Positions 1 through 38,275 of a stretch of DNA of 38,275 bases are shown here, one piece after another. Position 1 is the first letter of the stretch. Every line of letters begins with the position of its first letter. The position numbers and the translations under genes are program-made. Origin of the DNA: Alistipes sp. GTDB taxonomy: Bacteria > Bacteroidota > Bacteroidia > Bacteroidales > Rikenellaceae. Below the pieces are notes generated by a model that saw nothing but the letters and a program-made list of their open reading frames with translations, had not been told where the DNA came from and ran no database searches. The stretch is taken from contig JAFVRC010000011.1 of NCBI GenBank assembly GCA_017504485.1, positions 1-38,275 of the forward strand, written 5' to 3'.

Positions 1-1
1 A

Positions 2-2791
2 ATCACGGTTGATGCCGTAAATGCCGAGGCCAACCTCGACCTCGGAGGCATCGTAGGATATGCGCTGTGCAATATTACCAACTGCGATAACCATGGTGCT
101 GTGACATTCGCGACCACGACGCTCAATGATGTTCGCGTCGGCGGCGTTGTCGGCTTCCTCCGCTCGAAGGATGGTTCGCACTACGACATTGCCGGGTGTG
201 ACAACGCGGCCAACATTACCGTATCGAAATCTGCTACGCTTGACCTGCTAACGATGGGCGGCATTGCCGGCTCGGAGTCGTTCCATTCGGTGGTAGTCGA
301 TAGCGCGATTGTCGGCGACCAGACCTACACCTTCGACACCTGCTCGAATACGGGTAACCTCTCCTTCTACGGCACCATCTCGGCTACGGGTGAGCGTCTT
401 CTCATAGGCGGTATCACGGGCCGTGCATACGGCAACTATAAGAGCTGTTCGAATGGTGTGAAGGACAATACGGAAAAGGGCGCAATCTACCTCACGGGCA
501 AGACGCTGCATCTCGATGATTCGACAAACAACTCGTTGAATATAGCCGGCATATTCGCTGTTAATGATGGTAATACGGATGTGTATTCACACGTCGAGGA
601 TTGTGTGAACTACGCCCCTATCAGCAGTATCAACCTCGAGAATACCGCAGTCTATGGAGAAGCGGGTACTGTACATGCTATCCGCGTTGCCGGTCTTGTG
701 GGTGCTCGTCGAAACGGCAACCGCACCACAAATCAATCCACCTTCCGCAACCTGACAAACTACGGCAAGATTACGTTCGTCAATAACAACCCCTGTGAGT
801 TCTGTATCGGTGGTGTAGCCGGTTTTTCGCAGGTATGGTCATACGATATCGTAAACCATGGAGATATCGACATAACGAACTCGAATAGTAAAGCTGCATT
901 TGTCGGAGGTATATATGGTTATGATAACGTCTGCCCACCGGAGAATGTAGATAACTTTGGCGACATTAAATTCCAAGGCGTTGCCGGCACGACGACAGCT
1001 AACGGCATTATCTATATTGGCGGTCTTATCAGTTACTCGACGTGGCCGGTAAATAGGCATTCGCGCAACGAGGGCAACATCACGTTAAATAATGTCACGA
1101 CAACCACTACTCTCTATGTTGCCGGCAACATCAGCTACAAGACGGGTACAGGCCGTCTGCCAAAACCGGAGAATGCGGGTAACATCACTATTCGCAACTC
1201 GAAGTGCGTCACGGCCGTTATCGCAGGTATCGTGGGCGACTGCCAATCGGGCATCGCAGGCGATGTCAATATATATGACGGCACATCGGACTATGTGGCC
1301 AACAGCGGAACAATCGACGTCGAACTCGAGGCTACGGGCAACTACTACCTCGCAGGCGGTATCGCCTACTGCGACGGTATCTCATCATACGGCGTGAAGA
1401 ACACGGGCAAGATTATCTCGAACGCGACGGTGACGGGTGAGTCACGAGTTAGCGGCATCTTGGGCTACTTGCTGCGACACTCGACGCAGTACACGCATGA
1501 GAAGCTTATCAACGAGAGCGACATCGAGGTAACGGGTAGCTACGGCGCAGGTTTGCGTGTTGGTGGCTGTGTAGCTCATTCGCAGGCAACAAAAAGCACG
1601 GCTTACTCGCAGAAGATGAACTACTTGCGCAACAGCGGTGATATCACCATTGATGCGGACGGCACATTTGTCTATACCAGCGGTACGGCCGTAGCCCCTA
1701 ACAACGTATGTACCGAACATCACAACTCGGGCGCAGTGACTGTTAGCGGCGACTTTACAGAGACCAGCCATATTGCCGGAACTATCGCCGTATGCGACTA
1801 CACGACCAACAACGTAGAGTTTACGAACTGCTCCAACTCGGGCACGGTTATCTCCAATATCAAAGTCACGGGAGCAAACCACTATGTCGGCGGCACAACG
1901 TCTTACACCAAGTGCTCCCTAATGGGCTTCAGCAACTCGGGCAACGTAACATGTACCGGTACGGGTAATACCGTCCGTATAGCGGGTATATGCTCGAGTT
2001 TGAGTAATGCAAGCTCCGACAAGACCGAAAACTGCACCAACACGGGCAATATCTTGTACTCCGGAACCTCCGTGGGTGCGAGTCAGGTTGCAGGCGTCTT
2101 CTCCCACGGAAAAGGAGTTGCCAAAAACTCGATAAACCGAGGCTCGGTAACCTTCACGGGCACGGCCGGCTCGTATGCAGCCGTAGGTGGTGTCTATGGC
2201 AGCACGACAGACTCGGCCCAAGGCTATGCCGAGAACTACGGCAAGGTATCGTGCCAAGGCAAGGCCACTACGCACTTAAGCGCAGCCGGAATCATCGCCT
2301 GCCTGACGCTCTCGATGACCGATGGCGGCACGAATGAGGGTGACGTTGAGATTACTTCGACCGCAAGCAGCAACAGTGATATATTTATCGGTGGTATTGC
2401 TGCCTACATCAACTCTAATGCATCGCACAAAACCGTCGGCTACACAAATAGCGGCTCGGTGGTATGCAGCGGCAAAGCAACTCGCGACTGCCATGCCGGC
2501 GGCGTAATCGGATATTGTGCAGCGCGTACCGAAGGTGCGGCCTATGTAATCGACGCATGTTCGTTTACGGGTGAGCGTCTGCGCATCAACAGCAAGATTG
2601 ATGGCGACCTCTATTTGGGTCCTATCGCCGGTGCAACCGACGCGGCAGATGCCAAGAACCACACCATCGGCCCTAACTCTGTTGTCGAGATTGGTGGCGG
2701 CGCAAGCATCGCCGGCGAGATTTATCAAGATGAGTACTTCGGTGTGTATGGCGACACGGAGTACCTCTGCAAGTATGTCAAAGGCGAATAA
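2..2791 (+). CDS. Giant repeat-containing surface protein (beta-solenoid, GLUG-like repeats), 5' truncated
   Basis: The reading frame is open to the left window edge, so the N-terminus, any signal peptide and any anchor are missing. An internal GTG at 101 could be mistaken for a start, but codons 2-100 already encode the same repeat. The visible ~929 residues are about 24 imperfect repeats of ~36-40 aa. Each has a hydrophobic residue, [AG]-G-[IV] and a variable stretch, then N-x-G-x-[IV] (examples VGGVVGF, IGGIAAY, CSNSGTV, CTNTGNI). The small, beta-prone residues and regular spacing fit a parallel beta-helix like GLUG-repeat adhesins, which is known for that family but inferred here. The last ~50 residues leave the repeat pattern and end in YVKGE, with no LPXTG motif and no obvious type IX secretion domain. 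A 47-aa gene follows 12 nt after the stop. Likely role: adhesion or glycan contact at the cell surface. Confidence 0.8.
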   Translation: MTVDAVNAEANLDLGGIVGYALCNITNCDNHGAVTFATTTLNDVRVGGVVGFLRSKDGSHYDIAGCDNAANITVSKSATLDLLTMGGIAGSESFHSVVVDSAIVGDQTYTFDTCSNTGNLSFYGTISATGERLLIGGITGRAYGNYKSCSNGVKDNTEKGAIYLTGKTLHLDDSTNNSLNIAGIFAVNDGNTDVYSHVEDCVNYAPISSINLENTAVYGEAGTVHAIRVAGLVGARRNGNRTTNQSTFRNLTNYGKITFVNNNPCEFCIGGVAGFSQVWSYDIVNHGDIDITNSNSKAAFVGGIYGYDNVCPPENVDNFGDIKFQGVAGTTTANGIIYIGGLISYSTWPVNRHSRNEGNITLNNVTTTTTLYVAGNISYKTGTGRLPKPENAGNITIRNSKCVTAVIAGIVGDCQSGIAGDVNIYDGTSDYVANSGTIDVELEATGNYYLAGGIAYCDGISSYGVKNTGKIISNATVTGESRVSGILGYLLRHSTQYTHEKLINESDIEVTGSYGAGLRVGGCVAHSQATKSTAYSQKMNYLRNSGDITIDADGTFVYTSGTAVAPNNVCTEHHNSGAVTVSGDFTETSHIAGTIAVCDYTTNNVEFTNCSNSGTVISNIKVTGANHYVGGTTSYTKCSLMGFSNSGNVTCTGTGNTVRIAGICSSLSNASSDKTENCTNTGNILYSGTSVGASQVAGVFSHGKGVAKNSINRGSVTFTGTAGSYAAVGGVYGSTTDSAQGYAENYGKVSCQGKATTHLSAAGIIACLTLSMTDGGTNEGDVEITSTASSNSDIFIGGIAAYINSNASHKTVGYTNSGSVVCSGKATRDCHAGGVIGYCAARTEGAAYVIDACSFTGERLRINSKIDGDLYLGPIAGATDAADAKNHTIGPNSVVEIGGGASIAGEIYQDEYFGVYGDTEYLCKYVKGE

Positions 2792-2803
2792 AGAGCAACG
2801 ACT

Positions 2804-2947
2804 ATGAAAAAGAACTATATATATAATAAGGTATCGGCCTACGAGACGCCTTGTGTGGAGGAGATTGTAGCCCGCGTTGAGAGTGGTTTCGGTAATTCGC
2901 TGGGACTCGGTGACCTCGAGACCGAGGAGGGCGAACTCTACTACTAA
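2804..2947 (+). CDS. Short 47-aa peptide, GFxNSxGLG family
   Basis: This is a complete small gene, ATG to TAA, starting 12 nt after the stop of the giant repeat protein and ending ~50 nt before a strong hairpin terminator. The peptide begins MKKNYIYNK, has a mixed central part with one Cys (ETPCVEEI), then the core GFGNSLGLG and an acidic tail ending EEGELYY. It has no signal peptide or membrane segment. The same layout (MK-[KR], YI, then GF-x-NS-[LI]-GLG, then an acidic tail with terminal aromatic or acidic residues) occurs in the 40-aa gene at 28026-28148, which also sits directly behind a very large exported protein. The second copy in the same genomic context is the main reason to believe it is a gene. 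Function unknown. Guesses are a partner or chaperone peptide of the large protein, or a secreted or processed peptide. Confidence 0.7.
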   Translation: MKKNYIYNKVSAYETPCVEEIVARVESGFGNSLGLGDLETEEGELYY

Positions 2948-2998
2948 AACTCTTTTAAGCGGCGATAGCTTCCGCTAACGAAAGAGCCATCAAAGAAA

Positions 2999-3033
2999 GG
3001 GGCTGTCGCAACAATTGTTGGACAGCCCCTTTT
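2999..3033 (+). terminator. Strong hairpin terminator, probably bidirectional
   Basis: GGGGCTGTC (2999-3007) pairs with GACAGCCCC (3021-3029). Inside, CAAC pairs with GTTG around an AATT loop, with one bulged G. TTTT follows on the plus strand. It ends the repeat-protein/peptide transcript, and read on the minus strand it lies just past the 93-aa gene. A near-identical hairpin in the opposite orientation lies at 24735-24772. Confidence 0.8.
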
Positions 3034-3058
3034 CGTTAGAGGTTGGCAACCGGCCCGA

Positions 3059-3340
3059 CTAAGCATTAACCGCGCTCAACTTCTCGAAGAGTTTGCCATA
3101 GGCCTCTACCATCTCGACACGCAGTGCGGTGTAGTACTTGCGCACAAGCTTCGCATTTTTTGGCTCGGTAGGGTTATTTGCCTTGTGATAGAGCTCATTA
3201 CGAAGCTCAACACCCTCCTGCATAACAGCAAAAATCTCCTGCTCCTTGGTTGGCTGGAAATAGATTGCCATATCACAATCGAACACCAACTCCTCGAGGC
3301 GGTAGTCGATCTCCTTCTTCAAAAATCTCAAATTTGCCAT
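3059..3340 (-). CDS. Conserved Bacteroidales-type small protein, unknown function
   Basis: This 93-aa protein starts MANLRFLKKEIDYRLEE. I chose the ATG at 3340 because a canonical promoter lies just upstream (3376-3406). A start further upstream would lie in the promoter and encode an unconvincing hydrophobic leader. The protein is largely helical and charged, with no signal peptide, no membrane span and no catalytic motif I recognise. The pattern of an acidic, Cys-containing segment (VFDCDMAIYF) followed by helices resembles small uncharacterised proteins common in Bacteroidales. It is monocistronic between the OmpA-like gene upstream and the terminator at 2999-3033. Confidence 0.75.
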   Translation of the reverse strand: MANLRFLKKEIDYRLEELVFDCDMAIYFQPTKEQEIFAVMQEGVELRNELYHKANNPTEPKNAKLVRKYYTALRVEMVEAYGKLFEKLSAVNA

Positions 3341-3375
3341 AGCTATAATATTCGTTAAAAAAGTTGTTGCTAATG

Positions 3376-3406
3376 CAAAGATAAGAATAATTGCTGTTTG
3401 TGCAAA
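3376..3406 (-). promoter_or_regulatory. Bacteroidetes-type promoter for the 93-aa gene
   Basis: On the minus strand TTTG (3403-3406), a 19-nt spacer and TATCTTTG (3376-3383) match the primary sigma consensus TTTG-N19/21-TAnnTTTG exactly. The start codon is ~36 nt downstream. Confidence 0.75.
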
Positions 3407-3479
3407 ATTTTCGGCACAATTCTTCACAAACCAAACATTCGACTACCACTCGTCCGTCGCACAAGACGACCACTTAGTG

Positions 3480-4322
3480 CTACTTATTGCGGCGTGCCTC
3501 GCGTCGCTTCTCGCGCATCTCCTTGCGATAGGCGCGTCGCTCGTCGCGCTCCTTCGGCGTAGCCACAATAACACCTGTCTCCTCGTCGATAAAGACAATC
3601 GACGGCTGCTCCTGTGGCGCGGTCTGCGCAGGGGCCGGCGCAGGGGCCGGCTTCGGCTGCTCGACAAAGGTGGTCGTCACAAGACTATCCACGCCATAGT
3701 CGAACTCGATGTCGGCATAGCGCATCTGCGGCAAAATCTTGGCCGTCAGATAGCGCCACACGTCAGGGTGCTTGCGCAGTTCGAGCTGCTTCTGCTGCTC
3801 CGAGGCAGCACTGTTGAGTATCTGCAGCACAGCCTGCTTCGACGGTATATCCGACTCCGTGACGGCCGGCACGCACTCCTTCCAACTAAACACGCGCGAC
3901 GAAGTCGAAATCTTGGCCTTCGGATGATAGGTATTCATCGCATAGTGATAGAGCGACGAGGCACGCTTTGCCGCAAGCGAGTCGTTCTGCTCGGCATTGC
4001 CATCGGGCGAGGCGTAGCCGTGTACGGAAATCGCTCCGATGTGCATCATCGTATCGGCCGTACGCTGCATAAACTCGCGCAAATCGACTATCTGCTCGGC
4101 GTTATCGCCATAGACGGGTGAGATATCCGAGCGATTGATTACATAGTGCAGGTCGAACCCGGCGTGCAAGTTGTTCTTCTGCGGCACGAGGTAGCGTGTC
4201 GTCACGGTATTTCCGTTGCGCACCTGCGAGATAAGCACGGCATTAGCCGCCGGCTTGCTGCTCTGCGCCACAGCTGTCATCAGCAGTGGCAGAGCCAAAA
4301 GAGTAAGAAATGTTCGTTTCAT
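3480..4322 (-). CDS. Secreted OmpA-like domain protein with basic C-terminal tail
   Basis: A 280-aa protein from MKRTFLTLLALPLLMTAVAQ, a clear signal peptide; an extension further upstream would bury this signal. Residues ~40-200 contain a degenerate OmpA/peptidoglycan-binding-like module. HVGYASP-type sequence (IGAISVHGYASPDGNAEQN) is followed by LAAKRASSLYHYA, the usual 'GyASpeG...LaxxRA' signature also seen in DUF3868/OmpA-like proteins of Bacteroidales. A Pro/Ala-rich linker follows (PAPAPAPAQTAP), and the end is very basic (RRAYRKEMREKRREARRNK). The linker and tail suggest a periplasmic protein bridging the outer membrane or peptidoglycan and something anionic, which is inference. It lies 54 nt downstream of the antiporter gene on the same strand and may be cotranscribed. 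Confidence 0.7.
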   Translation of the reverse strand: MKRTFLTLLALPLLMTAVAQSSKPAANAVLISQVRNGNTVTTRYLVPQKNNLHAGFDLHYVINRSDISPVYGDNAEQIVDLREFMQRTADTMMHIGAISVHGYASPDGNAEQNDSLAAKRASSLYHYAMNTYHPKAKISTSSRVFSWKECVPAVTESDIPSKQAVLQILNSAASEQQKQLELRKHPDVWRYLTAKILPQMRYADIEFDYGVDSLVTTTFVEQPKPAPAPAPAQTAPQEQPSIVFIDEETGVIVATPKERDERRAYRKEMREKRREARRNK

Positions 4323-4376
4323 TGTTGGACTTTTTATGGTTTTCACCCTACCAAATCCAACAATCACGCCAGAGGA

Positions 4377-5822
4377 TTACTTGCGCACCACTATTCGATA
4401 GCCCACAGCCGCCACAACAAGCGAAACAAGGGGGCTTATAAGATTGAAGAGGCAGTACGGCAGATAGGTGAGAGTCGCCACGCCAAGCACCGTCGATTGT
4501 GTCATTCCGCACGAGTTCCACGGCACGAGGACCGAGGTGACGGTCGCCGAGTCCTCGACTGAGCGGCTGAGAAGTCGCCCCTCGAGGCCACGCTGACGGT
4601 AAAGGTCACGAAAGGTGCTTCCCGTGATGATTATCGAGATATATTGGTCGGCCGTACAGAGGTTGCAGAAGATACCCGTACCGATGGTCGAAGCAACAGC
4701 GCCGAATACGCTGCGCACATAGCGCATAAATAGCCGCGTGATAGCTTCAAGCATACCGCTGCTCGACATCACACCACCGAAACACATTGCACACAGCACA
4801 AGCCACACCGTATTGAGCATACCGGACATGCCCGACGTGGCGACCAACTCGTTGAGCGACACCTCGCCCGTATCTATGGCCGTCGAGCCCGACACGGCAA
4901 CCATCACTGCGCGAAGAGCCGAGTCACCACCCTCGCCGCCAATGCTGCGAACTATATCGGGTTGCGCGACAACCATAGCCACGGCAGCCACGATAACGGC
5001 TACGAAGAGTGTAATAAGCGCAGGTAGCTTGCGCACGACAAAGAGTGCCGTAATGACAGGTACAACAAAGAGCCACGGCGTAATATTAAACGTGCCATAC
5101 AACGCCTCCTCTATCATCTGCACCTGCTCCGAGGAGCCCGACGCATGCGAGATACTCACGCCGAAGAATATTACCAACGCGATGACAAACGACGGCACGG
5201 TCGTGATAAGCATATAGCGAATATGGTCGAAGAGTGGAACTTGTGCCGCCGAGGAGGCCAAGACCGTTGTATCCGAGAGCGCCGACACCTTGTCGCCAAA
5301 ATATGCCCCCGAGATTATCGCTCCGGCAATCCAGCCGTCATCGAACCCCTCGGCATGCCCAACGCCCATCAGCGCAACGCCGATTGTGGCGATAGTGGTC
5401 CACGAGCTACCCGTGACAATCGACACCATAGCGCATATCAGGCAGGCGACACCCAGAAAGATTGTCGGATGTATAACCTTCAATCCATAATATATAAAGG
5501 TAGGCACCACGCCGCTCACCATCCATGTTCCCGAGATGGCTCCGATAAGCAGCAGTATGATGATGGCCGAAGCTGAGGTGCGTATGCCCTCGACGATACC
5601 CTCCTCCAAACGGCTCCACGGCATACGGTAGCACCACATAGCGAGAGCGGCTGCCACCGCCGAGGCGAGCAGCAGTGCCACCTGACTGCCACCATTGATG
5701 GCCTCGGCACCAAAGCTGTCTATAACCAATGCCAACACGACCACCAACACAGCAATAGGAAGCAGGGCCACCCACACCGAAACACGCTCGCCAGAAGGAT
5801 GCAAGGATTTGAAAAATCGCAT
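4377..5822 (-). CDS. nhaC: NhaC-family Na+/H+ antiporter
   Basis: A 481-aa polytopic inner-membrane protein starting MRFFKSLHPSGERVSVW. The ATG at 5822 was chosen over an upstream frame extension that runs into the intergenic region. About 11-12 hydrophobic segments are visible. Family signatures include TGSSWTTIATIGVALMGVG and the GAYFGDKVSALSDTT stretch, whose Asp and Ser/Thr-rich motif is typical of NhaC/Ion-transport superfamily antiporters. LCTADQYISII lies near the C-terminus, and EDSATVTSVLVPWNSCGMTQ is the second conserved NhaC signature. It exchanges Na+ for H+ (some NhaC-like members exchange organic acids). It is divergent from the flavin-regulated receptor. Substrate specificity cannot be settled from sequence. 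Confidence 0.88.
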   Translation of the reverse strand: MRFFKSLHPSGERVSVWVALLPIAVLVVVLALVIDSFGAEAINGGSQVALLLASAVAAALAMWCYRMPWSRLEEGIVEGIRTSASAIIILLLIGAISGTWMVSGVVPTFIYYGLKVIHPTIFLGVACLICAMVSIVTGSSWTTIATIGVALMGVGHAEGFDDGWIAGAIISGAYFGDKVSALSDTTVLASSAAQVPLFDHIRYMLITTVPSFVIALVIFFGVSISHASGSSEQVQMIEEALYGTFNITPWLFVVPVITALFVVRKLPALITLFVAVIVAAVAMVVAQPDIVRSIGGEGGDSALRAVMVAVSGSTAIDTGEVSLNELVATSGMSGMLNTVWLVLCAMCFGGVMSSSGMLEAITRLFMRYVRSVFGAVASTIGTGIFCNLCTADQYISIIITGSTFRDLYRQRGLEGRLLSRSVEDSATVTSVLVPWNSCGMTQSTVLGVATLTYLPYCLFNLISPLVSLVVAAVGYRIVVRK

Positions 5823-5892
5823 AATAATTCTAAAAAGTGGCACAAATATACGAATTTTACCGTAATGAGTAGGCCATATCACATTTTTTAAC

Positions 5893-5900
5893 TATATTTG
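5893..5900 (+). promoter_or_regulatory. Putative -7 element of the riboswitch-receptor transcript
   Basis: TATATTTG matches TAnnTTTG and ends immediately before the FMN aptamer, so transcription would start at the aptamer's 5' edge. No TTTG is seen at -33. Confidence 0.45.
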
Positions 5901-5902
5901 CA

Positions 5903-6041
5903 TTGCAATTTCAGGGCGGGGCGAAACTCCCCACCGGCGGTGATAGTCCGCGACTCCTCGGTCGAGCCACACGCTACGACAAGGACTGAATCGGTGAAAC
6001 TCCGATACCGACGGTTATAGTCCGGATGGAAGAGGTTGCAG
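5903..6041 (+). promoter_or_regulatory. FMN riboswitch (RFN element)
   Basis: All hallmark blocks of the FMN aptamer occur in order. CAGGGCGGGGCGAAACTCCC and CACCGGCGGTGATAGTCCGCGA come first, then a variable hairpin (5955-5990). GACTGAATCGGTGAAACTCC, CGATACCGACGGTTATAGTC and CGGATGGAAGAGG follow. P1 can form between TTGCAA (5904-5909) and TTGCAG (6036-6041). It binds flavin mononucleotide and in known cases represses the downstream gene when FMN is plentiful. A separate intrinsic terminator (6110-6140) lies between it and the ATG at 6153, fitting transcription attenuation. TCAGGGC (5911-5917) is complementary to GCCCTGA of the terminator 5' arm (6110-6116), a possible antiterminator pairing (inference). 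The only gene it can control here is a TonB-dependent receptor, which is unusual. Confidence 0.95.
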
Positions 6042-6109
6042 TTGTTTTCCGAGTGCGCTGTGCGCTCCCGTTGTCGGGGCGGCAGTTGCATTGTCGGTAC
6101 GACCACAAG

Positions 6110-6140
6110 GCCCTGATGTGCATAAACATTAGGGCTTTTA
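6110..6140 (+). terminator. Riboswitch expression-platform terminator
   Basis: GCCCTGATG (6110-6118) pairs over 9 bp with CATTAGGGC (6127-6135), one G-U included, and is followed by TTTTA. It ends 13 nt before the receptor ATG, so it can only act as a regulatory attenuator for that gene. Confidence 0.82.
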
Positions 6141-6152
6141 TCGTTATCGACC

Positions 6153-9100
6153 ATGAAGAGATTTCTGTACATACTACTCGCGGCACTCGCTATGCCGCAC
6201 TTCCTTACCGCACAAACCACCACCTCTGCCCTCACGGGCTATGTCACCGACGCCGAGGGCAAGGCATTGGTCGGAGCAACCGTGATTGCAACGCATACGC
6301 CTACGGCCACGACCTATGGCACGACGACCGACCTCTCGGGTAGCTACAACCTGCAAGGCCTACGCGTCGGAGCTCCCTACACCATCGAGTTTTCGTATGT
6401 CGGTTATCGCGATGTGAGCGTCGAGGGTATTGCCCTCGCATTAGGCGACCAGAAGCGTGTGGATGCACGCTTGAGGGAGAACACCACAATCGAGGCTGTC
6501 GTTGTCGAGGGCAACCGAGCAACAGACCTGCACGCGGGTGCTGCATCCTCATTCGACCGTGCCACTATCGAGCGAATGCCGACCATCACACGCCCCATCG
6601 ACGACATCACACGCCTCTCGCCGCAGGCTATGGCAACGAAAGATGGCGGCATGAGCATTGCCGGCACCAACAGCCGCTTCAACTCCTTTATGATTGACGG
6701 CACGGCAAGCAACGATATGTACGGACTTACCTCCACGGGTACAAACGGTGGCTTGGCCGGCGCAAACCCCATACCATTGGATGCCATTGCCGAGGTACAG
6801 GTGGTTGTTGCGCCCTTCGATGTGCGCGAGAGCGGCTTCACGGGCGGAGGTATAAATGCTGTAACCAAGTCAGGCACAAACACCTTTAGCGGCACGGCCT
6901 ACGGCTACTTCAACAACCAGGACTTCTATGGTCGTAACCCTCAAACGCGCAAACCTCTCTCGACGCAGAGCACCCAGACCTATGGCGTGTCGCTCGGCGG
7001 AGCTATCGTGCGCAACAAACTCTTCTTCTTCCTTAATGGCGAGTTCAACTACGACCGCTCGCCATCATCCTACTATGTGGGGTACCCCGGCACACGTCTT
7101 ACGGAGAACGATGCAACAAAGATTGCCGACCACTTCTACGCACTGACAGGCTACGACGGAGGAGGCTACGGCGAGCGCAACATCAAACGCACGGCAGGCT
7201 CACTTATCGCCCGCCTCGACTGGAACATCAACTCGCGCCACACGCTCTCACTGCGCTACAACTTCCTCGATGCCCGCAAGGATGAGTACGCCAACTCGGC
7301 CTCGATCTTCAAGTTCTGCGGCGAGGGTTACTCTTCGCCGAGCAACACGCACTCGATTGTCGGCGAGTTGAACTCGCGCTTCTCGCAAAAGTTATTCAAC
7401 CAACTGCGCGTGGGATACACGCGCGTGTGGGACGGACGAGATCGCGCAAGTGGCGGCCGCTACCCATTCGTGCAGATCGACAACGTCGGTGGCGAGCCTC
7501 TCACCGTACATATAGGCACCGACCCAAACGCACTGACGAACTCGCTGGTGCAGAACACCATAAACATCACCGACAACCTCACCTTCTACGAGCAGGATCA
7601 CGCCATAACCGTCGGTACACACAACGAGATATTCTTCGGCGCGGTGCAGTATGTTGCCAATGCAATGGGTGCCTACACCTACTCGTCGCTCGACGATTTT
7701 TTGGCCGATAAGCCGCAAAAATATGTGCGCAACTACCCTATCGGCGACCCGTCAATCGACATACGCAATGCTCAATTCGGCATATACATCCAAGACGAAT
7801 GGTCAATATCGCGCAACTTTAAACTCACCTATGGCGTGCGTGCCGACATTCCTGTCGTATTCAACACACCGCTCGAAAATCCGGCGTTCAACAGCTCGGA
7901 TATAGCTCAAGAGGCAGGTGTCGCAACCTCAACCAAGCCGACTGCCAAGGTGATGGTATCGCCGCGCATAGGCTTCCGTTGGCAGGCTGCCAAGAGCGAC
8001 AATGCCTCTACTCTGCTACGCGGCGGTGCAGGTCTATTCACGGGCAAGGTACCTTTCGTATGGATTACCAACTGCTTCTCGAATACGGGTATGACACAGC
8101 GCGGCTACACGCTCAAAGGAGATGCCATACCCGCTTTCGGCGAGAATCCGTCGGGCGACGAGGGTGTATCCTCGAACCCGATGATTAACGTCATCGACCC
8201 GAAGTTCCGCTATCCGCAGGTGCTGCGTGCCAACATTGCCCTCGACCAAGAGGTCAAGGGATGGAAATTCACGCTCGAAGGCATCTTCTCGAAGCGGCTC
8301 AACGACCTTCTGGTCCGTAACATAATGCTCCGCGACAGCAACCTTAAGCTCTACGCTGTAAATAGCGCGATGCAAAACGAGCACAACAGCTCGATGCTCT
8401 ACGACTCATCACGCGCCACGCAATACTCATCAGTCTATTACCTGACGAATACCAATAAAGGTTACAGCTACTCAGTGAGTCTCTCGGTGGCCAAGCACTT
8501 CAACTTCGGCCTCAACTTGAGTGCCGCCTATACCTACGGACGTTCCTACACGGTGCAGGACGGTGTTTCGGCACAGGCAGCAAGCATCTGGGGCAAGACC
8601 TATACCCCCGAATCGAATTCACCGCAACTCGGCATTTCGCTCTTCGACACGCCGCATAAGTTCACCGCTACGCTATCCTACACCAAGCGTTACGCCAAGT
8701 ATTTCGGTACGACGATTGCCCTCGTCTATCAAGGCTTCTCGGGTATGCGCTACTCGCTCACCTACGCCACAACGTGCGATCTGAACAACGACTCGCGAAA
8801 TGGCAATATGCCTATCTATATCCCTACAAGCGAGGAGCTTGCGGCGATGGACTTCGAAAGCGAGGAGCAACGCGCCGCCTTCGGGCAGTATATCGAATCG
8901 GTGCCGGCACTGCGCCGTAATCGCGGAGCATACTCGCAACGCAACATTATGATTACACCTTTCGAGCACCACCTCGATCTGCACTTCGCCCAAGACTTCT
9001 ACTTCGGAGCAAAGAGTGAGCGACGGCTGCAACTCGTGCTCGATATTATGAACCTCGCCGCCCTATTCTCACCTAATGCCGGAGCATCGTACTACGTCAG

Positions 9101-9254
9101 CGATGGTCGCCTCTCACCAGTCGAGATTTGCGATATAAAGAGCGATGCCGAGGGCAACCGCACGCCGACCTATCGCTTCACAGGGGCTTCGGTCTCGCAA
9201 CACGACCTGCTCTCGCGTTGGAGAATGCAGGTCGGGGCGCGAGTCTATTTCTAA
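6153..9254 (+). CDS. TonB-dependent outer-membrane receptor (carboxypeptidase-regulatory/Oar-like), FMN-riboswitch controlled
   Basis: A 1033-aa protein. The signal peptide MKRFLYILLAALAMPHFLTAQ is followed by a carboxypeptidase-regulatory-like domain (~25-105, 'GYVTDAEGKALVGATV' to 'YVGYRDVSVEGI'). The plug follows (~110-235: EAVVVEGNR, SRFNSFMIDG, GGLAGANPIPLDAIAEVQV, GFTGGGINAVTKSGTN), then a long beta-barrel ending in an aromatic residue (GARVYF). This is the layout of Oar-like receptors, which use TonB energy to import large or scarce ligands. It lies downstream of an FMN aptamer and attenuator, so expression should rise when FMN is low, pointing to riboflavin/FMN or a flavin-carrier ligand (inference). 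No SusD-like partner is adjacent and no rib genes lie in the window. The ATG immediately after the terminator is the only sensible start. Confidence 0.93.
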   Translation: MKRFLYILLAALAMPHFLTAQTTTSALTGYVTDAEGKALVGATVIATHTPTATTYGTTTDLSGSYNLQGLRVGAPYTIEFSYVGYRDVSVEGIALALGDQKRVDARLRENTTIEAVVVEGNRATDLHAGAASSFDRATIERMPTITRPIDDITRLSPQAMATKDGGMSIAGTNSRFNSFMIDGTASNDMYGLTSTGTNGGLAGANPIPLDAIAEVQVVVAPFDVRESGFTGGGINAVTKSGTNTFSGTAYGYFNNQDFYGRNPQTRKPLSTQSTQTYGVSLGGAIVRNKLFFFLNGEFNYDRSPSSYYVGYPGTRLTENDATKIADHFYALTGYDGGGYGERNIKRTAGSLIARLDWNINSRHTLSLRYNFLDARKDEYANSASIFKFCGEGYSSPSNTHSIVGELNSRFSQKLFNQLRVGYTRVWDGRDRASGGRYPFVQIDNVGGEPLTVHIGTDPNALTNSLVQNTINITDNLTFYEQDHAITVGTHNEIFFGAVQYVANAMGAYTYSSLDDFLADKPQKYVRNYPIGDPSIDIRNAQFGIYIQDEWSISRNFKLTYGVRADIPVVFNTPLENPAFNSSDIAQEAGVATSTKPTAKVMVSPRIGFRWQAAKSDNASTLLRGGAGLFTGKVPFVWITNCFSNTGMTQRGYTLKGDAIPAFGENPSGDEGVSSNPMINVIDPKFRYPQVLRANIALDQEVKGWKFTLEGIFSKRLNDLLVRNIMLRDSNLKLYAVNSAMQNEHNSSMLYDSSRATQYSSVYYLTNTNKGYSYSVSLSVAKHFNFGLNLSAAYTYGRSYTVQDGVSAQAASIWGKTYTPESNSPQLGISLFDTPHKFTATLSYTKRYAKYFGTTIALVYQGFSGMRYSLTYATTCDLNNDSRNGNMPIYIPTSEELAAMDFESEEQRAAFGQYIESVPALRRNRGAYSQRNIMITPFEHHLDLHFAQDFYFGAKSERRLQLVLDIMNLAALFSPNAGASYYVSDGRLSPVEICDIKSDAEGNRTPTYRFTGASVSQHDLLSRWRMQVGARVYF

Positions 9255-9262
9255 AATTTTAC

Positions 9263-9270
9263 TATCTTTG
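9263..9270 (+). promoter_or_regulatory. -7 element for the response regulator
   Basis: TATCTTTG lies 24 nt upstream of the response-regulator ATG and downstream of the receptor stop, suggesting the regulator also has its own promoter. The -33 region is weak. Confidence 0.5.
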
Positions 9271-9294
9271 CGCTGACGAAGAGGCAAAAAGAAG

Positions 9295-9942
9295 ATGGCA
9301 CACCGTATATTGATTGTCGATGACGAGGCGGACATCCGCGAATTTATAGGCTACAACCTCACGCGCGAAGGCTACGAAGTTGCCGAAGCCGAGAATGGCG
9401 AGGAGGCAGTACGGCGCACGGAGGAGTTTCGTCCGCACCTCGTACTGATGGACATGATGATGCCCGTGATGAATGGTCGCGAGGCATGCGAGGCGATTCG
9501 CAGCAACCCTGCCACAAGCAACACGATGATAATCTTCCTCTCGGCCGTACACGACGAGGAGAGCCTCGTCAGGAGCTACTCGTCGGGAGCCGACGACTAC
9601 ATCACCAAGCCTGTGAGCATGCGCGTGTTATGCAGCCGCATCAAGGCTATAATGAAGCGCATAGAGCCGCAGGGCGAGGAGCGGCTCGTCAGCGAGCGTC
9701 GCACCTTTATGACCGATAGTGGCGAGGTGCATCTGCCCGTCAAGGAGTTCGAGATTCTGCAACTGCTCTGCTCGGAGCCGGAGCGCATCTTCTCGCGTCA
9801 GGAGATTTACGACCACGTATGGGGCGACGAGGTAATTGTCGGAGGGCGCACGCTCGATGTGCACATACGTCGTCTGCGTCGTAAAATCGGCGACCGCCAC
9901 ATATCGACACACAAAGGCGTAGGCTTCAAATACGAGGCATAA
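9295..9942 (+). CDS. OmpR/PhoB-family response regulator, orphan
   Basis: A 215-aa protein. The receiver domain (1-120) has the acidic pocket IVDDEAD (D9, D10), phospho-acceptor D53 in LMDMMMP, S83 in FLSA and K105 in DYITKP. The C-terminal winged helix (~125-215) has the PhoB-type VKEFEILQLL, SRQEIYDHVWG, VGGRTLDVHIRRLRRKIGD and KGVGFKYEA motifs. It is a DNA-binding transcription regulator activated by a histidine kinase, but no kinase gene is next to it. It begins 40 nt after the flavin-regulated receptor and ends before two hairpins. Residues needed for phosphorylation are all present. The target genes and partner kinase are unknown. Confidence 0.93.
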   Translation: MAHRILIVDDEADIREFIGYNLTREGYEVAEAENGEEAVRRTEEFRPHLVLMDMMMPVMNGREACEAIRSNPATSNTMIIFLSAVHDEESLVRSYSSGADDYITKPVSMRVLCSRIKAIMKRIEPQGEERLVSERRTFMTDSGEVHLPVKEFEILQLLCSEPERIFSRQEIYDHVWGDEVIVGGRTLDVHIRRLRRKIGDRHISTHKGVGFKYEA

Positions 9943-9953
9943 TATTTGGTAAT

Positions 9954-10020
9954 AATCTCCGTGGAGATTAATTTATTGGGGAATAAGGGCGAAAGATTGT
10001 CTCTTATTCCGATTTTTTTT
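9954..10020 (+). terminator. Terminator region after the response regulator
   Basis: Two hairpins are visible: AATCTCC/GGAGATT (9954-9969), then GGAATAAG (9980-9987) with CTTATTCC (10003-10010), followed by GA and eight T. The second is a textbook intrinsic terminator. Confidence 0.8.
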
Positions 10021-10029
10021 GTAGCTTTG
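9997..10029 (+). promoter_or_regulatory. Promoter of the ackA-ptb operon
   Basis: TAGCTTTG (10022-10029) with TTG (9997-9999) 22 nt upstream. It overlaps the end of the previous terminator. The acetate kinase ATG is 50 nt downstream. Confidence 0.55.
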
Positions 10030-10079
10030 TGGGATGAATTTCGGCAAATAGATTTCAAACTATATAAAATATTGATATT

Positions 10080-11285
10080 ATGGTAATTTTGGTATTGAAT
10101 TGCGGCAGCTCGTCGATCAAGTATCAGGTGCTCGATGTTGAGGCCGCTACGCACAAGTTGCTCGCAAAGGGTATTGTCGATCGTATTGGTCTGCCGGAGG
10201 GCGACCTCGTACACAAGCCTGTGGGCAAGGATAATTTTCACCTGCATCAGCCTATCGCCGACCACACGACGGGTATCAGCCTCGTTCTCGATGCCCTGAC
10301 TGATGCCGAGCACGGTGTCATCTCGTCGCTCGACGAGGTGAAGGCTGTAGGTCATCGCGTGGCTCACGGAGGTGAGTTCTTCGCCGACAGCTGCCTCGTA
10401 ACCGAGGAGACGAAGGAGAAAATTCGCTCACTCTTTGCCATCGCGCCGCTTCACAACCCTGCCAACTTGGAGGGCATACTCTCGATCGAGAAGGTGCTGC
10501 CGGAGGTTAAGCAGGTGGCCGTATTCGACACATCGTTCCACCAGTCCATCCCTGCGCGTAACTACATCTACGCTCTGCCAATGGAGTATTACGAGAAGTA
10601 CCGCGTGCGCCGTTACGGCTTCCACGGCACGAGCCACAAGTTCGTGGCCAAGCGTGGTGCCGAGCTCTGCGGCTTGGATATCAACAACTCGAAGATTATC
10701 ACCTGCCACGTCGGCAACGGCGGCTCGGTAACAGCCGTTTTGAATGGCAAGTCGTACTGCACGTCGATGGGCTTCTCGCCGGTAGATGGTCTGATGATGG
10801 GTACTCGTTGCGGAGATGTCGATCCGAGTGCGGTGCTCTATATCGCCGAGAAGGAGGGTATGGACTTTGCGGCAATCAATACGATGATCAACAAGAAGTC
10901 GGGCGTAGAGGCCGTGTCGGGCGTATCGAGCGATATGCGCGATATCGACAACGCCTACGATGCGGGCAACGAGCGTGCAATCCTCGCTCGCGATATGTAC
11001 TACGACCGCGTGAAGCAGTATGTCGGCAAGTATGCGGCCCTGATGGGTGGCGTGGATTTGGTTATCTTCACGGGTGGTGTCGGCGAGAATTCGGCCGACC
11101 TGCGCCGTTGGGTGAGCCACAACATGGAGTTTATGGGTATCGAAATTAATGATGCCGTAAACGATGTTACTCGCGGTACGGACACTATACTCTCGACCGA
11201 AAAGTCGCGTGTTAAGGTTGCCGTAATCGCAACAAACGAGGAGCTGGTTATCGCACAAGACACTTACAGACTCATTAACGCATAA
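10080..11285 (+). CDS. ackA: Acetate kinase
   Basis: A 401-aa protein, full family length. It makes ATP from ADP and acetyl-phosphate with release of acetate, in the cytosol. ASKHA-fold signatures are all present: VLNCGSSSIKYQV at the N-terminus, GHRVAHGG, FDTSFHQS, RRYGFHGTSH, HVGNGGSVTAV, MGTRCGDVDPS and FTGGVGENS. The 401-aa length and the MGTRCGDVDP motif favour acetate over butyrate kinase. It sits 8 nt upstream of a phosphate acyltransferase gene, forming the classic substrate-level phosphorylation pair of fermentation. Propionyl-phosphate is a possible secondary substrate. Confidence 0.96.
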   Translation: MVILVLNCGSSSIKYQVLDVEAATHKLLAKGIVDRIGLPEGDLVHKPVGKDNFHLHQPIADHTTGISLVLDALTDAEHGVISSLDEVKAVGHRVAHGGEFFADSCLVTEETKEKIRSLFAIAPLHNPANLEGILSIEKVLPEVKQVAVFDTSFHQSIPARNYIYALPMEYYEKYRVRRYGFHGTSHKFVAKRGAELCGLDINNSKIITCHVGNGGSVTAVLNGKSYCTSMGFSPVDGLMMGTRCGDVDPSAVLYIAEKEGMDFAAINTMINKKSGVEAVSGVSSDMRDIDNAYDAGNERAILARDMYYDRVKQYVGKYAALMGGVDLVIFTGGVGENSADLRRWVSHNMEFMGIEINDAVNDVTRGTDTILSTEKSRVKVAVIATNEELVIAQDTYRLINA

Positions 11286-11293
11286 GAGACAAG

Positions 11294-12196
11294 ATGAAGC
11301 ACTTATCAGAAATAGTAGATGCTGCTCGCGCTCGCGGTCGCAAGCGTTTGGCAGTGGCCTATGGCCAGGACTCGCACACTATCGAGGCGGTCTATGATGC
11401 ATACAAGGATGGTTTGGTTGAGGCAACGCTCTTTGGCGACACGGAGGTTATCAACGCCACCTGTAAGGAGTTGGGTATCGACCCTGCAACCTTCACCATC
11501 GTCGAGGAGAAGAACCCTGCAAAGGCCGTTGCCGCAGCCGTGAAGGCGGTTGTCGCAGGCGATGCCGACGTACTGATGAAGGGTTTGGTATCGACCGACG
11601 TATATATGCGCGGCATCCTCAACAAGGAGGCCGGTCTTTTCCCTCCGAAGGGCGTATTGAGCCACATCTCGGTATTCGAGTGGGCCGGCTATCACAAGTT
11701 GCTGCTTGCCTCGGATATCGCGGTGCTGCCACTGCCCGACTTGAAGCAGAAGCAGGCTCTTATCAAGTATATCGCGCAGGTTGCAAAGACGCTCGAGATC
11801 GACACTCCGAAGATTGCCTGCATCGCAGCTATGGAGTTGGTGAATGCCAACATTCCAGCAATGGCGGAGGCAGCTATTCTCTCGAAGATGGCCGATCGTG
11901 GCCAGCTTGGCAATGTGATTGTCGATGGCCCTCTCTCGCTCGACATCGCCCTCTACAAGGAGGTTGCCGAGCACAAGAAGATTAAGGGCTCGGCCGTAGC
12001 GGGCGATGCAGATGCACTGCTCTTCCCGAACATCGAGGCCGGAAACGTATTCTTCAAGAGCGTTTCGCACATCGGTGGCGGCGAGTTGGCCGCAATGGTT
12101 GTCGGTACGAATAAGCCGTGCGTACTCACCTCGCGTGGCGACTCGGCTCTGTCGAAGAAGTACTCGATTGCCCTTGCCTGCCTTGCAGCCAAGTAG
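11294..12196 (+). CDS. Phosphate acetyl/butyryltransferase family protein (Ptb-like)
   Basis: A 300-aa protein converting an acyl-CoA and phosphate into acyl-phosphate and CoA. Its length and motifs (DVLMKGLVSTDVYMRGILNK, SHISVFEW, DGPLSLDIAL, VAGDADALLFPNIEAGN and the terminal SRGDSALSKKYSIALA) fit the short Ptb-type branch of the PTA_PTB family, not the longer Pta. Paired with ackA it probably acts on acetyl-CoA or propionyl-CoA. Exact acyl specificity cannot be read from sequence. It is cotranscribed with ackA across an 8-nt gap and followed 28 nt later by aroQ. Confidence 0.9.
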   Translation: MKHLSEIVDAARARGRKRLAVAYGQDSHTIEAVYDAYKDGLVEATLFGDTEVINATCKELGIDPATFTIVEEKNPAKAVAAAVKAVVAGDADVLMKGLVSTDVYMRGILNKEAGLFPPKGVLSHISVFEWAGYHKLLLASDIAVLPLPDLKQKQALIKYIAQVAKTLEIDTPKIACIAAMELVNANIPAMAEAAILSKMADRGQLGNVIVDGPLSLDIALYKEVAEHKKIKGSAVAGDADALLFPNIEAGNVFFKSVSHIGGGELAAMVVGTNKPCVLTSRGDSALSKKYSIALACLAAK

Positions 12197-12224
12197 CGAT
12201 TTTTGAACTTTTAATAGACTTAAA

Positions 12225-12644
12225 GTGAAGCTATTAATCTTAAACGGTCCGAACCTCAACCTGCAGGGGCGACGCGACCGTGCGGTCTATGGTGCGGAGA
12301 GTTTCGAGGAGTTCATACCTCGACTCCGCACCCTATATCCGTTGCACAGCATCGACTACGCACAGTCGAATATCGAGGGTGAACTGATAGATGCTCTCCA
12401 TCGGGCCGAGGGCAGCTACGACGGTGTGCTGCTCAATGCCGGAGGCTACACCCACACGTCGGTAGCTCTGCGTGATGCGATAGATGCTGTATCGGTGCCC
12501 GTTGTCGAGATTCACATCTCGAATATAGCGGCACGCGAGGAGTTCAGACACACCTCGCTCATCGGCAGCATGGCAGTCGGCACTATCGCCGGCTTCGGCC
12601 TCGACTCCTATCGCTTGGGAATTGAGGCTCTGCTCAACCGCTAA
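12225..12644 (+). CDS. aroQ: 3-dehydroquinate dehydratase, type II
   Basis: A 139-aa enzyme of the shikimate pathway, converting 3-dehydroquinate to 3-dehydroshikimate. The start is GTG: translation from it gives the canonical KLLILNGPNLNLQGRR, and no ATG is suitably placed. Catalytic Tyr22 (AVYG), the substrate-binding LLNAGGYTHTSVALRDA, the catalytic His in VEIHISNIAAREEFRHTS and the closing GTIAGFGLDSY are all visible. Type II enzymes are compact dodecamers of ~140-150 aa, so this is full length. It lies between the fermentation pair and the flippase and may be read from the ackA promoter. Confidence 0.95.
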   Translation: MKLLILNGPNLNLQGRRDRAVYGAESFEEFIPRLRTLYPLHSIDYAQSNIEGELIDALHRAEGSYDGVLLNAGGYTHTSVALRDAIDAVSVPVVEIHISNIAAREEFRHTSLIGSMAVGTIAGFGLDSYRLGIEALLNR

Positions 12645-12661
12645 ACACTCAATCCGTAAAT

Positions 12662-14122
12662 ATGAAGAGCCGTCTTATCGACCAAGTGGCAACCGGTGTT
12701 GCGTGGAACACAGCCGAAAAGGTTGGCTCGATGCTCTTGCAGGTAGCCGTAAGTATCATCGTGGCCCGTCTGCTCACACCCGAGGATTTCGGCGTGATGG
12801 CCATACTCACATTCTTCACAGCCGTCTCTTTGGTAGTAGTCGATAGTGGTTTCTCGCAGACTCTGCTGCGCAAGGAGCAGCCCTCCGACGATGATTACAA
12901 GACGGTGTTCCTCTTCAACATTGCGGCAGCCGCGGCGCTCTATCTGCTTCTCGTGGCACTCTCGCCGCTCCTGGCTCACTACTACAATCTGCAAGTAATC
13001 AACAACATCGCCCCGGCACTGCTACTGTTGCTGCCTCTGCAGGCGTTGTGCATCATCCAAAATACGCGACTTGCACGCGAGTTTCGCTTCGGACTACTCT
13101 CGCGCATCAACTTCGTAGCTTCACTCATTGCCGGCATCGCGGCCATAGCTGTCGCTCTGTGCGGTGGTGGCGTATGGGCTTTGGTGGCTCAACGACTCGC
13201 CACCGTAGGCGTAAGGGCACTACTGCTATGGTGGCACGGCGATTGGCGCGGAGAGGGCAAGTTTAGCCGTAGGTCGATGGGCGAGATGGCCCCATTCTCG
13301 CTGCGCCTTATGTCCACAGATATCGTGGCGGCCATATACAACAACGTAGCACAGCTCTTCATCGGCAAGATGCACTCGGCCGATGCGCTCGGCTACTTCA
13401 ATCAGGCACAGAAAATCAAGGAGCTACCCGTGCAGTCGGCCGTGCAGTCGGTACAGACTGTCACCTACCCCGCACTTGCCAAGATTAAGGGCGACGCCGA
13501 GAAGTTCGCCGAGAGCTACCGCAAGGTGCTTCTTGTCACGCTCTTCGTGATGATGCCTGCGATGCTCGGCATGGCGGCCGTGGCCGATGATATGTTTCGG
13601 GTGCTGCTCGGCGAGAAGTGGATGCCTACGGTGCCCTACTTCAAGGTTATCATACTCTGCGGCATCTTCTACCCGATAGCTATGCTGGCCTACAATGTGC
13701 TCAAAGTTCATAGCAACGGTTCGATAATCCTGCGACTCGAGCTGCTCAAGCGAGGCCTCGCGACCGTAATACTCGCCGTGACAATACCACACTCCATTAT
13801 GGCTGTGGCCTATGGTCTGGTTGCGATATCGGCTATCGAGGCGGCCATAAACCTCGGTTTCTCGCTTCGCTACACGCAACTCTCGGCATGGCACATAGCT
13901 CGCTCGCTCGTGTCTACCGCACTACTATCGATAGTTATGTGGATAGGAGTAGAGGCCATAGAGGAGGCCTTACAGATGGTTAGCGCGGCACCACGCCTTG
14001 TCGTTTCGGTCCTTGCAGGGGTGGTAATATACCTCGGTGGTGCAGCCGCCTTACGCCTCGAAGCCTTCTCGGAGATTCTCTCCATAGCACGTCGTATGGT
14101 TCGCCCCTCGTCGAGCAAATAG
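12662..14122 (+). CDS. Wzx-like oligosaccharide flippase (MATE/MOP superfamily)
   Basis: A 486-aa polytopic membrane protein with about 12-14 hydrophobic segments. The N-terminus (GVAWNTAEKVGSMLLQVAV, VARLLTPEDFGVMA, VDSGFSQTLLRK) is the typical start of the polysaccharide_synt/Wzx family. The mid-protein motif ADALGYFNQAQKIKELP is also characteristic. It probably moves lipid-linked glycan units across the inner membrane for O-antigen or capsule. No glycosyltransferase genes surround it. It starts 17 nt after aroQ and ends 3 nt from the convergent ftsB-like gene. Confidence 0.87.
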   Translation: MKSRLIDQVATGVAWNTAEKVGSMLLQVAVSIIVARLLTPEDFGVMAILTFFTAVSLVVVDSGFSQTLLRKEQPSDDDYKTVFLFNIAAAAALYLLLVALSPLLAHYYNLQVINNIAPALLLLLPLQALCIIQNTRLAREFRFGLLSRINFVASLIAGIAAIAVALCGGGVWALVAQRLATVGVRALLLWWHGDWRGEGKFSRRSMGEMAPFSLRLMSTDIVAAIYNNVAQLFIGKMHSADALGYFNQAQKIKELPVQSAVQSVQTVTYPALAKIKGDAEKFAESYRKVLLVTLFVMMPAMLGMAAVADDMFRVLLGEKWMPTVPYFKVIILCGIFYPIAMLAYNVLKVHSNGSIILRLELLKRGLATVILAVTIPHSIMAVAYGLVAISAIEAAINLGFSLRYTQLSAWHIARSLVSTALLSIVMWIGVEAIEEALQMVSAAPRLVVSVLAGVVIYLGGAAALRLEAFSEILSIARRMVRPSSSK

Positions 14123-14125
14123 TCG

Positions 14126-14407
14126 CTATTCGACTATATACACCTGCTCGTTCTTGCGCTGCATATAGAAGTGCTCGCGCGCATATCGCTCGAGCTCAGC
14201 ATCGTTATTCAACCTCTCGAGCAGGAGACTGTCGCGCTTGTACGACTCGAGATAGAGGTCTCGCTCGGCTTTGAGCCTCGAATTTTCCACCAATATACGC
14301 ACAATCGACACGCCCGTCTTGCCTATGATGATAAGCGCATAGAGCGTAATAGCAACGGTCAGGAGTCGCCAAACATTGACTTTCAGCTTTTCAAGGATAG
14401 ATTTCAC
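14126..14407 (-). CDS. FtsB/DivIC-like septum formation initiator
   Basis: A 93-aa bitopic membrane protein. A short cytoplasmic N-terminus (KSILEKLKVNVWR) precedes one membrane span (LLTVAITLYALIIIGKTGV) and a periplasmic coiled coil (ENSRLKAERDLYLESYKRDSLLLERLNND). The DivIC signature ELERYAREHFYMQRKNEQVYIVE closes it. The family bridges FtsL and FtsQ in the divisome. The start is GTG at 14407, 21 nt after the queE stop. It is last in the lipoprotein-hpt-queE-ftsB operon and converges on the flippase gene with only 3 nt between stops. Confidence 0.88.
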   Translation of the reverse strand: MKSILEKLKVNVWRLLTVAITLYALIIIGKTGVSIVRILVENSRLKAERDLYLESYKRDSLLLERLNNDAELERYAREHFYMQRKNEQVYIVE

Positions 14408-14428
14408 GGTCGCAAGCGAGGATATGGG

Positions 14429-15061
14429 TTAAGGTATTCTCATGTACTTATGCGACTGTATCGAGATGCTCCAACGAGGGTTATGCTTGGCATACTCTAC
14501 AAGTTCGGGCATCATCTTCTCGGCAACACTCCACTCGGGTTGCAGATAGAGCAGGCACTCCTCCGACACTCGCGCAGCACACTCTTCAGCCCACGCAAAA
14601 TCGTCGGTGCTACCGATTATAACCTTCAACTCATCGGCACGGGAATAGGCCTCATCGAGAGGCTTCAGTCGCATCTTGGGCGATAGGCAAACCCAATCGA
14701 ACTCGCCACTGAACGGATGTGAGCCGGAGGTTTCGAGGAAGATTTGCAAGCCTCGCTCGTGAAGACGCGAGGTGAGTGGCCCAAGCGGATATATCAGCGG
14801 CTCGCCCCCCGTAATAACAATGGCCTGCGCCTCGCAGGAGGCGGCACGCTCGACAACAACGTCGATATCCGTCGGCGGATAGAGCCTCGGATTCCAAGTA
14901 TATTTGGCATCGCACCACGCACACCCCACATCGCACCCACCGAGGCGGATGAAGTATGCGGGCTTTCCGGCGTGCCGCCCCTCGCCCTGAATCGTATAGA
15001 AATCCTCAACGAGTGGCAATTTAATACCTCCACAGAGTTGCTCGACGTAGTTGCTACTCAT
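14429..15061 (-). CDS. queE: 7-carboxy-7-deazaguanine synthase
   Basis: A ~210-aa radical-SAM enzyme that contracts carboxy-tetrahydropterin to 7-carboxy-7-deazaguanine on the queuosine/preQ0 path. The motif GGCDVGCAWCDAK carries the CX3CX2C cluster ligands for [4Fe-4S]. DFYTIQGEGRHAGKPAYFIRLGG, the GGEP SAM-binding motif (VITGGEPL) and FLETSGSHP are all present. I chose the ATG at 15061, giving an 8-nt overlap with hpt (ATGAGTAG). An ATG at 15073 adds only four residues and is possible. No other queuosine genes are nearby. Confidence 0.93.
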   Translation of the reverse strand: MSSNYVEQLCGGIKLPLVEDFYTIQGEGRHAGKPAYFIRLGGCDVGCAWCDAKYTWNPRLYPPTDIDVVVERAASCEAQAIVITGGEPLIYPLGPLTSRLHERGLQIFLETSGSHPFSGEFDWVCLSPKMRLKPLDEAYSRADELKVIIGSTDDFAWAEECAARVSEECLLYLQPEWSVAEKMMPELVEYAKHNPRWSISIQSHKYMRIP

Positions 15062-15602
15062 TGGCAATGACATATATATCCTTCAAGTTGCGCCCCAGCT
15101 GGTCGTAGTCGAGACCATAGCCCACGATAAACTCGTTGCCGATATTCATCGCGCAATACTTAATAGGGCGGTCGTAGCGATAGTTGTCGGGCTTGAAGAA
15201 GAGGGTACAAACCTCCACGCTGCGTGGTGCGAGCGACTGCAGGTAGTCCACCATATGGTCGATGCTCGTACCCGTATCGACGATATCCTCGACAATAATC
15301 AGGTCGCGCCCCTCGACATCGAAGTCGATACCGAGCTTACGGCGCACGACACCCGTCGATTGTGTTCCCTCATAGGAGGAAATCTGCACGAAGGTAATCT
15401 CATGGTCGAAGGTCAATTTGCGCACCAAATCGGCGAGGAACATATAGGCACCGCTCAACACGCATACGAAGATTGGCGGACGCTCGCACGAAGCGTAATC
15501 ACTGTTCAAACGCTCGGCTACGCGGGCTACTACTTCGTCGATTTTATCGGCCGGAATCATAACCTCGAAGTCACGACCATGGAGTGTAACTCTCTGACTC
15601 AT
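15054..15602 (-). CDS. hpt: Hypoxanthine phosphoribosyltransferase
   Basis: A 182-aa cytosolic purine-salvage enzyme joining hypoxanthine or guanine to PRPP. The PRPP-binding loop LIIVEDIVDTGTS, the PPi loop VCVLSGAYMF, the flexible loop ISSYEGTQSTGVVR and the base-binding end (TLFFKPDNYRYDRPIKYC, FIVGYGLDYDQLGRNL) are all in order. Length is normal for the family. It starts 14 nt after the lipoprotein gene and overlaps the queE start. Confidence 0.95.
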   Translation of the reverse strand: MSQRVTLHGRDFEVMIPADKIDEVVARVAERLNSDYASCERPPIFVCVLSGAYMFLADLVRKLTFDHEITFVQISSYEGTQSTGVVRRKLGIDFDVEGRDLIIVEDIVDTGTSIDHMVDYLQSLAPRSVEVCTLFFKPDNYRYDRPIKYCAMNIGNEFIVGYGLDYDQLGRNLKDIYVIANE

Positions 15603-15616
15603 ATCACTTATATTGT

Positions 15617-16435
15617 CTATTGGTTTTGTAGTTTCAGAGTAAATGGCACCTCTATGCAGATGCGCTTATTGTCGGCTGCCGTGCGGCCCTTGATGGTGTA
15701 GTACCACGTTCCATCCGCAAGCGTTGCGAGGATGGAATTCGAGAGGTTGAGCGTAAGCGTCACCTCGCCATCGGCCAACACGCCCTCCGCAAACTGCTCG
15801 CCGCGCCACTGCGCAAGGTCGGGGCCATAGAGCGTTACTTTCTGCTCCACAACATCGCTGTATTGAGGTGCAACAGCCGCAGCACGCACGACACGCCCAT
15901 CGGTTATATCCTCCAAATCAATCTCTCCGATACCCGCCGCTCCGGCCTGCTCTGCGACGGCAACTTGGCCGAGCACCTTCGAAGCATCATACTCGAACTT
16001 CACGCCATACGAGCGATAGAGCACGATATTGCGAGCAACAACCGCGGCATACTCATAGCAAAATGCTCCGGCACCGAGATAGCTATCGGCTACCTTTTGG
16101 GCAAACTCCTCGCCCGCCTTATAAAGGTTGAAGTAGGCCGCCTCGAAGCCCATAAAGGCCTCCTGATCCGCAAGGTCGAGGGCTGTTTCGATGGATACTC
16201 CACTATAATCGACCTCCCACGACTTTGAATACTCCCTATTGAGCGCCTCCACGCTTGCGCTCGCTAACGCAGCGAATGTCGCACAAGGCGTATCGGGAGT
16301 AAAGTGCTCCATTCGGCTGACCATACCGTAATATCTGGCATAGCCCATCACACCGCTAACGGAGGTATCCTTATGACACCCCACCGCAAGCAGCAGCCCT
16401 GCAGCTGCAACGATATAAGACGTAATTCTCTTCAT
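15617..16435 (-). CDS. Lipoprotein of unknown function
   Basis: A 272-aa protein with a lipoprotein signal (MKRITSYIVAAAGLLLAVGC, Cys20 lipidated), so anchored in the envelope. After the signal come mostly helical segments (TFAALASASVEALNREY, ALDLADQEAFMGFEAAY). The last ~80 residues are beta-like (VTLYGPDLAQWRGEQ, GEVTLTLNLSNSILATLADGTWYYTIKG). I recognise no known domain. It is first in a four-gene operon with hpt, queE and the ftsB-like gene. That neighbourhood gives no clear hint of function. Confidence 0.7.
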   Translation of the reverse strand: MKRITSYIVAAAGLLLAVGCHKDTSVSGVMGYARYYGMVSRMEHFTPDTPCATFAALASASVEALNREYSKSWEVDYSGVSIETALDLADQEAFMGFEAAYFNLYKAGEEFAQKVADSYLGAGAFCYEYAAVVARNIVLYRSYGVKFEYDASKVLGQVAVAEQAGAAGIGEIDLEDITDGRVVRAAAVAPQYSDVVEQKVTLYGPDLAQWRGEQFAEGVLADGEVTLTLNLSNSILATLADGTWYYTIKGRTAADNKRICIEVPFTLKLQNQ

Positions 16436-16468
16436 ACTTATCTACTTCGCACGCCCAATTTAAGCGCG

Positions 16469-16490
16469 AAAGGGGCCGATATTCCCCTTT
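16469..16490 (-). terminator. Hairpin downstream of tRNA-Arg
   Basis: AAAGGGG (16469-16475) pairs with CCCCTTT (16484-16490), 7 bp with an 8-nt loop, ~70 nt past the tRNA 3' end on the minus strand. No long T-run follows, so its role as terminator is tentative. Confidence 0.4.
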
Positions 16491-16558
16491 CAATCCAAGG
16501 CCACACAGTGGGGCTTTCGAGCGCAAAATCAGTTCGTTGTACCCCTTGCCAAGAGATG

Positions 16559-16630
16559 TACCCCCGAGCAGAATCGAACTGCTATCTTCGGTTTAGGAAA
16601 CCGCTTCTCTATCCGTTGAGATACAGGGGC
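16559..16630 (-). tRNA. tRNA-Arg (anticodon CCU)
   Basis: Read on the minus strand, the 72-nt cloverleaf has acceptor GCCCCTG/CGGGGGT, then TA. The D-arm TCTC-AACGGATA-GAGA and anticodon arm with loop TTCCTAA (anticodon CCT, reading AGG) follow. The T-arm is AGCAG-TTCGATT-CTGCT, with discriminator A. CCA is not encoded. The outer acceptor pair is G-U and the outermost anticodon-stem pair G-A is mismatched, but the rest is well formed. Confidence 0.9.
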
Positions 16631-16669
16631 TTGCATCCGACAACAAAGGCACACAACCCTTTTGTCGCA

Positions 16670-16677
16670 CAAAGATA
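16670..16677 (-). promoter_or_regulatory. -7 element for tRNA-Arg
   Basis: On the minus strand TATCTTTG lies 39 nt upstream of the tRNA 5' end. No clear -33 box. Confidence 0.45.
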
Positions 16678-16715
16678 CAAAAATTTGATTAATATATAAC
16701 GCCGAGTGCTTCGTA

Positions 16716-17576
16716 TTAATCAAAAATTTCGTTCAGCAGATGCGCTATACGATAAGCCGAGCGCATAGCCTGCCCCTCAGATATCTTGCGATGACCAATC
16801 AGGAACTCGCGGTCGAGCTGCGCGTTTGGTTCCACGCCGTCGTAGATAGGGCGACAGCGCTTACCGGCATCCGAAGCCCAATCGTTGAGCGTACCGCGGC
16901 AAATCTTCGCACGCTGCTTCGGAGTATATTTATCCAACTTCTGTCGGAAAAGCTCATAATCCTTGCCACACTCGGGATAGAGCACAAGCAGCGACTTACC
17001 ATCCCACACGGCGTGAAATGTCGTCTTCTTTCCCTCATAGTACACTGGCATAAATCCGCGGCTCTTGGCACCCGGAGTGAGCCCCTCGAAGCAGTCGGGG
17101 AACTCGGTGTAGAAGATGTGCGACGGGCAGTGCATATCCTGCAACATATGAATCGTATATTTCAGATTTACAGCCACAGCCGAGTCGGTGAGGTTGCGAT
17201 AGTTGCGCAGATTCTCGACACACTTTTCCAAATTCGGCATCATTGCGCCACTACCCTTTCGCGAGCGAGCATCGCTCACGCGAAACTTCTCATCGACAAC
17301 CGAGTGGTGCCAACGCAACGATGGGCGGTAGGCCTGCATCTTCTCGTGGTCAGGATGATTTTTACGCTGTATCGGGCGACGTATTTGGTCCATCCATATA
17401 CAATGGTCGATGATTGGCGAGCCGAGATACTTCTCGACCTTCTCCTTCACATCCGGCTCGAGGTACTTATCGGCCGTGTATGCAATCAGGCGGTGCGCCC
17501 AGCTACCCCACGCAGAGGCGGTATGCACGGAGCAGAGCATAAGCAAAACAAAAACCGAAATAACTACTCTTTTCAT
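16716..17576 (-). CDS. S1/P1 family nuclease (copy 1), exported
   Basis: A 286-aa zinc-dependent single-strand nuclease/3'-nucleotidase. The signal peptide starts MKRVVISVFVLLMLCSVHTASA. Cleavage leaves Trp as residue 1, which in this family is itself a zinc ligand (mature WGSWAHR). Remaining ligands are visible: His in WAHR, Asp in CIWMDQIRR, His in LRWHHSVV, the HMLQDMHCPSH cluster (H, D, H) and FHAVWDGK (H, D). I chose the ATG at 17576 because it opens the signal peptide. It lies 13 nt after the related copy 2 and is probably cotranscribed. Likely role: degrading extracellular DNA/RNA for nucleosides or phosphate. Confidence 0.9.
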   Translation of the reverse strand: MKRVVISVFVLLMLCSVHTASAWGSWAHRLIAYTADKYLEPDVKEKVEKYLGSPIIDHCIWMDQIRRPIQRKNHPDHEKMQAYRPSLRWHHSVVDEKFRVSDARSRKGSGAMMPNLEKCVENLRNYRNLTDSAVAVNLKYTIHMLQDMHCPSHIFYTEFPDCFEGLTPGAKSRGFMPVYYEGKKTTFHAVWDGKSLLVLYPECGKDYELFRQKLDKYTPKQRAKICRGTLNDWASDAGKRCRPIYDGVEPNAQLDREFLIGHRKISEGQAMRSAYRIAHLLNEIFD

Positions 17577-17589
17577 AGTTAGCAATGTA

Positions 17590-18450
17590 TTATTTGAAAC
17601 ATTCGTTCAGAACATACGCAAGACGGCTGCCGCCCTTCAAGCACTGCATCTTTGTCATCTTGCTGTGCGACATTATAAAGTCGCGGTCGAGCGTATCGCC
17701 AGCCTTCACACCATCATATACCTGCCGGCAACTCTTCGCCGAGTCGCGCACCCAGGCATCAACGCCTCCCTTGCAGAACTTCGCCCTCTGTTTTGCCGTC
17801 GCCTTATCGATGGCCTCGGCATAATAGTTATAATCGTTGCGATGCTCGGGATAGATGGCCGTCAAGCCCACGCCATCCCAGAACGAGTGGTAGGTCATCT
17901 TCTTGCCATTGTAGTAAACCGGTATTCGGTCGCGTGCAGGGCGACGTTTGCCGTTGGCATCCTTCGGGCCAGGGAAGCAATCCGGAAACTCCAAATAGTA
18001 AATATGCGTCGGACAGTGCATATCTCCCAACATATGAATCACACATTTCAGATTGACAACCACGGCCGAATCGGTGAGGTTGCGGTGATTCTTCAGGTTG
18101 TCGATACACATCTTCAAGGCAGGGACAAGTTTGCCACTGCCCTTCGGCGTCTCCTTGGGGCTCACGCGATACTTCTCATCCACAACCAAGGTGTGCCACA
18201 TCGAGGTCTGATTCCACCCCGGAATGTAGGTTTTACGTTTTCTGTTCCACGATGCCGTGCGATCCATCCACACAGCAACCGACGGGAGCGAGGCGTTGAG
18301 ATACTTCTTCGTAGCCGCCTCAGCTTCGGGCGTAAGATTCCTCTCGGCAATGCGGGCGATGGTACGGTGGCCCAAGCCTCCCCACGCCAACGCCACCTGC
18401 GCCGAGCAGATTGTTGCTGCAGCAATAAGTGCGATAGCCATTCTTCTCAT
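17590..18450 (-). CDS. S1/P1 family nuclease (copy 2), exported
   Basis: A 286-aa paralogue of the next gene, with the same order of motifs. The signal peptide MRRMAIALIAAATICSAQVALA is cut before Trp (WGGLGHR). VWMDRTA, MWHTLVVDEK, IHMLGDMHCPTH and YHSFWDGVG supply the zinc ligands. The two copies share long stretches such as NLTDSAV and VNLK but differ in loops (this copy has an Arg/Lys-rich insert, KDANGKRRPARD). They are an old tandem duplication, possibly with different substrates. It is transcribed from a canonical promoter at 18514-18544. Confidence 0.91.
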   Translation of the reverse strand: MRRMAIALIAAATICSAQVALAWGGLGHRTIARIAERNLTPEAEAATKKYLNASLPSVAVWMDRTASWNRKRKTYIPGWNQTSMWHTLVVDEKYRVSPKETPKGSGKLVPALKMCIDNLKNHRNLTDSAVVVNLKCVIHMLGDMHCPTHIYYLEFPDCFPGPKDANGKRRPARDRIPVYYNGKKMTYHSFWDGVGLTAIYPEHRNDYNYYAEAIDKATAKQRAKFCKGGVDAWVRDSAKSCRQVYDGVKAGDTLDRDFIMSHSKMTKMQCLKGGSRLAYVLNECFK

Positions 18451-18513
18451 AACTCTATGTTTTGTTCGTTAAAAATTTCGTCATCGACACGCCTAATGAC
18501 ATCATCGTGCATG

Positions 18514-18544
18514 CAAAGTTAAATAATTTGATGAAACTTTCAAA
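18514..18544 (-). promoter_or_regulatory. Promoter of the tandem nuclease operon
   Basis: On the minus strand TTTG (18541-18544), a 19-nt spacer and TAACTTTG (18514-18521) match the Bacteroidetes consensus fully. The start codon is ~64 nt downstream. Confidence 0.78.
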
Positions 18545-18613
18545 CAGTTTTTAGCGATATTGACTGCCAACGAATAATTACGTTGCGCGTGTGGCGTATT
18601 AACCAAAAATTGA

Positions 18614-18621
18614 CTATCTTT
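18614..18621 (+). promoter_or_regulatory. -7 element of the DUF4015 lipoprotein gene
   Basis: TATCTTTG lies 33 nt upstream of the ATG. No TTTG at the expected -33 distance. Confidence 0.5.
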
Positions 18622-18653
18622 GTGCGAAGAAATTTCACAAGTACCAAGTCATA

Positions 18654-20354
18654 ATGAAACACTATCTCTACACCCTCACTTTGACCCTTGCGACACTGCT
18701 CCTTACGGCGTGCGACAAGGAGATTATCGAGGAGCGTTATCTGGGCTCCCCGACACCCGATGTGCAACTCTACTCCATCGACGAGAATAACGTCGTAAGC
18801 GAAGCGCAAAGCGTCGTGCGCGGCCGCAAGGTGCGTGCGAACATCGGCCAAGGCCTGAAAATCGAAAAGATCAAGTACTACCCCGTAGAACTGTCGCGCA
18901 AGCAGTGGCTCTACGCCAAGGAGTCGTCGCTCGTCAGCGAGCAGCGCGAAGTGGTGCAGGAGCGCAAGCTCTATGTGCGCACACCGGCTTCGATTATCAC
19001 CAACCGCGAGACATCGCTCATCGGTGGGCTTGCAGACAAGGGTGACGAGGTAGAGATTCTCGACTACGACACCTTCGATGAGAAGGGCTTGGTCAATCGC
19101 TACCACATACGTCATGCAGGTGTCGAGGGATACATCTATGGCAAGTATCTGGTGACGAGCAAGAGCGAGGCCCAGAAGCGATATATGGCCGAGAAGTACG
19201 ACAAGGTACACCGCGCCGTGAAGAATCCGTTTGGCGGAGGCGAGGCGATAGGCTGCGACTTCTACCCTCGTGAGCGCGAGGTATTCGAGGGCAACACTAT
19301 GCCCGAGGCCTGCTACTCGCTCTATCTCAACATCTCGCCTGCCGTGTTGCGCAACATCGAGGCCTACATAGCCCTCGCCAAGCGCACGAAGATAAACACC
19401 TTCACCATCGACATCAAGGACAACGAGTGCCCGGGCTACAAGGCCGAGGCTATGAAGCTCTACTCGCCAACCAACTACCGCTACGCGGGCGACAAGGAGA
19501 CGCTCTACAAGCAGGTTGTTTCGCGCCTCAAAGAGGAGGGATTCTACGTCGTCGGACGTATCACCTGCTTCAAGGACTCGCACTTCGTGAAGGATCACCC
19601 CGAGTGTGCCATCACGGAGCGCGCCACGGGCAAGCCGTTCAAGCACAACAAGGCCTACTGGCCGAGTGCCTACGACCGTCGTGTATGGCAGTTCAACGTG
19701 GAGCTCGCCAAGGAGGCTGTGCGCAAGTTCGGCTTCAACGAGATAAATTTCGACTATGTGCGCTTCCCGGACCGTATGACCAAGATTGAGAAGATTATCA
19801 ACTACCACAACCGCCACAACGAGTCGAAGGTGCAGGCCATACAGCGTTTTGCGATGTACGCGTGTGACGAGATTCACGCCATTGGTGCATACGTCTCGAT
19901 AGATGTCTTCGGCGAGGCTGCAAATCCGGGCTACACGACCGCCTATGGTCAATATTGGCCGGCACTCTCGAATGTTGCCGACGTGATGTGCGGAATGCCA
20001 TATCCCGACCATTTCTCGAATGGTTACTACGGCGTGAAGAAGCCGTGGAATCACCCTTATCAGATACTCAACGAGTGGGGCAAGCGTGTGCAGGATAGGC
20101 AGCGCGTGACACCTACACCTGCCAAGGTGCGCACTTGGGTACAGGCCTACAAGGTGATGCGTCACATCGACCGCAACGGCCTCGACTACGATGCGGCTGA
20201 CGTAGAGCGCGAGATTCGCGGACTCTACGATGCGGGGCTGACGGGCGGCTACACGACGTGGCTCTCCTCCTCGAATATCGAGAAGTACAAGAAGCAGGAG
20301 GCGGCCTTCAAGATAGACTACCTCAAGGAGTACAAGAAGAAGAACAAAAAGTAG
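18654..20354 (+). CDS. Lipoprotein with SH3-like region and DUF4015 glycoside-hydrolase-like barrel
   Basis: A 566-aa protein. The lipoprotein signal MKHYLYTLTLTLATLLLTAC is followed by an SH3-like stretch (~60-165, TPASIITNRETSL, LADKGDEVEILDYD, GVEGYIYGKYLV). A TIM-barrel of the DUF4015/GH13-like putative glycosidase family (~195-530) comes next. Its motifs are INTFTIDIKDNEC, GFYVVGRITCFKD, FGFNEINFDYVRFPD (candidate catalytic Asp), AYVSIDVFGEA and a C-terminal LYDAGLTGGYTTWLSSSN. The SH3 plus glycosidase combination suggests action on cell wall or another surface glycan (inference). The lysine-rich C-terminus (EYKKKNKK) is notable. It has its own promoter and is followed ~100 nt later by the porin gene. 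Confidence 0.85.
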   Translation: MKHYLYTLTLTLATLLLTACDKEIIEERYLGSPTPDVQLYSIDENNVVSEAQSVVRGRKVRANIGQGLKIEKIKYYPVELSRKQWLYAKESSLVSEQREVVQERKLYVRTPASIITNRETSLIGGLADKGDEVEILDYDTFDEKGLVNRYHIRHAGVEGYIYGKYLVTSKSEAQKRYMAEKYDKVHRAVKNPFGGGEAIGCDFYPREREVFEGNTMPEACYSLYLNISPAVLRNIEAYIALAKRTKINTFTIDIKDNECPGYKAEAMKLYSPTNYRYAGDKETLYKQVVSRLKEEGFYVVGRITCFKDSHFVKDHPECAITERATGKPFKHNKAYWPSAYDRRVWQFNVELAKEAVRKFGFNEINFDYVRFPDRMTKIEKIINYHNRHNESKVQAIQRFAMYACDEIHAIGAYVSIDVFGEAANPGYTTAYGQYWPALSNVADVMCGMPYPDHFSNGYYGVKKPWNHPYQILNEWGKRVQDRQRVTPTPAKVRTWVQAYKVMRHIDRNGLDYDAADVEREIRGLYDAGLTGGYTTWLSSSNIEKYKKQEAAFKIDYLKEYKKKNKK

Positions 20355-20406
20355 CATCCGTAACAAATTGCGTATAAATACCTATGGGGGCAGGGGACTT
20401 TTTTGC

Positions 20407-20414
20407 TATCTTTG
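20407..20414 (+). promoter_or_regulatory. -7 element of the porin operon
   Basis: TATCTTTG sits 42 nt before the porin ATG at 20456, supporting that internal start over an upstream in-frame one that would overlap the promoter. Confidence 0.5.
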
Positions 20415-20455
20415 TTACCATATTATACGCTATGTGTAACCACTACCTCAAACCT

Positions 20456-21694
20456 ATGAAACGATACATTACGACCATCATTGCAACCCTCGTGCTCGGC
20501 GCAGCAGCCTCGGCGCAGCAGACCGACACAACTACCTACAACAACCTTGCGGCCAAGGTAGATGCCCTCGAAGCACGCCTTGCCAAGGCCGAGAAGCGTG
20601 CCAATGCTTGGGAGAAGAGCAAGCAGTACTTCAAAGTTACGGGCTTCACACAGGTAGCATACGACTGGCACGACGACAGAGCGAGCGTTCCGGCTCTCGC
20701 CGAGGATAACAAGGCACAGGTTATCACGGGTGCCTCGACCTTCCACCTGCGTCGCGCACGTCTGTCGATAACGGGCGACATCTACAAGGGCAAGAAGGGC
20801 GCGGTGCTCGACTACCGCCTCTATTTCGATATTACGCGTGTGCCGAACAACCCTATCCTCGATATGTGGGTGCGTTACCGTCCGTTCAAGGAGTTCGGCG
20901 TGCAGATTGGACAGTTCAAGAATCCCCTCTCGATTGAGGCAAGTATTGCACCTAACAAGTACGACTTTATCGACTTCTCCTACGCGGTCAGCTACCTTGC
21001 CAAGATGGGCAAGTACGACGTTATGGGGCTCAATATGACGGCCCGCGACATCGGCTTCCGCTTCATCGGAGGATTTATCCATCGCGACGGATACAGCATC
21101 ATAAACTACGACCTCGGTTTGCTCAACGGTACGGGCATCAACACCAAGGATAACAACACGAGCAAGGATGTGATTGCCGTGCTGACCATCAAGCCTATGA
21201 AGGAGTTGATGATTAAGACCTACTACCAGTGGGGCGAGGCCAACCTCGCAACAAAGGACAACTATGCCGACTATCGCTGGACGGGCAACGGCCACTATGT
21301 TCGCACGCACCGCTGGGGTGTAGGCGCAGAGTACAACCCCGAGAAGTTCTTCCTGCGTGGCGAGTATTTGGCAGGCCTGACGGGACTCCTACCTTCGGAG
21401 GGTGCTTACCTCTCGGGAGGCTACAAGCTCGCGCTGCCGAAGCAGGCCGGCATATTCTGGGCCGGAGCGATGGTCGATTACTTCTGCTACGACGTGAAGG
21501 ACTATGTTGACCGCGACACACGCAATGCAGATATCGATATGCGCTACTCGATTTGCCTCGGCTACAGCCCGAACAAGCACTTCCGCGTACAGGCGGCTTA
21601 CTCTTTCGAGCACTTCATCGGCCAAAGCAGCCACGTCGGCTACACAAACCGTCACGGCAACGGCTTCAAGCTGCTCTGCACAGCCTCGTTCTAA
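20456..21694 (+). CDS. OprO/OprP-type porin (phosphate-selective porin family)
   Basis: A 412-aa outer-membrane protein. The signal peptide starts MKRYITTIIATLVLGAAASA. A short periplasmic coiled coil follows (~25-55, LAAKVDALEARLAKAEKRA), then a beta-barrel from TGFTQVAYDWHDD to the terminal aromatic strand (FKLLCTASF). STFHLRRARLSITGDI and VQIGQFKNPLSIE are typical of the O/P porin family (PF07396). Selectivity for phosphate or polyphosphate is known for Pseudomonas members but not assured here. It is first of four close genes: a YeiH transporter 58 nt on, a small secreted protein and a secreted phosphodiesterase. Confidence 0.87.
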   Translation: MKRYITTIIATLVLGAAASAQQTDTTTYNNLAAKVDALEARLAKAEKRANAWEKSKQYFKVTGFTQVAYDWHDDRASVPALAEDNKAQVITGASTFHLRRARLSITGDIYKGKKGAVLDYRLYFDITRVPNNPILDMWVRYRPFKEFGVQIGQFKNPLSIEASIAPNKYDFIDFSYAVSYLAKMGKYDVMGLNMTARDIGFRFIGGFIHRDGYSIINYDLGLLNGTGINTKDNNTSKDVIAVLTIKPMKELMIKTYYQWGEANLATKDNYADYRWTGNGHYVRTHRWGVGAEYNPEKFFLRGEYLAGLTGLLPSEGAYLSGGYKLALPKQAGIFWAGAMVDYFCYDVKDYVDRDTRNADIDMRYSICLGYSPNKHFRVQAAYSFEHFIGQSSHVGYTNRHGNGFKLLCTASF

Positions 21695-21752
21695 CACCTC
21701 GACACCCTCCCACAACCAAAACATAACCTAAAACCTCAAAAGACAAACTGTT

Positions 21753-23048
21753 ATGAATAAGAATTTTTGGAAACAATTTCTTGTCGAGGACTGGGTGGTC
21801 ACCCCGCTCTCCATTCCACCGCTCATAATCTCGGGCTTCGCCTATTCGCTTCCGGGCAATGGCCCACGCGTGCCGTCGGAGCTCACCTCGGCCAGTGACT
21901 GGGCCAATGTTGCGGAGTTCTTCGTTATAGCTCTCGTGATTCTCTACGCCGGCAACAAGATGCTACAACGCCCGATGAAGGGCCTACTGCTCTCGTTCAT
22001 CGCCGTATTTGCAATCTCGATGGTGGCGCAGATGGTCGCCTCGATACCGGCAATCAAGATGTTCGGCTTTGAGGCCGTATTCTTCTCGGTAATCTTCGGC
22101 CTTATAATCCGCAATTGCTTCACTATTCCGAAGTGGATGAAGCCGGCCATTCAAGGCGAGTTCTTCATCAAGATAGGTGTCGTGTGTCTCGGTGCCACGA
22201 TTCTCTTCCGCGACTTTCTGACAGCCGGCATTATGGGACTTGTGCAGGCATGCGTTGTTGTGGCTTGCGTATGGCTCTTCGGATTCTTCCTCGCGCGTCG
22301 TTTGAAGGTCGAGGATCCTACGGCGATGACTCTCGCCTCGGGAGTATCTATATGCGGTGTATCGGCCTGCATCACAGCAGCAGGCGTGGCCAATACCGAC
22401 GGCAAGCGACTCTCGTACATCGTATCGGTAGTGCTCATTATCGTTGTGCCGATGATATACCTTATGCCATACCTTGCACGCCTTATCGTGCCATTGATGA
22501 CCGACGACGTGGCAATACAAAACGAGATTGCCGGTGCGTGGATTGGCGGCACGGTAGATACAACGAGCGGCGTAGGTGCTGCCTCGGCGATATACGGCGA
22601 GGAGGCCAACAAGATTGCGATGATTGTCAAGGCTACGCAGAACGTACTTATCGGCGTCGTGGCCTTCTGTATTGCCACTTACCTCGCCTCGAAGAGTGCC
22701 GATGGCAAGTTCCACCGTCCATCACTGCGCATCGTATGGGACAAGTTCCCGAAATTTGTCCTCGGCTTCGTCGTTGCTTCGCTGGTGTTCAGTCTCTTGC
22801 AGCAGTATGAGATATTCCCCGACTCGACAGCTCGCAAGCTCACCGAAACGGCCCTCGCCAAGCGATTCTCGGGCTTCTTATTCTCGCTGGCCTTCGTATG
22901 TATAGGTCTTGACACGCGACTCAAAGATATAGTTTCGAAGCAAAACCGCAACGTGCTCTACGCCTTCCTCGGCGCACAGTGCTTCAATATCGTGATTACG
23001 ATGTTGCTCGCATGGCTCTGCTTTGGTATCATCAAACCTATGCTCTAA
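21753..23048 (+). CDS. YeiH/YeiB-type putative sulfate exporter family transporter
   Basis: A 431-aa inner-membrane protein with ~11 hydrophobic segments. The repeated half-domain signatures of the UPF0324/PSE family are present: GVVCLGATILFRDF, ASGVSICGVSACITAAG, GAWIGGTVDTTSGVGAA and SLAFVCIGLDTRLKDI. The ICGVSA and GGTVDTT motifs are the family hallmarks. Substrate is often annotated as sulfate, though direct proof is thin. It follows the porin by 58 nt and precedes the next gene by 6 nt. Confidence 0.9.
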   Translation: MNKNFWKQFLVEDWVVTPLSIPPLIISGFAYSLPGNGPRVPSELTSASDWANVAEFFVIALVILYAGNKMLQRPMKGLLLSFIAVFAISMVAQMVASIPAIKMFGFEAVFFSVIFGLIIRNCFTIPKWMKPAIQGEFFIKIGVVCLGATILFRDFLTAGIMGLVQACVVVACVWLFGFFLARRLKVEDPTAMTLASGVSICGVSACITAAGVANTDGKRLSYIVSVVLIIVVPMIYLMPYLARLIVPLMTDDVAIQNEIAGAWIGGTVDTTSGVGAASAIYGEEANKIAMIVKATQNVLIGVVAFCIATYLASKSADGKFHRPSLRIVWDKFPKFVLGFVVASLVFSLLQQYEIFPDSTARKLTETALAKRFSGFLFSLAFVCIGLDTRLKDIVSKQNRNVLYAFLGAQCFNIVITMLLAWLCFGIIKPML

Positions 23049-23054
23049 ACCTCT

Positions 23055-23618
23055 ATGAGACGAATATTAACACTCTATTTTGCTCTATTCGCTGCGCTTA
23101 GCGTCGCGGCGCAAAGCAGAGCCTACAAGATTGGTGACCTCTACACGGAGGAAGGCAAGCGTGGCGTAGTCTTCGAGGTGAGCAACGATGGGCAACACGG
23201 CAAGATTGTAAGTGTCGAGCAGTCGCACGACTGGGTAAAGTGGTGCACACGCGAAGTGCGTGACAAGGAGTTCGATATGATGAGCGACAACGACGGCTTG
23301 GCCAACACTCTGAAGATGCGTGCTGTCGAGACTCTCGAAGAGTGGCAGAAGTACTACCCTGCCTATGCGTGGTTCCGTACACTCGGCGAGGGATGGTATA
23401 TCCCTGCCGTCGAGGAGGCTCGTGCCTTGGCTGCCGTAGCCGAAAAGGTAAACGCCACACTCGAACAGCACGGATACAAGCGACTATACTACCACCTTTG
23501 GACCTCGACCGAGATAGAGGGCAAACAACAGATATGGATGATTGACACGGAGTACAACGCTACATACATGTCGGGCAAAAGTTCGATGTGCTGCGTACGC
23601 GCCATTGCACAATTCTAA
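23055..23618 (+). CDS. Small secreted protein with Lcl/DUF1566-like fold
   Basis: A 187-aa protein. The signal peptide MRRILTLYFALFAALSVAAQ is followed by YKIGDLYTEEGKRGVVFEVS, a pattern of DUF1566/Lcl-C-like secreted domains that continue with GWYIPAVEEARAL, YHLWTSTEIEG and IWMIDTEY and close with a CCVRAI strand. The Trp-rich 'W.IP...L' and 'WTSTE' motifs are the best evidence; catalytic residues are not evident. It lies 6 nt after the transporter and 16 nt before the secreted phosphodiesterase, so it belongs to the same transcript. Function unknown. Confidence 0.7.
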   Translation: MRRILTLYFALFAALSVAAQSRAYKIGDLYTEEGKRGVVFEVSNDGQHGKIVSVEQSHDWVKWCTREVRDKEFDMMSDNDGLANTLKMRAVETLEEWQKYYPAYAWFRTLGEGWYIPAVEEARALAAVAEKVNATLEQHGYKRLYYHLWTSTEIEGKQQIWMIDTEYNATYMSGKSSMCCVRAIAQF

Positions 23619-23634
23619 AAAAACATATAATACA

Positions 23635-24705
23635 ATGAAACGACTACTCTCTACAGCAGCAGCACTATTGCTTATGCTTACCGCCACAACGGCAGCCGCA
23701 AACGACCTACCAAAGATGTTTGCTCATCGCGGAGGTCACACACACGAAATTCCCGAGAATACACCTGCAGCCGTCGCTTCGGCCAAGCGTTTCGGCTATG
23801 CGGGCGTGGAGCTCGATGTACGCCTTACGAAGGATGGCAAGATGGTTGTCTTTCACGACAAGACCATCAACCGCAAGATGCGCAATGCAACCGACTACTC
23901 GCGCATCGAGGAGAAGATTAGCGTGCGCGACCTCACATTCGATGAGCTGCGCAACAACTACGTTCTCGCCTCGCCAAATCCCGCTATGCGCTTCCCAGTG
24001 GCCACCCTCGACGAGATACTCCTCGAGTGCAAGCGTCAGGGAATGATACCGATGCTCCACAGCAAGTATGTCGCATCATACCGCCGCGCACAGGAACTCT
24101 TCGGCGATGAATGGATATGCTTCACGAGCAATGTCGCCGCGCTCGAAGAGTGCCGCACATTCTCGAAGTGCCTAATACTCTATGGCATAAGACCTAATAC
24201 GGTCAATGGTGCTGATGCCGTACTGGAGCGTCTTGGCGGCCGATGCGGCGTATCGACAATGCAGTCCGAGATATTGACCGAGGAGCGTATTGCCGCATGG
24301 CGCAAGAAGGGATACGAGGTACAAGCCTCTGTCTTCAAGGCCCCTCTCGAAGTGGAGGCTACACGTCGCGGCGTAAGTATGCACCTCACGGATTTTGCCC
24401 TTGTACCCGACAGTCGCTTCAAGCGTGTGGATGGCTGCTCGGAGGAGCGCCGCACACTCGCGCTTGGCGAGGAGCTCAGTTACAAGTGGAATAAGACGGA
24501 GTACGGAGGCGTCGCCCTCTCGCTTCAATTCCGCGGCGAGGTGGAGATTGTCGTCCACGGCAAGCGCACCTATCAGCTGACGAGCGACGGCCGCAAGCCT
24601 ATCGTTCTCGGTGTACGCCTCGCCAAAGGCACCCCTTCGCTCACCGTGCGTGCCCTGCGTACAACGAAGCTACGCTCGCTGGCCTGCGATGTGTATGAGT
24701 TTTAG
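23635..24705 (+). CDS. Secreted glycerophosphodiester phosphodiesterase family protein
   Basis: A 356-aa protein. The signal peptide MKRLLSTAAALLLMLTATTAA is followed by the GDPD core (~25-265): MFAHRGG (catalytic His), IPENTPAAV, VELDVRLTKDGKMVVFHD (metal-binding Glu/Asp and second His) and a C-terminal ~90-aa beta-rich module (KWNKTEYGGVALSLQFRGEVE). Where classical GDPDs carry an acidic metal ligand in the IEIK-type strand, this one reads PMLHSK. The same His position occurs in the GDPD domain of the lipoprotein at 28151-31735. Likely hydrolyses glycerophosphodiesters outside the inner membrane. It ends the porin operon; the ATG at 23635 opens the signal peptide. Confidence 0.87.
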   Translation: MKRLLSTAAALLLMLTATTAAANDLPKMFAHRGGHTHEIPENTPAAVASAKRFGYAGVELDVRLTKDGKMVVFHDKTINRKMRNATDYSRIEEKISVRDLTFDELRNNYVLASPNPAMRFPVATLDEILLECKRQGMIPMLHSKYVASYRRAQELFGDEWICFTSNVAALEECRTFSKCLILYGIRPNTVNGADAVLERLGGRCGVSTMQSEILTEERIAAWRKKGYEVQASVFKAPLEVEATRRGVSMHLTDFALVPDSRFKRVDGCSEERRTLALGEELSYKWNKTEYGGVALSLQFRGEVEIVVHGKRTYQLTSDGRKPIVLGVRLAKGTPSLTVRALRTTKLRSLACDVYEF

Positions 24706-24734
24706 CCAAGCGTCTGCTACACCATAAAAGCCAC

Positions 24735-24772
24735 AAGGGGCTGTCCAACAAGTTGTGTTGCGACAGCCCCTT
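24735..24772. terminator. Hairpin terminator-like element, same family as 2999-3033 but inverted
   Basis: GGGGCTGTC (24737-24745) pairs with GACAGCCCC (24762-24770), and inner CAACA pairs with TGTTG around AGTTG. Apart from the loop it is the reverse complement of the hairpin at 2999-3033. No strong T-run on either side. It follows the GDPD gene by 31 nt and probably ends that transcript. Confidence 0.65.
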
Positions 24773-24879
24773 ACGCTTGACGACAATAGCACCAGAGCCT
24801 CAATCAAGGCCACACCAATAATCATAAAGTCCAACTCTATAACATTCCAGAAACAAAGCTGGGCACAATTTCTCGCAAC

Positions 24880-25066
24880 CATCTTTATCTACCTCCTTAA
24901 AGACTTAAAAGTGCAACGCGATAGTTGCCCCTTAGCGATATGCCATTTGCGCCTTTAAGGAGGTAAATATAAGGCGCACAAAAAACCCGATGCGCAGCAT
25001 ACTTGATGTATGTGAGCAATCGGGTTATTGAAGTGCAACGCGATAGTTGCCCCTTAAAGACGCAAA
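24880..25066. repeat. Gene-free repeat patch: 13-bp inverted repeat and duplicated 26-mer
   Basis: A 26-nt sequence containing the hairpin GCAACGCGATAGTTGC occurs identically at 24909-24934 and 25031-25056, 122 nt apart. The first copy lies inside a perfect 13-bp inverted repeat, TACCTCCTTAAAG (24890-24902) with CTTTAAGGAGGTA (24953-24965). The tsf terminator lies between the copies. I see no credible gene in 24706-25066. It could be a small palindromic element, a structured RNA or a remnant of an insertion. Confidence 0.6.
24980..25026 (-). terminator. Terminator of the rplM-rpsI-rpsB-tsf operon
   Basis: On the minus strand AACCCGAT pairs with ATCGGGTT (25019-25026 with 24984-24991) and TTTT follows. 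An inner CATAC/GTATG helix (24998-25012) sits in the loop. It lies ~40 nt past the tsf stop. Confidence 0.75.
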
Positions 25067-25903
25067 TTATGCGTCGAGAGCAAAACGCTTGTATGCAATC
25101 ACCGTAGCCTCCTTATCGGCACGAGCGATGAACTCGCGGATAGACTCCTTCTCGCCTACAACGGTCTGGTTGAGAAGCGTGTTCTCCTCGAAGAACTTAC
25201 GCATCTTACCCTCGGCAATCTTCTCGAGAATAGCCTCCGGCTTGTTTGCATTCTTTGGATCCTGCTTCATCTGCTCGAGTGCAATAGCCTTCTCCTTGGC
25301 TATAACCTCCTCAGGGCAGTCGTTCTCGTCAATCGAGATAGGAGCCATTGCGGTAGCCTGCATAGCTACGGTCTTGGCAACCTCGGCAGGAACCTCCTTG
25401 TTGAAGCCGAGCAACGTACCGAGCTTCTTGTTGAAGTGAACGTATGCGCTAACATACGGAGCCTCAACGCGAGCGTAGTAAGCAAGCTCTACCTTCTCGC
25501 CGGTCTGACCCGACTTCTCGGTAACAATCGCCTCAACGGTGTGGCCCTCGTCATTCTTGACGGCGAGCAGCGTAGCGAGGTCGGCAGCGTCAGCCTTAAC
25601 AGCAAGCTCCAAAACCTCGTTTGCCGAAGCCGAGAACTCCGAGTTCTGCGCAACGAAGTCGGTCTCGCAAGCGAGGCAGAGGATATAACCCTTCGTGCCT
25701 ACAATCTTGGTTACGACAACGCCCTCGCTGGCCGAGCGATCGGCACGCTTGGCTACAACGAGCTTACCCTTCTCGCGGATAATGTCCTGTGCACGCTCGT
25801 AATCGCCCTCTGCCTCGATGAGTGCCTTCTTGCAATCCATCATACCGGCACCCGTCATCTTGCGGAGCTTCATCACGTCGGCAGCTTTAATCTCTATTGC
25901 CAT
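25067..25903 (-). CDS. tsf: Translation elongation factor Ts
   Basis: A 278-aa guanine-nucleotide exchange factor that recycles EF-Tu. The N-terminal UBA-like region (VMKLRKMTGAGMMDCKKALIEAEGDYERA) and the hallmark CETDFVAQN exchange motif are present, followed by the two dimerisation/core repeats. The C-terminus is KEATVIAYKRFALDA. I chose the ATG at 25903 (MAIEIKAADV), the usual start; a longer in-frame extension overlaps rpsB and is not protein-like. It is last in the ribosomal operon, 31 nt after rpsB, with a terminator beyond. Confidence 0.97.
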   Translation of the reverse strand: MAIEIKAADVMKLRKMTGAGMMDCKKALIEAEGDYERAQDIIREKGKLVVAKRADRSASEGVVVTKIVGTKGYILCLACETDFVAQNSEFSASANEVLELAVKADAADLATLLAVKNDEGHTVEAIVTEKSGQTGEKVELAYYARVEAPYVSAYVHFNKKLGTLLGFNKEVPAEVAKTVAMQATAMAPISIDENDCPEEVIAKEKAIALEQMKQDPKNANKPEAILEKIAEGKMRKFFEENTLLNQTVVGEKESIREFIARADKEATVIAYKRFALDA

Positions 25904-25934
25904 AGTTTTCTTTGTTTTTTTGTCGGTTAATAAA

Positions 25935-26798
25935 TTACTCGGCCTGTGGCTCTGCGGCAGCCTCCTCGGTAGCAGCAACCACCTCGGCAACAGCAGCCTC
26001 CTCAGCCTCAACATTGGCCTTTACGCTCTTCTTGATGCGCGTCTTGCCCTCCTTCTTCGGAGCAGCCTCGGTGTTAGCCTCGGCCTCAAGGGTCTCCTTC
26101 TCCTTCTCGAGCTTGCGCTCCTCTACGCCCTCGGCGATAGCAGCACATACGGTATCAAGGATAACGGCGATAGACTTCGTAGCATCGTCATTTGCAGGTA
26201 TAACGTAATCGATGTCGGTTGGATCACAACAAGTATCTACCATTGCAAATACCGGAATGTTAAGACGCTTTGCCTCCTTAACGGCGTTCTGCTCCTTCTG
26301 TACGTCAACAACGAACAGGGCAGCCGGCAGACGGGTAAGGTCTGCGATAGAGCCGAGGTTCTTCTCGAGCTTTGCGCGCTGGCGCGAAATCTGCAACTTC
26401 TCACGCTTCGAGAAGTTGTCGTAGAGGCCGTCAGCCATCTGCTTGTCGATGGTAGCCATCTTCTTAACGGCCTTTCGTATGGTTGGGAAGTTGGTGAGCA
26501 TACCGCCGGCCCAACGCTCTGTAACGTAAGGCATACCTACGGTTGCCACCTTTTCGGCAACAATCTCCTTTGCTTGTTTCTTCGTAGCTACGAACAGCAC
26601 ACGGCGACCGCTCTTGGCAATCTGCTTCAAGGCTGCTGCAGCCTCATCCAACTTTACAACAGTCTTGTAAAGGTCGATGATGTGGATGCCGTTCTTCTCC
26701 ATAAAGATATAAGGAGCCATTTTAGGGTTCCACTTGCGCTTCAAGTGACCAAAATGAACGCCGGCCTCCAATAATGTATTAAAATCTGTACGTGACAT
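25935..26798 (-). CDS. rpsB: 30S ribosomal protein S2
   Basis: A 287-aa protein of the small subunit that joins late and helps bind S1/mRNA. Conserved segments include LLEAGVHFGHLKRKWNPKM, FVATKKQA, ERWAGGMLTNFPTIR, LPAALFVVDVQKE, IPVFAMVDTCCDP and YVIPANDDA. The last ~60 residues are an Ala/Glu/Lys-rich tail ending AAAEPQAE, longer than in E. coli and common in Bacteroidetes. A ~194-nt leader with a hairpin separates it from rpsI. Confidence 0.97.
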   Translation of the reverse strand: MSRTDFNTLLEAGVHFGHLKRKWNPKMAPYIFMEKNGIHIIDLYKTVVKLDEAAAALKQIAKSGRRVLFVATKKQAKEIVAEKVATVGMPYVTERWAGGMLTNFPTIRKAVKKMATIDKQMADGLYDNFSKREKLQISRQRAKLEKNLGSIADLTRLPAALFVVDVQKEQNAVKEAKRLNIPVFAMVDTCCDPTDIDYVIPANDDATKSIAVILDTVCAAIAEGVEERKLEKEKETLEAEANTEAAPKKEGKTRIKKSVKANVEAEEAAVAEVVAATEEAAAEPQAE

Positions 26799-26840
26799 TT
26801 TTGTTTACGTTTTGTTTTTAATTTTAATTCTCTTTTCTTC

Positions 26841-26880
26841 AACTTGCGAGTAGCACCCCCTTGGGGCAGTCTTGCAAGTT
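26841..26880 (-). promoter_or_regulatory. Hairpin in the rpsB leader, candidate S2 autoregulatory RNA
   Basis: AACTTGC (26841-26847) pairs with GCAAGTT (26874-26880) and CCCC (26857-26860) with GGGG (26863-26866), separated by internal loops. It lies 43 nt upstream of the rpsB start in a long rpsI-rpsB spacer that also holds an AT palindrome (26914-26930). S2 leaders regulate rpsB in other phyla; this case is inferred. Confidence 0.4.
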
Positions 26881-26992
26881 TTCCGCGACAGGGCATCGGA
26901 CAGGTAGTACGCGTATATATAATATATATAGGTAGTCGTGCCGATTCTCGAACCCGTGTCGTGCTTTGCCGAATAGTTGGTTCGTCGTGCGA

Positions 26993-27379
26993 TTAACGCT
27001 TGCTGAACTGGAACTTACGACGTGCACCAGGCTGTCCCGGCTTCTTACGCTCAACCTCACGGGCGTCACGAGTAAGGAATCCGTTCTTCTTCAAAACAGG
27101 ACGAAACTCTGCGTTAATCTCGCACAATGCGCGAGCGATACCCATGCGGGCAGCCTCGGCCTGACCCTTGATACCGCCACCAACGAGGTTGATGACAACA
27201 TCATACGACTCCAGAGTCTCGGTTACGAGCAGTGGCTGCTTAACCTCATACTGGAGGATGTTCAATGGGAAATAAACGGCAAGCTCCTTCTGGTTGATTG
27301 TAATGTTTCCGGTACCCGGCTTCACGAATACGCGAGCGACAGCTGCCTTACGGCGACCAACGGTGTTTACAACTTCCAT
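26993..27379 (-). CDS. rpsI: 30S ribosomal protein S9
   Basis: A 128-aa small-subunit protein whose C-terminal tail reaches the P-site tRNA. Visible: VGRRKAAVARVFVKPG, VTETLESYDVVINLVGGGIKGQAEAARMGIARAL, and the conserved end GFLTRDAREVERKKPGQPGARRKFQFSKR with the invariant SKR terminus. It starts 5 nt after rplM, the usual coupling. Confidence 0.97.
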   Translation of the reverse strand: MEVVNTVGRRKAAVARVFVKPGTGNITINQKELAVYFPLNILQYEVKQPLLVTETLESYDVVINLVGGGIKGQAEAARMGIARALCEINAEFRPVLKKNGFLTRDAREVERKKPGQPGARRKFQFSKR

Positions 27380-27384
27380 AATTC

Positions 27385-27840
27385 TTACTTAATCTCGTTC
27401 AACTTAATTTGCTTTGGGTTCTGCGCAGCGTGCGGATGCTCTGCACCGGCATAAACCTTCAAGTTTTTGATAATAGCCTCACCGAGGCGCGTCTTTGGCA
27501 GCATGCCGCGAACAGCCTCCTCGATTACGAACTCAGGTTTCTTTGCCAAATACTCGGCAGGAGTAGCGAAACGCTGACCACCCGGATAACCCGTGTGGCG
27601 GACATAGACCTTGTCGGTCAACTTCTTACCTGTGAGCTTCACCTTCTCGGCGTTCACCACGATAACATAGTCACCGCAATCAACGTGAGGGGTGTAGCCC
27701 GGCTTGTTCTTACCGCAGAGAATCTTTGCAATCTGCGAAGCCAAGCGACCCAATACCTCGTTAGTAGCGTCAATGACAACCCACTCCTTGTTGACCGTAG
27801 CTGCATTCAACGAGATAGTTTTGTAGCTTAATGAATCCAC
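27385..27840 (-). CDS. rplM: 50S ribosomal protein L13
   Basis: A 151-aa large-subunit protein. A GTG start gives MDSLSYKTISLNAATVNKEWVVID, the normal N-terminus in Bacteroidales, so GTG is preferred. Further signatures: NEVLGRLASQIAKIL, YTPHVDCGDYVIVVNAEKV, RHTGYPGGQR and GMLPKTRLG. First gene of rplM-rpsI-rpsB-tsf, with a promoter at 27904-27935 and a short CG-rich hairpin in its leader. Confidence 0.97.
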   Translation of the reverse strand: MDSLSYKTISLNAATVNKEWVVIDATNEVLGRLASQIAKILCGKNKPGYTPHVDCGDYVIVVNAEKVKLTGKKLTDKVYVRHTGYPGGQRFATPAEYLAKKPEFVIEEAVRGMLPKTRLGEAIIKNLKVYAGAEHPHAAQNPKQIKLNEIK

Positions 27841-27903
27841 TGTGTTTTACGTTTAAAACTTGTTAATAAATAATGTAATCCAACCTCGCGCAGTGCGAGT
27901 GCG

Positions 27904-27935
27904 CAAAGATACGAATAATTTTTCGAATAAAACAA
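27904..27935 (-). promoter_or_regulatory. Promoter of the ribosomal protein operon
   Basis: On the minus strand TTG (27933-27935), a 21-nt spacer and TATCTTTG (27904-27911). The rplM start is ~64 nt downstream, after a small hairpin CTCGC/GCGAG. Confidence 0.65.
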
Positions 27936-28025
27936 CTTTTCTGCAAAAGAAAAAGTCGATTAACATACAGCAGGGCCTTATTCGACGGATACATTTAGCT
28001 CATTGCAACTTTTAGTCACTGCGCA

Positions 28026-28148
28026 CTAATCCCACTCTCCGCCTTCGATGGTAGAGTCGTCGTCCAGTCCCAAACCTATTGAATTGGAAAAGCCAAGCTC
28101 TGCCAACACAGAGTGTATATCTATCTCGGGGGTTATATATCTTTTCAT
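28026..28148 (-). CDS. Short 40-aa peptide, GFxNSxGLG family
   Basis: A complete small gene, ATG to TAG. Its ATG lies 2 nt after the stop of the 1194-aa lipoprotein (TAG-TT-ATG), so translation is probably coupled. The sequence begins MKRYITPEIDIHS, carries the core LGFSNSIGLG and ends in an acidic tail (DDDSTIEGGEWD). It aligns with the 47-aa peptide at 2804-2947 over the core (GF-x-NS-[LI]-GLG) and shares the MK-x-YI start and acidic end. There is no Cys, signal peptide or membrane segment. No clear terminator follows before the rplM promoter. Function unknown; its fixed place behind a large exported protein is the main clue. Confidence 0.72.
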   Translation of the reverse strand: MKRYITPEIDIHSVLAELGFSNSIGLGLDDDSTIEGGEWD

Positions 28149-28150
28149 AA

Positions 28151-31100
28151 CTATTTCTCGACAAAGGTCTTTTTATTCAACTCTGCTAATATTTGAGGGC
28201 GATCGGTATTGAGGTAGTCGGCGCCGAGTCCCATAAATTTCAAGATATTTGCCCTTGAATTTACATCGTTCCATACCAATACTTTCGCACCTGAATCATG
28301 TGCACTTTTGATACATGAGTAGTCCTTATTAACCGTAGCGGTGCTGGCATTAAGCGTCATTCCGTCGGCAGCAAGTTCGGCATAAGTCTTCACGACATCC
28401 GTATTCGGATAGAAGAGAACCATATCCGGTGCTTCACTCTTGCACTCTTCTATAACACTTTTAGCCTCCGAATAGGTGCTAATCAGCCAATCTGCCTTGG
28501 CGAGAATATTCTTTGTGCGCAACATTGCAATAATAGCCTCTATGCACGCGGTATCCTTCACATGTATCATCAGCCTGATGGAGGTGTTTTTGATATACTC
28601 GTCAAGGAACGACTCGAGAGTTGGCAACTTCTCGCCATTGGAGAGCGTTTTGTCTGCAATATCGCTATAGTTTGCCGTTTTGATGGTTACGCCTCCAATT
28701 GTAGCATCGTGATTTATCACCAACACTCCATCGGCAGTAGTCCATACGTCCAACTCCGCGCCGTAGCAACCCTCCAGCGTTTGCGCTCTTTGCAGTGCTG
28801 CAATAGAGTTCTTCGGCACATCGTTCGCACCATCTACATACCAATATCCGCGATGGGCAATAGGCTTCGTCTCATGAGGCAACTCGGCATCAGGACTAAC
28901 CGTAAATGTCACGGCAGCGATTTTCAGTTCCTCCTCTCCGCGATGCAAAATAATGTCATACGAGTCGGACTGCAACCCCGTCGGGATTACGATTGTAGCC
29001 TTCCCCTCAACTGCCGTTGTTGTGCAATCATACGATGTACCCGATGTTGTCGAGCAGAGCGTAATGGTATCGCCAACCTTTATTCCGTCGCCATACACCG
29101 AGTATTTCCAGCCCTCAGCCACTTCAACCATAGGGAAATACTCGACATTCGACACATTGATAGTCAGTGTACGAGGCCAACTCTTCTGCGCCTCCTGATA
29201 CAACAAACTTGCTTCCGCAGCCGACAGTGGTTTGTCGTAAATACGAGCCTTTGCGATACAGCCATTCAGTGCATTTTGTGCCGATGTAGCCTTGTTCGGG
29301 TCACCTCCTATGACAAAATTCATAACACTCGGATGCCCAAAATCTCCTGTATGGCCCGTAAGGCGATTTGTCTGCTCGCCATTCATATAGAATACAACCT
29401 CACCAGTGGTCTTGTTCCACACACCTATGATATGGTAGAACTTGCCAAGTTCCATTACCGATGCCTCATTTCGAGTATCTCTATAACCTTTATTCACACG
29501 AGGAAGGAAGCCGACCGTATTTGTCAGCGCACCATTCGTAGCATCAAATCTAAATCCCGTTCCTCCGCCTTGGTGCGAAGAGAAAAGGCTCATCTTCACC
29601 TCTTCATTAACCGACACAACCATTTCGAGGGTGTGTCCATCGCCTTGCTTTGCACCAAAGGCTTTATCTGCGCTGTATGCCACTCCATAGTAGCCCGAAG
29701 TGACGGTCGCGCCGGCAGGATTCATAAATCTCGCCACATACACTCCGTTAGTGCTTGGGTATGTCACCAGGTTTGCACTCGAATTGTAGGCAATCTCCGA
29801 CTGCATACCGGAAGCATCGTATGCAGTACCATCCTCGTTGAATACGACATCGAGCATATCGGCCTGTGGCACTGCAGACATTGTCAAACAAACCTCCGCA
29901 AGCACCTGACGGGTCGCACCACGCACAACTTCTACAATGTAGTTTCCGCTCACAAAGTCGGCAGGAATAGTAGCCGAAGCACCATCGGAATATATTTTGG
30001 TTTCGCATTCGTAGGTCTTCGAGTGAGTGCGCAGCCTTAAAACATCGCCATCGGCAAAGCCCATACCCTTGACCATAAAGTTGTAACCATCGCTAACCGT
30101 TTCGGACTTCATACAACTAACATTCTTAATCACCTCCAAGGTTGTGCGGTCACGGTGGCTCTTGTTATAGAGTGCCACAACCTCCTCATCGGTAAGTGAC
30201 TTATCGTATATACGGGCTATAGCAACATCGCCGTCCCAGCCTTGACCTGCGTATCCGTTCTCAGTATCTGCTCCGACACACACCCAATGATAGTTTGAAC
30301 TCTTATTGAGAAAGAACCTTGCGCCATCAGCAACAGTTTGAGTAGCCGTTTTTACGCCATCAACATATAACGACACATACTTCTGTTCCTTGTCCCACAC
30401 ACCTACAACATGATACCATTGGCCTTGTTGTGGAACTACTTTGCTACGACAAGTAACCCATTGATTTTTATTTGTTGTTGTTAATCCTACGGAAAAACTA
30501 AAATCGTATCCATCGCTCTTATCGCCTACAGTAAAGCCGGCACCACCCACCTGTTGGGCACAAAACCACTTACTTGCCGCGCCACTTGCCGGAGCCGCCG
30601 CGTCCATCATCACCAATGTCTCCCACGAGTGTCCATCGGCAAGTCGATCCTTAAAATCGGTATCATTGGCAAAATCTATTTTGTGATAGCCAGTATAATG
30701 CTTATTGGAGGCAGATGCATCGACAAACCTTTCAGCATGGTCGTATGAAGCGATATATTGCCCATACACATAGTCGAAATATGCAGTCAGGAGTTTGCTG
30801 TCGGCCACTGTCTGTACAGCCATTCTGCGTGGCGATATATCTTTGGCTGTGCCGTCGGCAAGGAAGACAATATCGAGCAAATCGGCCACAGGAACATCCG
30901 AGACTTTATCCGTAGCTTTATATTCAAATGCAGGCATCTCAATCACCGTATTACGTTCTATCGTGCGGTTGAAGGTATGACTCTTCGTCATTGCATAACC
31001 TGCATTGTCGTATATCGTCACCGAAAAGCCCTTACTCAAAGCGACAGGAGGTATCGACACGAAGAAGTGCTGCGCCTCATTCGTAAGTGTCGCATGCGCA

Positions 31101-31735
31101 TTGAGAATTATAGCATCATCTTCGCCGCAGAGATTTACGACAGGCTCTCCATTCTCGAAAGAGATTTCGGCCGCACCGGCAATAGCCTCGTGACCAATGC
31201 TCTTCAGCTCAATCTTCGTAATTGTTGCCGAGCCGGTCAGCGATATGCGAACAGCGGCCGTGGCATTCTTGAAACTCAGGCTCTCCTTCGTGCCGCTGGC
31301 GACCATCAGATAGGACTCCTTGTCGTAGCTCGCCTTATCTACGCGCCAACTCTGCACGGATGGATACTCAACCGTAAGCACCTTGGCCGAAAGCGCAACA
31401 TCTTCGTTGTACGGATATACAGCAAAGAAATCGCCTTCGCCCAAAGAGGCCGAGCCACTAAATTTACCCAAGTTGCTATCTACCCCATCGATAAGAGTGA
31501 AGCACGCATTGCTCTCCGTTCCCGGGAATACAGAGATTGCATCGTCTGCCTCCCAAAAATGTTTGTAACCACCCTCGGCACGCTCGAAACCGGCACGCGA
31601 GAGTTCAGACTCGTCGGTAGTAGCCGAGAGTGTAATGGTTGAGCTCTCGGGCTGAAGGGTTGTAGGGGCCTCATCAAAACGAGTACACCCAACCACACCT
31701 ACTAACACTGCACAGAATAACAGTACTCTTTTCAT
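28151..31735 (-). CDS. Large lipoprotein: fimbrillin-like domain, two LamG/Ig-like units and a C-terminal GDPD domain
   Basis: A 1194-aa protein with lipoprotein signal MKRVLLFCAVLVGVVGC. Residues ~35-275 resemble a fimbrillin/Mfa-like domain (YKHFWEADDAISVFPG, FFAVYPYNEDV, FKNATAAVRISLTG). Two duplicated units follow, each opening with ADxLDxVFxxDGTAxD (~280 and ~620). Each unit has a LamG jelly roll (QWYHVVGVWDKEQKYVSLYV, ARIYDKSLTDEEV) and a small Ig-like domain. The last ~235 residues are a GDPD barrel (IAHRGYWYVDG, AELDVWTTADGVLVINHD). The usual PENT motif is PKNS and the third acidic ligand strand reads MIHVKD, so activity may be altered. Likely surface-exposed; target unknown. The 40-aa peptide gene follows immediately. 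Confidence 0.85.
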   Translation of the reverse strand: MKRVLLFCAVLVGVVGCTRFDEAPTTLQPESSTITLSATTDESELSRAGFERAEGGYKHFWEADDAISVFPGTESNACFTLIDGVDSNLGKFSGSASLGEGDFFAVYPYNEDVALSAKVLTVEYPSVQSWRVDKASYDKESYLMVASGTKESLSFKNATAAVRISLTGSATITKIELKSIGHEAIAGAAEISFENGEPVVNLCGEDDAIILNAHATLTNEAQHFFVSIPPVALSKGFSVTIYDNAGYAMTKSHTFNRTIERNTVIEMPAFEYKATDKVSDVPVADLLDIVFLADGTAKDISPRRMAVQTVADSKLLTAYFDYVYGQYIASYDHAERFVDASASNKHYTGYHKIDFANDTDFKDRLADGHSWETLVMMDAAAPASGAASKWFCAQQVGGAGFTVGDKSDGYDFSFSVGLTTTNKNQWVTCRSKVVPQQGQWYHVVGVWDKEQKYVSLYVDGVKTATQTVADGARFFLNKSSNYHWVCVGADTENGYAGQGWDGDVAIARIYDKSLTDEEVVALYNKSHRDRTTLEVIKNVSCMKSETVSDGYNFMVKGMGFADGDVLRLRTHSKTYECETKIYSDGASATIPADFVSGNYIVEVVRGATRQVLAEVCLTMSAVPQADMLDVVFNEDGTAYDASGMQSEIAYNSSANLVTYPSTNGVYVARFMNPAGATVTSGYYGVAYSADKAFGAKQGDGHTLEMVVSVNEEVKMSLFSSHQGGGTGFRFDATNGALTNTVGFLPRVNKGYRDTRNEASVMELGKFYHIIGVWNKTTGEVVFYMNGEQTNRLTGHTGDFGHPSVMNFVIGGDPNKATSAQNALNGCIAKARIYDKPLSAAEASLLYQEAQKSWPRTLTINVSNVEYFPMVEVAEGWKYSVYGDGIKVGDTITLCSTTSGTSYDCTTTAVEGKATIVIPTGLQSDSYDIILHRGEEELKIAAVTFTVSPDAELPHETKPIAHRGYWYVDGANDVPKNSIAALQRAQTLEGCYGAELDVWTTADGVLVINHDATIGGVTIKTANYSDIADKTLSNGEKLPTLESFLDEYIKNTSIRLMIHVKDTACIEAIIAMLRTKNILAKADWLISTYSEAKSVIEECKSEAPDMVLFYPNTDVVKTYAELAADGMTLNASTATVNKDYSCIKSAHDSGAKVLVWNDVNSRANILKFMGLGADYLNTDRPQILAELNKKTFVEK

Positions 31736-31785
31736 TTCATTTTATTTTATGGATTATTTAGAAGTTTCTATAAATCAATTTTTTA

Positions 31786-31822
31786 TTAGCGAGTAGTCAG
31801 GATCTCATTAGGCTACTGCTAA
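31786..31822 (-). promoter_or_regulatory. Leader hairpin of the LamG-GDPD lipoprotein gene
   Basis: On the minus strand TTAGCAGTAG pairs with CTACTCGCTAA, one base bulged, 16-nt loop. It lies at the 5' end of a ~95-nt leader, just below the -7 element at 31841-31848. The rest of the AT-rich gap 31736-32049 shows nothing else. Confidence 0.4.
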
Positions 31823-31840
31823 TGTGATTATATTTCTTTA

Positions 31841-31848
31841 CAAATTTA
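31841..31848 (-). promoter_or_regulatory. -7 element of the LamG-GDPD lipoprotein gene
   Basis: On the minus strand TAAATTTG, with TTTG 24 nt further upstream (31873-31876), longer than the ideal spacing. Confidence 0.45.
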
Positions 31849-32049
31849 GCAAAACTTTTTCTAAATATTGTACAAATTTTAGTACTTTTTTAGAGCAAGA
31901 GAGGGTAACATACTGAATATCAATAGTATAAATTTTAGCGTCTAACTATCATACACCTCTTGCGGTATTTATAAATTTGTATTAAGCGTGCTACGTTGCA
32001 GGTATAGAATAATTTATAGAAGTACCCTAAAATTTTCAAACGAGTTCGT

Positions 32050-32568
32050 TTAGAGCGACAGCCACCCCTCCATCTTGTCGGGTTCGGCGCAGGAGATAAC
32101 GATGCGCTTACCGCTCCACAGATGTACGAGAAAGAGGTTGTCGAGGCGCGTAGCATAGAGTTCGAAGGACCCCAACTTGCGTGTGTAGTACGAGCCGTAG
32201 TAGCCGAATAGTCCGCCATTGCCACCCACTCGCAACGCGCCACGCAGTGCATTGTCGGGCAGTCGCTCGACACTACGCACTTCGTCGCGGCGGATAGCAA
32301 TGCTTCGATAGCGGCGCAGGATGACAATCTTCGACTCGCCGATTTCGAGCCGCTGCGGAGCCATACCCTCGCTCACCAATATCATCGGTAGCATTATAGC
32401 ATTAAAGAGCACGAGTGAGATAACGGGCCTCACAATATCCTCTTGCGTGCAGGCAATATAGAGCATAAAGAGCGATAACCCCAACCAGAGGGCAAAGGTC
32501 GCAAAGGTTGTGACCCATACGCCTCTACCCCACACAAACGGTACGGTATAAAAGCCCTTGTTGCCCAT
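32050..32568 (-). CDS. Membrane protein with PH-like domain, unknown function
   Basis: A 172-aa protein. Two membrane spans (~18-40, TTFATFALWLGLSLFMLYIA; ~48-65, VISLVLFNAIMLPMILV) are followed by a soluble C-terminus. That part (RLEIGESKIVILRRYRSIAIRRDEVRSVERL, GGNGGLFGYYGSYYTRKLGSFELYATR, IVISCAEPDKM) resembles bacterial PH-like domains (bPH family). It starts 6 nt after the barrel gene and is last of three genes in an operon with the TPR and barrel proteins, suggesting an envelope function. Confidence 0.72.
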   Translation of the reverse strand: MGNKGFYTVPFVWGRGVWVTTFATFALWLGLSLFMLYIACTQEDIVRPVISLVLFNAIMLPMILVSEGMAPQRLEIGESKIVILRRYRSIAIRRDEVRSVERLPDNALRGALRVGGNGGLFGYYGSYYTRKLGSFELYATRLDNLFLVHLWSGKRIVISCAEPDKMEGWLSL

Positions 32569-32574
32569 CGCTCG

Positions 32575-34383
32575 TTAGAATTGCAGCTTGACACCCGCAG
32601 TGAAGGACGCACCCTGCTCGCGGTAGTATGCCATGCGATAGATATCCATATTTGCAAGGTTATTACCCTCGACAAAGACGGTGCAGGTATTCGATGCACG
32701 CACCTCGGCAAAGAGTCCCAGATCAACCGCAGCCGGAGTCTTCATATTGTAGCGCACTGCCTCGGCCGTATTTGCCGCATCGAAGAGTTGCTCGTAGCGG
32801 AAGCAGCTCCACGTCGTTGTGCCTATAAGCTCGGCACGAGCACCGACAGCGAAGCGTTTGTGCGTATAACGCACCTTCACGAGAGCCTCCACAGGCGGCA
32901 GCGCATCGTTCACATTCGCGTGGTTGCCATAGAGCGAGCCTTTGAGCTGCGCCGTGATAAGCAGTTGCGAAATCGGCTTATAGTCTATCGCCGCGCAGAG
33001 CGACCATATCTCGCGGTTGGCAACTTCGGCATTGAAGAATAGCTGATTGACGTTATACCAATATAGCGAGTTGAGGTGGAACGACATATTGGCCCACAGA
33101 CGATAGGCAAACTTATTGTTCGACGTATGGCCCGACACACCGAGGCGCACATTGTAGATGGCCGTATTAGGCAGAGCCGTCGAGCCATTGAAGCCAAACG
33201 GCACAAGTGGTGTCACATCGGCCGGCAGAGTCAATGCCGAGGCATAGTGATTCTGCGCGAGCAGCGAGCGATAGTCATTGCTGCGCAGTTCGCCATCCAC
33301 CTCGATATAAGGCACAAAGAGCCCGCGCTCGTTGATATTGAGCGCGAGGCGCAGATATGGGAACGGATGGTAGCGATCGCGCTTCACAACGTCGGCCTTG
33401 TTGTGGTCGTAGGTGAAGCGCACGCCCACACCGAAATCGAACATACCGCCCGTCTTACGCTCGTAGATCAGCGCGGCAGAGAGTATGCTGTTCTTCGAGC
33501 CGCGAAGGTGCTTGAGTCCGAAGTGGCCCTCATAGTCCACATCGAAGCGGAACTCACTGCGCGGTGTGATACGGCGAGCAATAGCTCCACCTGCCGTAAC
33601 ATCTATCTGATGGCATGAATGGTAGCGGCTTATGTCTATCATCTTATGCGACTTGTCGTTGAAAAAGGCGAACGAGCCGTAGAGCGTAAAGTTCAGGTGC
33701 GAGAGATCCGTAAATGCATCGCCGAAGCGGAGGGCGAGGTTCACGTCCTCGAAATCGACCTCACGCTTATCGAACACGAAGTTCTCGGCCTCATTCTCGC
33801 TCACGCGGTTGCGCAGCGGATAGCGGTCGTACATCTCGGCGTTGTAGTACGCCTCGCCGAGGAGCGTGTAGCGGCCGCAATACTTACCGCCATAGACACC
33901 CACACGGTTTGTCATCTGTATCGACGGGTTATCCTTGGCCTTGGCATCGTGTTCGCCCGTCGCAGGGTTGTAGCTCTGGTACTTTATCTTGCCATACTCG
34001 CCACGATGATTGACATATCCGGTCAGAAAGCCCACGTCGGCACGATGTGTCGTGGCGTAGAAGTCACCCGACGTATTGAGCGGATATCCCACACCGAGCT
34101 TCAGATAGAAGGGAAACTGGCGACGATACTCCCAATAGGTGAGCGTCGCCGGACGGAAGCGGTGTGTGCCGAGCGTCGAGGCAAACGAGCGCGGCGTAAT
34201 CGTATAGTCAATCTCGGGGCGCAACGTCACCGTATCGACCATATTTGGCGTGATGGACATCTTTGTCGGCAAGGTATTAACCTGCGGAACAAACTCCTTC
34301 GACACCTCGACCTGCTTCTCCACCTGTGCCGAAGCTGTGAGCAGCGACACGAAAGCCACTGCGGCTATTGCAAATCTTTTCAT
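32575..34383 (-). CDS. Outer-membrane beta-barrel protein, TonB-receptor-like
   Basis: A 602-aa protein. The signal peptide MKRFAIAAVAFVSLLTASAQ is followed by a short periplasmic part (VEVSKEFVPQVNTLPTKMSITPNMVDTV). A long array of amphipathic strands with alternating aromatic residues follows (FPFYLKLGVGYPLNTSGDFYA, KYCGRYTLLGEAYYNAEMYDRY), ending in the barrel-type terminus GVKLQF. No carboxypeptidase-regulatory or canonical plug domain is evident, so 'TonB-dependent receptor' would be an over-call. It starts 3 nt after the 993-aa TPR gene; a TPR-barrel pair of this type recurs in Bacteroidetes, and the tight spacing suggests they work together. Confidence 0.78.
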   Translation of the reverse strand: MKRFAIAAVAFVSLLTASAQVEKQVEVSKEFVPQVNTLPTKMSITPNMVDTVTLRPEIDYTITPRSFASTLGTHRFRPATLTYWEYRRQFPFYLKLGVGYPLNTSGDFYATTHRADVGFLTGYVNHRGEYGKIKYQSYNPATGEHDAKAKDNPSIQMTNRVGVYGGKYCGRYTLLGEAYYNAEMYDRYPLRNRVSENEAENFVFDKREVDFEDVNLALRFGDAFTDLSHLNFTLYGSFAFFNDKSHKMIDISRYHSCHQIDVTAGGAIARRITPRSEFRFDVDYEGHFGLKHLRGSKNSILSAALIYERKTGGMFDFGVGVRFTYDHNKADVVKRDRYHPFPYLRLALNINERGLFVPYIEVDGELRSNDYRSLLAQNHYASALTLPADVTPLVPFGFNGSTALPNTAIYNVRLGVSGHTSNNKFAYRLWANMSFHLNSLYWYNVNQLFFNAEVANREIWSLCAAIDYKPISQLLITAQLKGSLYGNHANVNDALPPVEALVKVRYTHKRFAVGARAELIGTTTWSCFRYEQLFDAANTAEAVRYNMKTPAAVDLGLFAEVRASNTCTVFVEGNNLANMDIYRMAYYREQGASFTAGVKLQF

Positions 34384-34386
34384 CTT

Positions 34387-37368
34387 CTAATTGAGTTTTT
34401 CGAGTTTAGCACTTGCCTCGGCCACGATGCCGTCATCGGCCGGCGTATATCCATCAACCACACTGCGATATGTAGCCTTGGCCTGGAAGGCATCACCACG
34501 CGCAACATATATGTCACCCAGAAGTATGAAGGCCTTACCCAACCAATATGCGTGTGCCGGTTTCTTGTCGGCAAAGTCGTATATCGCTTTCTCGCAATCG
34601 TCGAGTCGATTCTCGGCATAGAGCCCTGCGACAACCTTGTAGGCTGCCTCCGCGCCCTCGGCCGAGTTCACGTCGTCAGCCAGCGTGCGGTATATATCGA
34701 GTGCCGCCGCATCGCCGCGCCCCTCCAATACCTTCGCCTTGGCGTACTGCGCACGGCGCATCATCTGCGGCTCGACATCGGTCATCGTAGCCAAGTCGTC
34801 GGCCATAGCCACCACAGCCTCCGCCTCGCCATACTGCAACAGCGACTCGGCATAGCCGGTCGAGTATGTCGCACGCTGCTTCTCGTTCTCGGCCATATCA
34901 TACAGGCGGCGATATGCCAAGGCCGACTCCTCGTACATCTGATTCGAGAAGGTGACCTCCGAGAGCTTCTCGAGCACAGGCACCGTGTATTGGTTTGTCG
35001 GGCGGTCAGCCAAGAGCTTCATGCTCTCAACCGCACGATCGAGGCTGTCACATTTCAGATAGCAGTCGCTCAAGTAGAAGAGCGCATCATTTATATAGTA
35101 ACCTTTCGGGAAGTTATCCAGATAGCGTTTCATCTGCGGCACAGCCTCCTCGATGCGGTTTGCCAGATATACGTTCTGCGCCGCACGGAACGAGAGCGAA
35201 TCGCGCGTCATCGTGCTCAAATCGCACTCTACGCCTGTACGCTCAGCATAGGCAAAATAGTCATCTACCTTGCCGCGAGCCACATATATCTCGCGCACGC
35301 TTTGTATAGCATCCTTCGCCGCAGCCGACTGCGGAGCCGCCGCGATAACCTTGTCATAGCAATCGAGCGAGCGGTCGAGGTCGCCGAGGTTGAAGTACAC
35401 AAGGCCGAGGTTGAGCAGTGCCGGCGTGCGATAAGGCGATGCGGGGTACTTCTCGACAAACTCATCGAGTACCTTCGCGCCATCGGCATAGCGTTGTTGC
35501 AAGACATATGTACGCCCCAACTCGTATGATGCATCGTCGTTATAGTCGCCACAATCCTCCGTCTGCATCTGCTGCAAGGCTCCAATCTTGGCATTCACCT
35601 TACCATCGAGGCCGAGCGATATGGCTCGCTGATACTTAGCATAGTCCTGCTCCTGCGTACCGAGGGCCACCGCACCCTCGTAACTCTTGACTGCCGAGGC
35701 ATAGTTGCGTTGTAAGTAGTGTGCATCGCCGAGGCGGTTATAGGCATCCGCACGGAAACGGTCGGGCGTCTTGTAGAGCCAGAGGAAGCCCTCGAAAGAT
35801 TTCTGCGCACGCGGCATGTTCTCCTGCGTGAAATAGGAGTATCCGAGGTTGTAGAGCGCCATCTTGTACTCGCGCTCACTCTTCGGCGCACGCTTCACAT
35901 AGAGGTTGTAGTACTCGACGGCCCTCTCCGTATCGCCACGGTTGTAGGCGATCTCACCGAGCCAGAAGGCGCACAGCGCATTGTACTTCGGACTGACACC
36001 CACGTTGCGAGCCTCCGTGAGAGCCTGCTCGGCCTTGTCGTAGTCGCCCTCCACAAAGGCGTTCAAACCGTTGAAATATGCAATCTTCTGCAATGCCGCA
36101 CGCTGACTACCATCCGGATTTGGGAACGATTTGATAGCTTCATAGGCCAGCTGGTAGTCGTGCGAGTTGTAGTAGGCTGCAATAAGCAGTTCGCGCACCT
36201 CCTTCGCACGCGGCGAGTCGGGATAGCGGGCGATGTAGCGCGACAAGACGTTTATCGACTCATTGAAGGTGCCGCCACCCGTCTCGAAGAGCAGCTTTCC
36301 GTAGTTGAAGAGCGCATCTTCGGCAATCTCGTTGTTGTACTTCTCATCGGCCGCCATGGCAAACGAATAGATGGCCAACTTCTTGTTGCCACTCTTCAAG
36401 TAGCAGTCGGCCAGGTGATACGAGGCGTTCTGCGCCAACTCGTCCTCTCCCTCGCACACCCTGCGCAATGCCTCTATCGCCTTCGTATAGTCGGTCGAGC
36501 GGTAGGCTGAGTAGCCGAGTATATAATACTCATCACGCCCCATATTGCCGCCACTGCGACTATACATATCCATATACATCTGCGACTTATTGTAGCCTTC
36601 GAGCCTATACCACGCCTCGGCCATAATGCGCATCAACTCCAAACGCTCCCGCTCCGGAGCACTCTTGAGCAGTGCATCGCCGTGCTGCACCACATAGGTG
36701 TAGTTGCCGCGCGAGAACTCTATCTGCAGGAGGTAGTAAGGCACAACCTTCGAGTAAGAGTCGCTATTTTTGAGCAGCTCGAAGCCCTTGTAGGCCTCGT
36801 CGTACTTGCCCGCATCGTAGAGGATGTAGGCTTTGTAGTATATCGCGTGGTCGGCATAACGGCCCTTAGGCGAGAGTTTTGAGAAGTATTCGCTCGCCTT
36901 GTCGTGGTTACCCTCAACAAACTCGATATATCCCATGCGCATATCGTACTTCTCGCGATTGTCGGACGAGAGAGCCTTGTAGGCAATCTTCTCCAATTCG
37001 CGACGAGCCCTCTTCAGGTCATTATTCTTGCTGTAATGCAGAGCGAGCAGAAAGCGCACATCGTTGGTATGCACCGACCCCGGATGGCGACGCAAGAAGT
37101 TGAGCATATAGGCCTCGGCATTATTGTCGCCCAACTCGGCGGCGCAGACCGTCAGGCCGAACTCGGCATAGGTAGCGAGCTTCTCATCGTCGGCCTTGCA
37201 CTGATGCTTCAGACGCAAAAATTCGTGACGCGCCTCGCTATAACGCCCATGCTCGAGAAGCGTAGTAGCACGGTTGTAGAGTTGTTGTTCCCCGGGTGGA
37301 TTCATTGCTCCGGCCACGCCAAGCGCAGCCACAGCAATGATTATAAATGATGTAATTCGTCTCAACAT
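34387..37368 (-). CDS. Large tetratricopeptide-repeat protein, exported
   Basis: A 993-aa protein beginning with a signal-like segment (MLRRITSFIIIAVAALGVAGA). The rest is dozens of helical TPR-like repeats (A-x-Y-N-L-G-x-x-Y, GDLDRSLDCYDKVIAAAP, RGDTERAVEYYNLYVKRAPKSE, YYIAA-type hairpins), as in BamD/YbgF-like periplasmic scaffold proteins. It probably acts in the periplasm as an assembly scaffold. It is first in a three-gene operon with the barrel protein and PH-like protein, with a likely promoter at 37394-37428. No enzymatic motif is seen. Confidence 0.85.
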   Translation of the reverse strand: MLRRITSFIIIAVAALGVAGAMNPPGEQQLYNRATTLLEHGRYSEARHEFLRLKHQCKADDEKLATYAEFGLTVCAAELGDNNAEAYMLNFLRRHPGSVHTNDVRFLLALHYSKNNDLKRARRELEKIAYKALSSDNREKYDMRMGYIEFVEGNHDKASEYFSKLSPKGRYADHAIYYKAYILYDAGKYDEAYKGFELLKNSDSYSKVVPYYLLQIEFSRGNYTYVVQHGDALLKSAPERERLELMRIMAEAWYRLEGYNKSQMYMDMYSRSGGNMGRDEYYILGYSAYRSTDYTKAIEALRRVCEGEDELAQNASYHLADCYLKSGNKKLAIYSFAMAADEKYNNEIAEDALFNYGKLLFETGGGTFNESINVLSRYIARYPDSPRAKEVRELLIAAYYNSHDYQLAYEAIKSFPNPDGSQRAALQKIAYFNGLNAFVEGDYDKAEQALTEARNVGVSPKYNALCAFWLGEIAYNRGDTERAVEYYNLYVKRAPKSEREYKMALYNLGYSYFTQENMPRAQKSFEGFLWLYKTPDRFRADAYNRLGDAHYLQRNYASAVKSYEGAVALGTQEQDYAKYQRAISLGLDGKVNAKIGALQQMQTEDCGDYNDDASYELGRTYVLQQRYADGAKVLDEFVEKYPASPYRTPALLNLGLVYFNLGDLDRSLDCYDKVIAAAPQSAAAKDAIQSVREIYVARGKVDDYFAYAERTGVECDLSTMTRDSLSFRAAQNVYLANRIEEAVPQMKRYLDNFPKGYYINDALFYLSDCYLKCDSLDRAVESMKLLADRPTNQYTVPVLEKLSEVTFSNQMYEESALAYRRLYDMAENEKQRATYSTGYAESLLQYGEAEAVVAMADDLATMTDVEPQMMRRAQYAKAKVLEGRGDAAALDIYRTLADDVNSAEGAEAAYKVVAGLYAENRLDDCEKAIYDFADKKPAHAYWLGKAFILLGDIYVARGDAFQAKATYRSVVDGYTPADDGIVAEASAKLEKLN

Positions 37369-37393
37369 ATCGTTTCGCTATTAACTATTCACG

Positions 37394-37428
37394 CAAAGAT
37401 AGGAAATTTCTTATAAAAACGTATCAAA
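37394..37428 (-). promoter_or_regulatory. Promoter of the TPR-barrel operon
   Basis: On the minus strand TATCTTTG (37394-37401) with TTTG (37425-37428) 23 nt upstream, slightly beyond the usual 19-21. The ATG is ~26 nt downstream of the -7 box. Confidence 0.5.
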
Positions 37429-37504
37429 TTTCGATATTATTACGCGAAGAAATGGAACAATTCTTGCCCTCGCCTATTTGCGAATACAAAAATGCACAAT
37501 TTCC

Positions 37505-37912
37505 ATGAAGATTATCGTAAAAATCAAACAGACGAAGGGTGCCGATTTTACACTCTGCGAGCCTCAAAAGTTAGAGGCTCTGAACCCCAAAGAGCTACTG
37601 CTCTATGCCGCCGCGCAGTGCGCCGGCAAGACTCTCCATGCCATTCTCGAGAAGGAGCGTATCAAACCCAAGAGTATCGAGATTGCGATGTCAGGACTCC
37701 TCGACACCGATACACTCGAAGGGCGTAGCCGCTTCAAGTCGCTCAACATCCGCTACGACATCGAGTGCTGCTCCATCTCCGAGCAGACAAAGGTGGGCCA
37801 TGCCGTCACGCTGACCACCGAGAAGTACTGCGGCAACCTCGCTATGTTGCGCCACGCCGCCCCTCTCTCCCACGAAGTGTCGATTGTCAGCACCGAGGAG
37901 GAGGTATGCTAA
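37505..37912 (+). CDS. OsmC-family protein
   Basis: A 135-aa protein starting MKIIVKIKQTKGADF. LNPKELLLYAAAQCAGKTLHAIL carries the first redox Cys, as in OsmC/Ohr proteins. KPKSIEIAMSGLLDTDT and the second Cys (EKYCGNLAML) complete the pattern. The family reduces organic hydroperoxides with a dithiol active site. I chose the ATG at 37505; an earlier in-frame codon would add only nine unconvincing residues. Its neighbour converging from the right is a rubrerythrin, so an oxidative-stress context is likely. Confidence 0.85.
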   Translation: MKIIVKIKQTKGADFTLCEPQKLEALNPKELLLYAAAQCAGKTLHAILEKERIKPKSIEIAMSGLLDTDTLEGRSRFKSLNIRYDIECCSISEQTKVGHAVTLTTEKYCGNLAMLRHAAPLSHEVSIVSTEEEVC

Positions 37913-37937
37913 TCGAAAAGAGGAGAGGGAAGTCCTA

Positions 37938-37985
37938 TACACAACAACAATGGGCATCGTTACTGATGCCCATTGTTGTTGTGTA
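37938..37985. terminator. Perfect 21-bp bidirectional terminator
   Basis: A perfect 20-bp inverted repeat, 37939-37958 with 37965-37984 (arm begins ACACAACAACAATGGG), around the 6-nt loop GTTACT. A T-A pair extends it to 21 bp. It separates the convergent OsmC and rubrerythrin genes. Confidence 0.8.
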
Positions 37986-37996
37986 GCAATATACCA

Positions 37997-38275
37997 CTAC
38001 TTGAAGTAGCGCTTGTAAAGCCCCTGAAAACCTGCGCCGTGGCGAGCCTCATCCTTAGCCATCTCGTGCACTGTGTCGTGCACTGCATCTAGATTCTCCT
38101 CCTTGGCCATACGGGCAAGGCGCATCTTATCCTCACAAGCACCCGACTCGGCATTCATACGCTTGAATAGGTTGGTCTTGGTGTCCCACACCACGTCGCC
38201 CAACAACTCGGCGAACTTGGCAGCATGCTCAGCCTCCTCGAAGGCATAACGCTTGAAAGCCTCTGCAATCTCGGG
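37997..38275 (-). CDS. Rubrerythrin family protein (NADH peroxidase-like), cut by the right edge
   Basis: The last 92 residues are seen; the start lies beyond the window. [22 protein letters not shown], the diiron EEAEHA motif, and the C-terminal [32 protein letters not shown] identify it (diiron H/E ligands of DEARH). The family reduces hydrogen peroxide with electrons from rubredoxin-like partners in anaerobes. A C-terminal rubredoxin domain is absent, since the stop follows YKRYFK directly, so it may be of the N-terminal-rubredoxin or rubredoxin-free type. Confidence 0.92.

Follow-up and report, generated by a model that had tools for sequence, protein, structure and literature searches.

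Peptide handling guided by RiPP recognition elements (RREs) is known from clustered natural-product pathways, and in the Bacteroidales TIGR04149 describes GG-leader natural product precursors. Discrete lasso RREs recognise the motif [Y/W]xxPx[L/V/I/F/A]; the precursors of linear polyphosphorylated peptides (LPP) have YxxPxVLxHQxIxFETxxS, and their leader stops at T-1 (PMC13381572). The LPP genes of Bacillota are described as clustered, with an RRE, an SpI-like peptidase, an HprK-like kinase, an NTP transferase and an MsbA-like transporter (PMC13381572). For nine Bacteroidales RiPP clusters it is reported that most precursors have GG-motif residues and lie within the cluster, and that seven of the nine include a PCAT; the words YxxP, lipoprotein and Alistipes do not appear in the text of that source (PMC10352776).

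The window analysed here, a stretch of 38,275 nucleotides from an Alistipes genome, holds two short genes belonging to a family of very small gut Bacteroidales proteins that is large and apparently undescribed. Each bears an apparent tag of the kind that a known peptide-maturation system recognises, suggestive of a hidden processing route linked to the surface. Interpretation of their heads as YxxP leaders for an RRE was absent from the roles listed in the original prediction and is the reading that now has the most independent evidence. We see about an even chance that the family, dispersed and present in multiple copies, consists of small precursor-like proteins recognised by an RRE, each typically sharing an operon with a surface lipoprotein bearing a fimbrillin-like module at its N-terminus. 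Were this so, RRE-guided peptide handling would have a dispersed form coupled to the surface lipoproteins of gut Bacteroidales, a class of small genes without a name in the family libraries searched would be accounted for, and RRE–peptide binding, the mass of the tail and lipoprotein display would become directly testable.

The two peptides and their family

Peptide 1 (47 residues; positions 2804–2947, forward strand) is the last gene, with its ATG 12 nt past the stop of host 1 at 2791. Peptide 2 (40 residues; 28026–28148, reverse strand) is likewise the last gene and has its ATG 2 nt past the TAG of host 2, a lipoprotein of 1194 residues. These lengths, coordinates and spacings had been given correctly in the original prediction. 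Both peptides have the head Y..P.{9}E.GF..S followed by a tail, acidic in peptide 2, and are among the family matches of the source genome, with E values of 3.3e-14 and 1.0e-13, respectively. The YI that they were thought to share near the start is not homologous, since alignment places Y4 of the shorter peptide opposite Y13 of the longer; the proposed core GF-x-NS-[LI]-GLG is just the variant of a broader motif that occurs here. Searches of Pfam, NCBIfam and PHROGs with the two peptides gave no match, and of 27 family members compared with family libraries, single ones gave stray matches only (best E 0.024). Scans for the core in named genomes and viral contigs, where records of near genomes may be absent, gave no confirmed relative; with none on a viral contig and no PHROGs match for either peptide, a viral origin is unsupported.

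The family profile, built from 27 rows, matched 88 ORFs at E ≤ 1e-3, its own 27 rows included, among 24,216 ORFs of 20–160 residues in fetched regions that were picked from the best-scoring matches listed, not at random. The same ORFs when shuffled or reversed gave no match at E ≤ 0.1. A chance origin is thereby ruled out, and the likeness first noticed between the two peptides lies beyond chance. The family occurs in 85 of the 101 genomes of the genus, with as many as 23 of these small genes in a genome; should the RRE link fail, so numerous a set of genes, mostly tied to surface lipoproteins, would still offer a handle on Bacteroidales surface-protein production. The source genome has 16 family matches, peptides 1 and 2 among them, one of the 16 being cut by a contig end.

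Three of the 88 matches were left out (L134 and one L120 match, which have no usable ATG, and L047, at a contig end), leaving 85 peptides that could be considered in context. They display a fixed register, Y-x-x-P-x9-[ED]-x-G-[FY]-x-x-[ST], which is usually followed by an acidic tail. The spacing from P to [ED] is nine in all 85 and in 27 of 31 order-level peptides, a set that excludes L061/L189 (one peptide, with no usable start) and in which copies were counted once. The head matches the leader motif [Y/W]xxPx[L/V/I/F/A] at a fixed distance from the [ED].G[FY] block.

Peptides 1 and 2 are real genes under selection. Eight paralogs in the source genome have identical last 20 residues in 28 of 28 pairs despite differences at 1–14 of the 60 nucleotides, and therefore selection acts on the protein; the codon-level conservation that had been anticipated is borne out in this way. 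Over 71 pairs pN/pS is 0.29 (head 0.34, tail 0.21), and among the source-genome paralogs the tail, at 0.05, is better conserved than the head, at 0.43. The usual arrangement of leader and core shows the opposite pattern, a point against regarding these peptides as RRE-recognised precursors. The member L131, which terminates at GFAGS and has no tail, also counts against that assignment. Fusion of peptide to host by frameshift or readthrough is out, as the gaps of 2, 12, 13, 15, 21, 22 and 105 nt occupy all three frames.

Pairing with surface lipoproteins

An exported gene lies immediately downstream of the peptide in 70 of the 85 cases, at a median gap of 15 nt, and in 12, including both window peptides, only an upstream gene is close. 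The link between a real peptide class and exported proteins, which had been proposed from the two window loci, thus stands, and only a minority of the peptides are placed in the rear of a giant exported protein. The partner is a lipoprotein (SPII) for 66 of the 85 peptides, compared with 12 of 217 control genes. These counts derive from a second gene caller, applied to peptides and controls alike, that favours ORFs with a lipoprotein signal; it gave 72 close downstream genes, comprising 66 SPII, four SPI/TM and two that are neither. The first caller, which has no lipoprotein bonus, gave 59 close downstream genes, 54 of them SPII. On named Alistipes/Rikenellaceae contigs, from genomes some of which overlap the genus set, the partner is SPII in 17 of 17 cases.

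Host 1 (2–2791, forward strand) is a solenoid protein of at least 929 residues, the N-terminus of which lies beyond the contig start, with a GLUG match under the Pfam cut-off. Host 2 (28151–31735, reverse strand) carries a Laminin_G_3 (ConA-like) domain at residues 367–519 (30179–30637, reverse strand) and a GDPD domain at residues 970–1181 (28193–28828, reverse strand). Its N-terminal fimbrillin-like module (31019–31735, reverse strand), with the lipobox C17, R47, W61 and ..FAVYP.., scores E 6.7e-66 against a module profile of which it is itself one of the 25 rows. The hosts had been described as unrelated, and a BLAST comparison of the parts inside the window indeed finds no similarity. The description is not supported at the level of the module, which is present in host 2 and in the source-genome relatives of host 1 (L038, L041, L043 and L044; 23–31% identity to host 1), as it is in most partners. 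Three of these relatives have complete starts: the lipoproteins L038 (1289 residues), L043 (1428) and L044 (1192).

This common N-terminal module, with its conserved C, R and W, appears weakly related to the type V pilins or fimbrillins (Mfa_like_1, PF13149; FimA, Mfa1), with which it shares a conserved Arg. PF13149 reached E ≤ 1 in four of the 25 modules, the lowest value being 1.2e-4, and the PDB entry 3t2l was matched weakly (E 0.32). Unlike type V pilins, the partners have varied bodies, which include LRR, BACON, fn3, GLUG, M64 and LamG/GDPD. Four loci of the source genome that resemble ordinary fimbrillins by eye (L260, L263-L265) have no peptide within about 1.5 kb. The similarity of tails tracks that of the partner modules (rho 0.18, with none of 300 permutations as high) and also weakly follows the partner C-terminus (rho 0.09, p 0.007); head similarity does not track the module (rho 0.06, p 0.16). 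Co-inheritance of tail and module may be simple linkage.

The RRE gene and its co-occurrence with the peptides

A discrete, lasso-B1-like RRE gene (PF05402) is present in 82 of the 101 genus genomes; the source-genome copy is at G000:C36:3217-3483. Peptide and RRE occur together in 81 genomes, the peptide alone in four (71–88% complete, with no RRE detected), the RRE alone in one (G045) and neither in 15 (Fisher p 2e-13, relatedness ignored). G065 is one of the genomes with neither, and its locus is otherwise conserved: it retains the methyltransferase, exonuclease (found by tblastn), RecQ, His-rich and TonB-receptor genes, and two other genes occupy the place where the RRE would be. G065 is the sole RRE-less genome placed on the tree, the others having too few shared genes.

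The family closest to this RRE is that of the lasso PqqD chaperones (NF033530; source-genome copy E 1.9e-5, below the cut-off of that model) and the closest structure is TfuB1 (6jx3, E 0.0023). N37 and D75 are invariant in nine of nine sequences and align with an N and a D in TfuB1; residues of these types have been reported for Tyr-type leaders.

We infer that the RRE would bind the peptide head as a YxxP leader through β-strand addition. The conserved E-x-G-F-x-x-S would form the junction of leader and tail, with G at -1 in LPP numbering, and a peptidase or other enzyme would act there. The acidic tail, either free or attached, would then act on its partner lipoprotein or together with it, for example in surface display or maturation.

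Alternative roles and comparison with known systems

The tight operonic pairing with a lipoprotein would also suit a dedicated cytosolic partner, such as an export pilot or anti-aggregation peptide that would bind the newly made fimbrillin-like module ahead of Sec export, in which case the correlation with the RRE would be a phylogenetic accident. The tail follows the module more closely than it does the C-terminus, no signal peptide is seen in the peptides by eye, and the eight source-genome peptides that have one tail in common lie behind hosts with C-termini that look different to the eye, all of which fit such a partner. It would leave unexplained why the YxxP...E.GF..S register stays constant whatever the partner, why the RRE co-occurs with the peptides and why it is missing at the G065 locus, and we consider this role possible but on the unlikely side. 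The short distance to the exported gene immediately downstream in the 70 cases noted above would be expected of a regulatory leader ORF, an attenuator or arrest peptide governing the lipoprotein gene. The 12 peptides with a close gene upstream only, the window's two among them, and conservation at the protein level through the C-terminus render that role quite improbable.

An exported signal or pheromone made from the same kind of precursor, merely co-regulated with the lipoprotein and having no role on it, would account for the leader–tail layout and the multiple copies, and the neighbours also include, in other families, proteins with type IX-like C-termini by eye. The tail is linked to the partner module, however, and no C39 peptidase or transporter was found in the source genome (82% complete), for which C39 export is rejected; we regard a pheromone as improbable. 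The same result separates the family from PCAT/GG-leader peptides. It resembles the GG-leader precursors, and those of the nine clusters (PMC10352776), in consisting of short, precursor-like Bacteroidales genes. The head motif and an RRE closest to lasso PqqD/B1 proteins are shared with lasso peptides. Transglut_core3 (PF13471), the lasso B2 protease, was found in none of the 101 genus genomes, in a search whose control gave matches in two of 14 genomes, above the cut-off in one, and lasso peptides proper are rejected. By eye, no Asp/Glu that could form the ring stands at a constant position, there is no gene cluster, and of 27 members a single one matched an NCBIfam model for lasso precursors (E 0.091). 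True lasso precursors are therefore extremely improbable. Within the two families searched, Transglut_core3 in the 101 genomes and C39 in the source genome, no modifying enzyme or leader peptidase appeared.

As RRE-recognised precursors, the peptides would have in common with LPP a conserved YxxP head (YxxPxV in LPP), a discrete RRE, a variable C-terminus and a conserved leader-end block, and the LPP set has no macrolactam cyclase (PMC13381572). Unlike the LPP genes described there, the family genes are dispersed beside lipoproteins and are not clustered with the RRE; a peptide was found at one of 20 RRE loci read (L274), about 6 kb from the RRE. A bolder form of this reading, which we hold to be rather unlikely, has one chromosomal RRE adaptor serving many dispersed precursors, with each tail matched to its own lipoprotein, such that surface proteins would be processed or tagged with RiPP-like peptides.

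The RRE gene is found together with genes for a His-rich exported protein and a TonB receptor, and often also with one for an HMA protein. At L276 Pfam identifies a methyltransferase, an exonuclease, RecQ and a TonB receptor, one further neighbour being without a match. The LPP cluster genes for the SpI-like peptidase, HprK-like kinase, NTP transferase and MsbA-like transporter are absent at L276 by Pfam and elsewhere by eye, save at L272, where the second RRE of G034 is the only RRE to have an NTP_transf_5 neighbour.

Distribution and anatomy of the peptide family

The positions in the original prediction for both peptide ORFs of the window, one of 47 residues (2804-2947, forward strand) and one of 40 residues (28026-28148, reverse strand), proved correct when the coordinates were rechecked. 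With the 40-residue peptide as query, seven places were found in its own genome (1.92 Mb, 82% complete), the 47-residue peptide among them, and a 27-row profile gave 16 matches there, all with E ≤ 4.4e-5 and one truncated by a contig end. A 7-row profile (E ≤ 0.01) matches 85 of the 101 genomes in a sample of the genus, with a maximum of 23 matches per genome. At the level of the order a 37-row profile has matches in 15 of 393 genomes (13 of 207 genera), and in a sample of the phylum the 27-row profile (E ≤ 0.001) matches one genome of 296, that of the window itself. For one subtype the relatives that have a name are MAGs of Alistipes and Rikenellaceae; the stated sources are the guts of goats, sheep, cattle, deer and buffalo. 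Among the matches listed from open-licence PMC articles, no title or opening of an abstract describes the family; small-protein catalogues may hold it without a name.

ORFs from 80 fetched regions and the window gave 88 family matches at E ≤ 1e-3, a count that includes the rows of the profile itself, and shuffled and reversed versions of the same ORFs gave none. Three matches were left out and 85 peptides analysed. All 85 have a head running from Y..P through exactly nine residues to [ED], any residue, G, [FY], two residues and [ST]; of the 31 order-level peptides, 27 keep the nine-residue spacing, after which comes GF, GI, GM or AF. The remainder is the tail: for 74 compared peptides (median length 46 residues, median pI 4.06) the summed tails contain 30% D+E and 1.4% K+R. 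No hydrophobic signal sequence was seen in the peptides by eye. Across 71 peptide pairs pN/pS is 0.29, and among eight peptides of the window's genome with the end GFGNSLGLGDLETEEGELYY none of the 28 pairs differs in the last 20 residues, while the 60 nucleotides that encode these differ at 1 to 14 positions. One family member (region L131, 6002-6088) terminates at GFAGS and lacks any tail.

Neighbouring genes and the partner lipoproteins

That the peptides constitute a family with an operonic partnership is well supported. In 70 of the 85 cases the peptide is followed on the same strand, within 150 nt, by an exported gene (median gap 15 nt), and 66 of these genes carry a lipobox by our own heuristic; the corresponding lipoprotein count is 12 for 217 control genes, which were taken from 17 regions of this genus. 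Counting either side, a lipoprotein adjoins 73 of 85 peptides versus 17 of 217 controls; of the 12 peptides without one, four have a host truncated by a contig edge, four precede an exported gene classed as SPI/TM by the heuristic and four have neither. Close same-strand genes flank 31 peptides on both sides, and 12, including the window's two, have a close gene upstream only. Of the 31 order-level peptides, 19 lie in front of an exported gene (18 lipoproteins, one SPI/TM) and about seven others follow proteins with C-termini that by eye resemble type IX sorting domains. Related peptides in seven regions from other Bacteroidales families (L183, L188, L194, L197, L203, L204 and L221) sit 20-45 nt behind proteins with such C-termini, again judged by eye. 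Region L108 has tandem peptide-lipoprotein cassettes, about 6 kb holding three peptides with a lipoprotein after each.

The bodies of the partners are diverse and their N-termini more alike. Domains in 63 downstream partners include LRR_5 (14), BACON (11), fn3 (8), Glug (4), Peptidase_M64 (3) and Mfa_like_1 (2), and 34 upstream genes show BACON (11) and LRR_5 (8). In 25 chosen examples of the N-terminal fimbrillin-like module the lipobox Cys and one Trp are invariant and one Arg is present in at least 90%. A crude module pattern matches 52 of 66 downstream versus five of 21 upstream lipoproteins, four of 19 control lipoproteins and, among 80 non-adjacent ones, 11 that by eye look mostly accidental. 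The pairing of peptide and module is strong, not absolute: of 22 module matches in the window's genome (E ≤ 1e-15; five profile rows come from this genome, and adjacency was counted from coordinates), 12 adjoin a peptide, four are cut by contig ends and six have no peptide.

Over 74 pairs, tail similarity tracks that of the 150 residues that follow the lipobox in the partner (rho 0.18 for modules that are dissimilar, with none of 300 permutations as high) and more weakly that of its C-terminus (rho 0.09, p 0.007). Head similarity tracks neither end clearly (rho 0.06, p 0.16 for the module; rho 0.06, p 0.12 for the C-terminus), and the head therefore appears to be the common part and the tail the partner-specific part. 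Part of the tail signal could come from physical adjacency; against this, the peptide lies at the far end of the eight solenoid hosts whose peptides share one tail, and the C-termini of these hosts differ by eye.

A possible leader and its recognition element

The head carries Y-x-x-P-x-hydrophobic, and on this basis we propose that a RiPP recognition element (RRE; PF05402, PqqD-like) binds it as a leader. According to PMC13381572, discrete lasso RREs recognise [Y/W]xxPx[L/V/I/F/A], and precursors of linear polyphosphorylated peptides (LPP) carry YxxPxVLxHQxIxFETxxS; the Tyr is numbered -16 and T-1 is the last leader residue. On this numbering the present family has P-13, a hydrophobic residue at -11, E-3, G-1, F+1 and S+4, so that its second conserved block would coincide with the junction of leader and tail. 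Membership of the lasso peptides themselves fails on the leader peptidase B2 (PF13471), which was not found in any of the 101 genus genomes.

PF05402 occurs in 82 of the same 101 genomes, as a single copy in 79. Peptides and RRE occur together in 81 genomes, peptides only in four (G036, G061, G081 and G096, 71-88% complete), RRE only in one (G045) and neither in 15 (Fisher p 2e-13, taking as independent genomes that are related, and with peptide absence judged by the 7-row profile built from one genome). The 15 with neither span GC 0.47 to 0.64, from one stretch each, and are thus not one uniform group, although this is not a phylogenetic test. One of them, G065 (93% complete), retains at the syntenic locus the methyltransferase, exonuclease, RecQ, His-rich protein and TonB receptor; two other genes occupy the usual place of the RRE, which tblastn did not find in the stretch over that locus. 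In an unrooted receptor tree G065, on a long branch, falls between two RRE-bearing groups.

Among NCBIfam models those of lasso PqqD chaperones match the RRE best and those of other PqqD families nearly as well, all below their cut-offs; the best match with a solved structure is TfuB1 (E 0.0023). Four residues (N37, D75, W79 and L83) do not vary across nine sequences. Two of them, N37 and D75, align with N and D of TfuB1 and correspond to LppB residues by spacing only. PMC13381572 links N and D residues of this kind to leaders of the tyrosine type. Against such a role, the RRE's neighbours look metal-related, and among 20 RRE loci a peptide is present in only one, some 6 kb from the RRE (L274, 2508-2684). 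RRE-bound precursors are the best single explanation of the peptides, one whose chances we put at about even; the processing site, the enzyme and any action on the lipoprotein are putative.

The RRE loci (L267-L286, for example L269, 528-4110) show a recurrent gene order of RecQ, the PqqD-like RRE, a His-rich exported protein, a TonB receptor and an HMA metal-binding protein. A second RRE in genome G034 (L272, 7593-10546) adjoins a nucleotidyltransferase (PF14907), a sugar transferase and a 300-residue protein without a Pfam match; the nucleotidyltransferase is reminiscent of the NTP transferase in LPP and paeninodin clusters.

Other features of the window

An FMN riboswitch aptamer (RF00050, 106 bits) is present at 5903-6041 on the forward strand, upstream of a 1033-residue ORF at 6153-9254, and a tRNA-Arg (CCT) lies at 16558-16630 on the reverse strand.
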